Part shown: positions 1 through 64,000 of the stretch, piece after piece
Layout of the letters: each line of letters begins with the position of its first letter
How positions within the stretch are numbered: position 1 is the stretch's first letter
Assembly (NCBI GenBank): GCA_027603945.1
Contig: JADIIU010000002.1
Location: forward strand, 310,001-374,000
Origin: Terramyces sp. JEL0728
Taxonomy: Eukaryota > Chytridiomycota > Chytridiomycetes > Rhizophydiales > Terramycetaceae
Reading direction: 5' to 3'
DNA length: 64,000 nt
The notes under the pieces: model-generated
The model's input: only the letters and a program-made list of their open reading frames with translations
The model's database searches: none
Told to the model about the DNA's origin: nothing
Program-made: the position numbers and the translations under genes

Positions 1-2
1 TG

Positions 3-338
3 AGGTTAAACAAATTCAGTCCATTGTGCAGAAATTCATTCAGATACAGCCCAGTGAATACAAGGCGGTACAGTGACGAACGAAAACCATTAAAGAAAAT
101 ACTAGAGAACCTAAAAGACTATGGACAAATTCTGGTAAAACAAAGGGGAAACATTTTCCAAATCTTTTTATGGTTAATTGTTGGATCAGTTGCGATGGAA
201 ATGAAATGGCAAAAGAATGAAATCAAGGAATTGGAGTTCCTTAAGGAAACTAGAATTGAACAACTAAGGAAACAGATTAATGATTTGAAGACGGATTACA
301 AGCAGCCACAGCTTTCTAAAGAATATGGATTATATTAA
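3..338 (+). CDS. 3' end of a mitochondrial-like single-TM protein (5' partial)
   Basis: The frame is open from base 3 to a TAA at 336-338. No ATG occurs before the transmembrane segment, so the start lies left of the window or in an earlier exon. The visible N-terminal part is rich in Arg and Ser and nearly free of acidic residues, as in a mitochondrial presequence. It is followed by a basic stretch, one hydrophobic segment (NIFQIFLWLIVGSVAMEM) and a charged, coiled-coil-like tail (KELEFLKETRIEQLRKQI). This shape suits a small inner-membrane assembly factor, but I do not recognise the family and assign no function. The mitochondrial location is inference from composition only. Confidence 0.5.
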   Translation, partial: RLNKFSPLCRNSFRYSPVNTRRYSDERKPLKKILENLKDYGQILVKQRGNIFQIFLWLIVGSVAMEMKWQKNEIKELEFLKETRIEQLRKQINDLKTDYKQPQLSKEYGLY

Positions 339-437
339 TAGAGTTACCATTCCAATTTACTATTGTGTTACTTTAGCAGATCTTGGCAATAAATAAGGAT
401 CTTACCCTCGGTGCTCAGGAATTCAATTATATTATAC

Positions 438-552
438 GGTAATTAATGATTTCTGAGAGTATAATTCAGGGTAGGTAATTAATGATTTCTGAGAGTATAA
501 TTCAGGATAGGTAATTAATGATTTCTGAGAGTATAATTCAGGATAGGTAATT
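438..552. repeat. 36-bp tandem repeat, 3 full copies plus a partial
   Basis: Three head-to-tail copies of a 36-bp unit start at 438, 474 and 510, and a truncated fourth begins at 546. Each copy begins GGTAATTAATGATTTCTGAG, and the copies are almost identical, so the array is young. It lies between the end of the preceding gene and ARL8. The rest of 339-734 shows no coding signal. Confidence 0.9.
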
Positions 553-734
553 TCCATAATGCAAATCGAGTTGCACCTCCATATAAGTTGGTGAGATAAT
601 ATCCAGTAAAGATCCGAGTAGGGAGTTATTTTATATCCCCAATCTTGCTATTCCTACCTTCACTCTGTGTAGTTCTGGCACTGAATATCAGACTTGTACG
701 CCTCGTGGAAATTCTTTCACTCGATCTCATAAAC

Positions 735-1337
735 ATGGATTATTTAAATTCGTTTTTAAATTGGCTAAAGAGTTTGTTCTTCAAACAAGGTACAATAAGA
801 GTAACAAGAAATGGAATTGACTTTGGTTGGATTGCAGAACAGCGGAAAAACAACACTTGTGAATGTGCTCGCAAACGGACAGTTTACTGAAGACATGATT
901 CCGACTGTCGGATTTAACATGCGGTAATATTTGCTAATGTAGTAAAGTTACCAAGGGCAGTGTCGTGATGAAATTATGGGATTTAGGCGGTCAAGCCAGG
1001 TTTAGAGGAATGTGGGAGCGCTATTGTAGAGGTGCCAATACCTAATATAGGTGTAAATGCTATTGTATATGTTGTCGATGCTGCTGATCATGCGAAATTA
1101 CCTTCAGCAAAGACAGAATTACATTCGTTAATCGAAAGACCGGTTTTACGAGGAATCCCATTGTTGATATTGGGAAACAAGAATGACTTGCCAGAAGCTT
1201 TAAAAGTCGATGATTTGATTGAAACTTTTGGATTGAGATCGATTACAGATAGAGAAGTTTCGTGTTACTCGATCTCTGCTAAAAACTCGAATAATATTGA
1301 TACTGTTTTGAATTGGTTGATGAAACATGCCTCCTAA
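735..1337 (+). CDS. ARL8: ARL8-type Arf-like small GTPase
   Basis: Exons 735-789, 809-923, 943-1031 and 1051-1337 join into a 181-residue protein, the usual ARL8 length. The three introns are each 19 nt. The protein has an amphipathic N-terminal helix ([13 protein letters not shown]), the P-loop GLQNSGKT at about 26-33, switch [13 protein letters not shown], switch II WDLGGQ at about 69-74, the ARL8-typical [18 protein letters not shown], and the guanine motif NKND. In other eukaryotes ARL8 sits on lysosomes or vacuoles and recruits motor adaptors, and the same role is likely here. Without splicing the frame breaks three times, so this gene is a clean demonstration of the short introns. Confidence 0.95.
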
Positions 1338-1413
1338 TTGTTTTTAATATACACAAGTTATCACATTTTAATTTCATCGAAACACTTAATATTCGTTGGT
1401 AGCGGACAATCTT

Positions 1414-4400
1414 ATGATACTGCCAGTGAGTATCAACCACCATCGGCAGTTGTCCGAAATGAAATTAAAAACAAGATCTACAAACTTGACGAAATTCAAA
1501 TTTGATTCAAAGAATGCAATTTCCATCTATTATTCAAACACAAAAGTGCAATTATACAAAAACCAGCACTTGCTGCAAGTCATTAATGCCGACATTGACT
1601 GGATTGCAGTTACTAGATTCGATTCTGAAGATGCAATTGTAATTGCAAACAAGTGCTTTACAATTTACAAACAATCTGATGAAATTCCATTAAATCTACC
1701 GTTTAAAGTGAAAAAAATATTTGGATTGGAGAATGGAGCTTTGTTGGAAACCGATAGTGGGATTCACTGTTTGCTTGGAATATACCACGACTATTTGAAA
1801 CTGGATCTGGAAAGAAATCAGTCTGTTTTGAATGTTTTTAATCTTGAGGCGGATATACTGGTCACTAATATGGACAACAAGGTGGATATTTACGAACTTA
1901 AACAGGTGGATGACTTGGAAAGAACAATTGAACCAAAACTTGAAAAAACTGTGAAAATAAAGTATACGCCAAACAAGTGCGAATACGTAAAGACCAGTGA
2001 TCCAAACTACTGGTTTCAATGCGGTCCTATTTTGGTTTGTTACAATCATAAATGGGAGCTCGTACATGAACTTAATGCCCGCTGTTTATCAATCCAGTCA
2101 ACTCGATTGGAACTGGATTTACTGGTTTACACAAACAAGGAAATTAGAATATGGAACGGCCAGTTTATACCTATCGAACTAGAAAGACAAGAATCGAAAA
2201 AGAGAAAAACAGAGGCAATCGAATCCGAAATTATAGAAATACAGAAATGCTTTACCAATGATGTCATTATTACATTTACAGATTCAAAAGAGCGACTTGA
2301 CTTGGATTTGCAGATCCGAGACTGCCTTGCTCTTGAATGCTTGGCAGCAATGAAGTACTGTCTTCCATTTGACTTGCACTTGTGCTTTAGGAATCAAGTT
2401 CAGGACTGGGAAGGGTTTGTCAATTTATTTTATTCATTATTTGGAATTGAATACAAAAAGACTATTGGCATTAACCTCCCTCCATCTTTAGCCAAATATA
2501 AAAGGAGTGTAGAAATTGCGCAACCAAAGCCCCCCCTGTCGGAAGAGTATGCCAAGTATTTGGATGAAATTCTTGTTTGTTTCCAACTCATTTATCAAGA
2601 TTTAGCTTTAACTATAAATGATAAGCTGAAAACGCAAATGGGAAAGTTTATGTTTCAATTGTTAAACAAACTCAACCATGAATGGAAATTTTTTTATTTC
2701 ATTGAGGGTTATGGACCTATCAATGGCACTATTGAAAGGAGGAGCAAAGTGCAATTTGAAGGCATGTTTGATTGGATCCGCAAAGTGATTAGAAACAAGA
2801 CAGGAAGGGAATCGATCCTGAAAATAATTGCCAAGGGGGATAGAGACATTGGATTTTGTAAAAATATTCAAAAGATTACCAAGCTTTACAATAACCTGCA
2901 CGACAAGAATGCAGTGGAATATGACATTGATCTAAACAAGTTTAATCCTAGTGTCGTGTTTCCAATCAGAAACGAATTGTACAAAGTCAAAAACACATCG
3001 GCAATCCAAGAATATATCCACAACAATGTCGAATGGACTGCAAGTGAATGGGTCGCAATAAAGCCTGCAATCACAAAATTAAGATTCCATAGAGACGATC
3101 GAATTAAACACGTCCAGGAAATACTATTCCCAACTACTGAGCCAAGCTTGGAAGTTCAGATCACCGCAAACATGAGGTATCTATGCTTAACATAGTATTG
3201 AAGATATAAACGCTGTTCAACAAAATGTACTTGCAATCTGGGTGCAAAAAGTATTTGCGTTACCATTTGGCCAAGCTTTATTTAATTATGAATCTGCCAA
3301 TATCGTCCCAGCTCAAGTATTTCCCATCCCAACTATAAATAAGTCTGCAAGATTGAAACCGCTGGGTTCTCTTGTAGAATATGCCATACCACCAAACAGC
3401 GAAATAATGGAATGGCCGGAATTCCATACAGGCGTTGCCAGTGCTTTACAAATTTCCAAAGAATGCGAGGATATCAACAGCTCGTGGATTGTATTTAACC
3501 AAAAAAAGAGTGCGACTGGTCCAGTTATTGATTCAAGTCATGCAGGATTTATTTTTGGACTAGGATTACTTGGGCACTTGAAAAAGTTGGATTCAGCGGA
3601 CTCTCTTCGTAATTATTTCATGCCTCAGTACGAGTTGATTACCGTAGCACATCTACTTGGATTGGCATGTTCGTATATCGGAACAATGAATGAAAAGGTA
3701 TCCCATATGCTCGCTGTCCACTTACCCTCGATGCTGCCTAATCACTCGATCGAATTGCAAACGGGATCTTTGCTAAAAACTGGGGCAATGATTGGTTATG
3801 GGTTGCTGCATCTGGCAAAACCGTCGCAATACAAATATGACAAAATAATGAGTGAAATTGCAAGTATAAAATTTAAAGAGTCGGCTATTGAAAATGCAGG
3901 GAACGATTTATATGTAATTGGATGTGGATTTGCTCTAGGGTTTGTAGGGTTGGGTAAAAGTAAGACAGGGTCAAAACAGGTTCTGTCTAGTCTGGTATCG
4001 CAATTGAAAATCCCTGGAAATCGCAATTTTGCTATTAGCGCATTAGTTGCACTGGGACTGATTTGTTTGAAATCCAACAACGCTTATATTGCCAAACAGA
4101 TGGAAATACCCCAGAGCGAGCATTTATTGGATTTCAAAGAGCCGGAATGCCTCCTTATCCATGCGATCACTAAGAATTTGGTGTTATGGGACTCAATTGA
4201 ACCTTCCAAAGATTGGATCGATGCACAGATCCCTACCTTTATTAGGACCAGAGTACTAAATGAACAAATATTGAACAACAACTCCGAACACTTGTTCCAC
4301 GCCTACTACTCTATATACTCTGGCTTATTATTCGCTATTGGTCTAAAGTACGCTGGTACCTGCAGCAAAAACGCATTTGAGCAAACCACATCTTTTATAA

Positions 4401-5756
4401 CTCGTTTAATTAGCCTCGACAAAAATAGTAACACCGCTTAATGATAGATTTTAAAGGGATTTCTGGGAAATTATTCAAAGTTATTGTTAGGATGTGCATG
4501 AACACTAGTTTAGCCGCTCTTGGTATGATTATGGCAGGATCTGGAAATCTGAATACTTTTGATCTAATTACTAAAGCGAATGAAAAATTTGGGTCTGAAG
4601 CCAATTATGGAACTCATATGGCCTGTCATTTATCGCTTGGAATGCTGTTTATGGGCCAAGGGACTGTTACTCTTGGAAACAGCGATTTGGCAGTCGCAAG
4701 TTTGTTCTGTTCACTCTTTCCAATTTTCCCTACATCTGCAGCAGATAATAGATACCATTTGCAAGCTCTTCGCCATCTCTGGGTATTTTCCATCGAAAAA
4801 CAATGCATCATTCCGCGCGACATTAAGAGTGGAGAAGCCATCTGCGTTCCCCTAGAAATCACTCTACAGTCAGGCAGAAAGTTTAAAACTTTTGCTCCAA
4901 CAATATTGCCATCAATTAAAAATGTACAAAGTGTTGTTGTTCTGGGACCTAGATATAAAAGCGTCAACCTGTCAAAAGATAGTCTGGAGAAACAGTCAAA
5001 TAGACTGGGATATTTGGTCTGGGTGGAGAGAAAAGTCCAATACTTGCCATATATGGATGTAATTCAAGTTAATACTAGGATGTTGATGGACAGCAAAGTA
5101 TGCTTGCTGCTTCTATTCCAAAATCCAACAAATCAAATCACGAATTCCAAACTCGTTTGCAAACAGTGCATGAAAGATTCATAGAATCGTTTTCGTCAGA
5201 TTCTCAAATATTAGCTCTCGTGCAGCACTTTTGCCAGGATAATAACGAGCTGGGAGAGTTTTGCAAAATGGCAGTTTATGATTGTCTATCGAAAGAAAAA
5301 CCAGAAATGATTGAAATCTATTTGTGGCTATATTACTCAATCAAGTTTGTAGACCGGCAAGTCCCTGATTATATTCAGGCAATGACTGTTTCAATCTTTG
5401 TGGATTATATCAAATATAATGAAGGAGTAGATCTAATCAGCGCGGCATTCATGAATTTCATTGATTCTAAAATGAAAGAAACGTGGGATGTATATGAAAA
5501 AGAACAGAATCAAATTATTCGAGATTATTATACCAGAGATGTATTCCAGCATTCGCCATCTGCCATAAGTGGGCTGCATGGGTTCATTGCTTATAACAAT
5601 TGGCCAACGCGTGAGCAGTTTGCAATGATGAAGGAGAAATACGGCAGCCTCGTATCGATTGGAAATCACCAAGCAATAATGATTGCACTTTATAGCCTTG
5701 TTCCTGATATATCGTTTAATAACTTGGAGAAAGTGCTAAAGCTAATAAACGTATGA
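1414..5756 (+). CDS. APC1: Anaphase-promoting complex subunit 1
   Basis: Exons 1414-3176, 3196-4427, 4448-5058 and 5079-5756 give 1427 residues, separated by introns of 19, 20 and 20 nt. The N-terminal third resembles the beta-rich APC1 platform. The C-terminal half holds PC (proteasome/cyclosome) repeats such as GFIFGLGLLGHL, GAMIGYGLLHL, VIGCGFALGFVGLG and LAALGMIMAGSGNL, followed by the APC1 tail (YLPYMDDVDGQQ spans the last junction). APC1 is the largest scaffold of the APC/C ubiquitin ligase that drives mitotic exit. The start is the first in-frame ATG. An in-frame 24-nt GT-AG stretch just after it could be a further intron but lacks the branch motif, so I kept it as coding. Confidence 0.93.
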
Positions 5757-5787
5757 ACTTGTGCTTTCAACAAAGTTTGCAGGCAGA

Positions 5788-6884
5788 TTAACTTGATTTA
5801 TTATATACTTTGATGCTGTAGATTTGGAAATAGGCATTTTGTATGACAGACGGATGGTTTGAGATATACGAAGCACAATCTTGGAAAACACCAGTTTGCG
5901 CAGCAAATACACTGCCCGCCCAAGTTCCACAAAAATCAATATTAATTACAATCGAATGTTGTGCAAAATTTGAATATCTACAATTCTGTCCAAAGGGAAA
6001 ATAAGAGTATGCACCAGAAACTGTTTCCCAGGTGTCTGGTAAAGGTTTCCCATTTACTATATCCATTGGAATGGAATTTCGCGGAAAGAACCATATTTTA
6101 ATATGGCCATCTACGGCTGCAATCCATTCCATGACGTATAAACCGCCTTGGTTGGAATTGAATGCATCCCCAAATGTATTAGGAGCGGTAGCAACAGAAG
6201 TACACCCTGATCTGGATACCAAACGGCTGCAGTCCAATGGATACCCGTTCAAAGTCATTATACAGCGGTCTTGGGTATGTAGCGTTGATGTATTATTCCC
6301 AAAGCCATTTGTACCTTCAAGGATATCTTGATTAAACTCGAAATACCAATTTCACCATTGGCAGGCCAATTCGGACCGACTGTCCAGATTGCTGGCCAGC
6401 TCCCAAATCCAGTTGGAATATGCAAAATGTCAAATATGAATAATCCTCCAGTAAAGGTTTGGTTTGAATAAATCCGAATACTTTTTGGAGGTGATCCGCT
6501 CTTGGCACCTATTTGAATGTAGTCCTTAACTTGATTTCCCACCTGTATCATATTCGAACTAATTGCAGTGGTTTGATCAACGTAATTTACATATCCCCTG
6601 GTAGGATCAGCACTAGTAAAAAAGTTCCAATCGCTTCCGTTAAGAAAGTTCTGTGGAGTACTGTAAAGTGTCAAATTCCAAGGCGATACGGTATCATTAG
6701 TTCCGACCGATACTTGGTGTGTGGGTTTGGCTTTTGGATGAATATTAGTTCCGCTAGAACTTGCGCTAGAGTTGCTTGGAACGGTAGCTATTTCCCTTGC
6801 GGCTACTATTGCAACAACAACAATGACCAGTACAGCCAATCCCGAAACGAACAGCCTTGATCTGTACTTTTGTGCAAACCCCAT
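5788..6884 (-). CDS. GH16 beta-1,3(4)-glucanase-like, membrane-anchored (copy a)
   Basis: Exons (minus strand) 6347-6884 and 5788-6326 give 358 residues with one 20-nt intron. The N-terminus is a signal anchor (hydrophobic run at about 12-29), followed by a Ser/Asn linker and a GH16 domain of the fungal Lam16A laminarinase type. The catalytic motif E-I-D-I-L-E falls at about 178-183 and is interrupted by the intron between I and D. FTGGLFIFD, FGSWPAIWTVG and GGLYVMEW are further family landmarks. Such enzymes cut or remodel beta-1,3/1,4-glucans. The anchor suggests action at the cell surface or in the secretory lumen on the fungus's own wall, which is inference. First of three tandem copies. 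Confidence 0.88.
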
Positions 6885-6907
6885 GCAAGAATGCCGGTCA
6901 TGGCGGT

Positions 6908-6915
6908 ATTTATAG
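6908..6915 (-). promoter_or_regulatory. TATA box of GH16 copy a
   Basis: TATAAATA on the minus strand lies 23 bp upstream of the ATG at 6884, in a short AT-rich stretch. No start-site data; assigned by position. Confidence 0.5.
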
Positions 6916-7081
6916 GACTATTGGAATAGCCTCTTGATATTAAATTTAATTCATTTGCTCCAGAAATTGGACACAGTGCACGAAATTAATTATTGATATT
7001 AAAAATAGAAATAGCCTGCAAATCAATGGAAAATTAAGCACAAATAATCGATTATCAATCTCTAGAATATTTGAGGGTTTA

Positions 7082-8121
7082 TTAGATGGGAGCAAAATAC
7101 TTTACTGATGAAATTTCAAAGTAAGCATTTCTGAAAGCACTGCTGTTCTTGGCTATATAATCAGTACAGCTATCACTTGTCCACCATGAGCACTGGCTGT
7201 TGAACAGATTCCCAGCCCATCCACCGCAAAATGCCAAGTTTATGATAATCTGGTGATCACTGAACTTTGAAGAATCGCAGGCAGGACCGAATGGAAAGTA
7301 CACGTATGTTTGATTGGTGGGCCAGCTAGGCGGATCCGGTTTATCATTTGCAATGTCTATTGGTATGGCATTTCTTTGAAAATACCATACCCGAATACCC
7401 CCATCATTTGATGGTTGCCATTCCATAGCATAGACACCACCACCGTTGTCGTTGAACGTGTCTCCATAAGCTACGGTTGAATTCATACTTGATTCACAGC
7501 CAGAATTTGGAGAGCTGCAATCAGTGAAATTACCAGGTATGTTCATGGTGCATCCAGAACCAGAATGTAAACTAACGGTATTGTTTCCATGGCCGTTGAT
7601 GCCTTCCATTATATCTATTTCTCCTTGGTTTGGCCACTATATTAAGAACAATTTACATTTGGCCCAACCGTCCAAAAACTTGGCCATGTACCACAACCTG
7701 CGGGTATGTGTGTACTGTCTATCAAAACTAATCCTCCGGTAAAAGATTGGCTGGTGTATATTCTAACGCTGTTTGGCGGCCCATTAGTTTGCTGAGCACC
7801 AATATATAACGAATTGTTGTTTAGTTTGTAAAGCCCCTCCTGTATCGCATGAGACTTGTTCACATAATTCATGAATCCCTTGTCCAACGAAGATGGTCCT
7901 TCAGTCTCGAACACCCAGTCGTTTCCGTTAAACATTGCATCGGCATTCCAGTTCTTATCAAGCGTGTATGTTCGATAATGATATTTGGAATGTGATAAAA
8001 ACAATACAAGGGCTATTACGCCAGTTAATGAGAATGCGGATATTATGAATATCCAGATACAATTTTTTCTATTAACAACCGGCATTTTCATTAAAAAAAT
8101 ATGCTTGCGCCTTTGGTTCAT
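7082..8121 (-). CDS. GH16 beta-1,3(4)-glucanase-like, membrane-anchored (copy b)
   Basis: Exons 7657-8121 and 7082-7636 give 339 residues with one 20-nt intron. A basic N-terminus (MNQRRKH) precedes a strong transmembrane run at about 23-43, as in a type II membrane protein. The GH16 catalytic motif E-I-D-I-M-E is at about 161-166, just after the intron. NSVRIYTSQSFTGG, GTWPSFWTVG and GGVYAMEW match copies a, c and d. The intron lies directly before the conserved Trp-Pro, a position shared with copies c and d but not a. Expected role: surface glucan hydrolysis or remodelling. Confidence 0.88.
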
Positions 8122-8148
8122 CTCTTTGGCCGCAAAACGGTCAACAGC

Positions 8149-9191
8149 TTATGAAAGGACATAGTATCTAATTGAGCTCAAGTGAAAGAAAATGTCATTG
8201 AAAGCGGAAGAGTTGGTTCCCAAGTAAGTTCTACAGTCAGTTGAAAGGTATGGGGCGTGTTTCTGAAAGTAGTCCTCAGACCACTTTCCACAGAAGGCCA
8301 AATTCACAATAATTATGTGGTCATTAAAGTTTGAAGAGTCGCAATTAGATCCAAAGTTGAATTCCGCATACGCATCTGGAATTGGCCAATTTGAAGGGAC
8401 AACAGTGTCCGCTCCGAAATCTGAGGGGAGGGATCCTCTTGGAAAGAACCAGACCTTGATCCATCCGTTGGGTTCCGCTACCCACTCCATTGCATAGATT
8501 CCTCCTTGGTTTTTGTTGAATGAATCTCCAAATGTCAAATTGGCATTAGTCCTGTCCGCACACCCGCTCCCTGGTGCAGAGCAATCTGTCAATTTACCGG
8601 ATATTGGTAACAAGCAGGACGATGACGAGTGTATACTGATAGTGTCATTGCCAAACCCATTTACCCCTTCCAAGATGTCTACAGTTAAATAATGAACAAC
8701 CTATTTCCCCATTGTTTGGCCACTATATTAAATCTAACCTACCTTTGGTCCAACACTCCAAAACGAAGGCCATGTTCCTGGACCGGTGGGCATTCTAGTG
8801 CTGGGTTAAGTTATTGCAACCTGTCAAATATCCACAGACCGCCATTGTAAGGAGCAGCAGTTTTAATCTTTACACTCTTGGGAGGACCATTTTCAACTTG
8901 CTTGGCACCAATGTACAATTGGTTATCAACGATTTTGTAAATTCCAAGGTTGACTGCCTCTTGTTTTGCCACGTAATTAACATATCCTTTATCGCTATCA
9001 AAATACTTTGGTTCAAATATCCAATCCTGCCCGTTGAGAATTGCATTTGCATCCCAACTTTTTGAAATTGTGTAATTTGTTGTCTGTCTGGGAGGGTGAT
9101 GAGTCAGCAGAGCAAATCCAGCTATTGCTCCAATTGCAATCAGCGTAGCCAGTGCTATCCATAGGCATACTCTTTTGAATGGTATTTGCAT
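8149..9191 (-). CDS. GH16 beta-1,3(4)-glucanase-like, membrane-anchored (copy c)
   Basis: Four exons, 8821-9191, 8743-8800, 8701-8722 and 8149-8678, give 326 residues. The third exon is only 22 nt. It encodes W-P-N-N-G-E-I and half of the catalytic motif E-I-D-I-L-E (about 149-154). The introns are 20, 20 and 22 nt. An N-terminal signal anchor (about 11-27) precedes the GH16 domain with the same landmarks as its neighbours. This copy holds all three intron positions seen across the family, so it probably keeps the ancestral structure. Confidence 0.88.
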
Positions 9192-9525
9192 TTCAATTGG
9201 AGAAAAATGTTCGGCACTTCAAATGTTGCCAAATTTCCGGTAGCACAACTGATAGTGATTGGAATCTAATAAACTCAACAGTAATTGAGACAGGGCTGCT
9301 CGACAAAAGAGTTCTCTCTTGATCAAACGAGTTTGAAAAGTTACACAAGTAGAATCAAACCATCTCACATTCCTGATTCAACTCGCTACCAATAAAGCAA
9401 AAATGTATTCTCCTTGCTCAAGAATCGTACACCGGTCGTCAACAACTCATAAAAATCATTTATTCCTTGCAAATAGCTTCTCCTCTCTTTACTCCAGCCA
9501 GTCTGAATGAAAACTACATTTAACA
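9192..9525. other. Intergenic, upstream of GH16 copy c
   Basis: This stretch lies 5' of GH16 copy c and 3' of the NDUFB4-like gene. I see no open frame, repeat or RNA gene in it. Confidence 0.5.
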
Positions 9526-9717
9526 TTAATTTACATTATATTTGCTGTTGATGTAATAGATGAGTCCTGGGAATGCAACGACTGCAACACCAACCAAGCG
9601 TACAACTTTGCTGGTGAATTTGAAGTTAACATGAGTGTTTTCTCGCATATGATACCATTTTTCTATCGCTGGATCCACTAGTAATGGTGGGTATTTTCCA
9701 TGTCCATGTCCTCCCAT
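9526..9717 (-). CDS. Complex I NDUFB4/B15-like accessory subunit
   Basis: A single exon of 63 residues starting MGGHGHGKY. It contains [20 protein letters not shown], close to the signature of fungal and animal NDUFB4 (B15) subunits, followed by one transmembrane helix ([15 protein letters not shown]). The protein would sit in the membrane arm of mitochondrial NADH:ubiquinone oxidoreductase. Its size fits the short fungal forms. The frame is open further upstream, but the conserved Gly/His-rich start and the divergent CBC2 gene 37 bp away favour this ATG. Confidence 0.75.
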
Positions 9718-9754
9718 TTGTATAGTGATTGAGATTAAAAACTTTTTCAGAGAA

Positions 9755-10409
9755 ATGTCAGGCATCGTCCCAACTCTTGGCCAACCATCCACATACAGGG
9801 ACAAGAAATATCCAGCAGGTCTAGAACAGTTGGAAGTAGATTTGAAAAACTCGTCTACACTGTACGTAGGAAATCTGTCATTTTACAGCACCGAAGAGCA
9901 AATTTACGAACTATTTTCAAAGACTGGTGAGATCAAGAGGATTATTATGGGGCTGGACAGGCATAAAAAGACTCCTTGTGGATTTTGTTTTGTAGAATAT
10001 TATAATATTGACGATTGTCTGGATGCACAAAAGTATTTGAATGGAACAAAGCTGGATGAGAGAGTGATTAGGACAGATATCGATCCTGGGTTCCAACAAG
10101 GAAGACAGTTTGGCAGAGGAAAGAATGGCGGGCAAGTAAGAGACGAACACAGAGTGGATTATGATGAAGGTTGCTGATATTAATTCTAGGCAGAGGCGGA
10201 TGGGGAGCCAGGATAAAAGAGCAAGAAGCAAGAGAGCAAACTCAAAGAGATGTTTATGATGGATCTTTAGCTGTACCTGAAGGATCTCAAAACTTGTACA
10301 CTAAGGGCTATTACAAGAGTAAGTTTTCTTAATGCTAGGTGGTAAAAGAGGAAGAGACGACGATGACTATGAGCGAAACCAGCGATTCAGATCAAGATCG
10401 CCTGAATAA
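9755..10409 (+). CDS. CBC2: Nuclear cap-binding complex subunit 2
   Basis: Exons 9755-10169, 10190-10318 and 10339-10409 give 204 residues with two 20-nt introns. The single RRM carries RNP2 LYVGNLSF and RNP1 CGFCFVEYY, with the family-specific [24 protein letters not shown]. The spliced C-terminus continues with [13 protein letters not shown] and ends in an Arg/Asp tail ([20 protein letters not shown]). The protein binds the m7G cap together with CBC1 and promotes splicing and export. The junctions recreate the expected cap-binding tail (VDYDEGRGG), which supports both introns. Divergent from the NDUFB4-like gene with 37 bp between start codons. Confidence 0.95.
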
Positions 10410-10427
10410 ACATTTTCATGCATTATA

Positions 10428-12608
<2,181 letters not shown>

Positions 12609-13312
12609 TAACGCGAACTGCAACTCAAAAAAGTTTTTTGATCTTGTCCTCTTTTTTCAAATTTGAGCTAGTTGGACTGCGCTGTGATGGAGTGGAGGAT
12701 GCTATGCGAGTATCGTTGGGAGTTTTCTATAAACCGCGTAATGATCCCTGGAGTGCGGCACCGAATGTAATTGTAAATACAGTATCTGTCAATTACTAAC
12801 TGGTGCGGTTGCGTCTAGTTGGTGATTCATATCCGCAACGGCATTCATTGGATATTTTTAAATCCAGCCATTATCATATGAGAATGGTGCTATGATGAGA
12901 AATAATCCAAAACACGAGCATGGAAATAAGATTAATCAGCCAGGGGATCAATCATCGTACACCGCACATTGATTGTCGGGCAGGTAAATCAAGAACCCGC
13001 AAAAAGTGAATTTAGTCCCCTTCGGCTAGCGTTGTGCAGACTAGAATTGAAAGAATCAATCATTCGCTCCCTCGGGAAATTAATTGCGAAAATACTTTTA
13101 GGCTGCCCCTATTCCTTATTGATGAGTAATCTCCCATATGCCCGAACATACTATCGGGCGAATGGCTTGCTGGAATAACACCCCTGCGTCCACAGAGGGG
13201 CTTTGTCTTTGAAGACTGTAACACAAGAATCACAGCCAAAAAATTTAAGGATTATCCCCCCACAGTCTGGAATATAAAAAGAAACAAAAAGTAATTGGAT
13301 TCAATATTTATC
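12609..13312. promoter_or_regulatory. 704-bp divergent intergenic region with a TATA box and two hairpins
   Basis: Lies between the MYST gene (minus) and the Sel1 gene (plus). A TATAAAAA at 13273-13280 is 33 bp before the Sel1 ATG. Two perfect short inverted repeats occur near the centre: GCCCGA at 13140-13145 with TCGGGC at 13154-13159, and CCCCT at 13181-13185 with AGGGG at 13196-13200. A small open frame at 12969-13178 has no recognisable features. The rest holds nothing I can name. Confidence 0.45.
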
Positions 13313-15058
13313 ATGCAAGTAATGATTGACCCAGACAGCTACAGACAACACGTAAAGAGTTACAAGCCTGGCCAAGCGAAACGTCTGACACCATCAAAAA
13401 ATGTTGAAAGCATTGCCAAGCTGTCCATCAAGATCCCAAGAGGAAAATCAGCCGGGCCTCTATCGCCTTACTCTATTGAAATCGACTCTTCAAAGAGCGA
13501 CACTTCCACCTTGTACAATGACATTGAGCTCCCTCAATCTGCGCATTCAAAGTCACCAACAAATATACTGGGATTCTTTAGCAAGCTGACTAGAAAATCC
13601 TCAGATTTGTCTCTAAAATCCCTGGAACCTACAAATGGGCGTGTTGTTTTTCAAACGCTATTCCATGAATTGTCTACTGTATCGCTGTCAAAATTCTTGA
13701 AATCGTTCTGTGAAAAATTTGCAGCAGGAATTAAGATTGACCAAAATGCCCTCGCTATCCTAATCCAATCACCAGATGAATCCGTATCGCCTCCCCTCCT
13801 GGACAACACCATATTCAAATCAATTTCGCACTCGAGCTCAAAGGAATCAAAAATCCTTTGTGATTCTGATAGCGAACTGTCAAAAGAATGCCTCGTGTAT
13901 ATCTCTGATTTGATCCGATTGTTCACAGTGGAAACCAGTAGAGACAAAGTCAGAGTTGGCGCACTGTACTATGAAGGCAAATATCTTCCAAAAGATTACT
14001 CGACCGCTTTCAAATGGTTCACTAAAGCTTCCAAAGAAGATGATTATGGCTTGTCATATGTATATCAAGGTGTCTGCCATTTGCACGGCCACGGTACTCC
14101 AATGTCTGAAGAAAAAGCACTCAAAGCATTCAATACTGCCTCTAGAATGGAAAGTGCTCATCCTCTTGGCCAACTTTACCTTTCAAGATGTTACAGATCT
14201 GGAATTGCAATTCAGCGCAATTCTGTTAAAGCAATGAAATGGCTAGAAATTGCTGCTGAAGTATTGCCACAAGCCCAGTATGATATGGGCGAAATCTACT
14301 ACTATGGCAAGGAAAACATGGATGTAGACTGCATTCTGGCAGTTGAATATTTCAAAAAGGCAGCTCTGCAAGGACATCGCGAATCACAATTCAGACTAGG
14401 AAGATGTTACGGCGAAGCAGTTGGCGTTGAGCTCAATCTCAGGGCCTCATATCACTTTTACCAACAAGCTGCTCTGCAAGGACATGCTTCTGCTCAAAGC
14501 CGTTGTGGTTTCATGCTTGAACATGGAATTGGCGTGGAAATTAATCTAGATATGGCTATCGGCTGGTATGAAAAAGGTGTTGCTGGTAATTCTGCTTCTG
14601 CGCAAAACCATCTTGGTTTCTTGTACAGATATGGTAAAGGAGTAGAGCAGGATGAAGAAATTGCATTCAACCTGTTCACATTAGGTGCAGAAGCCGGCAA
14701 CAAAATCTCTCAAAACCATCTTGGACAATCGTATGAAAGTGGGTCTGGATGCGAGCAAGATATGGAAAAGGCAGTGTATTGGTATAGAAAATCAGCACTC
14801 CAAGATTATGCTCCAGCTCAAAATAATCTTGCGCTGTGTTTTGAGCTAGGCAAAGGTGTAGGAATCAACATCAAAGAAGCTGTTCGACTATACAAGCTTT
14901 CTGCTGAACAGGGAAACTCTTCGGCACAATTTAATTTGGCTGACTGGTACCAAAAATCAAACAACTTGGACTTGGCTGTACATTGGTTTTCCAGAGCATC
15001 TGCACAAGGCGACGGTGAAGCCCAAAACCGACTTGAATTTTGTAACAATCTCTTGTAA
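13313..15058 (+). CDS. Sel1-repeat protein, SKT5/CHS4-like chitin synthase activator
   Basis: A single exon of 581 residues, starting at the first in-frame ATG after a TATA box. The N-terminal third (about 1-210) is Ser/Lys-rich and probably disordered. From about 215 to the end there are roughly ten Sel1 repeats, for example AVEYFKKAALQGHRESQFRLG and AVRLYKLSAEQGNSSAQFNLA. This layout matches the Skt5/Chs4 family, which binds and activates chitin synthase III and positions it at the membrane. The C-terminus here is NNLL, without the prenylation box seen in some yeast members. Sel1 proteins also serve other scaffolding roles, so the chitin link is by architecture only. Confidence 0.75.
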   Translation: MQVMIDPDSYRQHVKSYKPGQAKRLTPSKNVESIAKLSIKIPRGKSAGPLSPYSIEIDSSKSDTSTLYNDIELPQSAHSKSPTNILGFFSKLTRKSSDLSLKSLEPTNGRVVFQTLFHELSTVSLSKFLKSFCEKFAAGIKIDQNALAILIQSPDESVSPPLLDNTIFKSISHSSSKESKILCDSDSELSKECLVYISDLIRLFTVETSRDKVRVGALYYEGKYLPKDYSTAFKWFTKASKEDDYGLSYVYQGVCHLHGHGTPMSEEKALKAFNTASRMESAHPLGQLYLSRCYRSGIAIQRNSVKAMKWLEIAAEVLPQAQYDMGEIYYYGKENMDVDCILAVEYFKKAALQGHRESQFRLGRCYGEAVGVELNLRASYHFYQQAALQGHASAQSRCGFMLEHGIGVEINLDMAIGWYEKGVAGNSASAQNHLGFLYRYGKGVEQDEEIAFNLFTLGAEAGNKISQNHLGQSYESGSGCEQDMEKAVYWYRKSALQDYAPAQNNLALCFELGKGVGINIKEAVRLYKLSAEQGNSSAQFNLADWYQKSNNLDLAVHWFSRASAQGDGEAQNRLEFCNNLL

Positions 15059-15094
15059 ATATGTAATATATTAGTTTGTAATATTAATTGTACA

Positions 15095-18000
15095 TTAATT
15101 ATCTAGCGACATGGAGGCGTGTTTGCCTATTTTCGATCCTTTCTTTGCTCGAGATTTGCTCACACCTCTTCCACCAGTTGCTCTTGCTCGACCCCTGCCG
15201 CGACCTCTCCCACGTCCTCTAGATGAACCACCATCTTGGGGGCAGTTATTAGAAAAATGCCCAGGATCGCCGCATTTGTAGCAGCTTCCTGAGCTTTCCC
15301 CGCCATTATTGTTGCAATTAGAGGCAAAATGTCCAGACTGTCCACATTTAAAACAGCTGCCATTAGAACTAGTTTTGGTATTAGGTTCTCCATCTAGCCA
15401 TTCAAAGAAATCGCATTTTGCACCGGCTTTTGGGCAAGTGTAAAACTCTCGCCCGTTGTTTGGACCTTCTTTGAATACCTTTTTCGTAACAGCAACTAAT
15501 TCACATCTGCATCGCAGCCTTGCTTCTCCATCAGAAATGTTTTGCTCTTGATACCTCCTAGCAGTTGTGCTCTGTGTCATATCATTCCTGGGCGGATCTC
15601 CAAACCACTCGAAAAAGTCACAGCCTTCACCTTTAGGTTTGGAACAGCAATAAAACTGTTTACCACAGTTTGGCCCGTCTTTTCTTACAGTTCTTAGTGA
15701 AGATGGTACACCACAAGAGCAATTACGTGTATTTTCTAGAGGTTCATCCGACCAAGCAAAGAAATTGCATTTAGATGAATCAGATTGCGATTTGGAGCAC
15801 GCAAAGAATTCTCGACCAAAATTAGCACCTTCTTTACGGACTTGTTTGACCACCACAGGCAGCTGACACGGACATTGCGCATTCGAGCTATTTTCAGGAT
15901 TGAATCGTTCAGTATTCGATAAATCTTGGTTATTGGTTTGAAACTCCAGCCGACCAAACGATGAATCGGTTCTTACAGGTGCTTCTCTCTACTATTAAAT
16001 ATTCTTACTTCTCTTTGCGGTCTAGAATAGCCTCCGGTAAACAGCTCACTAATACTCTGATCACACCATAAACAAACTAAAGCCTATAATCAACATGGAA
16101 TTACTGGAGATTCAATGCCTCCAGGGATAGCATTACGAGGAAACTCGAGCATTACTTTGTGAACAGGCAAGTCTGGCCGACTGCAACTACCACACTTGCT
16201 TTGGTGAACAGTAATTTCAGTTACAAATGTAGGTACCCACACGCATTCTTTACAAGTTGGAAACCCAGTGCAACCAACCATCTTTCTGGGTTCATTAGGC
16301 TTGATTTTGCGCAAATTCATTGGCTTCTTGCATAAAATGCAATGGCGAACAAATTCTCCCATATCACGTTCCGGCTGCTGTTCGTTGATTGGCACAGGCT
16401 GCATATATTTCCCGATTTGATTGACTAGGACATCCATTTGATCGAATGCATGCTGGTACGCACCGCGATACATTTGAACGACTTCTTGTATAACCTGCTC
16501 TTTGGTTTTAGTGCCAGTGATTATGCAATTCATGTTGCTCTCCATTTGAGCTCGCAAATCTGGCTTTGAAAGTGACAAATCAATTCCCATTTCATCATAT
16601 CCACAAACTAGTGCCATGCCTAGTGTTGTGGGATAGAAATACTCTCCTTCCTTATTAACATATTCTCTCTCCAATATTTTCTTGATATGCTCGTGTATAG
16701 TTGCATCTGTTCCAATTCCCGATTTATCCATTATGCCAATCAAGTCTGCTTCCGTGAGCATATTTGGCTTGCTTGTTGATCCTGCCACCAAATTAAGCGC
16801 AGAAGGCTGTATTCTTTCTCCTTCAATCAAAGGCGGTACTTGCGTATCAGACCACTTATCGTATGGGTATACTTGAAGGTAATTCATTTCCGAAATAAGT
16901 AATCCTGTTGATACAAAGATTTCATCTGCAACTGACACATTAATTACTGTTTCTTGTCCTTTGGCATTTTCAGAACAACAAGCCAAAAACCGTCTAGTGA
17001 CAAATTCAAAGACTTTTCTCCTCTCTCCCTCCAGATTGAATGCAGCCCTAACTGGATGAATAGGTGGATGCGCTTGATCATTGTTTTTCCCTTTTCTTGG
17101 TCTCTTGAACTTTCCATCCAGCAACCTGATATAAACAATTTAATACCCCTGTGCATATTCTCCCCAAGTAGGATCTTGGGATTGTTTTTGGATTAATCCT
17201 TTTAAATCAAATGTGTCTGTAAACACATCAGTTTCTGTGCGGGGATAGCTAATAATACCTTCATTATACAATTGTTCGGCAATCTATATAAAATCCTGTT
17301 TACATGCATAATTTTATCAGAACTCATCTTCAGGTATCTCGATCCCATCTTTTGCATTTCTACAGTAGTTAGAGGTAGAGGAGTCCTGCATTACTATTTC
17401 AGTACCATTTCTCTTTGGGTTTAGATGTAACTTTGGTAACAATTGCTGAGGGATTCTCAATGCAAGTTTCAAATAGTACTGCAGTTGAAAAATAATCAAA
17501 CAGCTGCACTCTGCTCCAATTGAATTTGCTCTCAATACCACCTTTACCAATCGACAGCTCAATCTTCCAAAAAGGCTCTTCCTTGAAATTCTTTGCTTTT
17601 AGAAACCGTTCAACAACAAACCCAAGTGTTGGGAACTGACACGGTCCATACGAAAGTACTTTTTGTTCTTTCAGTTCTCTAAACTTTTGTTTTAAATTAC
17701 ACGTTTGAAATCTAGTAAACACGGCTCCTTCGATTAGTTGTAATTACCAATACGCAGGTCTAGTTCTATACGTGCATCCACAGCAATTGCTGCCTTCATA
17801 TCCAGCTCAATCATGGAATTCCACGCTTGCATTATATCCCGTTTTTGTACAACTGAAAACTTTGCTCTCTTTACAATAATTCTGGGGTTTACAGATCGAC
17901 ATATTTCCACTACTTCAGCACCGATATTTTCCCCTTCCCTGGATTAAGACCTATTACCGATCGCAATCTGTCCATATGGATAATATATCAGTGTTCCTTG

Positions 18001-18368
18001 CTTCTTTTTTCAAATTCTTTTCCAATTCCTTCATGTCTTTTTTCACATATTTGATTATATTCGCAGTAAACAGCTGAGGGGTGGTAAAGTTGTTCCACTG
18101 TCTGTATTCAGGAGGGAAGTCAGTTTCCATCAAGTGTCCCATTAATGCTGTCATTACGATTTCACAGTTCCGTCCTTGGTACATGTGGTTGAATTCATAG
18201 TTTTTTATATATTTTGAACCAGTGCTGTTTGTACGGAATTGGCCATCGCTGAGTATTTGAGCTACCGACTTTGAGATGGAAGGTTTCTCTGCTACACATA
18301 AAATCTTGTCAGTTGGATTGTACCTTCATGCGATTCAAATAATTCGGACAAATATTTCTTGGATCCAT
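15095..18368 (-). CDS. TOP3: DNA topoisomerase III (type IA) with three GRF and two CCHC zinc fingers
   Basis: Nine exons: 18324-18368, 17958-18304, 17748-17938, 17406-17727, 17304-17385, 17147-17283, 16105-17125, 16009-16083, 15095-15988; 1037 residues. Introns are 19, 19, 20, 20, 20, 21, 21 and 20 nt. The TOPRIM domain starts ILCVAEKPSISKSVAQIL and has DCDREGENIG. The catalytic Tyr is in SYPRTETD (about 342), and KNNDQAHPPIHP is conserved. A Cys-rich segment follows, then three GRF fingers (about 777-820, 830-868, 900-937), two CCHC knuckles (about 952-965, 976-989) and an Arg/Gly tail. This matches animal TOP3A, which works with RecQ helicase and RMI1 to dissolve Holliday junctions. Yeast Top3 lacks the GRF/CCHC tail. 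Short N-terminal exon 1 is the least certain. Confidence 0.93.
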
Positions 18369-18419
18369 TATCAATAAATTGCAAAACTTGAAGGTTAGAT
18401 TATATAACATTTATTAAAC

Positions 18420-19034
18420 TCAGCTGCTTTTGTTTCTTTGTTCCCTTTCCCATTCTTCAACAGCAAACCCAGTCGCTATTATGAGATTCACCATATGATA
18501 AACTTGCGCAGACATTACAATTTTTCCTTCCTTGCTAAACGAGAACATTGCTCTGTCGTAATATGCAACTTGAACCTTTTCTGGATAAGCGATCAGCTTC
18601 AAGTCACCGCCGAAACCAGTTCCTTTCCAGGCATAGTGTTTACCATCCGGTCCTCTAAACTCATGCTTTCTGGTAAAGAATCCAGATCTTACCAGTGAGG
18701 TTTTGAACTTTGTTGTATGGTCAATGACAGTAAAGTCCCACGAGAACATTGGTTTAGAAATCTCCATTGCGATAGGACCTCTATTGTTTGCACCCCAGTG
18801 AATAGTTACAGACCAAGCGCCAAGGAATGAGAATGGAAATTCTACATGGAATAATTGCTCGTTTTTGTTTGCTGATGTAATTCTAGCATCTCGGCTGAAT
18901 AGACCGCTCCTGTATATGTGGTATACGAGGTCAGAAGCAGGCTTTTGATAGCTTGGAGGATGTTGCTGCATTTGTTGTTGGACCAGGAATCTACTGGATT
19001 TTAAGCTAATGTGGCGGTGAGGTCCCACAGCCAT
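18420..19034 (-). CDS. Tubby C-terminal/DUF6593-like protein (copy 1)
   Basis: A single exon of 204 residues. After a short Gln/His-rich N-terminus comes a beta-rich domain with the shared family pattern: VYHIYRSGLFSRDARI, MEISKP, a DFTVIDHTTKF segment, FRGPDGKHYAWKGTGFGGDLKL and a C-terminal amphipathic helix LIIATGFAVEEWEREQ. The pattern G-P-D-G-x-x-Y-x-W is typical of fungal proteins of the tubby-like/LURP-one/DUF6593 fold. I infer the fold from the strand pattern, not from a search. The function is unknown; tubby-like folds often bind phosphoinositides or act as scramblases. Closest in the window to copy 4. Confidence 0.6.
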   Translation of the reverse strand: MAVGPHRHISLKSSRFLVQQQMQQHPPSYQKPASDLVYHIYRSGLFSRDARITSANKNEQLFHVEFPFSFLGAWSVTIHWGANNRGPIAMEISKPMFSWDFTVIDHTTKFKTSLVRSGFFTRKHEFRGPDGKHYAWKGTGFGGDLKLIAYPEKVQVAYYDRAMFSFSKEGKIVMSAQVYHMVNLIIATGFAVEEWEREQRNKSS

Positions 19035-19173
19035 GGAGGAAAAAGCATCAAAAAAGCATTAAATTGCTGTGAGACTGCTTGAACAAGACAATGAAGAGTG
19101 GTACATTACAAATTCAGAATCACAAGGGTAAACACTTTATTTGGATGCCGTACTAGAAACGCTGCTCGAGTGC

Positions 19174-19788
19174 TTATATATAATAACCTCTTAACCGAAG
19201 TTGTCTTTTAAGTTTTTCCCTTTCTTCGTTATTCTTCCTAATAGCATACATGCCGCGATACTGTGCCGTTACTCGTTGTCTTTCTAAATTTTCCAATCCA
19301 ACCTCTTGGATTGCGAATCCAGTTGCAAGTATGAGATTCAGCATATGCAGTGCTTGTCCAGTTACAACAAACTTTCCCTGGTTGTTTATCGAATTTCCTA
19401 TTCGTTCAAAGTACCCAATCTGGACTCTTTCTGGATTCGCAACCAACAAAAATACGTTTCCACCGCCATCTTCCCATCCGTATTCCTTATTATCTGGGCC
19501 AGTGAACGAATAATTTGAAACCATTGGGTTTGTTTTAACGAATAGCGTTCTATGATTGGCTGTATAGTCAGTTACATCAAAGTCATCTCTTCCAGCAGGT
19601 TTTTGCACTTGCATTGCAATCTGAGGCGGATTTGTAAGTGTTTTACAAGTAATTAGCCAGTCGGATTCATTCAAGTACGAAAAATCTACGTTATATACTG
19701 GCTGGTCATTTGATGTGATAACTGCGCTTCTAAAGTTGCCGTTTGGCCTGTATATGCGGTATGTATGGTCTGTCAGCGCTTGTTGCAT
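19174..19788 (-). CDS. Tubby C-terminal/DUF6593-like protein (copy 2)
   Basis: 204 residues from the ATG at 19788. The open frame continues 15 codons further upstream without an ATG, so an earlier exon is possible. It follows the same pattern as its neighbours: HTYRIYRPNGNFRSAVI, IAMQVQKP, DFDVTDYTANHRTLFV, FTGPDNKEYGWEDGGG, LVANPERVQIGYFER and LNLILATGFAIQE. The C-terminal tail is basic (KNNEEREKLKRQLRLRG). It is most like copy 3, with which it shares the DFDVTDYTANHR segment, so the cluster consists of two pairs. Confidence 0.58.
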   Translation of the reverse strand: MQQALTDHTYRIYRPNGNFRSAVITSNDQPVYNVDFSYLNESDWLITCKTLTNPPQIAMQVQKPAGRDDFDVTDYTANHRTLFVKTNPMVSNYSFTGPDNKEYGWEDGGGNVFLLVANPERVQIGYFERIGNSINNQGKFVVTGQALHMLNLILATGFAIQEVGLENLERQRVTAQYRGMYAIRKNNEEREKLKRQLRLRGYYI

Positions 19789-19884
19789 TTGAAACTTTTG
19801 TGTAAACCAAATTCTTTTAGTCTTTGAAACCAACCGTTGAAAATGAAAATCTTGTATTTTACAGCGTAGGCTTTTATTATATAA

Positions 19885-20844
19885 TCAATGTCTGTGATGA
19901 CTCGTATGGCTTCTATGAGAATGACTGGTATGGCTATGGGGTTTATGAGCATGACTATGAACACTATGAGCATGACTGGTATGACTATGAGTGTTGTGAT
20001 GATTATTCATAGTATTCATGATGTTTTGCTGCATCATTTGCTGATTAATCATATTATTTGTATTCGTGATATTTTGTTGTGCCATTTGCATATGTCTTTG
20101 GTGGCTCCTATCTGTGGCCTGCTGCTGTTGGTTCCACTGCATGTGTCTTCTATGCGTGTCCATCCGCCTTTGTGCATCCATATCTTGTTTCCATCGCGAA
20201 CTTGAATTGGCTGAGCTATTAAAAAAAAGGTCAAAGTTATCTGTTGAGACTGGTATAGTTTGGCTTGATATGGTCGGTGTACTGGCTGGCAAAGTTAAAT
20301 TTTGTATGATGACATTTTGCAAAAGCATTTGTTGCTCTTCCAATGCCCATTCTTGTATTGAAAACCCAGTAGCGATGATTAAGCTCAGCATATGCAGCAC
20401 TTGCCCTGTAACTATAATCTTTCCCACTACATCGTCACTTCTTTCAAAGTAGGCTACTTGGACTCTTTCAGGCTGCGCAACTAAAAAGTGTGCCATTCCA
20501 GTTGGTGCTTCTTCCCACATATATTCTCTCCTGTCAGCACCAACAAAAACATGTGAATTACTTCCGCTTGGTCTGACAAATAACGATCTATGGTTTGCGG
20601 TATAGTCAGTTACATCGAAATCGGATTTGTTTGCAGGCTTTTGAACTTGCATTGCTATTTGAGGAGGTTCATTGCCGACAGTGAATGAAATTACCCAGCC
20701 TGCTTCATTGGTATTTGCAAAGTGAACGTCGTACACTTTTTCATTGGAGACGGTAGTTATAATTGCGTTCTTTGAACCTGAGTCTGGCCTGACAATATTG
20801 TATGTATAATCAGCTGTTGGTAGTGGTTGGTTGTAAAAGTCCAT
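19885..20844 (-). CDS. Tubby/DUF6593-like protein with prion-like, His-rich tail (copy 3)
   Basis: 319 residues, single exon. Residues about 1-175 are the tubby-like domain shared with copies 1, 2 and 4 (QIAMQVQKP, DFDVTDYTANHRSLFV, FVGADRREYMWEE, LSLIIATGFSIQEW). The last ~110 residues are unique: a Gln/Asn/Met-rich section (QQQQATDRSHQRHMQMAQQN) followed by a tail in which almost every second residue is His (SHTSHAHSVHSHAHKPHSH). Such a tail could bind metals or drive phase separation, which is inference. A TATA box (20866-20873) sits 21 bp upstream of the ATG. Confidence 0.6.
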   Translation of the reverse strand: MDFYNQPLPTADYTYNIVRPDSGSKNAIITTVSNEKVYDVHFANTNEAGWVISFTVGNEPPQIAMQVQKPANKSDFDVTDYTANHRSLFVRPSGSNSHVFVGADRREYMWEEAPTGMAHFLVAQPERVQVAYFERSDDVVGKIIVTGQVLHMLSLIIATGFSIQEWALEEQQMLLQNVIIQNLTLPASTPTISSQTIPVSTDNFDLFFNSSANSSSRWKQDMDAQRRMDTHRRHMQWNQQQQATDRSHQRHMQMAQQNITNTNNMINQQMMQQNIMNTMNNHHNTHSHTSHAHSVHSHAHKPHSHTSHSHRSHTSHHRH

Positions 20845-20865
20845 GGCGTGCGTTTCTGCTGTGTC

Positions 20866-20873
20866 TTTTTATA
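20866..20873 (-). promoter_or_regulatory. TATA box of tubby-like copy 3
   Basis: TATAAAAA on the minus strand, 21 bp before the ATG at 20844. The same motif at nearly the same distance precedes copy 4. Confidence 0.5.
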
Positions 20874-21081
20874 GGGAACTTGTGCAACAGCTTTGGATTT
20901 GCCCTTCTGACTTGCGCAAAGGATTAATGGCGGTGTTGTTTTGGATGACAAGACAACATGCTGAAAGGAGTCACCGAATCGTGTAGACAACTACCAGCTG
21001 TATTGTTTCAATAATTTTTGTTCATGAGCACTCTTGTTCAAATAACCAGCTTGAAATTAATTGAAAGAAATGCTTTATTAA

Positions 21082-21645
21082 TCAATGGCGTTTATGGTGC
21101 TGCTTACGACGTTCACTCTCCCGTTTTCGTTTTTGCTCTCTTTCCCATTCTTCAACAGCAAATCCAGTAGCAATAATGAGGTTAGCTATCTGTTGCGCTT
21201 GAAGCGATACAATAATTTTACCAAGTTTACTAATGGCAAAGTTGGACCTTTTGTACAATGCGATTTGGGCTTTCTCTGGATAAGCGATTAACTTCAAATC
21301 GCCGCCAAATCCAGTTCCTTTCCAAGCGTATTCTCTGCCATCTGGCCCATGAAATATATGTTTTCGTGTAAACAATCCTGCTTTGGCGAGTTTAGTAGCG
21401 AATTTAATATTGTGGTCGGTAATTTCAAAATCCCAGTTGAATATCGGTTTTGAGATTTGCATTGCGATTGGAGCTCCTTTGTCTTCGCCGCAGTGGAAAG
21501 TAACATTCCATGCTCCAAAGAATGCCATTGGGAATTCCACATGGTAGAGGAGGGCTTTGTTGGCATTAGTAATTGTAGCGTCTTTGCTAAATAACCCAGT
21601 TCGGTAAATATTATAGACGATATCTGTTTGTACTAGGTCTGCCAT
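21082..21645 (-). CDS. Tubby C-terminal/DUF6593-like protein (copy 4)
   Basis: 187 residues, single exon. It has the family pattern VYNIYRTGLFSKDATI, MQISKP, DFEITDHNIKF, FHGPDGREYAWKGTGFGG and LIIATGFAVEEWEREQ. It is close to copy 1 along its length, including the LFTRKH and GGDLKLIAYPEK segments. The C-terminus is strongly basic (KRKRESERRKQHHKRH) and may be a nuclear or membrane-surface targeting patch. Function unknown. Confidence 0.6.
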   Translation of the reverse strand: MADLVQTDIVYNIYRTGLFSKDATITNANKALLYHVEFPMAFFGAWNVTFHCGEDKGAPIAMQISKPIFNWDFEITDHNIKFATKLAKAGLFTRKHIFHGPDGREYAWKGTGFGGDLKLIAYPEKAQIALYKRSNFAISKLGKIIVSLQAQQIANLIIATGFAVEEWEREQKRKRESERRKQHHKRH

Positions 21646-21669
21646 GCTGAGTTTCGCTTTCCCGAAGGC

Positions 21670-21677
21670 TTTTTATA
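21670..21677 (-). promoter_or_regulatory. TATA box of tubby-like copy 4
   Basis: TATAAAAA on the minus strand, 24 bp before the ATG at 21645. Confidence 0.45.
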
Positions 21678-22138
21678 TTTGTTTTGTGTAAATGCCTTTG
21701 TAAAACGGCGGATGAATCCAAAAGCACAGCTGATTTGCAGAGACTATCTCGGTGAAGCTTTAGACAAATATCTGCTCGGTTTATGTTGGTAGGAATTCTT
21801 ACAGCTCGTATCAATGCTTTGGTTCGTTACACAAAGCTAGTTGCTTAGGGCTTGGTTACACAGGGCTACTTTGTGGAAATGGTGTGAAATACCATTCGAT
21901 TCGTGCTCAAGGTAAACACACGGACATACTCTTGTTGATAGCTTCGATTGCTGTACTCGATGCGAAAACAAATGAGAGCGGACCAAATCGGAATAACAAG
22001 CAATTCAATAAATCATCAATTGCTGGTCACTCAATAACCTGATCCCATTAATTAGTATGGAAAAACAATTATCTGTTGGTAAAACGGCAAACTATGTGAC
22101 TTTTCCTTTTTGAGGTTGGATTTGCAAACGAAAAGTCT
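21678..22138. other. Divergent intergenic region
   Basis: About 460 bp between tubby-like copy 4 (minus) and a 7TM gene (plus). It must hold both promoters. I see no repeats, RNA gene or open frame worth reporting. Confidence 0.4.
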
Positions 22139-22906
22139 ATGGATTCCACTGCAATACTGGCAGCATCAAGCATAGGAGTAATAGGATGCATAGCGACAAC
22201 ATATGAATACCTAACAAGAAAATTCCCAAAATCAATCATTAATTTATTAGTCCTGTCAATAACACTGATTGACTTTATATTTGCAGTGTTGCTAATAATA
22301 AATACAATTACAGATACTACAGCCATAGTAGAGAGTGCGGATGTCTCCAGAAGTATCTTTAGTCTTGAATTTGCAATGATAGGACTCTATGTCGTCCTAA
22401 TCAAAGGTTCAGTCGTAAAAATCCAGAAATACAAATGCATGCTGATTATATTTGGGTTTGCATTTCCTCTAATTCGGTTTTTATGGAACAGCCATCTTAT
22501 TTATTTGACATTTGTACTATCAGTCAATTTCATTGTCGTGGTAACTTGTTTTTGTGTTGCCAAAGGGATACACGGGGAAGGTATGGGGACCAGCAAAGCG
22601 ATACTATTGAAACTATTCGTGTTCTACTCTGGCAGCTGTGCGATGCTCTACCTTCCATGCTTGTTCAACTTGATATTTCCTTGTAATGGGACAATTATTG
22701 CTAAAAGCATTGCTGATGGAAGCAGAGGATTCATCACCTTTCTGGTAGTCCATTACAGCCTAGCAAGGGAATACCAACCTCATCCTTCATCAGTTCAAGT
22801 ACAATGGCAACCAGAACGACTGACTACATCTGATGAATTCCAAGAAACGTTGCTACCACAGGTAATCCAGGTATTATCAGTACACGACGTTGATACATTT
22901 AAATAG
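22139..22906 (+). CDS. Seven-transmembrane receptor-like protein
   Basis: 255 residues in one exon from an ATG. About seven hydrophobic helices are visible, for example LVLSITLIDFIFAVLLIIN, FAMIGLYVVLIKGSVV, LTFVLSVNFIVVVTCFCVA and LLKLFVFYSGSCAMLYLPCL. A short polar C-terminal tail follows. The topology resembles the cAMP-receptor-like (class E) or Git3-type receptors of fungi and amoebae, but I see no diagnostic motif, so the class is open. Its stop codon is separated by one base from the stop of the convergent SDR gene. Confidence 0.6.
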   Translation: MDSTAILAASSIGVIGCIATTYEYLTRKFPKSIINLLVLSITLIDFIFAVLLIINTITDTTAIVESADVSRSIFSLEFAMIGLYVVLIKGSVVKIQKYKCMLIIFGFAFPLIRFLWNSHLIYLTFVLSVNFIVVVTCFCVAKGIHGEGMGTSKAILLKLFVFYSGSCAMLYLPCLFNLIFPCNGTIIAKSIADGSRGFITFLVVHYSLAREYQPHPSSVQVQWQPERLTTSDEFQETLLPQVIQVLSVHDVDTFK

Positions 22907-22907
22907 A

Positions 22908-23749
22908 TTACAATTTTGATTTTATTCCAAAATCTTGCGGTGAGTTTAGCAATCTTCCTTCCATACCTGCATTCACATCCAGTGATACGCCGGTGATATT
23001 TCCTGATTTTGTCGAATCAGTCAAGAATATGATTGCCTGCGCGATATCGTTTGGTTCAGACACTTTCTTTAATGGTGAAGACGCGAGTGCTTGATATAGC
23101 AGGGAAGGGTCTTTCATTGCTCGTTCAGCCATTGGAGTGCGGATCCATCCAGGTGATACAGTGTTAATACGTGCCCTAGGATGAATCTTTACTATTTCAT
23201 TCTTTAACGAAGCGATTAATCCGTACATCATTGCAGTCTTGGAGCAAGAGTAATCTGCATGGAAAGCTTCACCAAACTTGCCTGCTGTTGATCCAATCAA
23301 AACAATTGATGGTGCCTGTAATTCCAGAGTGACTTGGCGTAAAAAATGTTTGATAAATAGAAACGTTCCGTCTAGATTTATCGCTAGTGTGTTCTTCCAT
23401 TGCTTGTATTCCATATCTTTGACTAGCACATCTATATTACTTGAATCTATACCATTGGATGGCCAAATACCATGGCAAACAACAAGCGAATCAATATCCC
23501 CCAATTCCTTGCTTGCCTGCCTTACCAATCCTGATACTTGCGCTTCATCAGTCACATCCGCTTTCAACAAACAAACATTTGAGCGGTACTTTTCTTTTAT
23601 TGGCAACAATGGCGATATGTTTGAATTGTAATGAAGCGATACTTTTGCTCCAATTTCTATATTATTGAATAGATACCTAGGAATTCTAATGCAGTGATAA
23701 TCCCAACACCTCCACTGGCACCAGTGATCAATACGTGCTTTCCTTTCAT
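22908..23749 (-). CDS. Short-chain dehydrogenase/reductase (classical SDR)
   Basis: Exons 23677-23749 and 22908-23656 with a 20-nt intron give 273 residues. The first exon supplies the nucleotide-binding motif TGASGGVG (about 9-16). The rest has DVTD, the catalytic Ser in GSTAG (about 147), Y-S-C-S-K (Tyr160, Lys164), NTVSPGWIRTPMA and the C-terminal NITGVSLDVNAGM. This is an NAD(P)H-dependent oxidoreductase, but the substrate cannot be told. Splicing is required, since without it the Rossmann glycine motif would be missing. Confidence 0.9.
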
Positions 23750-23842
23750 TTTACTTTTGGAAAAATTACAACCGCTTTATAATTTATCAAGTACACTATA
23801 GCTAGGTATTGTTTACACTCTCTTGCACAAAATGGCAATGGT

Positions 23843-24361
23843 TTATTCAAGTAAAAGCACAGAAAGATATTCAATGGTAGAAACACACACACTATACAAG
23901 TAATCAATAACCGCTGCTAGGGAACCAACGATCGAATACCCTAGCTGATGAATGATGGGGATTTGCAGCAAATTCGAATTCAGAAACTCCAACAAGAATA
24001 TTTTAATACCATGTAACCACTGTAAAAAAGCCAGGGTCAATTCCGGATTGTTTTTGAGTATTTCAGCATTAGCAAAATTGATAAAGCTGGCGCCAGTTTG
24101 TTCTGCGATAAAGAGTGCAAGTTTACTGGTGAATTGCATTTCCACATGCTTGGTCTTGTCGGAAAATTGAGCGATTGTGGAATTGTAAAGGCTGATTGCT
24201 ATTCCCATCAAACCAAACGAGTGTTGCATTGAGCAGAGGAACAAGACAAATGATGACACGAATATCATTGTACTCAGCGCGTGTTCCAACTGATTGATCT
24301 GCGGGGTATTTTTTGGCTGAGCAGCGGGCCAGTCTTCAAGATCAAATCTTCTGTTTCTCAT
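23843..24361 (-). CDS. Hypothetical membrane protein
   Basis: 172 residues, single exon from an ATG. A polar N-terminus (RNRRFDLEDWPAAQPKNTPQ) is followed by a hydrophobic helix (MIFVSSFVLFLCSMQHSFG) and two further hydrophobic stretches near the C-terminus. The spacing would fit a small ER or lipid-droplet protein, but I do not recognise a family. The amino-acid composition and defined ATG make it more likely a gene than a chance frame. Confidence 0.5.
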   Translation of the reverse strand: MRNRRFDLEDWPAAQPKNTPQINQLEHALSTMIFVSSFVLFLCSMQHSFGLMGIAISLYNSTIAQFSDKTKHVEMQFTSKLALFIAEQTGASFINFANAEILKNNPELTLAFLQWLHGIKIFLLEFLNSNLLQIPIIHQLGYSIVGSLAAVIDYLYSVCVSTIEYLSVLLLE

Positions 24362-24740
24362 TGAATGATTGAAAGTCGTTGGAATTTATGCAAAGCTGTA
24401 AATGTCAATTTCACACGGTATAAAATTGACTGCAGTTCAACTCGGAAAGAACCATATTGAATAGATCTTGTTAGATTGTATCCCTTATTCGGTTAAATGT
24501 TCTTGTGGAACTTGTGTGCAAGTCAGGTGACTACTTTTAGATCAAACCCAAGCAACTGCTTGCCATTCAAAAATATAAACTATTCAATTAGATCCGCACT
24601 GTTCATTTATACTGAAATGCCACACTAATATCTCCGCTTCCTGTTGTTTTGATTAATGAATTTGATAAAAACCTATATCACGTGGGATTATGAAACTCAA
24701 ATGGGGAAATTTCCAACTTTACTCGCAAGACCAGAACTGA
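24362..24740. other. Divergent intergenic region
   Basis: 379 bp between the hypothetical membrane protein (minus) and the monooxygenase gene (plus). It must contain both promoters. No repeat, RNA gene or coding signal seen. Confidence 0.4.
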
Positions 24741-26444
24741 ATGTCCAAACGAGTTGCAATTATTGGAGCAGGACCGTCTGGGTTATGTGCAATTAAACAG
24801 TGTCTAGAAGAGGGACTGGTACCAGTATGCTTTGAAGCATCGCCTGGAATAGGAGGATTATGGCAGTCATCAACCGAAGAAACAAATTCTTCAGTTTATC
24901 ATTCAACGGTAGTGAATACCTCCAAACAAATGATGTCCTATTCCGACTTTCCAATTCCAGAAGACTGGCCAAATTTCTTGCCTCACACAATGGTCCACGA
25001 CTATTTGGAAATGTATGCTCACAAATTCAAACTGGGGCCATATATCAAATTTAATAGAAGAGTCCAGTCAATCAAGCCAGTTATCAAGGATGGAGTGGAG
25101 ACTGACAGCTGGGAAATTATATATAAAAAGAGAGAAAGACGGGGAAGACAGAGTAGACCAACTTCGCCGGCAAGCAGACCAATGTCGCCAGAAGCTAGAA
25201 TGGTTTCCCCGACTAGAAACGGCGAATCATCAAATTCAATCGACACTATTGGTATTCAATTTCCTTTACGTAAATCGGAAGATAGCGGTTATTCAGATGA
25301 TTCCATCGAAGTAAAGAAAAAGTCGAATTTGAAAAAGGATACATTTGATTACGTGCTTGTTTGTACTGGCCACCACTGGTCGCCAAAAATGCCAGAATTT
25401 GAAGGAATGAAGGATTTTAAAGGGCCAATGATCCACTCTAGCGCATACAAAGTGTAATTCTGTTTTAATTCTAGACCCTATCCATTCAAAGATGAAAGAG
25501 TGTTGATTGTTGGAGTGGGTAACTCTGGCATTGATATCTCTTCTGAATTGGCGAGCCATGCCTCGTCAGTTCTTTTAAGTTCAAGATCTGGGACTTGGAT
25601 TGCACCTAGAGTGACCTTATTTGGCTTGCCCACCGATCAACTATCTACTAGGGCTGCTAATTCATTACCGAGACCGTTGCTGAATTTTGCGCTGGAAAGC
25701 CTGATGACTTTGCATCATGGTGATTTGGAAAAATACAAACTTAAGCCTAAACACGGCTTCTTGGAACAAACACCTGTAGTTGGGTCTCAAGTATTGGAGC
25801 ATATCGAAACTGGAAAGATCAGTGTGCGTTCAAACGTCAAAAAGTTTACTGCAAACACTGTTGAATTCACTGATGGCACAAAAGATGAAATAGATGCGGT
25901 AATATTTTGCACAGGATATCTGATTGAAAACCCATTCCTTGATCCTTCAATCACGGGGCAACAAGACTCTAGCAGCAACATTGTCAAGTTATACAAGCAT
26001 ATATTCCCTACCAATGCAAAGAACCTAGCGTTTGTTGGAATGGTTCAACCTATCGGATCTATATTACCAGTTGCTGAAATGCAATCTCGTTGGGCTACCC
26101 GTGTCTTTTCTGGCAAGTGCAAGTTGCCACCATTAAAGCAAATGCGTGATGAAACTGACTTGGACTGGATTGACCATTTAAAAACCTTTGTACCAAGAGA
26201 AAGAATGACCATTGCTGTGAATACTGTACCATACATGGACTTGATTGCCCAAAAAATTGACGTGCTTCCCGATTTATGGAAACTCTGGAAGACAAACTGG
26301 CGGTTAGCAGCCAATGTCACGTTTGGTCCGACTATCAGCAGCCATTACCGATTAGCAGGACCAGGCAGCTGCCCAGAAGTAGCTGAAAGGATAATCAATG
26401 ACGCCTGCATCGGTCTTGATTATAAAAAGCACATTAAAAAGTAA
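24741..26444 (+). CDS. Flavin-containing monooxygenase (FMO)
   Basis: Exons 24741-25453 and 25475-26444 with a 21-nt intron give 560 residues. The FAD motif GAGPSG is at 9-14. The FMO signature FKGPMIHSSAYK ends exactly at the intron, and the NADPH motif GVGNSG follows at about 251-256. CTGY in the C-terminal half is also typical. A Ser/Pro-rich insert at about 138-205 (RPTSPASRPMSPEARMVSPT) is not part of the standard fold and may be a phosphorylated loop. The enzyme should oxygenate soft nucleophiles (N or S) using NADPH and O2; its substrate is unknown. Confidence 0.93.
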
Positions 26445-26501
26445 TTGGTGACTGTTATTTCAATAAATATATTTTTAGTTTTACTTTTTTGAAATCTAGA
26501 A

Positions 26502-27318
26502 ATGTTCAAATTGGCTTTTCACTTTCTATTAGCAGGATTAAAGGCTGATGTACACAGGGATTTATATTCGCAGCAACACAGGATACTAGTCGGGACGGCG
26601 CCGATACACAATGCCGATGTGATTTTGCCATTCAAAGGAACCTATGTGCACTGCAAAATACCTTCAACAATACCCGAACCTGAAAACCCACTAGACAAAG
26701 CCTTTCTGCTAGATTCTGCGATACAAGTGATAGACGAAATCAAAGACTGCATGGAGCATAATAACGGCGATTTCATTTATTCAATTTGCCCAAAAAAAGA
26801 TATTGTTCAACGCTTTTCAACTGATTTGCGAGATTCTGAAGGACTAACTGACCTGGAATGGAAAATCATTAAAAACATACGATACAAACTTGGCACTTTT
26901 TCCGTAATTCCGCCAACCAATGTTCCGTATTTCAACTTGCACAAACCAGCTGGGTCTTACTTAAGTGCCGGGATAGATGGAACGTTTAGGTTAAAGCAGT
27001 TATGGGGATCGGGGGATATCTGTGAAGAAGTTGCGCAAAAGAGACAGATAATTATAACAGTAACTTTTTCTAATTCAGTTCTCGTGCGGGCCTGCTTTAA
27101 AAGTCATGTCTGTGAATGAATATTCAATTTGTCTGTACACGATGCATATCAAGATCCCGCAACTGTGTGAAATTGAAGGGTTTGCACAGAGAGAAATTTC
27201 AGGTTCTGGGAATATAGAGTGCTATGTGGACAAGGCTGTCTTGGATTCACTTGACCCTGTAGAATTGAAACGGTGGAGACTCGATGGCATTAAAGAAAAC
27301 TTTGTATTGTTTAGCTAA
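26502..27318 (+). CDS. Yos9/OS-9-like ERAD lectin with MRH domain
   Basis: Exons 26502-27059 and 27079-27318 with a 19-nt intron give 265 residues. A signal peptide (MFKLAFHFLLAGLKA) leads into the OS-9 N-terminal part. The MRH domain has LKQLWGSGDICEE, FSCGPALKVMSVNEYSICLY (created across the intron) and IPQLCEIEGF, with the Cys and Tyr spacing of mannose-6-phosphate-receptor homology lectins. OS-9/Yos9 reads trimmed N-glycans on misfolded ER proteins and hands them to the Hrd1 ligase. The protein is short and ends FVLFS without an HDEL-type signal. Confidence 0.82.
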
Positions 27319-27839
27319 TATAACTATTATGTGAATTTGGTTCCAGCACTTTGAGGTGCAATTTCAAGTGGATAAATCTAATGGTTGTGCATTGACAGTA
27401 AAATCATTGTGCCAAGAATAACGTATTCTTTCAGGATTTCTGAATGCGGATCAGCGGATTACAAAGAACTCTAATGACGGATTTGTGGCAATAGATGCCA
27501 ATACCTTTGTTGGGCTAGTTTGCCAAGTTAGTTACTCGCAGTGAATTTTGTTAATGGTATTCATCAAGGGACTGTGTACGACATTAAAGATGGCCATTGA
27601 CAGCATGGGGTCAATGTTCGAAACTGTGAATTTGGTTCATACAAATGGGGAATCATGATCCGTATGATCAGGGTGCCAAATCAAACCCTGATACAAAGGG
27701 GATTCTAATAATTCAAATAATCACCGAATTGCAGCGCAATTGTTGAACGACTAGGCGGATTGGGGATACCAGTGCCAGATAATTATATATCCTTTTCCTT
27801 GGCTTTCCTCCTGCAAACTGTTGGATAGAATGGGATGCC
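27319..27839 (+). pseudogene. Fragmented coding-like stretch upstream of a 7TM gene
   Basis: No long frame survives, yet several pieces read like protein: VDKSNGCALT near 27370-27397, NDGFVAIDANTFVGLVCQV (27470-27526), VNGIHQGTVYDIKDGH (27550-27597), NVRNCEFGSYKWG (27612-27650), and NHDPYDQGAKSNPDTKGIL (27651-27707). The last is in frame with the following 7TM gene but separated from it by stops at 27744 and 27780. This may be a decayed extracellular domain, or exons whose splicing I cannot resolve. No consistent set of 19-22-nt introns joins all pieces. Confidence 0.35.
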
Positions 27840-28926
27840 ATGACAGTGGCGTCAATTGATGGTATCTCATCTAATAAAAGCTGACACTTGGAGGATCCTG
27901 TCTCCAATTGCATTTAGCATGCCAACTTTAACCGTTAATCAGACGAATGTAGAAATCAATAAATTCTACAATCAACCTTGGAAGCAGTATACAGTATTGG
28001 TGGTGCTTGCCATTCAAATATTGACGTTGGTGGTATTGTTAGTTGCGCTATTCAACAAAGCTTATACTCCGTTCAAAAGTAAACAGCTGCCATACCTTTG
28101 TGCTGGATATTTTGGTGGGTTTTGCTTCACATTTGCCAACGTTCAAATCTTTCAAATAGTAGACCAGGTAGGCTGGTTTGCGGACTGTAATTTCTGGTTC
28201 TTGTGGATGCAGTTGGTATTTGGAGCGTCACTGGTTTTGATTATCTTGTCTGCCAGAATGCTGCGTCTGTATTTCCTGATTGTCTTGGCGAAGCGAGCAC
28301 AAGGAGTCAAGTTTTGGAGCCCGCTTGCGATTATGTATTTGCCATCGTGGACTTTGGCGATTTTATCGACGGTTTTCCCAAACAAGTACGAAGGAAGCCT
28401 CCCTGAAGTTACCCAATACACTATAGACAATATCCCAGGTTGTACCGTTCAAGTAGACCAGCTTTGGTTCCTCTATTCACTGTACGGTATTGTTTTGTTC
28501 CAGCTATGCTTTGTCTGGGTATTGACCATTTTGGTTTCGCGTGTCAGAATGGGTTTTAATGAATTCAAGGAGAATGTTATGATTAATAGCATCGCCACTA
28601 TCTCATTATTTGCATCATACGGTCTTGTAATTACTGGTGTGTCATTCCATATCTGGGGTAAAATCGTGTTGCTGTTCCTAAGTGTCTTGTTTGCCACAGT
28701 GTCAACCATTGGACCGCTCTTCAAAGTTACTATTGGATTGTAAGTCGCTTTTAATTCTAGTTTGAAAAACAAGGAGCTGTATTTGGTGCAATGGAAGAGA
28801 GGATTGAGAGATGAAAAGCTACCCACGGGACTCAACTATTCTGTTGGCGAAACAACGTCATCTGGCAATCAGGGTAGTATTGTAATGTCCAGCTACCGTT
28901 TAAGCAGCCAAAAATCGTATATGTAG
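27840..28926 (+). CDS. Seven-transmembrane receptor-like protein (pair member 1)
   Basis: Exons 27840-27861, 27881-28739 and 28761-28926 give 348 residues, with introns of 19 and 21 nt. The extracellular N-terminus carries glycosylation sites (NQTNVEI). Seven helices follow, with conserved loops PFKSKQLPYLC, LWFLYSLYGIV and GFNEFKENVMINSIAT, then a polar C-terminal tail (LKNKELYLVQWKRGLRDEKL). The first short exon is less certain; translation could also start at 27919. A paralogue follows directly. A ligand-sensing, G-protein-coupled role is inferred from topology only. Confidence 0.72.
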
Positions 28927-29327
28927 ACATTTTTTCAGATTGAATATTAATAAACAAATGTTATATACTTTAGAGATATTGGTTATTACAACAAAGAACT
29001 CCTTGTAATTGGAGAAACACGGCAAATCACTAGGTTTTACATGCTCTATCTGTGCAGAGTGCTTTATCTGTATTTGAGCCATTGACGACGGACCGTGCGT
29101 TCCTGTAGTTGTCATTTGACTTTGGAAAGCCTATTTGCTTTGTCATAGTAATAGAAGCTGCGGGAATAATAGAGACATGCTTCAAACAAATCAAATGGCC
29201 TTGATGTCCTTTTATCCATTAACTAACATCCTCAAGTCAATGTCAACCAGTGCCCGATGATTTTGTGCAACCAGACGAATCAGGCAAAGGCAAATCAGTA
29301 GGCTTTCTATTCCGCCAAAATAAAACT
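28927..29327. other. Intergenic region between paired 7TM genes
   Basis: About 400 bp with the polyadenylation-like AATAAA of the first 7TM gene just downstream of its stop. A minus-strand frame (28900-29115, 71 codons from an ATG) has a polar start (MTTTGTHGPSSMAQIQIK) but no recognisable family. The segment just before 29328 is open in the frame of the next gene, so that gene may start in an earlier exon. Confidence 0.35.
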
Positions 29328-30317
29328 ATGCAATACAATGCCACTAATGTTGAACTAAACTCTTTGGGAAACCTAGTGTGGAAACAGATTACACTGGGCT
29401 GCGTAATTGGGTTCATGATCTGTGCACTAGTAATCCTTCTAATTGCACTGAAAAACAAAAAGTACTTGCCGTTCAAGAGCAGGCAGCTAACGTACCTGGT
29501 AATTGCTTATTTTTCTGCCATCTGCAGCACAGTTGCCAACCTTCAGATATTCTACATTGTTGGCCAGGAAGGAATCTTTTCAATATGTATACTTTGGTTC
29601 TTATGGATGCAGCTGGTGTTTGGAGTGTGTCTTACATTGATGGTGCTTGCGTTCAGGATGCAGCGATTGTACTTTATAATCGTTCTCGCAAGACCGGCAA
29701 AGGGCTGGCGGTTCTGGATTCCTTTGTTTATTGCGTACTTTCCGATACTAGCGCTTTCTGTTTTGTCTACTATCCGACCAGGAAAATATGAAAGCACGTA
29801 TCCGTTTGTACCGCCTGATAGTACCGATGGAATACCAGGCTGTTTAGTGTTAGATTCTGAAATTTGGTTCTTGTATTCGTTGTATTTCGTTGTGATGGTT
29901 CAAGTGTCCTACGTGTGGACATTGACTTTTCTTGTTTCCAGAGTTAGAAAAGGGTTCAATGAATTCCAAGAGAACATTGTCATCAATTCGGTCGCAACTT
30001 TTAGTTTGTTTGTGTCATACGGGCTGGTGATAACCAAATTGTCGTACTATCCGTACGGTAAAGTGCTGTTGGTCTTCCTGTCAACTGTATTTTCTGTTGT
30101 AGCATCGATAGGTCCGCTGATAAAGCCAATGCTGGGATTGTAAGTCGTAATTAACATTAGTCTGTCAAACAAAGAAGATTATCTGGTAAATTGGAAATTG
30201 TCAATAATGTCTGAAGATTTACCAACTGGTCTGCGCTACAGGTCCACAACGCTAGCAGCCAGCAGCGTGAATGTATTTTATCAATCCAGTCGAAAATCTG
30301 CTGCCTCGTATCAATAA
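29328..30317 (+). CDS. Seven-transmembrane receptor-like protein (pair member 2)
   Basis: Exons 29328-30139 and 30161-30317 with a 21-nt intron give 322 residues. It is a clear paralogue of the preceding gene: NATNVELN matches NQTNVEI, PFKSRQLTYLV matches PFKSKQLPYLC, and GFNEFQENIVINSVAT matches GFNEFKENVMINSIAT. The intron sits at the same place and phase, just before FLSNKEDYLVNWK. The frame is open for 26 codons before the chosen ATG, so an upstream exon is possible. Function inferred as a membrane receptor from seven predicted helices. Confidence 0.72.
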
Positions 30318-30481
30318 TAAAGATCCTTAATGAAATCGATTCAAACTATTACGAGGCCCATCCAGCTGTTCTTTAGTACCATAGCCGCTCTGCACAACCG
30401 CTTTAGTCAAAGAAATCTTAATCGTCAATCAAATAATTTGACCGCTAGCACAAGTTTGTGCAACGTGAAAGTTTGACAAAA

Positions 30482-31792
30482 ATGCACTGGGTTTTCTACT
30501 TGATATACTTTCTGATTAAATGGACGCCAATGGCGATTCTATTTGGATATCTGTTCAAAGTATATTTCCTCCCATTAGCAATCCAAAACTTTGTCGAAAT
30601 GGTTCCATTAAACAAAGATCCGCTATTCCATTCTATCCACTTGAAGGAAATCACAGATTATGGATTCGAACTATCATTGATTAACTCTGTCAGATATTCC
30701 AAATTGCCGGTTCCATTTATTAAAGTCAAGGCGGATATTCCTTTGGTAGTCGTCTACGATCAAGGTCAAGGTGAGCTATTGGGAAAGGTAGAGCTGTCTA
30801 GCCCAGTGCATATCGATGGATTGTCGGATATAGTGCTCAAACAAACTCTAAAAGTACAGGTATGCGACTCTGTTGAAGCTTTGCAGGTATTGATCAACAA
30901 AGTGCTGATTGGTGGCCCAAGCGAAATAGGCAAAATTACCCTTCGCTTGCAGTTCACCGGTTCGTTTACATTTTTCAATATAATAGAAGTAAAAGATGTT
31001 GCTTGTGGTAAAACTATAAATATGGGCATCATGATGGAACAGAAAAAGAGGTTTAGAGAAACGAAGGAAAAGCAAGCATTGCTTAATAGGAAACTCGCAG
31101 CGGAAATGGATTATTGCCTCATGTCGAATGTACTTACAAATGATACCAGTGAAAACAAAGAGAAGCCTGCCATTGCTAAATCAAGATTTCTTCCAGAGAT
31201 ACCAACGCTATCAATCACTTCTCCGCCATTCTTGAAAGATCTCTGTCCCAATCCGCAAATCACTCCATTTGCGTATCCAGGAATATTAGGAGTCAATGCT
31301 GGATTGGATGTTGAATTTTCAAAGCCGCCTGGATTAAACTTTAATATCGGAAGAGTAAAGTTTGAGACTTTGTTGAATGGCTCCTGTGTTGCTAATTGTG
31401 TTGTCGACAGCTTATGCTTGGTACAAACGTCGAAAACAAGCAGGTTTTCCATCAAGGTCACACCAACTGCTTTATCTCATCCTATTACTGGTCCATTCAG
31501 AACTGCCAGAGGGGTTGTTTCTGGTGCTATTTCTGGAACGTACAATGGTGTGGTGTACGGGGAATGGGGTGCTGGTTCTATAGTGCTTGGAATCCGCAAG
31601 ATCCGAATTGAAAACGAGCATGGAAAAAGAGTGCTTTGGTTGAACGATTTGGTGGATAAACTGGAATTTGAACAGGATGTAGATGCCGTCAGATATGTAG
31701 GTGCCCAAGCAATCGCAAAGACAAACGACTTGTCTTTTGCCATCCAAGGTCTGGCAGTCTCGGTTCTAAGACTCTGTAGAATTATATCTTGA
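30482..31792 (+). CDS. Membrane-anchored DUF3712/LEA14-like protein
   Basis: 436 residues, single exon. One N-terminal transmembrane helix (WTPMAILFGYLFKVYF) is followed by beta-rich tandem segments of the LEA14/WHy type (VEMVPLNKDP, FELSLINSVRYSKLPVPFIK, GKITLRLQFTGSF and, in the second half, GLDVEFSKPPGLNFNIGRV). This arrangement matches fungal DUF3712 proteins, whose function is not established. A charged Lys/Glu-rich linker separates the two halves. The family assignment rests on pattern only. Confidence 0.6.
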   Translation: MHWVFYLIYFLIKWTPMAILFGYLFKVYFLPLAIQNFVEMVPLNKDPLFHSIHLKEITDYGFELSLINSVRYSKLPVPFIKVKADIPLVVVYDQGQGELLGKVELSSPVHIDGLSDIVLKQTLKVQVCDSVEALQVLINKVLIGGPSEIGKITLRLQFTGSFTFFNIIEVKDVACGKTINMGIMMEQKKRFRETKEKQALLNRKLAAEMDYCLMSNVLTNDTSENKEKPAIAKSRFLPEIPTLSITSPPFLKDLCPNPQITPFAYPGILGVNAGLDVEFSKPPGLNFNIGRVKFETLLNGSCVANCVVDSLCLVQTSKTSRFSIKVTPTALSHPITGPFRTARGVVSGAISGTYNGVVYGEWGAGSIVLGIRKIRIENEHGKRVLWLNDLVDKLEFEQDVDAVRYVGAQAIAKTNDLSFAIQGLAVSVLRLCRIIS

Positions 31793-31838
31793 ATAAAAGT
31801 TTATTTTATCTAAATATCATTCCATGGTGAAGATTGGT

Positions 31839-32573
31839 TTATTGATATAGAGATTTTGGAATGTCAGTTGGCTTAACATCGTGCCAAAGGGAAAATGGAG
31901 GAACGAGAGCTTCAGTATCCAATTCGGGCCAATTGGCTGTAATCTCTTTAATCAGGGCATTGTAGAAAGCTTGGTTGCCTTCAATATCAAAATGCAGCCC
32001 GTCCATAAAGAGTGTGTTCATCTTCAATTGATCAAATTCACAGGATGGCCCCAAAAATGCCTTCCATACATCCAAAACCGGCACTCTCAATTCATTTCCA
32101 AGCGCTAATACGGCGTTCCTGAATTTACCTGTTCGTTCCATGGTTCGATCCAATCTTCTGTTAACTCCTGAAGCGGCCCATCTTGGACCATCGATCGGAG
32201 GAGGAGTAACAAGTAATAGCCTACTATGCGGTATAATTTTCATTGAAATTTCTTTCAAATTAGCTTGAAATGCATCCAATTCAATCCCTTGATGGGAATT
32301 CAAATTTCTATCAGCTGCATCGTTGGCACCAAGAAATAGCACTGTCAGCTCTATTTTTGAGCCGTCCTTTTGGCACGAGTCTAAGATGTCGGATATCAAG
32401 TGTTTGCTCCACTCAGTATTGTATCCTGAATGGCCCCTGTTGACGATATCCAATTTACGACTGTAATAATACTGCAATGATGCGCTCCAACCTTGCATTG
32501 CAGGATCGGCTCCAAATTGAGTAATTGAATCTCCAAACAATAATACCTTGTTCAACTTTCGAGCAGTGTTCAT
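31839..32573 (-). CDS. IAH1: IAH1-like SGNH/GDSL esterase
   Basis: 244 residues, single exon. The SGNH blocks are all present: block I LLFGDSIT (Ser at 16), the Gly in NRGHSGYNTEW, block III FLGANDAAD, and block V DGLHFD. LLLVTPPPIDGPRW is typical of isoamyl-acetate-hydrolysing esterase. The yeast enzyme cleaves acetate esters; the physiological substrate here is unknown. Divergent from the RCC1-like gene, with only 11 bp between start codons. Confidence 0.9.
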   Translation of the reverse strand: MNTARKLNKVLLFGDSITQFGADPAMQGWSASLQYYYSRKLDIVNRGHSGYNTEWSKHLISDILDSCQKDGSKIELTVLFLGANDAADRNLNSHQGIELDAFQANLKEISMKIIPHSRLLLVTPPPIDGPRWAASGVNRRLDRTMERTGKFRNAVLALGNELRVPVLDVWKAFLGPSCEFDQLKMNTLFMDGLHFDIEGNQAFYNALIKEITANWPELDTEALVPPFSLWHDVKPTDIPKSLYQ

Positions 32574-32584
32574 TTTTCAAGGAA

Positions 32585-33899
32585 ATGAAAATCCAAATCT
32601 GTTCAAAACGTGGTTTGCACCATGCAAACAGGAGATTAAAACAAACTGTCAATAGCAGGCTTTATTCTGTTGCTGGCTGGGGCAATGGGCTTAGTGCTCA
32701 ATTGGGACTCGGTCAAACAGTTGATGTTGCAGCAAAACCATTACAAGTGCCGAACTTTGCAAATCTATCAGTAAAGCAATTACAATCTGGAGTTAAACAC
32801 TCAGTTGCATTGGTACATGCTGAAGGAAAAGGTAAATTGTTTACTTGGGGATCCAACGATTATTGCCAAGCTGGATATTTCTCTGAACTAGAAACCGGGG
32901 TTGGGTTATTTGACACGGAAGAGAAGCTTATTGAAGAGCCAATGCAGTTACGAGATGGAGCTGAGCTGCTGAATTTCAAGCAGATTGCAGTTGGAGACTT
33001 TCACAATTTGGCCTTGACCCAGGATGGAAAGGTCTTTGCGTGGGGTGGTGGTATTTTAGGATATGGATCGGAATTGTTTGAGATTCAAATGTTCCCAGTG
33101 AAAAAGTTGGTGGACTGTAAAGTTGACGCTGTATACGCATCTGGTAATACATCTTTGGCGGTAATAGACAATAATGGATTGAAAGAGATAATGCTATGGG
33201 GGTATTTGGACACCAGCACAAAAGGAGATGTAAAGAAATCACTGGAACCGGCACGTTTATTACTGGGAGATTGTCCATTCCAATGGCAAGAAATTAACAG
33301 TGTCGCCATAAATCAGCACAACTTGGCAATTAGCGGGACCAATATAGAAGGCAAACAAGAAGTACATGTATTTGGGTCTCTGAATAATATCACGCCAGGA
33401 TATGTACCGTATTGCCCAGAATTTCAAGTGGATGCGCCAGTTGTGGCAGACAGCGTCACTCTTCCTAGTTTGCTATCCAAAAGTATTCATGCAAAGCAGG
33501 TGCAACTATGCGACGATTTTCTGCTTATTCTTGATGGTAAATGCTCATAATGTAGATAAAGATAAAGTTACTCTTCATTCTGTTTTCGAGCCATCCCAAG
33601 AGCCGATTTCATTTGCAAAAATATCTGGTGTGGATTCTCCTATTAGCAACATGTATGTCCGCAAAAACTCTGCAATATTTTCAACACCAACTGAGGTTCT
33701 AACGTACAGTGCAATTCCACCGGTAAAGAAAGAACCAGGATCAATTCTATCTATTTTCTTTACAACAAAGGAGGAGAAAGAAATTAATCCAAGACCACTT
33801 ATTGATACCATCTTGACCACCCCTCCAGACATTCAGTACATTAATGATGCGCAAATAGTTTCGTGCGGATGGGACTTTTTCATAGTCTCAACAAATTAA
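32585..33899 (+). CDS. RCC1-repeat protein, RCC1L/Fmp25-like (probably mitochondrial)
   Basis: Exons 32585-33536 and 33556-33899 with a 19-nt intron give 431 residues. The N-terminus is basic and free of acidic residues (MKIQICSKRGLHHANRRLK), like a mitochondrial presequence. RCC1 blades follow: YSVAGWGNGLSAQLGLG, LFTWGSNDYCQAG, KQIAVGDFHNLALTQDGKVF, and a final QIVSCGWDFFIV after the intron. Relatives are RCC1L in animals (mitoribosome assembly) and yeast Fmp25. The initiator codon is 11 bp from that of the IAH1 gene, so the 5' leader must be extremely short or lie inside IAH1. Confidence 0.75.
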
Positions 33900-33955
33900 A
33901 ATAAAATTCAATTATTGTATTAAATAGCTATTCTATTTTCCTTCATATACTATAA

Positions 33956-35700
33956 TTAAAACAAAATTACGTTCTTCATCACTCTAGTTATGTATTCTAC
34001 TTGCGGGTTTGAGCTATTTCTCAATAAGCTGATGATTTCACGGATGTGTTCTTTAGGTTGGTCTGTCAAGCATTGCTTAAATGCACCGACACAAGCACCT
34101 CTCTTGCCTTCCCAGTATTCTGGGTTAGGGTCGAGTCTTTCCAAAACATCAAAAGCCTTTGCCGAGTAGTAATATTGTTCCGCCTTAATTAGTGCTTGTT
34201 ACCTTGTAGCAATCGTTGGCAATTAACTGAACCAGACTGAAAGACTCGCTTGAAGTTTCCATCTTGAGATACAATTCCCAGGCCAGTCTTGGTTTCTTGT
34301 TCATGATATCTAGTTTAATATATCCTTACAGCACCTACACAAATGGCCAAGGTATGCATATTCGCTTTTGTACTTTTCGTTTTGGATCATCAACAATAAT
34401 TCTTCTCCTTCCTCAAAAGCACCCGTTGCTATTTTTGCTTGGGCATAGTTGTAGTTGAAAGTGTCATCGTTGTAAAAGTATCCTTTGATTGAATTCAAAT
34501 AGATTAGTACATCGTCGAATTGCTTTAGTAAAAAGAAGCATGAGGCCATACACTGTCTGCCAGGGATTGTATCGCATTCGCTTGCAGATCCCCCTACTAA
34601 TTGGAAATACTGCTGCGCAATTTTCAAGTGCTCTCTAGATTCTTGTTCTTGACCAAGAGCCGCATTCACAATGCCTTTTAAAATATACTCTTGTGGAGTT
34701 GCAGGCTCCACGTCTTTCATCAAATTGAATGCTGAGACTATATCGTCTTTTTTCAAGTGATAGATGACCAAATTCAACCTTGCTTCCGGGATGACATCAA
34801 GTAACGACGGAAATACTTGCAAAGAACCCTCACCGCCCTTGAAGACTACCTAAATGAAATTGCGTCTACCATATTATGTTTAATCAAGTCTTCAGCAAAT
34901 TTCAGATTGTGGGAAGTCTTTTCAGACAAGACTTTAAGTTCTTGCTCAGCTGCCTTTCCATTATATAATCTAAAGTGATTGCATGCTTTCAAATTGATGC
35001 CAGTTACGCTATCAGGATAGTGTTGCAAATAAACAGACAACACTTCCTGGGAAACATCGTAATAATCCAATTTGTAGTAGCACATTGCAACATACACATT
35101 AATTGCAAGGAAATCTCTGTTTTCCAATAGAATTCGTTTGTAAATATCAATTGCTTCCTGGTAATGGCTGCGCAAGTAGTGAATTGAAGCCAAACTCAAC
35201 TGATCTTCGATTATGTCTTGTAGATTTTGGTGGTAGCCCATTAACCGCTTTTCGTCATTAAACTTGTGTGACAAGTGGAATAGTATTCTGTTTTGCAGTT
35301 TGCATGTTGGTCCTTTTTGAGCCGCGTCGTCTGCTTCCTTGTACATTCCAAGGAAAAAGTAGCAGCAGCCAAGGTACAAGTTGATTATTTGATCGCATTT
35401 TGGATCACTTAATAGTGCTTGATAAGCCTACATTAAATTTGCAGTACCTCCATGGCCTTTCTGTAGTCACCAAGATGAAACTGGGCATACGCATACCACA
35501 ATATGTTTTCCAGTGTATTTTCTCCGCACGCCTTGTTGAACTAGATTAATAGGTGTTACTTCAAGTAAAGTAATCGCTCCCAAATAATCTCTGTTTGCTA
35601 TAAACGTTTCTAGCGTTGGAATCTTTTTCTTTTCCATTGAAATATCATTTGTAGTTGGTTGCGGATTTGGCGCAACCGCTGGCTTTGCTCTTGATAACAT
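33956..35700 (-). CDS. IFT56: Intraflagellar transport protein 56 (TTC26/DYF-13)
   Basis: Six exons: 35560-35700, 35448-35540, 34870-35427, 34330-34849, 34203-34309 and 33956-34183; 548 residues. Introns are 19, 20, 20, 20 and 19 nt. Nearly every block of this family is present, e.g. [81 protein letters not shown] and [17 protein letters not shown]. The protein is a TPR subunit of IFT-B that carries motility components into the flagellum, so the organism makes flagellated cells. Each junction restores the family sequence. Confidence 0.96.
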
Positions 35701-35809
35701 CTATGTGTTAGTGGGTTCTTGCCATCTTTGCGAACGCGATTAACTTTTACAGCTCGCGTAAAAGCAAATATGCTGGCAAAATAGTAGAATAGATAAGCTT
35801 TTTCAACTA

Positions 35810-35950
35810 TTATTTATCGTCAATTGCCTGATTATCTGGAAAGAGTTTCTCGTCTCTTGCCTGCTCCAATACTCTGGCTGCTAGGAAACCCCTACAATAC
35901 AATTGAGGTAGCCAAAGATGGTATTTCACAAGTATTGTATTATTGTCCAT
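35810..35950 (-). CDS. Small hypothetical protein (46 residues)
   Basis: An ATG-started frame encodes MDNNTILVKYHLWLPQLYCR and ends EKLFPDNQAIDDK. The middle part (FLAARVLEQARDEK) would form a helix. It is divergent from the next plus-strand gene with 46 bp between starts, in keeping with local gene packing. I do not recognise it; it could be a small mitochondrial protein or a chance frame. Confidence 0.3.
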   Translation of the reverse strand: MDNNTILVKYHLWLPQLYCRGFLAARVLEQARDEKLFPDNQAIDDK

Positions 35951-35996
35951 TGTTGTCAACAAATATAAAAATATTAAATTTTTATATAGTTGGTTG

Positions 35997-36677
35997 ATGG
36001 TACAATCCAAATACTTTAAAAGAAACCGGCCAGATTCATCCAAACAGTTCCCAGTGCTGCCCAAATGTCCCGAACCATATGAATACTTACGGGCACCTAG
36101 GGAAACCCCGCGACCCTCTCTGTCAATGCCACTAATACCACAGCCAATAGTCAACAAACCATCGAGGATCAGAACGCATTTCGAAACAGTTCCGTTTCCA
36201 CAGATTGTCAAAACAGCAGTGGAGAATAACGATCATGCACTGCAGGTAATGCTGGAGAAATCAAACAAGAGGCGAGATTCATTTCCAAAGATTGGAAAGG
36301 CAAAAGTCAGAGAAGGCGAGCTGCATCATATTTTACATCCTGAATACAAAAATACCCCGCTGTGGAAAGATCATGGACGACTAGTGATCCCACAAGCTAG
36401 TGTGCTGCACAAACCAATTTCATTAACCGATTACAATAATCTCATACATTCCAACAAATTACCAGAGATTCCCATCCCTAAAACATTCACTAGAAGGTAT
36501 TCTGATTCTTCCATTGCCAGCTACGACGATGACAGTCTATGCACGTTTTTCCAACACGTTCGACAGCCAGACTTCTCTGACTTTGATGAAACACTGATGA
36601 TCCAAAATCCATGTACGATATATATGCAAAAAAGAAGGGAGAGACGAGATAAATCAAAGAGTTTTATTGAAGAATAA
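35997..36677 (+). CDS. Hypothetical, mostly disordered protein
   Basis: 226 residues from the ATG at 35997, with TATATA at 35983-35988 just before it. Pro-rich and basic, with no hydrophobic segment. Notable parts are PVLPKCPEPYEYLRAPRE, EGELHHILHPEYKNTPLW and a Ser/Asp-rich stretch YSDSSIASYDDDSL. No family recognised. Its last 14 bases overlap the end of the convergent LRR gene. Confidence 0.55.
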   Translation: MVQSKYFKRNRPDSSKQFPVLPKCPEPYEYLRAPRETPRPSLSMPLIPQPIVNKPSRIRTHFETVPFPQIVKTAVENNDHALQVMLEKSNKRRDSFPKIGKAKVREGELHHILHPEYKNTPLWKDHGRLVIPQASVLHKPISLTDYNNLIHSNKLPEIPIPKTFTRRYSDSSIASYDDDSLCTFFQHVRQPDFSDFDETLMIQNPCTIYMQKRRERRDKSKSFIEE

Positions 36678-37659
36678 AGAAGCTTGTTATCAACAATAGC
36701 TTGAATACCATATTGGAGTTTTTGATTGCGCTACTGAGCGGGCTTGTTGGCGAAGTTGCTGCGGTTGTTGCAGGAGGGTAGGTAGCTGGTGCTTGAGTTA
36801 CTACTTGTGTATATACAGGTGGAGGGACATTTACAGTGGTTGGGGCTGGGGCATCCGTAGTATCTGGCATTGGCATATCGGTAACTGGAGGAAAGAAGAT
36901 TGGGTTTTGAGTAATCACTGGAGGAATTACTATCGAAGTTATCACTGGTGGGATGACTGGGGGGATAACGACCTTTGGTGGAGGTTTGCTGACAACAGTT
37001 GGTTTATTCCCAGCATCTACCAATAGCTGCTTCAAGTTTGTCAGTCCAGCTACAGATCCAGGGACGGCACCTGTCAATTGGTTGCTCTTTAGATTTAGCA
37101 TTTGCAAGCTCTTTAAATTGCTCCATTGAGTCGGAACACTTCCTGTGAATCTATTCTTTGATAAGTTCATGCTCTGGCAATTCTTTAAATTTCCCAACTC
37201 TGGAGGTAGTGCACCTCCCAACGCATTTCCTGATAAATCGAGTGAATTTAACTTTGAGAGCTTACTGATGGATGCTGGTAACTTTCCGACAATCAATGGG
37301 TTGTCTGTAATGGCAACTTGGAGGATATTTTTGTTTGAATCGCAAGTGACAAAACTGTTTGTGCAGCATTCGAGCAAATCCGATGTTACTGACTCATCAG
37401 TCATTGACGGTATAACTTCATTCAACCAGACATTGCAATCCACAGACATTTTTAAAAAATTCCAATTTTCTTTTAGTTTTATACAATTAGGCGTTTTGAA
37501 ACCAGCCCACCGGAGAAGCCTTTGGCATTCACAGGGGGATCTAATAAATTGCGTCGATGGCCTGGGACAAAAATGGAAGGAATAATGCAGGCTGGACAAA
37601 TCTGTTGCAACCAAGTCAATTATGCTGGACAGCAACACAATCCCTTCCATTTGATTCAT
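36664..37659 (-). CDS. Leucine-rich-repeat, Pro/Thr-rich protein, probably GPI-anchored
   Basis: 331 residues as one open frame. A Cys-containing cap (ECCTNSFVTCDSNKNILQVA) precedes plant-type LRRs (LNSLDLSGNALGGALPPELG and two more). A long Pro/Thr/Val-rich stalk follows (about 225-305), then a Ser-rich site with a terminal hydrophobic run (MVFKLLLITSFFILQ), as in GPI-anchored wall proteins. The N-terminal ~70 residues do not look like a clean signal peptide, so exon structure there may be wrong; an alternative start is the Met before SVDCNVWL. Confidence 0.65.
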   Translation of the reverse strand: MNQMEGIVLLSSIIDLVATDLSSLHYSFHFCPRPSTQFIRSPCECQRLLRWAGFKTPNCIKLKENWNFLKMSVDCNVWLNEVIPSMTDESVTSDLLECCTNSFVTCDSNKNILQVAITDNPLIVGKLPASISKLSKLNSLDLSGNALGGALPPELGNLKNCQSMNLSKNRFTGSVPTQWSNLKSLQMLNLKSNQLTGAVPGSVAGLTNLKQLLVDAGNKPTVVSKPPPKVVIPPVIPPVITSIVIPPVITQNPIFFPPVTDMPMPDTTDAPAPTTVNVPPPVYTQVVTQAPATYPPATTAATSPTSPLSSAIKNSNMVFKLLLITSFFILQ

Positions 37660-37778
37660 CGTGCTTACTGATTGTCGACAATTGAGAGCGTTGTATCAAT
37701 GAATAATTTCTTCTCGTACAGATGACCAACTATTCTATGCTTCATATTCACGCTCCTCTTTAATAGCCTATTTCGTCT

Positions 37779-38591
37779 ATGCAAGGGAGATTGGGACCAG
37801 ACATAACCCAATCTGTTGTTACACCAAAGAATTGGGATTCAGTGAGACCACAACATGCTGTGTTCTTCCATAATAGCTCTCGCCATTGCTGCAACAAAAT
37901 AGTAGAGTTCACAATTATGGAATTCACAGTTAAAATCCCAAATTGGAAAAACCCAGTCATTCCTAAAGCCACAAGTAGACCAAGAAAGTTTGAGAATAAA
38001 ATGGAAGTCTTCACTGATCAGTATCCCAATAGGATATCAATTACAAATAATTACGTAAAACCAATTCAAGTGTCCTTGCTATCGTCTTCTGCAGTGGAAA
38101 CGCTGAACTCTGGACAAACACATCAGTGGAAAGTTGACGAATGGGATTTAGTCATAATAGCAAACGAGGATTGGAAAACAGAGTCCATCGGAGTAGGAGG
38201 AAAACTTGGAGTGTATGTCGAAGCTGGATCGATTGTGTTCTTTAACGACCCAATAATATCGATGCCAAATAATGTAAAAATCTTGAAAGGAAAGGAATCT
38301 AGAGTTACTGTAAATAACAAAACTGCCGATGTTGTCAAAGTTTGGCTTACTTCTTGGTCGCAAGGAGCTTCAATTGAAACGAAACTCAATGGCAATCACT
38401 CTGAGGTGTTCAAGAGGAATGGGCCAGAATTTATTGTAATTAAGGATGCAAAAAGAGCGAAATTCGGGTTTCTTGTAGCGCCGGGGAGCGAGATCTTGAT
38501 TTCCGACGAGATAGATATAGATGAGCGAAAGCTTAAACGAGCTCCGTCGAAACTGTTCCGAATATTCAAATCCGCATTCTCAATCCGTTAA
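37779..38591 (+). CDS. Hypothetical protein with two tandem beta-rich repeats
   Basis: Up to 270 residues; the true start may be the internal ATG at MEFTVKIPNWK. Two similar units are visible: RISITNNYVKPIQVSLLS ... GSIVFFND and RVTVNNKTADVVKVWLTS ... GSEILISDE, each with a central W/F-x-(L/I)-V-I motif (WDLVIIANE, PEFIVIKDA). This looks like an internally duplicated beta-sandwich domain. The C-terminus is basic. I do not recognise the family. Confidence 0.5.
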   Translation: MQGRLGPDITQSVVTPKNWDSVRPQHAVFFHNSSRHCCNKIVEFTIMEFTVKIPNWKNPVIPKATSRPRKFENKMEVFTDQYPNRISITNNYVKPIQVSLLSSSAVETLNSGQTHQWKVDEWDLVIIANEDWKTESIGVGGKLGVYVEAGSIVFFNDPIISMPNNVKILKGKESRVTVNNKTADVVKVWLTSWSQGASIETKLNGNHSEVFKRNGPEFIVIKDAKRAKFGFLVAPGSEILISDEIDIDERKLKRAPSKLFRIFKSAFSIR

Positions 38592-38654
38592 ATAAATTAG
38601 ATTTAGTGGTATTATGAAACCATCTGAAACGCAATTAATCTTTTCCTTAGTTTG

Positions 38655-39473
38655 ATGTTGCACCGTTTGCCTTATGAATTGCTGGAGGGAAGTGTGTTCT
38701 ACTATCTGTCTGGTAGCGATTTAATTACCCTGCGTCTTTGCAACAGGTATTTTATGGAACGGCTGTACTCGGTAGACACTCTTCTGTCAATGGGGATAAC
38801 ACCGCAAGATTTCTGGCCAACATTAATTCTCAACTACCTTCCCAGGGAGTACTGCAACCTGCCAACCATCAACCTGAAATTTCCAAAAATCTCTATCCAA
38901 TCAAATGTATACCCGCAATTGTTCAGCTACCTTCCTCAATGTGATTTCCTTGAATGCACACTAACAGATACCGATTTCAGCGCCTATGAATCAATTCAAA
39001 AGTACAAGTGCGACAGACTAATATGTAAAGAATTGTGGAATAACAACCTTGGACTTGTGTTGAATATGAGAGGTTTGCAATATCTGACAGTATACGCAAG
39101 CATAGCCAATGATTCGCTATACTTGAAACCCCATCTTGATCAAATCACGTACTTGGAATTGGACGGGTTTGCGGAAGACGACTTAATCACACTTTTCCCA
39201 TACATGTCAAATTTGAACTGCCTCAAAATTAGACACACACTAACCGATCTAGGTGCGTCGGCGCTCGCACAGCACTTGCCCTCATTCAGATTGGCAGAGC
39301 TGGTGTTAGAATCCAACTATATATGCAGGCAAGGTTTGACAGCACTGGCACGTGTCATAAAAAACACTAATTTACACACATTGAACATTATTGGAAATGA
39401 ATTTGATATTTCAGATCTAGAGATGCTCTTCAACTCACTTTCAAAAACAAAGCTACGGCGGTTATTGGTATAG
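38655..39473 (+). CDS. F-box-like protein with LRRs (short paralogue)
   Basis: 272 residues from the ATG at 38655. An F-box-like N-terminus (LHRLPYELLEGSVFYYLSGSDLITLRLCNRYF) leads into a divergent middle region and about four ribonuclease-inhibitor-type LRRs (LGASALAQHLPSFRLAELVL, GLTALARVIKNTNLHTLNII). About half the length of the other family members here, it ends soon after the first LRR block. It may be a truncated but intact copy. F-box proteins recruit substrates to SCF ubiquitin ligases. Confidence 0.65.
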   Translation: MLHRLPYELLEGSVFYYLSGSDLITLRLCNRYFMERLYSVDTLLSMGITPQDFWPTLILNYLPREYCNLPTINLKFPKISIQSNVYPQLFSYLPQCDFLECTLTDTDFSAYESIQKYKCDRLICKELWNNNLGLVLNMRGLQYLTVYASIANDSLYLKPHLDQITYLELDGFAEDDLITLFPYMSNLNCLKIRHTLTDLGASALAQHLPSFRLAELVLESNYICRQGLTALARVIKNTNLHTLNIIGNEFDISDLEMLFNSLSKTKLRRLLV

Positions 39474-39511
39474 TTTCCTATCTGGATGAAGCTACTTTCA
39501 ATGTAAATAAA

Positions 39512-40529
39512 TCATACTCCTTTATAGTATTTGATTGAATTGATGAGGAAATAAGCAGAGTTGAACGCAGATTGATTCTTGCCAATATAATCAGTGCAAG
39601 AGCTAGCTATCCACGGACAATCCATTTGAAAATTTTGCATTGCCCATCCTCCACAAAAATTTAAATTCAGGATCATTTGATGGCCACTAAAGTAAGAAGA
39701 ATCGCAATGCTGACCAAATTGGAATTGAGTAAAAGATCCGTTTGTTGGCCAAGTTCGCGGATCTGGGTTGTTACTTGTCACATCGGCTGGGATATTATTT
39801 CGTGGAAAGAACCATACTTTAACTCCTCCGCCGTTATTTGGAACCCATTCCATCGCGTATATCCCGCCTTGAATCTTGTTGAAAGAGTCACCAAAAGTAT
39901 TGGGATTGTTCATGCCTTCTCCGCATCCTTGTTGCTGTCTATTGCAATCTACCAGTTTATTGTTGATTTGAACAAAACATCCTGGGTTGGAATGGAGGGT
40001 AACAGTGTTTCCCCCGTATCCGTTAATTCCTTCCAAAATATCAATTTCGCCATTGGTCGGCCACTACCATTATATTGAATTACATTCGCTCCAACTAACC
40101 AAAATGCCGGCCAAGTCCCACATCCAGAAGGAACATGTGTACTGTGTCAATAATGAAATACCTGTCAAAGATCCACAGTCCCCCAGTAAACCTTTCAGGC
40201 GTATACAATCTAATGCTGCTTGGATTACCGTTCATTACTTGCTGTGCACCAACGTACAGTTGATTGTTCTGGACTTTGAATATCCCAAGACTGACTGCTT
40301 GGTTACGCGATACATAGTTTGCGCTTCCTTGGGATATATCTGACGGATTGGTTGTGCTGAACTGCCAATCTGGGCCATTGTAAATACTATTGGCGTCGTA
40401 TGATCTGTACAAGTAATAGTTACGGACAGTGTATTTGGATTTTCCAACGATGAATAGTGCTCCGATTAGTGACGATAGTGAGAACATGGCCAGTATGGAG
40501 ATCCATACTTTGAAATTTGGCGTCTTCAT
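39512..40529 (-). CDS. GH16 beta-1,3(4)-glucanase-like, membrane-anchored (copy d)
   Basis: Exons 40162-40529, 40084-40141 and 39512-40063 give 325 residues with two 20-nt introns. A signal anchor (about 8-28) precedes the GH16 domain, with GGLWIFDSTHVPSGCG formed across the first intron and the catalytic motif E-I-D-I-L-E at about 148-153 just after the second. Both introns match positions in copy c, 30 kb away. The start codon is 27 bp from that of the divergent SLC13 gene. Same expected glucan-remodelling role as copies a-c. Confidence 0.88.
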
Positions 40530-40556
40530 TTGGAATGGAAAAAGTTAATCTTTTTC

Positions 40557-42176
40557 ATGGACAGCGAATCAACTCCCCTCCTACGCAATGATGCTATTCC
40601 CACAACTGTAAAAAATGACACAATAGGAAATATTTTAAAGAAGCATTTAGACAATATTAGACTTTTATTTTGCGTAATTTTAGGCGTTGTTGTTTGGAAT
40701 TTGGAAATTGAAGGACTGCATCCAAGTGCGGTTCAAACCTTGGCAGTATTCTTGTCCGTCATGGTTTCCATTATGGTGACGGACTATCCAATAGCGATTC
40801 TGACTGGCCTAGCGCTATGTGTACTGGTTTTAGGAAAAGCAATGGATTGTGAAACAATTGAAGGAAGGTGGGTCGAGTGTAAATTATGTGGAATTGAAAA
40901 CTGTGATCCGTATGAAGTAAATTGAATTAATTCAGGCTGGATTCAAAACGGCTTTGTCTGGATTTGGGCACCCCATTGCGTGGATGATTCTATGTGCGTT
41001 TCAACTTGGGCAAGCTGTAGAAGTATTTGATAATTAAATCAAGAGCACATTATTGGGAAGGAGGATAGCACTAGTATTGATGAGGTTTATGGGAAACAAA
41101 TTATATGGCCTTGGATTGGCAGTATTCCTTTCAGAGTTTGTCCTTGCGCCATTTGTACCATCAAATACAGCTAGAGGCGGAGGTATCATACTTCCAATTG
41201 TAATGTCGCTTGTACATTCATTAGGCTCGTCGCCAACAAACAAGCCAGAGATAGGACAGTATTTGATATTGTGCGGAGCCCATGCTAATTTATTAATATC
41301 ATCATTCTTTGTAACCGGAGCCTCGCCAAACCCTGTAATTGTAGGTACAGCTCACAAAGTACTGGACATTAATTTCAATTTCTTTACATGGACGCTTGGC
41401 GCATTAGCACCTGGAATTGTCAGTCTGATAATAGTATCGTCCTATATTTATTGGTCAATCAATGCAGAATATGACGGAGACACAGTCGTCGAAGAAGCAA
41501 AGCAGCAGCTGGAACTGATGGGACCATTATCGTTAAAGGAAACCCAGCTGGTATTTGTACTGTGCTCATCCCTAATTCTTTGGATGACTGGCGGCTGGAC
41601 TGATATCCCAGAAACATTTGTAGCTTTCTTGGCACTGGTTACTCTGTTGCTGCTGGGGACTCTGCGATGGGAAGAAGTCTGCAAGAATTACAAAGGTATT
41701 TGCAAGCTAAATTAGCGTGGGATTGTTTCTTTTGGCTAGCGGCAATGTTGGTAATGGCAGAACAACTCGCTCAGCTTGGCGTAGCAACGTATCTAGGAAC
41801 TACCTGTGCTTGGTTGATTGGACATGTGACTACGTCGCCTACAATATCTGCAATATTGCTGGCAACCTTGTATTTTATTACAATGTATTTTTTCTCCTCG
41901 ATAACTGGCCATGCTGTTGCGCTTTGCGGTCCATTCTTGGCTGCTGGGAGTTCAATGGGGTGTTCTCCATGGTTAACTACTGCTTTGCTTGCCTACTTTT
42001 CTTCATTGTCCGCAACGCTAACGCATTTTTCCACTGGATCTGTTGTGCTATACTTTGCCCAGGGCTATTTCACAACTACCAGATGGTTTGCTATCGGAAC
42101 TATTGTCGCGCTAATCTATCTAACTGTGTATTTCACTGTTGGAATGGTATGGTGGAAATTACTAGATTTTTATTAA
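40557..42176 (+). CDS. SLC13/DASS-family anion symporter
   Basis: Exons 40557-40917, 40937-41023, 41045-41695 and 41716-42176 give 519 residues, with introns of 19, 21 and 20 nt. Around a dozen hydrophobic helices are visible. Family landmarks include TLLGRRIALVLM (made across the second intron), FVPSNTARGGGIILPIV with the SNT motif, GASPNPVI, KAWDCFFWLAAMLVMAEQL (third junction) and SSLSATLTHFSTGS. The closest relatives are plastid and bacterial 2-oxoglutarate/malate translocators (DiT/CitT type). Likely a dicarboxylate transporter; direction and membrane are unknown. Confidence 0.9.
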
Positions 42177-42437
42177 ACTAATTTCGAAATAGAAGTTTCA
42201 AGTTGACATACGATAGGTAAAATACTAGTTTTGGAGTAATTGTCTGATGTGTTTTCCATTACATGCTTTAGCTTTGCAATTAATGAACCATTCTGGCGTT
42301 TAGCAACTGTTTGGAAAGGCTATTATCTAATTCAGCGACTGTTTAACTGTGAATCTTCCGCTTATGTTGTCGCACTCTTGACGCTGGGTTTTTATTGTCT
42401 ACATTTAATAAACCCAGTTAACTTTTCCAATCTCTTA

Positions 42438-44135
42438 ATGCTTGACAAAATTCCGCCTGAAATACTGTACTCGATAATGGATTATTTGAAAGAATCAGAT
42501 TTACTGCATCTTTCACTCATCAACAAATACTATTACCAAAAACTATCCATATTTCGATTGCTCCATGATTGCAAAGTTACTAGTGCTTGGCCAACAATGC
42601 ACTTTTATTGCAATCCAAATACGAAAATGTACTATCTGTATCCGAATACAGACGACGAAAACAAAGCGAAATACCTGGAAACATTGAAATCATTAAAGCA
42701 TTGCGAATTTGTATTTCACCATATATATATTGGGACAACAATGTTCAACAAACTGTACGATTGCCTGCCACCATACAAACACTTGAATTTAATAATTGAA
42801 ACTGAAACCGATTATGATGAACTGGGAAATATCCTGGAAAGCGATTTAGTCCCTTATATGCTGATTAATCTTCAATTTGAAGATAACGAAACAATGGCAA
42901 TTCTACAGCATATTGACAAAATGAAAAGATTGAATACATTGGTACTGGATTCCTATCATCCGTATGGCAGTGGATATTCTGATGAGACTGATACTGATGC
43001 GAAAATAATGCATCAACTGTTGCCAAAAGCACACCTCAATGAACTACATGTAATGGAAAGATGCGTGTCATCAGTGGGTGCTTCATTATTAGCCTCTGTG
43101 CTACCATGCACCAACTTGACAATATTAAACTTGTGTGGGAACTGTATTGAAGATAGAGGAGGGATAGCTCTAGCAAATGCGTTACCGAACACAAAGTTGA
43201 AAGACTTGAACTTGGAAAGCAACCAGATTACTGCAATTGGTGCAAGTGCAATTGCCCAAGCACTGCCGTATTCAGATTTAGAATATCTGGATTTGTCATT
43301 CAACAAAATTGGCGCAGTTGGCCTTACAGATCTATCAAAAGCTTTGAAACATTCAAAAATACTCAAGTTTAATATCTATTCAAATTCATTTTCGTCCGAT
43401 CAGCTGTATATCTTGTTTGACAATTTACCAGGATCTAAAGTTCAACGATCGTCATTTAATGATTTCAGTGACTTGAAAACAACTGAATCATTTATCAGCA
43501 ATTTGCCAAAATGCAGTCTCAAACGCATAAACTTTAAAACTAGCAATGAATACTTGGAGCCTTTCCTGGAAAGTGTTTGTTCATCTAGACTCGAACATGT
43601 TTGGATACAAGGTGGAGATATACGCTACGGGAATAACGAAGCAGAGATTATTAGCAAATATATTAATCGGTTCCCGATGCAGACTTTAGACTTGTATAAT
43701 TCTGCGATGGGAAATGATGGGTTAAAATCACTTTTTAGCAACCTAATCAGCACAAACTTGAAAACAATACGAATATCGCAAAATGAACTGGATAGATTCG
43801 ATAGCAGAGGCATAGAGGAGGTATTCATGCACTTGCAGCATACTCACCTTACTGAATTGGCAATTGAAAGCACAAAGCTGGACGATGACTTTTTAAAAGG
43901 AATTGCACCTGGTGTAAAAGCCTCTCCCCTTCAGATCTTGAGTCTATCTAGAAATGGAGGATTTACCGTGAATGGAATTTTACAATTCGTTGAATCAATG
44001 GTAAAATCTAGATTATACAAACTGAAGCTTGATTTTTGTGTCAGGGAAGTGGACAATAATGTGGAAAATAGGGAAAGACTGAGGAGGATTCTATGTGGAT
44101 CTCAATTGATTGTCCATGGTATTCTCAATCAATAA
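42438..44135 (+). CDS. F-box protein with RNI-type LRRs
   Basis: 565 residues from the ATG at 42438, which begins the F-box (LDKIPPEILYSIMDYLKESD). The frame is open upstream but lacks homology there. About eight LRRs of the ribonuclease-inhibitor type follow, best seen in NLTILNLCGNCIEDRGGIAL, KLKDLNLESNQITAIGASAI and DLEYLDLSFNKIGAVGLTDL. One of six related genes in this window. The presumed role is substrate recognition in an SCF ligase; targets are unknown. Confidence 0.75.
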   Translation: MLDKIPPEILYSIMDYLKESDLLHLSLINKYYYQKLSIFRLLHDCKVTSAWPTMHFYCNPNTKMYYLYPNTDDENKAKYLETLKSLKHCEFVFHHIYIGTTMFNKLYDCLPPYKHLNLIIETETDYDELGNILESDLVPYMLINLQFEDNETMAILQHIDKMKRLNTLVLDSYHPYGSGYSDETDTDAKIMHQLLPKAHLNELHVMERCVSSVGASLLASVLPCTNLTILNLCGNCIEDRGGIALANALPNTKLKDLNLESNQITAIGASAIAQALPYSDLEYLDLSFNKIGAVGLTDLSKALKHSKILKFNIYSNSFSSDQLYILFDNLPGSKVQRSSFNDFSDLKTTESFISNLPKCSLKRINFKTSNEYLEPFLESVCSSRLEHVWIQGGDIRYGNNEAEIISKYINRFPMQTLDLYNSAMGNDGLKSLFSNLISTNLKTIRISQNELDRFDSRGIEEVFMHLQHTHLTELAIESTKLDDDFLKGIAPGVKASPLQILSLSRNGGFTVNGILQFVESMVKSRLYKLKLDFCVREVDNNVENRERLRRILCGSQLIVHGILNQ

Positions 44136-44195
44136 ATTCTCATCTGCTGTTCATGCAGTAGGAGGTAAAGTGAATGTGAGAAACAAACTATTGTA

Positions 44196-44738
44196 TTATT
44201 GAAATTCTTGGATAATCAATTCAAACGTGATTCCGCTATAAGTGATTTCACCAAATACCTTCCATCCCGACTTCAAATGAGCCTTCTTTGATCGAATGTT
44301 TCTCTGATCAATGTCAGTTACTGCACAATTACTTTTCTGATATTCATTCTTCAAATGAGTGTACATTTTAGGCACCAATCCCATTCCTCTGAATTCCTTT
44401 GCAACGCATAATTGCCCCACTACAATATAATCCATATTTTTGAAATCCTTGTATTTGTTTTGATCGATTTGGTTTACCATGTCTTCAAGCAGTGGATGGT
44501 GGGCTGCCAAATGCTTTGGAACCGCAATTACATAGCCTACAACTTGATCATTATGTAAACTTACAACTGCTGGTGTTTCTGAATGTAATTTCTGTATGAA
44601 TTCTAAAGTATATTCAGCAGTGGTGAACCCTTCCGACTGTTGCTCAGGTGTGAGATTATTTTTGTTGTTTATCTTTGACAAGTGTAGTATTTGGGACAAG
44701 TGTCGCTCTTCTGCCAATGTTACAATCGCTTCAGTCAT
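44196..44738 (-). CDS. GNAT-family N-acetyltransferase
   Basis: 180 residues, single exon. Strands and motif A are clear: VVGYVIAVP, then DYIVVGQLCVAKEFRGMGLVPKMYTHLKNEY, with the acetyl-CoA loop R-G-M-G-L, followed by AVTDIDQRNIRSKKAHLKSGWK. This order is typical of GNAT enzymes acetylating small amines or protein termini; the substrate is not predictable. No intron was needed. Confidence 0.85.
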   Translation of the reverse strand: MTEAIVTLAEERHLSQILHLSKINNKNNLTPEQQSEGFTTAEYTLEFIQKLHSETPAVVSLHNDQVVGYVIAVPKHLAAHHPLLEDMVNQIDQNKYKDFKNMDYIVVGQLCVAKEFRGMGLVPKMYTHLKNEYQKSNCAVTDIDQRNIRSKKAHLKSGWKVFGEITYSGITFELIIQEFQ

Positions 44739-44946
44739 TTTGGGGAAATTATTTTCGGGTCCGGAAAACTATTCTGTCCAGATTGTATCAGTAAAAATTG
44801 CCAGACAATAAAGACCGTCTAATTCTGTATTGCATATCCTTAAACACGGTGGTTCATATTACCTTAGGCTGACAATCATCCGCTGCCTGAGCTACTGTCA
44901 AAATCCAACACGGGAAACCAGATCCTCGGAATTACAAGTAAATGTT

Positions 44947-45434
44947 TTATTGATTAGCTTCTTTAATAGTTTCGTCCTGCCTCTTCAATGTACTCAACAC
45001 CACCCTCTTACTACTCTCTTGTAATTCGCCTGAGTTAGATAAAATTACCAGCGATCAACACCTCATCGATAATGGCATATGCTTGCTGAAAATTAAAAAT
45101 TATATCCAATTCGCACACATTCATAAACCACTTATCCAACACTTCGACGTATCTGTGAATCACCTCCAAAGCTAAAAGTTCATTCTCATCAATGTCCGTT
45201 CCAGCAATAAAAAACAAACTCGCATATCTAATAAGCTACTATTTACCTCCTATAAACAACTTTGAACTCTTTGAATTCCAGCACATTGCACATCTTTGTT
45301 TTACGCTGCAAGACGGTCGTTGAAACGTCCTTGACCGCTTTAGTCTTTTCCTTGATTGACCAATCAGACGTAAACCATTTCGTTAACCTAATTTTCCCCT
45401 GTCTTGAAACCAGGAGCAAGAATTTTATTGCCAT
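44947..45434 (-). CDS. AP-1 clathrin adaptor sigma subunit
   Basis: Exons 45247-45434, 45049-45227 and 44947-45029 with two 19-nt introns give 149 residues. The protein matches AP-1 rather than AP-2 or AP-3 sigma: [75 protein letters not shown] and [12 protein letters not shown]. It is the small subunit of the trans-Golgi/endosomal AP-1 complex. The last junction restores GELQESS, which the unspliced frame would replace with a stop. Divergent from PIG-P with 34 bp between starts. Confidence 0.95.
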
Positions 45435-45468
45435 TTCGCGATTGAAATTTTCAAAAAATTCAACTCTA

Positions 45469-45801
45469 ATGGAAGAACAAACGAGTGCAAGGGAGAGTTA
45501 CGGATTCATCCTATACGTCTCTACAATCATTCTACTGATATTCTATTTACTATGGGCATTCGTTCCTCAAATATACTTGAACCAAGTAACCACTTACTAT
45601 CCCAGTAAAATCTATACAATCACAGTGCCGATCTATTTGTTTCTACTTGTGCCATTCACAATATTATTTTACTGCAGCTATAACCTGATGATTACACCAA
45701 ATTTGGAGGATAATGAAATTGTATTTGAAAAGGACTTTGTCGATGGAGAGTACAAGGACGTGCCCATGGCTATTGTAAATAAATGTTGGATTAATCAATA
45801 A
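45469..45801 (+). CDS. PIG-P/GPI19-like subunit of GPI-GlcNAc transferase
   Basis: 110 residues, single exon. Two transmembrane helices are separated by a short lumenal loop: YGFILYVSTIILLIFYLLWA, then PQIYLNQVTTYYPSKIYTI, then VPIYLFLLVPFTILFYCSYN. The Y-G-F-x-L-Y start, the Tyr-Tyr-Pro-x-K loop and the overall length match PIG-P, an ER membrane subunit of the enzyme that makes GlcNAc-PI, the first step of GPI synthesis. Confidence 0.85.
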   Translation: MEEQTSARESYGFILYVSTIILLIFYLLWAFVPQIYLNQVTTYYPSKIYTITVPIYLFLLVPFTILFYCSYNLMITPNLEDNEIVFEKDFVDGEYKDVPMAIVNKCWINQ

Positions 45802-45958
45802 AAGTATTGTTTTTATATTGATCTGACATTATGTCTCTTAATTATTTGCGGTGAGCATTACAAATTGGAATGGCATTTAATGCGACAGTAACAATCACGA
45901 ATGCTCATCAGTTGCATCTGGTTTTAACCAACAAAAAAGATTTTTTGAAAATCAAAAA

Positions 45959-46551
45959 ATGTTGAATGTGGGACTAAAACTATTCAAACCTACATTTTCC
46001 CAAATTAGAACAGCAGTGGCAAACTACAGACCAAAGAAACTAAAAAACAAAAAAGCATTCAAAGGGATATTTCGCAGTCCCCAAAATTCAATCAAATCAA
46101 CAACTGTATATTTTGGTGACTATGGATTACAAGCCATTGAAGGAGGAAGATTAAGTGACAAGCAGATGGATGTTGTCCGTCAAGCGCTAAAAAGGTTTTT
46201 GAAACAAGAAAAGACTGCTTCTTTGATAATGCGGGTGTTTCCAGACAGACCAGTTACTGCCAAGCCATTAGAGGTGCGTATGGGGAAAGGAAAGGGTATT
46301 TGAGTGTTTATATAGGTCCTGTTGACTATTTTGCACAGTGGATTGCAGAAGGAAGGGTGTTGTTTGAAGTTAAAGGTGCTAGACCAGAACTGGCCGAGAA
46401 AGCTCTGGATATCGCAAAGCAATTCTTGCCAATCAGGACTAGAATCATCAAGAAAGATGAGATGCGAATGGCGCCTAGAGTGCTGCCTTCATTCATCTTG
46501 AACAGGTTAAAGGAAAATGAATATCAACAGAAAATCAAAGAGTTGCAATAA
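45959..46551 (+). CDS. MRPL16: Mitochondrial ribosomal protein bL16m
   Basis: Exons 45959-46295 and 46316-46551 with a 20-nt intron give 190 residues. A basic leader precedes the L16 core: YRPKKLKNKKAFKGIF, GDYGLQAIEGGRLSDKQMD, RVFPDRPVTAKPLEVRMGKGKG and, after the intron, PVDYFAQWIAEGRVLFEVKG. The junction lies inside the universally conserved MGKGKGPVDYF. It is a large-subunit protein near the A-site tRNA elbow of the mitochondrial ribosome. Confidence 0.95.
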
Positions 46552-46720
46552 AATGAATTTATTATCTCGTAGTTCTGATCAATCTTGATTTTAGTGGTGT
46601 ACCTGTTTGCATTAAAGTCTTGAAATATTTTCCTGATTTCAAAATGTCAAAAAATATTAAATCACGTGATTTGAGAGTTTCATAATTTGGGGCAATTCAG
46701 AGTTTCCCACTTTAATTTAT

Positions 46721-47272
46721 ATGCCTGAAAAAGAACCTTCCCCTACTAAAAGTGATATTAGCAACAGCTCTATTCTTGACCCACCTGGATATATTAAACC
46801 ATCTCTTCAAGACTTGTTATTAACGGACATTACTGCTGAAGAGTTACAAAACATTGCCGAAAGTTTAGGAGTCGAGTATTTAGGACTTGCTGAATTTCCT
46901 GGTTTGTTTCCAGTCAATGGAAAGGTTAAAGGAATGAACAAACGACTTATGGTCAATCTTATTTGCAAAAGACAAAGTAGAAACCCAACAAATGCAATCA
47001 ATGTTGTTTTTCTCATTGATACTGGTTCACCTGTTTCGTATTTGAGCGAAAATGCATTCAAGTCATTGCTTCCACCACATTCACACATTCCACAAAGTAT
47101 TGATGTAATGATACAAACAGAGCGAGTTATTGAATGTCATCTGTCGCCAAAAGACAAGCACTTTGCAGATGTGAATGTGTTGGGGATGGATTTCATGACA
47201 AAGAATAGTTTGTCTATTCTGGTGAATTATGACAAAGATATCTGTCAATTAACCGATAAACGCCTGATCTAA
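46721..47272 (+). CDS. Retropepsin-like aspartic protease domain protein
   Basis: 183 residues, single exon from an ATG. The central part has the single-lobe retropepsin pattern: hydrophobic strand plus catalytic triad VVFLIDTGSPVSYLSENAF, and the second-half strand VNVLGMDFM. No reverse transcriptase, integrase or zinc knuckle lies nearby, and the frame is intact, so this looks like a stand-alone cellular gene or a domesticated element protease rather than an active transposon. The N-terminal ~60 residues are acidic and of unknown role. Confidence 0.7.
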   Translation: MPEKEPSPTKSDISNSSILDPPGYIKPSLQDLLLTDITAEELQNIAESLGVEYLGLAEFPGLFPVNGKVKGMNKRLMVNLICKRQSRNPTNAINVVFLIDTGSPVSYLSENAFKSLLPPHSHIPQSIDVMIQTERVIECHLSPKDKHFADVNVLGMDFMTKNSLSILVNYDKDICQLTDKRLI

Positions 47273-47324
47273 ATAAAATTGCCTGTTTTTATAAAAGTAA
47301 GTGGCACATTTCAACTTTGCTTCA

Positions 47325-48607
47325 ATGAAATCAGAATCAAAAGAGTATGAGAAAAAGAGACTCGCGGCGAAATTTGGAATATTATTCACCGCAAAAGCAC
47401 TCTTTTCTATTTACAAAAAGAAATTCGCACCGGTAGATGCCCTAGTATTCGCTTCGACATTAACTGGATTTTCCTACTTTTCAAAATCAAAAAACAAGCT
47501 AATTGTGGCCTTGTCGTCCTTGCTGTTGAATCTATTATCAACCCCAGTTCGCGAAACCATAAATTCACTTGTGTTTGTCAGGGCAATTCATTACTTGTAC
47601 AGATCTATTGTCTACAAACGTAAGCTTGCAATCAAATCTACAAAAAAGGATGATCTGCTGGTATTAAGAAAGAACAATAGAATTACCCGGTTTATTGATA
47701 AATATGGAGAGTTTATGGTCTGGATTTACATTTCAATGCACATCAACTATGCACTATTTCTGTACCCACACTATATGCCGCACTCGTTCGTTAAATCTAT
47801 TTACTACACTTCAGGACACATGATTAAATTGGGAAAAGAGTACGGAAAAGTAATGGAAGGAATGACGAGCCTGGCACTTTCATTTTCAAATAACGACAAA
47901 CAAGAAATATTCAAAGTGAACGGGAAAACCCTTGAATTCATGACCAAGCATCAGAATATTGTACCTGCTTTCAAGGAATTGGCTCCAAGTGTTCCGCCGC
48001 ATATCCATCACGATTATTTGCTTTGTGCTTTCTTTCATCCTCAGCATTCTTCATGTTTTGCGGCTAGTTTATCTCAAGGATACTTGGTTTTCAAAACCAT
48101 TGCTAAAACTTACTTTTTACTGAATTTGGTACGTTGGGATTAACAATAGCCTGGTGTTGCGATTAGAATTTCCAAACAAATCAAAAATAAGCGACACGAG
48201 TATGCTACCACCTTGAAGCGATTTGTACTTTCTTCTTTGCGGTCTACCCTAATGGTATCCACCTATATTGGATCGATTGAATTGTTTATTTGCATGTTCC
48301 GCCGTTTGTTCCAGAAAGAACACAAATTATCGTAATTTGTTATTAACTCAGATACGCATTTGCCAGTGCTTTTGCAACACCGGCTATATGGTTAGACAAA
48401 CCAGGTAGGCTGTTAGAATTAAACACCTACTGTACCAGTGTTTGTTTAAAGAGTTATGTAAAAATACTGCGCGATATGGGATTCTGGAATCAGGGGATCG
48501 AGAGTATTATTATGATGCCTGCGTATGTGATTCTTGTGGATTGTGTTAGAAAAGAATATCCCGCTGTTGGCCTCATGAAGCCTGTGTTTAACTGGTTCTT
48601 TGAATAA
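47325..48607 (+). CDS. TMEM135-like membrane protein (paralogue 1)
   Basis: Exons 47325-48128, 48150-48331 and 48352-48607, introns 21 and 20 nt, 413 residues. It matches the TMEM135/PMP52 layout: an N-terminal basic helix region (AAKFGILFTAKALFSIYKKK), LVFVRAIHYLYRSIVYK, GEFMVWIYISMHINYALFLY, the Cys-His-Pro motif CAFFHPQHSSC, and the C-terminal WLDKPGRLLELNTYC. TMEM135 relates to Tim17-family membrane proteins and acts in peroxisomal/mitochondrial lipid handling in animals. Shorter in its N-terminal region than paralogues 2-4. Confidence 0.8.
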
Positions 48608-48765
48608 ATTTGGAAAAGGTTGGAGAATCTGTTTCTGAGTGATACATGTCGTAGCTCAATCGGCACCGTCGATAAACTTTTTCTGATCCTGGCTGTCAAA
48701 CCAATATTCAAGTTGTATAAGCGGCGTCATCTACCACGGCTTTCCCGAATTGACTCAATCTGGAA

Positions 48766-50165
48766 ATGCAAAAACTGTGTTTGCAGACAATAATCAAATT
48801 TGTCAACAGGTTTGGAATTTACTATGCACTGAAAACAGTACTCTCGTTAATCCGACTACTGCGCAAATCGAAAAAGATAAACAGAAACGTACTATTAAAT
48901 ATCCCAAATATCAGATTTGCAATTTCATTAGCCGGAATGTCCAGTTTTTATCATTTGATTGCGGAATTATACCAAGGCAAGTACAAGTACATTGTTGCTG
49001 GTGGATTATCTTCATTATGGATGGTTGTCGATCGCGATAGAAAACAGACTGGGAATATATCACAAGTTATTTTTATCAGGACACTCTATTTCATGATTAG
49101 AGCATTTGTTTACGATAAACCAAAGGAGGAAATCAAGCATGAGGATGAACATAAACCGGCATTACAGCTGAGAAAATCAGAGGACAAACTGACTAGTAGA
49201 CTGCGCAGATATATAGATGAGAATGGTGATTACACTATTTGGATGGTTGGAGCTTTTCATATTTGCTATTGCGCATTCGTGTATCCGGAATTCTTGACCA
49301 AACCATACTTGTCATCACTTGTTTACATAACTGGAGGGTACTCCAGGTACGGGGATAATGCGATTTATTTGATTGAAAAGCTATCAAAATTAATCAGATT
49401 TTCGTCAAAGAATCCTCTTGCAATACCATTGAATCATAAACAGACTTCCAAAGCATATGTAAATGATTTAATGAGTGTTTTCAAGGAAAAAGGGTTTGAT
49501 GAGCATTTGGAGGCGTTGGGAGGTATTGCTGCTAGCTGCACTAATGCCAAACACGAACGACTATTTTGTGCAATGCAACATCCCACTCAACAAAGCTGCA
49601 TACTAGCAGGCTTTGAACGCGGAGTGGATGTCTACAAGAAACTGATCAAAACATATCTAATACTAAATACAACCACGTTTTTGTTCAAGCTGTTCAATTC
49701 GATAAAGAAAAAGAAAGAGCACAACAAGACTCACATGTTTATTCATTCTATGGCTACAGCAATGCGATCGTGTCTGTTTATAGCGGCGTATATTGGACTG
49801 TTTTCTCATTCTATCTGTCTATTACGCCGAGTTTATGGTAAAGAAAGTCCTTTAATGTAATTGATGTTAATGCAGGTGGGGAATAGCTGGCATAATGTGC
49901 ACTCCAACGATTTACATTGATAAACCTGGCAGGCTGACTGAATTCAATACATTCTGCATGACCAAATGCTTGGAATCGCTTGTACTATACCTAGAGAGTT
50001 TGGGGCTCAATTATTCAAAGTAAGTTGTTGCTAACTAGGACTGTTGAATTGCTTGTAATGATGCCCACGTTTGGGTTGTTGACGCACTTGCTAGAGGTGT
50101 ATCCATACTCTGCAAACGGGTTCATCGTCCCACTGCTCAGATGGTTTTATGATATAAAGAAATAG
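48766..50165 (+). CDS. TMEM135-like membrane protein (paralogue 2)
   Basis: Exons 48766-49856, 49876-50019 and 50039-50165, both introns 19 nt, 453 residues. Conserved blocks: NRFGIYYALKTVLSLIRLL, GLSSLWMVVDRDRKQTGNIS, IRTLYFMIRAFVYDK, GDYTIWMVGAFHICYCAFVY, CAMQHPTQQSC and YIDKPGRLTEFNTFC. Several hydrophobic helices are spread along the chain. Best matched by paralogue 4, next to paralogue 1 on the same strand. Likely an organelle membrane protein; substrate unknown. Confidence 0.83.
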
Positions 50166-50328
50166 AATCTTGATTACTGTATAATTTCGACGCTAGATCG
50201 TCCAATTTTCTAGGGCAATAAGCACTATTTTAGTTGCAGATATGCCACAGATCTCGAGCTTACACTCTGACGGACTATGTTGAGTTTATGTACAACTGAA
50301 TTAGCTGATCAATTTTTTTCAAATCTAA

Positions 50329-52587
<2,259 letters not shown>

Positions 52588-52645
52588 AAATAGTATTTCC
52601 ACATTTAGCCTTATCTCTTGTAAATTTTTGTCTCGTGACAAGTTT

Positions 52646-54105
52646 ATGAATCTAGCAACAAAAACTACAGAAATATTTTCAAAGCGATTTGCACTGTTAT
52701 ATAGTCTAAAAACCCTCCTATCATTAGTCGGTTTTATAAAGAACAGAAGGGGGAAATTCAGCTCTGCGATTTTTAACATTTCCAATGCACAGTTTGCAAT
52801 TTCAATATCAGGAGTATCCAGCTTCTACCCGCTGCTCTTGCATTTATTTAGAAAACTAGGAATCAGTAGTGATTATTGTCCTGGATTAGCCGGTGCAGTT
52901 TCGTCGTTATGGCTGCTGGCTGACAGGGACGATAAAAGGAGTCGAACGATTAGCAGTCTTGTATTTGTTCGGACTCTGTATTTCTTGATTAGGGCCGTAG
53001 TTTATGTTGAACCAACAGACAAGCAACATGAAGGTGATTCTGCAGAAAACTCGTCCGATAAACTGCCAACTGAAGCTGAAAGGCAAGCTACACAGCTACA
53101 TGATCACCAAACCAAGGTAAGGATAGTGGGAAACCAGTTTTTGCAATCCATTGTAAATACAGTCCATTACTCTGGCCACTGGATGATTTGGATTGCAAAT
53201 TCAGTCCATGCGTGTACACTTCAATATCCCTACCCTGAACTGATGGAAGTAATGCAAATTAACCGTAGAATGGTTACTATAACACAATCTTGAAATTGAT
53301 GGCGGTTTCAGACCGATATGGCCGTAATTATGAGCCGGTAGTTGCCAAAGTATCCCAGACCACCAAATACTATATTCAAAATGGAATTGATCAGTGTATA
53401 CCTGCTGGAACTACTTCATTAGAATACTTGAATAGTTTGAATACTCCAGAGATTGGAAAAGCTGTAGAAATGTTTAAAGGGCTTGTAGATCCTTCTGCTG
53501 TCCACAGTAGACTATGTTGTGTCTTGCATCATCCGCAGGAAGGTAACTGTTACAAAAGCGCTTTCGTTATCGGTAACAGAATCTAATCCAGCGTGGAATA
53601 TATCCAGATCAATGGCAAAAACTTATTTCTTGTACAACCTTGCGTCAACCATCATGTCGCTTTACAGAAACAGAAAAAATATCCCGCACAAAGTGTATAG
53701 ATTGGCAATTGACACTGTCAAAATGTGCTTGATGATATCCGTGTTTGTTGGGCTGTTCAACCTTTCTTCGTGCCAATTCAGGAGATTATTTAGAAAAGAG
53801 CACTTGTGGTTTCACTTTTTAGGTGGGCTATGTGCTACTCCAGCTATCTTACTTGACAAACCCGGCCGCATGGTTGAAATGAACGCTTACTGTTTTGTGA
53901 AAGTATTTGACACTCTAATACTCTATTTCCAGCAAAGGGGGTTCAAGTACACGAGGTAGCATGCCTTAATTGTAGGTTGTTTGAGACCTTGGTGATGATT
54001 CCGACTGTTTTTACTTTGACAACGATCATGGCTGGCCATAAACATGCCATGAGAGGGTTTGTTGTTCCGCCATTGAAAATGATTTTCCATGAAGAAAAGT
54101 ATTAG
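52646..54105 (+). CDS. TMEM135-like membrane protein (paralogue 3)
   Basis: Exons 52646-53248, 53269-53572, 53592-53955 and 53976-54105, introns 20, 19 and 20 nt, 466 residues. Blocks: FSKRFALLYSLKTLLSLVGF, AVSSLWLLADRDDKRSRTIS, VRTLYFLIRAVVYVE, CVLHHPQEGNC and LLDKPGRMVEMNAYC. It begins 58 bp after the CDC5 stop. An extra segment at about 125-165 (EGDSAENSSDKLPTEAERQA) is absent from paralogue 1. It has one intron more than the other copies, before NGYYNTILK. Confidence 0.82.
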
Positions 54106-54302
54106 ACGAATAGATTGAAATAAAACAGTAAGAGTTTGGTTAGGCTGTAATGGCTTGCTTGATACTAAGAGAGTCTCTGAAAGGCTTGATAGCCAGTGGA
54201 AAGCTATTAGTTTGGCTCTACCACTTGCAGTTCTCCAAACTGGCAGCCAGATCCAAATAATCAATTCACATTCTAATTTGGCTGAATACACTTTATTTCT
54301 AT

Positions 54303-55746
54303 TTACCGCTTGGACTTTATATTAAATATCCAACCAAACACACCAGTCATATATCCGTTCATTGCATGTGAATATTCTTCCATAATGGTGGTGAGGATAC
54401 CAAACGTTGGAATCATCACTGCCATTTCAACAGATCTATGATTACAAATTATTTACTTGCTATAGCTCAGGATGTTGTGGTGGTGCAGGAACAAGACAAA
54501 TGATTCGAATGTCTTGGTTGCACTAAAGGTATTCATTTCTAGTAATCTACCTGGTTTATCAATAAGAATCGAAGGGGTGGCCATTACCCCAGCAATCCCC
54601 CAGCTCAACAGATATTCTCTGCCAAATAACTTTCTTAGTGTGCACAAAGATAGCGAAAATCCTCCAACAAATCCAGCAACCATCAAACACGATCTAACAG
54701 TGCTAATGATTGCGTGGTTGATGATTGAAGTAACAGTCTTTTTCGTAGTCTTCTTTTTGTATTTACTGTAAGCCAAAGTTCCAAACGATACTGATAAACT
54801 AGCAAGATTTAAAAATATGTAGATCTTGATTAGCCTTCTTACGACATCGCGACCTAAATGAGCATTATTTACAAGTATGCAAGGCCGCCATTGTACAGCT
54901 GGCTGTTTCTGGATGCTGCATGGCGCAAATAAACTTTTGGTGATGGACATTTTGGGCTAGTGCTCCTTTGATTGCACTAACGCTCTTCAAAAACGCATCC
55001 CCCTCTTCATTTTTAGGCAACCCTTTTCCAAATTCATTCAAGAACTCTATTGTAGTTTTTCCTGCAGGAATATCTGGTAGTTTTCCCGGGTGTCTTGTTC
55101 CATATTTGATAATATTGCTCATTCCTTTGATAATATTTGCTGCATCTGGCCCAAACCGTTCGTACGATCCTGTGATGTAAACCAAAGATTTAAAATACGA
55201 TTTTGAAAGATATTCTGAATAATTAAAGGCTGCAAAGCAAATATGGAATGCTGACGATGCCCATACAATATGATCCCCGTGCAGATGAACTAGTTGTTTG
55301 AATTTGTTTACAATGCCATATTTTGATTTTCGGAGCTCCAATTCCTTGTGGTGAGATTCAGCTTCATTAGGGTCCGCATTGGCTTTTGGAATTTCTTGCA
55401 GTCCAGTTTCTTTTACTCCTTTATATACCCACGCTCTAATTACATAGTAGACTGTTCTCATAAACACAATTTGCGATATAGTTGCCGTTCGTTTATCGTC
55501 ATTATCTGCAACCAACCACAAAGCAGACAGACATCCAGCGATAAAGTGTTTGCTTTTGTGTGTGGAGAATACTTGAACAAGAGCTGGATACAGTGAAAAT
55601 CCAGCCAAGGTGGTTGCAAATCTTGAACTTGAGGAATCCAGCAATCGAAGCCCAGTTTTGCGATTGCGTACAAATGATATTAGGATTTTGATAGTGTAGA
55701 ATATTCCAAACCTCTGCACAAAGAGTTTCAGCAGATTCCTTTGCAT
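54303..55746 (-). CDS. TMEM135-like membrane protein (paralogue 4)
   Basis: Exons 54873-55746, 54457-54853 and 54303-54435, introns 19 and 21 nt, 467 residues. Blocks: VQRFGIFYTIKILISFVRN, CLSALWLVADNDDKRTATIS, GDHIVWASSAFHICFAAFNY, YLSKSYFKSLVYITGSYERF, CAMQHPETASC and LIDKPGRLLEMNTF. It is the only copy on the minus strand, convergent with paralogue 3. The last intron sits after SK in the same place as in paralogue 2. Confidence 0.83.
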
Positions 55747-56015
55747 TGTTGAAATTTTTCCAAGTGCAGATTAATATTGCGGCAATCCCACTGATGGATT
55801 GAGAAGTATGTTCCGATCAATCTTGAATTTATTATTGATTCACACTATATGCTTATTGACAGTAAAATGAGAATGTGCAAACTTCTGGGGGACATATTCG
55901 CTGGACATATCTGAATTTATTTGAAGGAATTTACATCCAACTATACAAGTGCAATAAACCCAGACAAAGTGGGATTATTGAACTGCAGCCAGTGTAACAT
56001 GTACTGGATTATTGG

Positions 56016-57677
56016 TTAGCAGATTTCAATGCGGAGGAGTGAGTGGTCACCAAGAATTTCTCGTATCTGCCGATTAAATTCTTTTGCCATTAAATCAAAA
56101 TGGTTAGGAACAACCAGTTTCCGTAATTTAGAGTATTTAATCCCTTCTACAAATTGAGCAATGCCAGGAAGTGTGACATCATAGTTGGCGCTAAGGTTGA
56201 GCTTTTGCAGGGATGATGAATTTATGCCTGGAACAAGTATCTCCAAGTCTTCATCAGTCATATTAGTAGAGCATATCCGTAACCCGGTTAATTTGGTATA
56301 TTGCAGCTGGCTAGATATTATTTCGAATTGGTTTCCGCAAAACTCTATTTCGCACACTGCTAAATATTTAAGATGTTGATTTTCTGTCAAACTGCTAAAC
56401 AGCAAGGATGTATTTGTAATATCTAATCCAGAGGCGTTTTCAATCATGATTTCCTCCAATGTACAGCTTGGGAGGTATCGCGACAAAATTTCCATTCCAG
56501 TGTCAATATCTTTTTCAAATCGAAGTTGGAGGGATTTGACAGTGGATCCTTGGATAGCTTGCAGTAATCTACCCATATTTTTCAGAGAGATTGAAACATT
56601 GAGTCTGCGGACATTGGATTTGCCAATATTGGCAATTAAGGCTTCCTTTGGTCTTGATTTTAAATTTCTAAACATCAGATAATCGATTTGCGAGTCTGGA
56701 AGCTTTTCGTAAAAATAATACATTTCCTCTTCTTCAAAATGGTTTCCTCCAACATGCAACTCTTTTAATTTTGAATACGGCAAGGAGTCGCATATACTGT
56801 GCAAGCCTTGAATGGTAACATCGTTTCCATATAGATTTAGCACAGTAAGTTTGCTCTTTCTGACCATACTGGCTAAAACGGCAGCTCCTCGATCCGCAAT
56901 GTTGTTATCTGCCAATTCCAGTGTTGTCAGTATGCAATCTGGTAAAGCGTTTGCAATATATACCACGGTATCGTCGCTGATATGGCAGTTGTTGAGTTTT
57001 AGCGTGTGTAAACCAGTTAAATGAAGATTGTGAGCAAAAAACTTGCAGTTAATCAAATGGCCGTCAATCTGCAAGTATTCCACCTTGCTGTTCTGGACTG
57101 TATACATTATTTGCTGCCAATCATATGGGTTTCCAAATTCTATAACTAGCGATTGCAATCCGGCCATCCTGCCAAGTTGATGTACGACAGTCAGCGTATC
57201 TTCCACAACCGATAGTGTGAGTTTAGTGATTCTACCCAAGACAGCGCAGTCTATGCTACCCCAGTCCACCTTTGCGTGTTTGCTGGGGTGAATAGATAAT
57301 CGCAGTTCATATGAAGTGGGTAAAAAGCTGTGTAAACGTGTAAAATGAAAAGTGCCGATTTCTATATCCTGGAATTTAACAACACCATCTTTTAATTGCT
57401 TTAATAAATCCAGATTGCTGATTACATTCTTGTCGTTGTCTGAAAGTCCAGTTTTCTCTTGGTAGTATAAAGTTTTATCTTCTTCTAATTTCAACTCTAG
57501 CTCCTTTTCATGTAGTAAATCATGAAAAGTTCCAGATGCAAAAAGGCGGTAGGGCGATAAAAGTTTGTAATAAAAGTGATTTGCCAGCGATAGATAGGGT
57601 AAATCCATAATATCCAAATAATTCAATACCTTGATTTGGATTTCGATTGGAAATTGGAAAAGCTTTATAGGTTTCAT
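56016..57677 (-). CDS. F-box protein with RNI-type LRRs
   Basis: 553 residues, single exon. F-box: FQFPIEIQIKVLNYLDIMDL followed by PYLSLANHFYYKLLSPYRLF, a segment shared nearly word for word with the next two genes. LRRs are clearest at about 240-320 (LTTLELADNNIADRGAAVLA, KLTVLNLYGNDVTIQGLHSI, KLKELHVGGNHFEEEEMYYF). The C-terminal LRR LQKLNLSANYDVTLPGIAQF also recurs in the paralogues. Probable SCF substrate receptor. Confidence 0.78.
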   Translation of the reverse strand: MKPIKLFQFPIEIQIKVLNYLDIMDLPYLSLANHFYYKLLSPYRLFASGTFHDLLHEKELELKLEEDKTLYYQEKTGLSDNDKNVISNLDLLKQLKDGVVKFQDIEIGTFHFTRLHSFLPTSYELRLSIHPSKHAKVDWGSIDCAVLGRITKLTLSVVEDTLTVVHQLGRMAGLQSLVIEFGNPYDWQQIMYTVQNSKVEYLQIDGHLINCKFFAHNLHLTGLHTLKLNNCHISDDTVVYIANALPDCILTTLELADNNIADRGAAVLASMVRKSKLTVLNLYGNDVTIQGLHSICDSLPYSKLKELHVGGNHFEEEEMYYFYEKLPDSQIDYLMFRNLKSRPKEALIANIGKSNVRRLNVSISLKNMGRLLQAIQGSTVKSLQLRFEKDIDTGMEILSRYLPSCTLEEIMIENASGLDITNTSLLFSSLTENQHLKYLAVCEIEFCGNQFEIISSQLQYTKLTGLRICSTNMTDEDLEILVPGINSSSLQKLNLSANYDVTLPGIAQFVEGIKYSKLRKLVVPNHFDLMAKEFNRQIREILGDHSLLRIEIC

Positions 57678-57859
57678 TGAAGCAGGAATGGTGGATTGAA
57701 AAAATTAAAAAATTTCAAGGAAGGATATGAACGACGATACAGCTACCAAGATTAATACGATCCAACATTTTATATTACTGAGAACAATAGACTGGCAACA
57801 GATCTTGGATTCCATTCGCGAATCTTTTGTTTAAAGCCCTGCTCAGAGCCAAACGTATA

Positions 57860-59536
57860 TTAAACAAATTGTACAGTTAAATTGCTAAAATCTCCCAGTA
57901 TTCTCCGAATCTCCCTCCTATCCAATTTCGTAATATCTGGTTTAAACTCTTTTGAAAACGAGAGTGTAAAATGGCGTGAAACTGTATCCTTCAGCACACT
58001 GATGACTTTTATCACGCCATTGCTGGTGAACTGATGATTGCCTAAAATCTCGAGAGTTTTAAGCCTGGATTTCTGTATACCCGGAACAAGAAGTTCCAAG
58101 TCTTTGTCCTCCATGTTTGAAAAACATAAGCAAAGATGGGATAAGTTGGTTTGAGGTAATATCTGTGACATTAGTCGTGCCTCTTCTTCATGCAACCCCA
58201 TGCTTATAAGTATCAGCTTTGATAATTTAGAATGTAACAAGCCTTGAATAAAGTTGCAAATTCCAAACTCTTCCCGCGCTTCATACGCGCTGATATTCAA
58301 TTCGTCTAAATTGGTATATTTAAGATATTTCGCAACTATTTCCACGTATTTGACTGGTTGAAGCGTAGCCTGAATTTCAAGTTTTCTGATTTTTGACTTT
58401 TGTAGTTCAATCAAGAGATCTTTTAGGTTTGAGAGGGAGATCTCAATACAGAGATGTTGCACATTTGATTTGCTAATATTGCTGACTAGTATTTCTTCAG
58501 AGTTGGAATCCAAGTCCCTGAGCTCCAGTTTGTCAATTTGTGAATTGGGCAAATGTTCCAGCAGGATCGATATATCCTCTTCAGCAAAATCATTGTTTTC
58601 AATTATCAGATCCTTAATGTTTGAAGACCCCAGAGATTTTGAAATAGCCAATAATCCGACACTAGTGACTTTGTTGTAACTTAAATCAAGCTGCTCCAGA
58701 TTGCATTTACTGACTATATTTGCCAAAGCTTCCGTTCCTGCATCTCTGATTGCATTCCTGGATAGGTTTAATTGTTTAATGAGGCAATTTGGCAAAATAT
58801 TCGCAATGTCCTTTGCAGAGCTATCGTCCAGATCGCAATTCATGATGTGCAGAGCCTTGATAGATGTATACGGAATTCTTTCAGTGAAAATTCGGATATT
58901 ATTGTTCATGAATCGATTTCTTCCAATTTCTAATATCTCCAGGGCAGTCTTTTCCAGTAACTCTCCAATTGTATCCCAATTTTCCTTGTTATTCTCCAGA
59001 TTCATATACACGCTTAAATTCTTTAGGCCGACCAAGTTACAAATTGATCGATCAATAATATAGCCCTTATCGAATAAGCCGCCTAGCTGTAATTCAGTCA
59101 ACTGATGCCGATAATTTGAATTCCAGTCTATTAATATTTCAGGTCTTGAATTTACGTTTATCATGAGATGCAATTCATCTGAGGGTGGAAAGCTGTTTAA
59201 TAAACTGGAATAGAAAAATCCTCCAATATCTACGTGATGAAATTTGTATATTCCCCCATGAAGGTTTTCCAGTGGGTTCAAGAATTTCATGACTCTATCG
59301 TCTCCGACAATATCTTCTTCATCTCCTGGACAATAGTACACCTCGTCTTCCGTTAATTTCAGCTCAATGGATTTTCCAGATATTGGAATAGGGCAATCCT
59401 GCGGTCCGAATATCCTGTACGGTGCAAGGAGTGCATAGTAGGATTTGTTTACAAGAGAGAGGAATCCCAAGTCCTTTATATCGAGATTGTTGATGATTTG
59501 TGACTGAAGCTCGAATGGCAGATTAACTAATTTCAT
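57860..59536 (-). CDS. F-box protein with RNI-type LRRs
   Basis: 558 residues, single exon. F-box: LPFELQSQIINNLDIKDLGF then LSLVNKSYYALLAPYRIFGP. A middle region with IYKFHHVDIGGFFYSSLLN is a family block. LRRs: LIKQLNLSRNAIRDAGTEAL, NLEQLDLSYNKVTSVGLLAI. Near-identical length and order to its neighbours support origin by tandem duplication, though sequence divergence is large, so the copies are not recent. Confidence 0.78.
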   Translation of the reverse strand: MKLVNLPFELQSQIINNLDIKDLGFLSLVNKSYYALLAPYRIFGPQDCPIPISGKSIELKLTEDEVYYCPGDEEDIVGDDRVMKFLNPLENLHGGIYKFHHVDIGGFFYSSLLNSFPPSDELHLMINVNSRPEILIDWNSNYRHQLTELQLGGLFDKGYIIDRSICNLVGLKNLSVYMNLENNKENWDTIGELLEKTALEILEIGRNRFMNNNIRIFTERIPYTSIKALHIMNCDLDDSSAKDIANILPNCLIKQLNLSRNAIRDAGTEALANIVSKCNLEQLDLSYNKVTSVGLLAISKSLGSSNIKDLIIENNDFAEEDISILLEHLPNSQIDKLELRDLDSNSEEILVSNISKSNVQHLCIEISLSNLKDLLIELQKSKIRKLEIQATLQPVKYVEIVAKYLKYTNLDELNISAYEAREEFGICNFIQGLLHSKLSKLILISMGLHEEEARLMSQILPQTNLSHLCLCFSNMEDKDLELLVPGIQKSRLKTLEILGNHQFTSNGVIKVISVLKDTVSRHFTLSFSKEFKPDITKLDRREIRRILGDFSNLTVQFV

Positions 59537-59572
59537 TCAAAATTTTCAGAGAATTTGAAAAATAAGTGTATA

Positions 59573-60425
59573 TTAATTTGTATCCAAGTTGAGAGACTGC
59601 CGGCTCTTATGTGCAGTCTCCATCGCTCTTGTTTCCTGGTTTATTTTGATTGAATTGTTATTCGGATTCGTATAATCCACAACAAATGTGTTCTGGACAT
59701 ACAACGCAAATGTCCCTATTCCATTCCCTACAGTTAATTTAAATTACCCGCAGCAGCAGATATACTAAAAATATACCCCGATGGAAAGACCGCTACAGTA
59801 ATAACAAACAGCAACTCCAATACGAAACATGTAACGAATGTCAATCCATCCTAAAGTAAGATTAATGTACCTTGAGCAGGAATTGCCGCGTAATATCTGC
59901 GATTGGCGACTTTGCGACGGTAATCCAGTACAAGATCCCAAGATTAATCAAGTTGTATGAAATCAGAATAACCTTTTCTACTATCAAATTCAAGAGTGGA
60001 AATCCAGTGGCACAGACCAAATTCGCACCTTCTATATCATAATAAAAGCAAAGGTTGGCAATTAGGGATCCAGCCCGAATGACGTAGGAGCATATCGATG
60101 CGTATTGCAACTTTGGATGGTATCGACAAAGCACTTTGATTTTGTAGACCTGATAGGAATCCAAGCATACCTGGCTTGCATATGAAAATATATAGAGAGT
60201 TAAAGACCTTCCTTTACAATCAACTGGTGCTGCCAAATCAAAAGACATGGAGATTACCTGGACCATCATCAAACAAACGGCAGATATCGTGCAAAAGATA
60301 CTCGCGCGGACCCCTTTCTTTGAATATACAAAGACAGAGTCAAGGAATACCGTTCCGCCAAAGCCAAACCCCATTGCGCGAAGGATGTTTGCTAGTATAT
60401 TGGCAAGCGTGTAGTTGATAGTCAT
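59573..60425 (-). CDS. Orphan seven-transmembrane protein
   Basis: Exons 59871-60425, 59749-59850 and 59573-59728, two 20-nt introns, 270 residues from the ATG at 60425. About seven hydrophobic helices are seen, including MGFGFGGTVFLDSVFVY, ASIFCTISAVCLMMVQVI, LTLYIFSYASQVCLDSYQVY and, after the first intron, LTFVTCFVLELLFVITVAVF. The last exons add VQNTFVVDYTNPNNNS and a polar tail. The topology suggests a sensory receptor; no diagnostic motif. It sits between F-box/LRR genes. Without splicing the seventh helix would be lost. Confidence 0.65.
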
Positions 60426-60597
60426 GTATGATATGGTACTAGAAATTGTCAAGCTGTGGTGTGCAGAGACGTCATTTTCGTTGCGTCACCAAATATTCAA
60501 ATTTCTATATCAGAACTACTGATTAAAGGATAATCTTACAGATTCTATCGTGATTTTAGTAAATGTATACATTATATTAATATTAGTATGCCATCAG

Positions 60598-62274
60598 CTA
60601 GCCATATTCAATAAAAAACATTGGACTATCTCCAAGCAATCTGCGTATCGCTCGTTTAGCTTCTCTGTTTACTTTGCTTCCAGTAATAACAAGCTTTCTG
60701 AATTTGCGATTATTCAGCCTCGAAACAAACCGGACAACAGCTGACCCAGGTAATTTAGGTCTACCGCCAAGATAGAGATAAGCCAGCGATGACAGATTGA
60801 TTCCAGGTATCAGTTTATCCAGCTCTTTTTCCGTCATCTTGGGGCAATTGATTCTAAATGAAGTTATATTAGTGAATGGTAGCTGTATAAATAATAGTGT
60901 TAGTTGGTCCTTGTCCAACTCAATCCCAGATAGATCAATCTGTTGCAGCGCGCTCTCTTTGGTCAGGTTGTTAAATAGTGCAAAGCAGTCAACGACATAT
61001 GTCTCACTGCATTCTTTAATAATACATATATTCTTTACCGGGGTATCATTGATATATTTGGAAAGAATATCCATCCGTTCCTGCACATAATCATCAAACT
61101 TGAATTCAATTTTCTTTAATTTGGATTGTTTTGCCGCTTCCATAAAATTACCTAAATTTCCAAGTGATATCTGTATATCGATACTCTCTAATTTTGATTT
61201 TGCAAGCGATCTGATCAGAGCTTTCTCCGATTCAGGTCCAATTTGGCTTACTTCTAGCCAGGTTAGGTGCAGATTCTCCAAATTAGAGTATAGCGGATAC
61301 ATTGAATCTTCCATTTCATCTTCAGTTATAAACAGTTCAGTGATTTTCGAATGTTCCAGTGATTTTGATAATAATCTAATGTCAGCCTCTGTCAAAAAGT
61401 TCCAGGCAATGTTCAAGATTGTCAGTTTTGATTTTGCAAGAGCGTGAGAGAGTGCGGTATATCCTGATTCACTTATAGTCGCGTTATCTTGAAAATTAAG
61501 GGCTTCCAGTCTACAATTAGGCAGTACATTTGCAATCGTCTGAACAAATTCATCATCTACATCGCAGCTGTAAATAGTCAGATATTCCAAATTAGATGAA
61601 GGCAGCATTGAAGCTAGTAGCTGGGAACACTGATTTACATTAGGATTATTTGCAATTTCTAAACCTTTGGCTTTGGTATTCCTTAAAACATTGAATATAA
61701 TATCCCACAAGGTTTTTAAATCCTGAGTTTCATCAATGCCTTCAACTAGGACTTCCTCGAGATTTGTCATTCTGGTAAGATGGCCCAAGACATTTGTCGC
61801 ATTTCTACTCTCTCCGCACAGCTTTATTTTGGTGATTCTATCCAGTGCTGAATCGCTAACTGCATCCCAGTTGATCCGTGCTGTAGATTTCCAATTTAGA
61901 ATCAGCTCCAGGCCATTTGAGGGTGGTAGGTTTTTATGTAAACTTGAAAATAACTGTCCTCCAATAGATGTACAACTAAATCTGTATATTCCTTGTGATA
62001 AAAATGCAAGTGCTGGGATATTCATCAATTTCACTTTATCCATCAAGTGATCGATATCTGTCCCGACTAGTGCATAATTATCTTTATCTTCTGCCAATTC
62101 TAGGTTGAGATACGTGCGTAATTGCAAATAGGGACAAGGAGATGGGCCAAATAAACGGTAAGGAGCGAGTAATGTATAGTAAAATTTGTCTACTAGGGAT
62201 AGATATGGCAAATCTTTTACGTCAAAGTGACTGAAAACTTTGTATTGGATGTCTATTGGCAGTATGTTTATCAT
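60598..62274 (-). CDS. F-box protein with RNI-type LRRs
   Basis: 558 residues from the ATG at 62274, chosen because INILPIDIQYKVFSHFDVKD aligns with the F-box starts of its paralogues; the open frame and an in-frame ATG extend further upstream. Then LPYLSLVDKFYYTLLAPYRL, the family block IYRFSCTSIGGQLFSSLHKN, and LRRs such as RLEALNFQDNATISESGYTA and KLTILNIAWNFLTEADIRLL. Same length as the adjacent copy at 57860-59536. Confidence 0.77.
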   Translation of the reverse strand: MINILPIDIQYKVFSHFDVKDLPYLSLVDKFYYTLLAPYRLFGPSPCPYLQLRTYLNLELAEDKDNYALVGTDIDHLMDKVKLMNIPALAFLSQGIYRFSCTSIGGQLFSSLHKNLPPSNGLELILNWKSTARINWDAVSDSALDRITKIKLCGESRNATNVLGHLTRMTNLEEVLVEGIDETQDLKTLWDIIFNVLRNTKAKGLEIANNPNVNQCSQLLASMLPSSNLEYLTIYSCDVDDEFVQTIANVLPNCRLEALNFQDNATISESGYTALSHALAKSKLTILNIAWNFLTEADIRLLSKSLEHSKITELFITEDEMEDSMYPLYSNLENLHLTWLEVSQIGPESEKALIRSLAKSKLESIDIQISLGNLGNFMEAAKQSKLKKIEFKFDDYVQERMDILSKYINDTPVKNICIIKECSETYVVDCFALFNNLTKESALQQIDLSGIELDKDQLTLLFIQLPFTNITSFRINCPKMTEKELDKLIPGINLSSLAYLYLGGRPKLPGSAVVRFVSRLNNRKFRKLVITGSKVNREAKRAIRRLLGDSPMFFIEYG

Positions 62275-62539
62275 TGGTTTTTTTTGTGGGAAAAATCTTT
62301 TGCCAGGATTCAATCTCAATACTATCCCAGGAGAAAGCCATTGAAGCATAAACGTGCATCTTGTCTGGCTCTTTGGCAAGATGCTTGCTCTACTCTAACT
62401 TGGATAACTGCCCATGTCTATAAATAGAACAAACTAATCGATGGACTGGATACTCCATCCTCTTACCCTTCAACCGCCATATTGTTATGAAATCGATCAA
62501 CTTTCACTGCTGTGCAAAATGCAAAAGGTTGTCAATATA

Positions 62540-64000
62540 TTAAGATACCATATCAATTTTCAAATTCGGATTGTTCCCCAGAACACTTCTTAATCTTGCG
62601 CGGTCTTGCTTGGTGAAATTCGCACTGCTAAGTTCAAGCAGTCTTAATTTGGAATCTTTTATACCATCAATGAACTGGATAATGCCTGCAGTAGTCACTT
62701 TAGTATTGGTATATGCATTAAAGCAAAGTGTAAGGTAATCTACAGATGATTGGTTGATAGCTGGAGCCAATACCTGCAGATCCTTGTTGGTAATGTTGGG
62801 ATGGAGTAGCTGTACTTGCGTCAAATTAGTATTTGGTAAATGGTTTGCAATCTTTACAAAATCCTCCTTTTCCAAAGCAATATCAGACAAGTCAATTTTT
62901 TTCAAGTTACTTGTCTTGTTCAAGCTCAGAAAGAGCGGTGAGCAGCCAACATTTCCAAACACAAAATCAGTATTAAATCGTATTTCTTCCAATGTGGTTT
63001 CGCCTATTTGTCGAGAAATACTTTTGAATCTTTCATCAATATTATCTTCAAATGACATGCTCATAGTTTTGATTGTTGAATTTCTCAGTGCAACGAATAA
63101 TCTCTCTGTGTTTTCTGGTGAAATATTGATATCAAGTATTTTGATCTTGGATTTGTTGATGGAAGCAATCAACGCATCTTCAGACTTTGGTCCAGTTTCC
63201 AATACCTTTAAATACTCAAGTGAGCTATTTGGAATGTTTTCGTACAATACATACATTTCGTCCGCGTTGTAATCATTGCACTCTAGTTCAAAGTGTTTTA
63301 ATTTGGAGTTTGGAAGCGCTTCTGATAATTTCTGTAGTCCATCAAATGAAATATTATTGGAGTTGAGGACCAAGTGTGTCAAAGTTGATTGTGCGAGCGA
63401 TCTTGATAAAGCTGTAGCACCGATATCTGCAATTGAATTTCCAGACAAATCCAAATGCGATAGAGAACAGTCAGGCAACACTTTAGCTATCTCTACCAAT
63501 AAATCGTCATTAATCGCGCAATTCATAATTTCCAGACGAGCAAGATTGGTATTCGGTAGCTTAGAAGAAAATATCGCTCCACTGTGATTCAATAACACAC
63601 CTCCATATATTGTGAGATCTTTGATACAATTTGTGCATACTGCATGGAATATTGCAGCCCAGTCGAGTGCATTATCCGAACGGTGGCTTCTATCCAAGAC
63701 TAACTCCTTTAGTCCAGCGAACCGATATAGATTCTCCAAGACTCCACCAACCTTTGTATCTGTGTAATAATGTAATTTTGTAACCTTTGCGAGATCAGAG
63801 TCTGCAATAGTCAACCACGGAATGGTAGCGCTAGAACTTGAATGCAGTTTAAGAAGGATCCGGCTTGCGCTTGGTAAATGCGCATGCAGTTCTGAAAAAT
63901 ATGCAGCCCCGATATCAGCAATATGGAATCTATAAATACCATTTCCAAGTAGTTTCAATTTTTCAACTACATCAGGATTTAATTGATTTGCTGCCTGATC
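62540..64000 (-). CDS. F-box/LRR protein, 5' end outside the window
   Basis: The frame is open from base 64000 (no start codon seen) to the stop at 62540, giving 486 visible residues. The F-box lies beyond the edge. Visible family blocks: IYRFHIADIGAAYFSELHAH, then LRRs LSHLDLSGNSIADIGATALS, TLTHLVLNSNNISFDGLQKL and KLKHFELECNDYNADEMYVL, and the C-terminal TTAGIIQFIDGIKDSKLRLL. By alignment with its neighbours about 70 residues are missing. Confidence 0.78.
   Translation of the reverse strand, partial: DQAANQLNPDVVEKLKLLGNGIYRFHIADIGAAYFSELHAHLPSASRILLKLHSSSSATIPWLTIADSDLAKVTKLHYYTDTKVGGVLENLYRFAGLKELVLDRSHRSDNALDWAAIFHAVCTNCIKDLTIYGGVLLNHSGAIFSSKLPNTNLARLEIMNCAINDDLLVEIAKVLPDCSLSHLDLSGNSIADIGATALSRSLAQSTLTHLVLNSNNISFDGLQKLSEALPNSKLKHFELECNDYNADEMYVLYENIPNSSLEYLKVLETGPKSEDALIASINKSKIKILDINISPENTERLFVALRNSTIKTMSMSFEDNIDERFKSISRQIGETTLEEIRFNTDFVFGNVGCSPLFLSLNKTSNLKKIDLSDIALEKEDFVKIANHLPNTNLTQVQLLHPNITNKDLQVLAPAINQSSVDYLTLCFNAYTNTKVTTAGIIQFIDGIKDSKLRLLELSSANFTKQDRARLRSVLGNNPNLKIDMVS

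Follow-up and report, generated by a model that had tools for sequence, protein, structure and literature searches.

Introns of 19-22 nt in nuclear genes of a Rhizophydiales chytrid

Genes of the chytrid analysed here carry spliceosomal introns nearly all of 19-22 nt, which, for the parts examined and at the level of sequence, is confirmed as a real observation. Motif, gene-finder and homology tests support a fungal nuclear genome with introns confined to approximately this range, and no fungal precedent was found in the literature searched. The host is a Rhizophydiales chytrid close to Boothiomyces (96% identity in IFT56). Based on our observations, we suggest that these are almost certainly its U2-type spliceosomal introns, shrunk almost to the minimum at which both pairing sites still fit next to each other.

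Introns of the analysed window

The window is the whole 64,000-nt stretch that was analysed. With intron length limited to 17-24 nt, a gene finder predicted 54 introns there (17 of 19 nt, 26 of 20 nt and 11 of 21 nt). One of them, 20264-20282 (19 nt), is probably false, as it lies inside an uninterrupted ORF of 319 aa, and 8679-8697 (19 nt) is better replaced by the 22-nt segment 8679-8700, which restores GEI/DILEG (the slash marks the junction). In a paralogue, GEIDILEG is restored by a 20-nt intron that the gene finder had overlooked (6327-6346). The corrected set again numbers 54 (15, 27, 11 and 1 of 19, 20, 21 and 22 nt), similar to the 57 (20, 27, 9 and 1) claimed by a first-pass annotation, whose example motifs were all placed, NMR/KVTKG by eye. 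The introns are listed below with strand, length, gene and evidence. The names ARL8-like GTPase and CDC5/Cef1-like splicing factor are our assumptions from sequence, and the RRM gene and the repeat gene are presumably CBP20-like and RCC1-like, respectively.

924..942, +, 19 nt, ARL8-like GTPase gene (NMR/KVTKG); gene finder
1032..1050, +, 19 nt, ARL8-like gene; gene finder
3177..3195, +, 19 nt, APC1-like gene; gene finder, spliced protein has APC1 Pfam domains
4428..4447, +, 20 nt, APC1-like gene; gene finder
5059..5078, +, 20 nt, APC1-like gene; gene finder
6327..6346, -, 20 nt, GEI/DILEG gene; motif restoration
7637..7656, -, 20 nt, GEIDIMEG paralogue (GPN/WPNQGEI); gene finder, no Pfam match of the protein at 1e-5
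8679..8700, -, 22 nt, third paralogue (GEI/DILEG); GEIDILEG restored
8723..8742, -, 20 nt, third GEIDILEG paralogue; gene finder
8801..8820, -, 20 nt, GTT start, third GEIDILEG paralogue; gene finder
9514..9534, -, 21 nt, small gene; gene finder only
10170..10189, +, 20 nt, CBP20-like RRM gene; gene finder, RRM by Pfam
10319..10338, +, 20 nt, CBP20-like RRM gene; gene finder
10697..10715, -, 19 nt, MYST acetyltransferase gene; junction within MOZ_SAS domain
11434..11453, -, 20 nt, MYST gene; gene finder
12363..12381, -, 19 nt, MYST gene; gene finder
12498..12517, -, 20 nt, MYST gene; gene finder restricted to 17-24 nt (a run allowing up to 300 nt made a 299-nt jump there)
15989..16008, -, 20 nt, TOP3A gene, 3' part; gene finder
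16084..16104, -, 21 nt, TOP3A gene; gene finder
17126..17146, -, 21 nt, TOP3A gene; homology alignment (29 homologues), splice-site rule on or off
17284..17303, -, 20 nt, TOP3A gene; homology spliced alignment
17386..17405, -, 20 nt, TOP3A gene; homology spliced alignment
17728..17747, -, 20 nt, TOP3A gene; homology spliced alignment
17939..17957, -, 19 nt, TOP3A gene; homology spliced alignment
23657..23676, -, 20 nt, short-chain dehydrogenase gene; junction within adh_short / adh_short_C2
25454..25474, +, 21 nt, flavin monooxygenase gene; junction within FMO-like domain
27060..27078, +, 19 nt; gene finder
28740..28760, +, 21 nt, membrane-protein gene; gene finder only
30140..30160, +, 21 nt, paralogue of the preceding membrane-protein gene; gene finder only
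33537..33555, +, 19 nt, RCC1-like repeat gene; gene finder
33950..33970, -, 21 nt, IFT56 gene; homology alignment (28 homologues), Boothiomyces protein collinear
34184..34202, -, 19 nt, IFT56 gene; homology alignment, Boothiomyces protein
34310..34329, -, 20 nt, IFT56 gene (CRC/YIMNKK); homology alignment, Boothiomyces model loses six residues here
34850..34869, -, 20 nt, IFT56 gene; homology alignment, Boothiomyces protein
35428..35447, -, 20 nt, IFT56 gene; homology alignment, Boothiomyces protein
35541..35559, -, 19 nt, IFT56 gene; homology alignment, Boothiomyces protein
40064..40083, -, 20 nt; gene finder only
40142..40161, -, 20 nt; gene finder only
40917..40935, +, 19 nt, sulphate symporter gene; junction within Na_sulph_symp
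41023..41043, +, 21 nt, sulphate symporter gene; junction within Na_sulph_symp
41696..41715, +, 20 nt, sulphate symporter gene; junction within Na_sulph_symp
46296..46315, +, 20 nt, ribosomal protein L16 gene (MGKGKG/PVDYF); junction within Ribosomal_L16
48129..48149, +, 21 nt; gene finder
48332..48351, +, 20 nt; gene finder
49857..49875, +, 19 nt; gene finder
50020..50038, +, 19 nt; gene finder
51219..51239, +, 21 nt, CDC5/Cef1-like splicing-factor gene; gene finder
53249..53268, +, 20 nt; gene finder only
53573..53591, +, 19 nt; gene finder only
53956..53975, +, 20 nt; gene finder only
54436..54456, -, 21 nt; gene finder
54854..54872, -, 19 nt; gene finder
59728..59747, -, 20 nt; gene finder only, low score
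59851..59870, -, 20 nt; gene finder only, low score

Homologous proteins (29 for TOP3A, with a profile of 604 positions, and 28 for IFT56) were aligned to the two genes with splicing allowed but no splice-site rule; every internal site (11 of 11) then showed an insert of 19-21 nt, and the same 11 lengths were obtained with arbitrary ends as with GT/GC-AG required. When intron lengths were replaced as a control, the new length was recovered in 18 of 18 cases, i.e. the aligner reports the length it is given. Neither gene needed a longer intron, which bears out, for these two, the earlier statement that none was necessary. The Boothiomyces IFT56 protein is collinear with that of the window, and its public model drops six conserved residues at one tiny intron. 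Removal of the segments thus restores conserved proteins at the 11 internal sites, at 7 further junctions within Pfam domains and along the Prp8 stretch described below.

Length distribution in the genome

In 200 kb of another contig the pattern GTA..YTAAY..AG occurred 58, 75 and 34 times at 19, 20 and 21 nt, and 9.1, 9.1 and 8.1 cases were expected from an order-2 Markov sequence. Counts so far above expectation exclude chance. The excess in this separate contig was centred on 19-21 nt, with no further peak up to 70 nt. The first gene-finder run, with a flat length prior over 12-300 nt, placed 140 of 203 introns at 19-22 nt (142 at 17-23 nt), the remainder being mostly scattered across 41-300 nt (58 calls). 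With learnt length weights, 264 of 270 introns fell at 18-24 nt, and when 12-300 nt was allowed, lengths above 40 nt were called in 1 of 41 cases in the window and 3 of 230 in the sequence C1. Introns were found in 97 of 133 modelled genes, approximately one per kb (264 kb modelled of a 15-Mb genome). Core introns elsewhere in this genome gave a signal in 28 of 28 loci and 19 of 19 places, with 64 distinct introns, and the control cell sets for these loci held only 5, 7 and 2 cases.

Intron anatomy and spacing

The introns begin with GTA, continue with a T-rich stretch and a branch motif, mostly YTAAY, and end mostly with TAG or CAG. GT-AG ends are typical and GC-AG rare (one in SF1 and two calls in C1). 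The GTA start, described earlier as usual, was present in 50 of the 54 uncorrected window introns; TAAT or TAAC, put roughly correctly at about four fifths, occurred in the last 12 nt of 40 (74%), and TNAY in 49. Branch sites were assigned by motif only: 225 of 264 introns have a branch-like motif (NTAAY in 189, YTGAY in 36) and 39 lack a strong one. The putative branch A lies at position 14 or 15 and is followed by 5 or 6 nt, in line with the 5-7 nt proposed previously.

When motifs were counted without gene models, 5' splice sites and branch motifs paired only at these spacings, the four spacing cells holding 52, 43, 35 and 31 cases (background 1.63). GTA donors were in excess only 13-16 nt upstream of the branch. 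The two spacings vary independently of each other (p = 0.83), and two independent one-base spacings would therefore give 19, 20 and 21 nt near 1:2:1. This ratio is only approximate: 58/129/57 with the trained finder (p = 0.67), 25/67/36 with the flat prior (p = 0.34) and 52/78/31 in the model-free count (p = 0.06), where the 21-nt cell is not depleted (31 observed, 30.3 expected from the margins).

Splicing machinery

A canonical U2 snRNA was found, with its branch-recognition sequence GUGUAGUA kept (GUAGUA intact), together with ordinary-looking SF1, U2AF65, U2AF35, Slu7 and most of Prp8, residues 6-1781 of which match human Prp8 in a single stretch. Where modelled, the SF1, U2AF65, Slu7 and Prp8 genes themselves carry 19-22-nt introns. 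As far as these searches reach, the presence of these five proteins would argue against a strongly reduced, mikrocytid-like spliceosome. U1 snRNA was searched for and not found, and the U6 search gave two weak matches only (27 bits, below the cut-off). RED is a factor needed in human cells for short 5'-splice-site-to-branch distances; a search for the RED_N domain, run without a positive control, did not find it. The first-pass annotation had concluded that a narrow class of introns implied a modified recognition of the branch and 3' splice site. The narrow 19-22-nt class stands, and the modification is unsupported in the parts found: U2 is canonical, SF1 and both U2AF subunits are present without evident change, and Slu7 looks ordinary.

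Alternative explanations

A picture of short, uniform inserts in coding frames could also arise if ribosomes bypassed the segments in translation, or through ciliate-like elimination of the segments from the DNA. We consider this scarcely credible, since the segments bear spliceosomal marks, i.e. GT-AG ends, a U2-complementary branch motif at a fixed position and, in the GC-AG variant of SF1, a GCAAGT start, and splicing factors are present alongside a canonical U2 snRNA. It is very improbable, too, that the introns arose by recent copying of a single 20-nt mobile 'introner' and not by shrinkage of old introns. Their very uniform size would fit, as would the 22 of 8256 pairs of 20-nt introns that are at least 85% alike (7 expected); however, all 129 of the 129 are distinct, in pairwise comparison they are on average no more alike than column-shuffled introns (mean identity 0.535 for both), and the similar pairs may stem from duplicated genes.

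An overlooked class of ordinary, longer introns beside the large tiny one is unlikely, though less so than the two preceding explanations. A minor class of this kind retains some probability because of the 58 flat-prior calls above 40 nt and a raw pattern exceeding the Markov expectation at some lengths of 40-70 nt (at 62 nt, 16 versus 6.3); a candidate 52-nt call also lies where the Prp8 stretch is truncated on its 3' side, and further long introns might sit in non-coding leaders. Against it, the long calls are scattered in length and fall to 4 of 271 under learnt length weights (which themselves disfavour them), GTA donors 17-599 nt from the branch show no excess (ratios 0.82-1.03), and no longer intron was needed in TOP3A, IFT56 or Prp8 up to residue 1781. 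The one long call followed up, of 248 nt in SF1, resolved into a 21-nt GC-AG and a 20-nt GT-AG intron.

Possible mechanism of splicing

On this sequence evidence, 19-22 nt would be too short for the standard picture of spliceosome assembly, and the splicing parts found look ordinary. Our data point to a constraint that sits rather at the 5'-splice-site-to-branch spacing of 13-14 nt; a published analysis of human B complexes estimates this distance at ~52 nt (PMC6692369). We infer that a major spliceosome, ordinary in other respects, recognises these introns by intron definition. In each intron, the first ~6 nt would pair with U1 and then with U6, and ~7 nt around the branch A with U2, leaving a gap of only 2-3 nt between the two helices. 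U2AF would act without the normal branch-to-AG tract because only 3-4 nt are present there; therefore either the upstream T-rich stretch would be read or the AG would simply be the first after the branch. In the human B complex both U6 and U2 form extended helices, for which these introns would probably not leave enough room at once, and assembly or activation would therefore have to be altered, a steric argument that relies on the human model (PMC6692369).

A joint reading, which we put forward tentatively and consider doubtful, is that a fungal lineage independently evolved a spliceosome with a near-zero linker between 5' splice site and branch, two fixed-spacing rulers (14-15 and 5-6 nt) and ordinary U2, SF1 and U2AF, without RED. 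Its assembly order or geometry would lie outside what the known A and B complexes allow, e.g. U6 might receive the 5' splice site ahead of any joint binding of U1 and U2, or in place of it.

Comparison with known systems

The heterotrich ciliate Stentor coeruleus shares GT-AG, AU-rich introns of very narrow length range, a 5-nt tail after the branch A, a canonical U2 snRNA and, for the parts found here, a largely conserved core spliceosome, but its introns measure 15-16 nt, with the branch A at 10-11, a weak branch consensus and occurrence in 18% of genes (PMC9505925); the chytrid, a fungus, has 19-22 nt, position 14-15, a clear YTAAY and introns in most modelled genes. The nucleomorph of the chlorarachniophyte Bigelowiella has introns of 18-21 nt, a size range close to ours, and many for its genome size, yet it is a relic endosymbiont nucleus with somewhat more than 800 of them (PMC10245619, PMC5014332), whereas ours is a 15-Mb fungal nuclear genome with flagellar genes and the density given above. 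The mikrocytid Mikrocytos mackini has extremely short, uniform introns (16-17 nt), but only 224, and a strongly reduced spliceosome with 17-19 proteins found (PMC10245619), in contrast to the many introns and the SF1, both U2AF subunits, Slu7 and Prp8 each found here.

Paramecium is likewise intron-rich with ultra-short introns only; its mode is 25 nt and its 3n introns are under stop-codon selection (PMC5014332), whereas the 21-nt cell of the chytrid is undepleted. Type B introns of Trichomonas (23-25 nt) also have a branch site fixed near the 3' end, but there are 24 of them, in a genome that is poor in introns and has long ones as a second class (PMC12316389). Yeasts of the Yarrowia lipolytica type share the constant short branch-to-AG distance without a polypyrimidine tract there; their introns are fairly long, and a fixed spacing is described for the 3' side only (PMC2483917), whereas in the chytrid the 5'-splice-site-to-branch spacing is fixed too.

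Significance

Tiny introns matter for annotation, as one of them affects the public model for IFT56 in a relative with 96% identity; since six conserved residues are lost there, other gene models of the clade may be wrong. Ultra-short intron systems are known from ciliates, a nucleomorph and rhizarian parasites, which are hard for splicing biochemistry. A fungus in which the sampled sequence has approximately one intron for every kb, and almost all of these measure 19-22 nt, would bring the minimum intron length near the best-studied spliceosomes. The formation of a spliceosome with the branch A 13-14 nt from the 5' splice site, versus the ~52 nt estimated for the human B complex (PMC6692369), would thereby become testable.

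Genome and relatives

The assembly that holds the window comprises 15,016,339 bases in 231 contigs. The nearest relative of the TOP3A protein is that of Globomyces pollinis-pini (67%), followed by those of other chytrids, and the intraflagellar-transport protein IFT56 matches that of Boothiomyces sp. JEL0838, a member of the Terramycetaceae (Rhizophydiales), from end to end at 96% identity. Based on the similarity of these two proteins, we assign the window to the nuclear genome of a close chytrid relative of Boothiomyces.

Intron lengths in conserved genes

Profiles built from homologues only (28 for IFT56, from which the 96% relative was left out, and 29 for TOP3A) were aligned to the genomic DNA; introns could be of any size from 10 nt upwards and have any end dinucleotides. 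The internal inserts obtained in this way measured 19, 20, 20, 20, 19 and 21 nt in IFT56 and 19, 20, 20, 20 and 21 nt in TOP3A, and none of these lengths changed when GT or GC together with AG was required. As a control, the six IFT56 introns were swapped for random letters of 28-200 nt in three trials, and 18 of 18 lengths were recovered exactly. At the IFT56 start, the unrestricted run alone placed a 22-nt insert (window 35701-35722), reading GC...ACTAAC...AG, which was set aside as an end effect but could represent one more intron, located at the start codon.

Seven more junctions were located inside Pfam domains, in L16, MYST, symporter, dehydrogenase and monooxygenase genes. The Prp8 model, which reaches residue 1781, contains five introns of 19-22 nt, and residues 6-1781 form one continuous alignment with human Prp8 (of the junctions, the first two were inspected at residue level). 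One further call, of 52 nt, falls at the cut end of the available stretch. The SF1 gene (locus L042, contig C39) carries a 21-nt GC-AG intron starting with GCAAGT, and a finder restricted to GT-AG made a 248-nt jump across this intron and the next one.

Gene finding and motif counts

A Viterbi gene finder based on codon usage, with 70 long ORFs as its training set, was applied to the window and to the first 200 kb of contig C1 (the C1 sample). Its first setting, with a heavy intron penalty, called almost no introns (1 in the window and 18, of scattered lengths, in C1) and was replaced. With a flat prior on intron length (12-300 nt) and no splice-site demand beyond GT and AG, 55 of 141 introns were 19-22 nt long; when learnt splice-site weights were added to the flat length prior, the share was 140 of 203, the remainder being two introns of 23 nt, two of 14 nt, one of 35 nt and 58 spread over 41-300 nt. 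Learnt lengths yielded 270 introns in 134 genes over 264 kb, 264 of them at 18-24 nt: 19 nt (58), 20 nt (129), 21 nt (57), 22 nt (16), 23 nt (3) and 24 nt (1). Where GC-AG was also permitted, 4 of 271 calls exceeded 40 nt. For the window, the finder limited to 17-24 nt gave 54 introns, a list which was mended via conserved motifs (one call was probably false, one 19-nt intron became 22 nt and one missed 20-nt intron was added). In the window and C1, retention would bring in an in-frame stop for 54 of the 57 introns of 21 nt, where 37.8 would be expected at random phase; as the gene finder is blind to 21-nt introns that can be read through, this excess is probably a detection bias and was not used as evidence.

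The pattern GTA...YTAAY...AG was counted on both strands without gene models and compared with the expectation from order-2 Markov sequence. In the C1 sample, lengths of 19, 20, 21, 22 and 23 nt were found 58, 75, 34, 18 and 19 times versus 9.1, 9.1, 8.1, 9.8 and 6.1 expected; above 40 nt some lengths were also over expectation (e.g. 16 versus 6.3 at 62 nt), and the count gave no second length peak up to 70 nt. The window alone contained 15, 15 and 11 matches at 19, 20 and 21 nt, the highest other count being 9, at 67 nt. In a two-dimensional map of the window and C1 (both strands), the signal lay in four cells, with the branch A at intron position 14 or 15 and a tail of 5 or 6 nt after it. 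The counts in these cells were 52, 43, 35 and 31 versus a background mean of 1.63 per cell, and the cells bordering the 2 x 2 block reached up to 11 (branch 15, tail 4) and 10 (branch 16, tail 6). YTAAY-to-AG sites numbered 231 for tail 5 and 215 for tail 6, versus a mean of 129.7 for tails of 9-29 nt. About three quarters of this YTAAY excess have a GTA 13-16 nt upstream of the branch; for GTA 17-599 nt before it there was no excess (ratios 0.82-1.03).

These results bear on several other origins of the short segments. A chance origin was rejected on the pattern counts against the Markov expectation and the spacing map against its background, and insertions or deletions of the assembly on the fixed motifs, the fixed branch position and the recurrence of identical lengths among conserved genes. 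A wide spread of intron lengths was rejected on the pattern counts, the flat-prior finder, the homology alignment and the GTA spacing test. Translational bypassing or DNA elimination was rejected on the spliceosomal marks of the segments and a canonical U2; comparison among the introns led to the rejection of a recent introner. We regard the segments as U2-type spliceosomal introns, nearly all of 19-22 nt.

Spread and density

All 28 loci considered outside the window and the C1 sample hold at least one core intron (branch A at 14 or 15, tail of 5 or 6 nt). These loci lie in 19 places, spread over 17 additional contigs and distant parts of C1 and C2 (the contig of the window), and contain 64 distinct core introns; for three control cell sets the numbers were 5, 7 and 2. 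Locus L041, which falls within C1:1-200000, is left out of the count. Having been picked by other searches, the loci are not a random sample. The density per kb of coding sequence is 1.68 introns in C1 and 0.96 in the window, and extrapolation from 264 introns in 264 kb gives an estimate of about 15,000 per genome.

Intron architecture

A branch-like motif was present in 225 of the 264 introns (NTAAY in 189, YTGAY in 36). In this gene-finder set the branch A is at position 14 (96 introns), 15 (85) or 16 (16), and the tail is 5 or 6 nt in 183; the branch A and the AG are only 3-4 nt apart. The commonest start is GTAATT (38/264), GTAAGT being found in 9/264, and in 20-nt introns T makes up 37-60% at positions 5-9, upstream of the branch.

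The model-free map carries more weight than this set, since the 3' weights of the finder might promote a constant branch position. Its four cells form a clean 2 x 2 block, and the two spacings vary independently in it (p = 0.83; p = 0.10 in the gene-finder set). Two independent one-base choices should produce lengths near 1:2:1. Both the trained finder (58/129/57, p = 0.67) and the flat-prior finder (25/67/36, p = 0.34) fit this ratio well; the model-free count fits it less closely (52/78/31, p = 0.06), its shorter choice being the commoner on both sides.

Splicing machinery and a possible mechanism

The U2 snRNA is full length (140 bits) and retains GUGUAGUAUCUGUUCUU. SF1 is present, its KH-QUA2 part aligning with SF1 and branchpoint-bridging protein structures. 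U2AF65, read through introns, scored 252 bits over family positions 68-471, under the whole-protein family cut-off of 310; U2AF35 was represented by four exon matches, Slu7 by two and Prp8 by one of 774 bits. The window itself includes genes that we take, from their sequence, to be CDC5/Cef1-like and CBP20-like. The first-pass annotation had deduced a modified step of branch-site or 3'-splice-site recognition, a change for which U2, SF1 and U2AF, as far as seen, offer no support.

An Rfam search of the genome for U1 gave no match, nor did its control, and a U1 5'-end pattern had four exact matches, none resembling U1. Two nearly identical U6-like loci, L030 (contig C199) and L031 (contig C111), are weak 27-bit matches in which the core of U6 is not conserved, and they are unlikely to be U6; another U6 pattern had five matches (two mismatches). 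For RED_N, the genome search returned no candidate, as was the case for the control genomes.

In the estimate of Keiper et al. (PMC6692369), the human B complex with extended U6 and U2 helices requires some 52 nt from the 5' splice site to the branch site; where this spacing is short, they show RED and Smu1 to be essential. In the present introns it is 13-14 nt. If U1 or U6 pairs with positions +1 to +6, and U2 with about 5 nt before and 1 after the branch A, 2-3 nt would be left between the helices. With about 52 nt needed versus 13-14 nt offered, it seems that either both helices would have to be short or assembly would follow another order.

Annotation and neighbouring observations

Six conserved residues (HLCRC region) are absent from the public Boothiomyces sp. 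JEL0838 IFT56 protein (P0121) at the window intron 34310-34329, as if an annotation program had picked a longer intron; at the other five IFT56 junctions this protein is collinear with our model. A putative donor 18 nt upstream would create a 38-nt intron and yield exactly this public protein. For one assembly of Rhizophydium megarrhizum (Rhizophydiales, similar assembly size), the BUSCO score is 76.9% for the genome versus 40.5% for the proteins (PMC13391722). Unmodelled tiny introns could be one cause of that gap.

Other features of the window are as follows:

about 430-550: a unit of about 35 bases in three near-identical tandem copies (by eye)
5800-9200: three adjacent paralogues with the motif GEIDI[LM]EG, presumably glycosidase-16-like; a Pfam search at 1e-5 with one spliced copy gave no match
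27856-30143: two neighbouring paralogous proteins, multi-pass membrane in appearance
42240-63958: a run of large genes, several tandem, long and uninterrupted, which we assume to be LRR and F-box-like

Comparison with known systems

In the literature consulted, the closest systems are Stentor, whose introns of 15-16 nt have their branch A at 10-11, followed by a tail of 5 nt (PMC9505925), the mikrocytids and the nucleomorph, with 16-17 nt and 18-21 nt respectively (PMC10245619), Paramecium, with 25 nt (PMC5014332), and the type B introns of Trichomonas, with 23-25 nt (PMC12316389). Stentor has the 5-nt tail in common with the present introns, and its loop is 4-5 nt shorter. In several yeasts the branch-to-AG distance alone is fixed (PMC2483917). 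No such ultra-short case is described in the available parts of Lim et al. (PMC8476143) on fungal intron lengths, and the literature searched, whose coverage leaves out most subscription journals, contained no fungal intron system this small. As a kind, the ultra-short intron system is already known; what is new is that the nuclear genome of a fungus has one, so dense and with two clearly set spacings.
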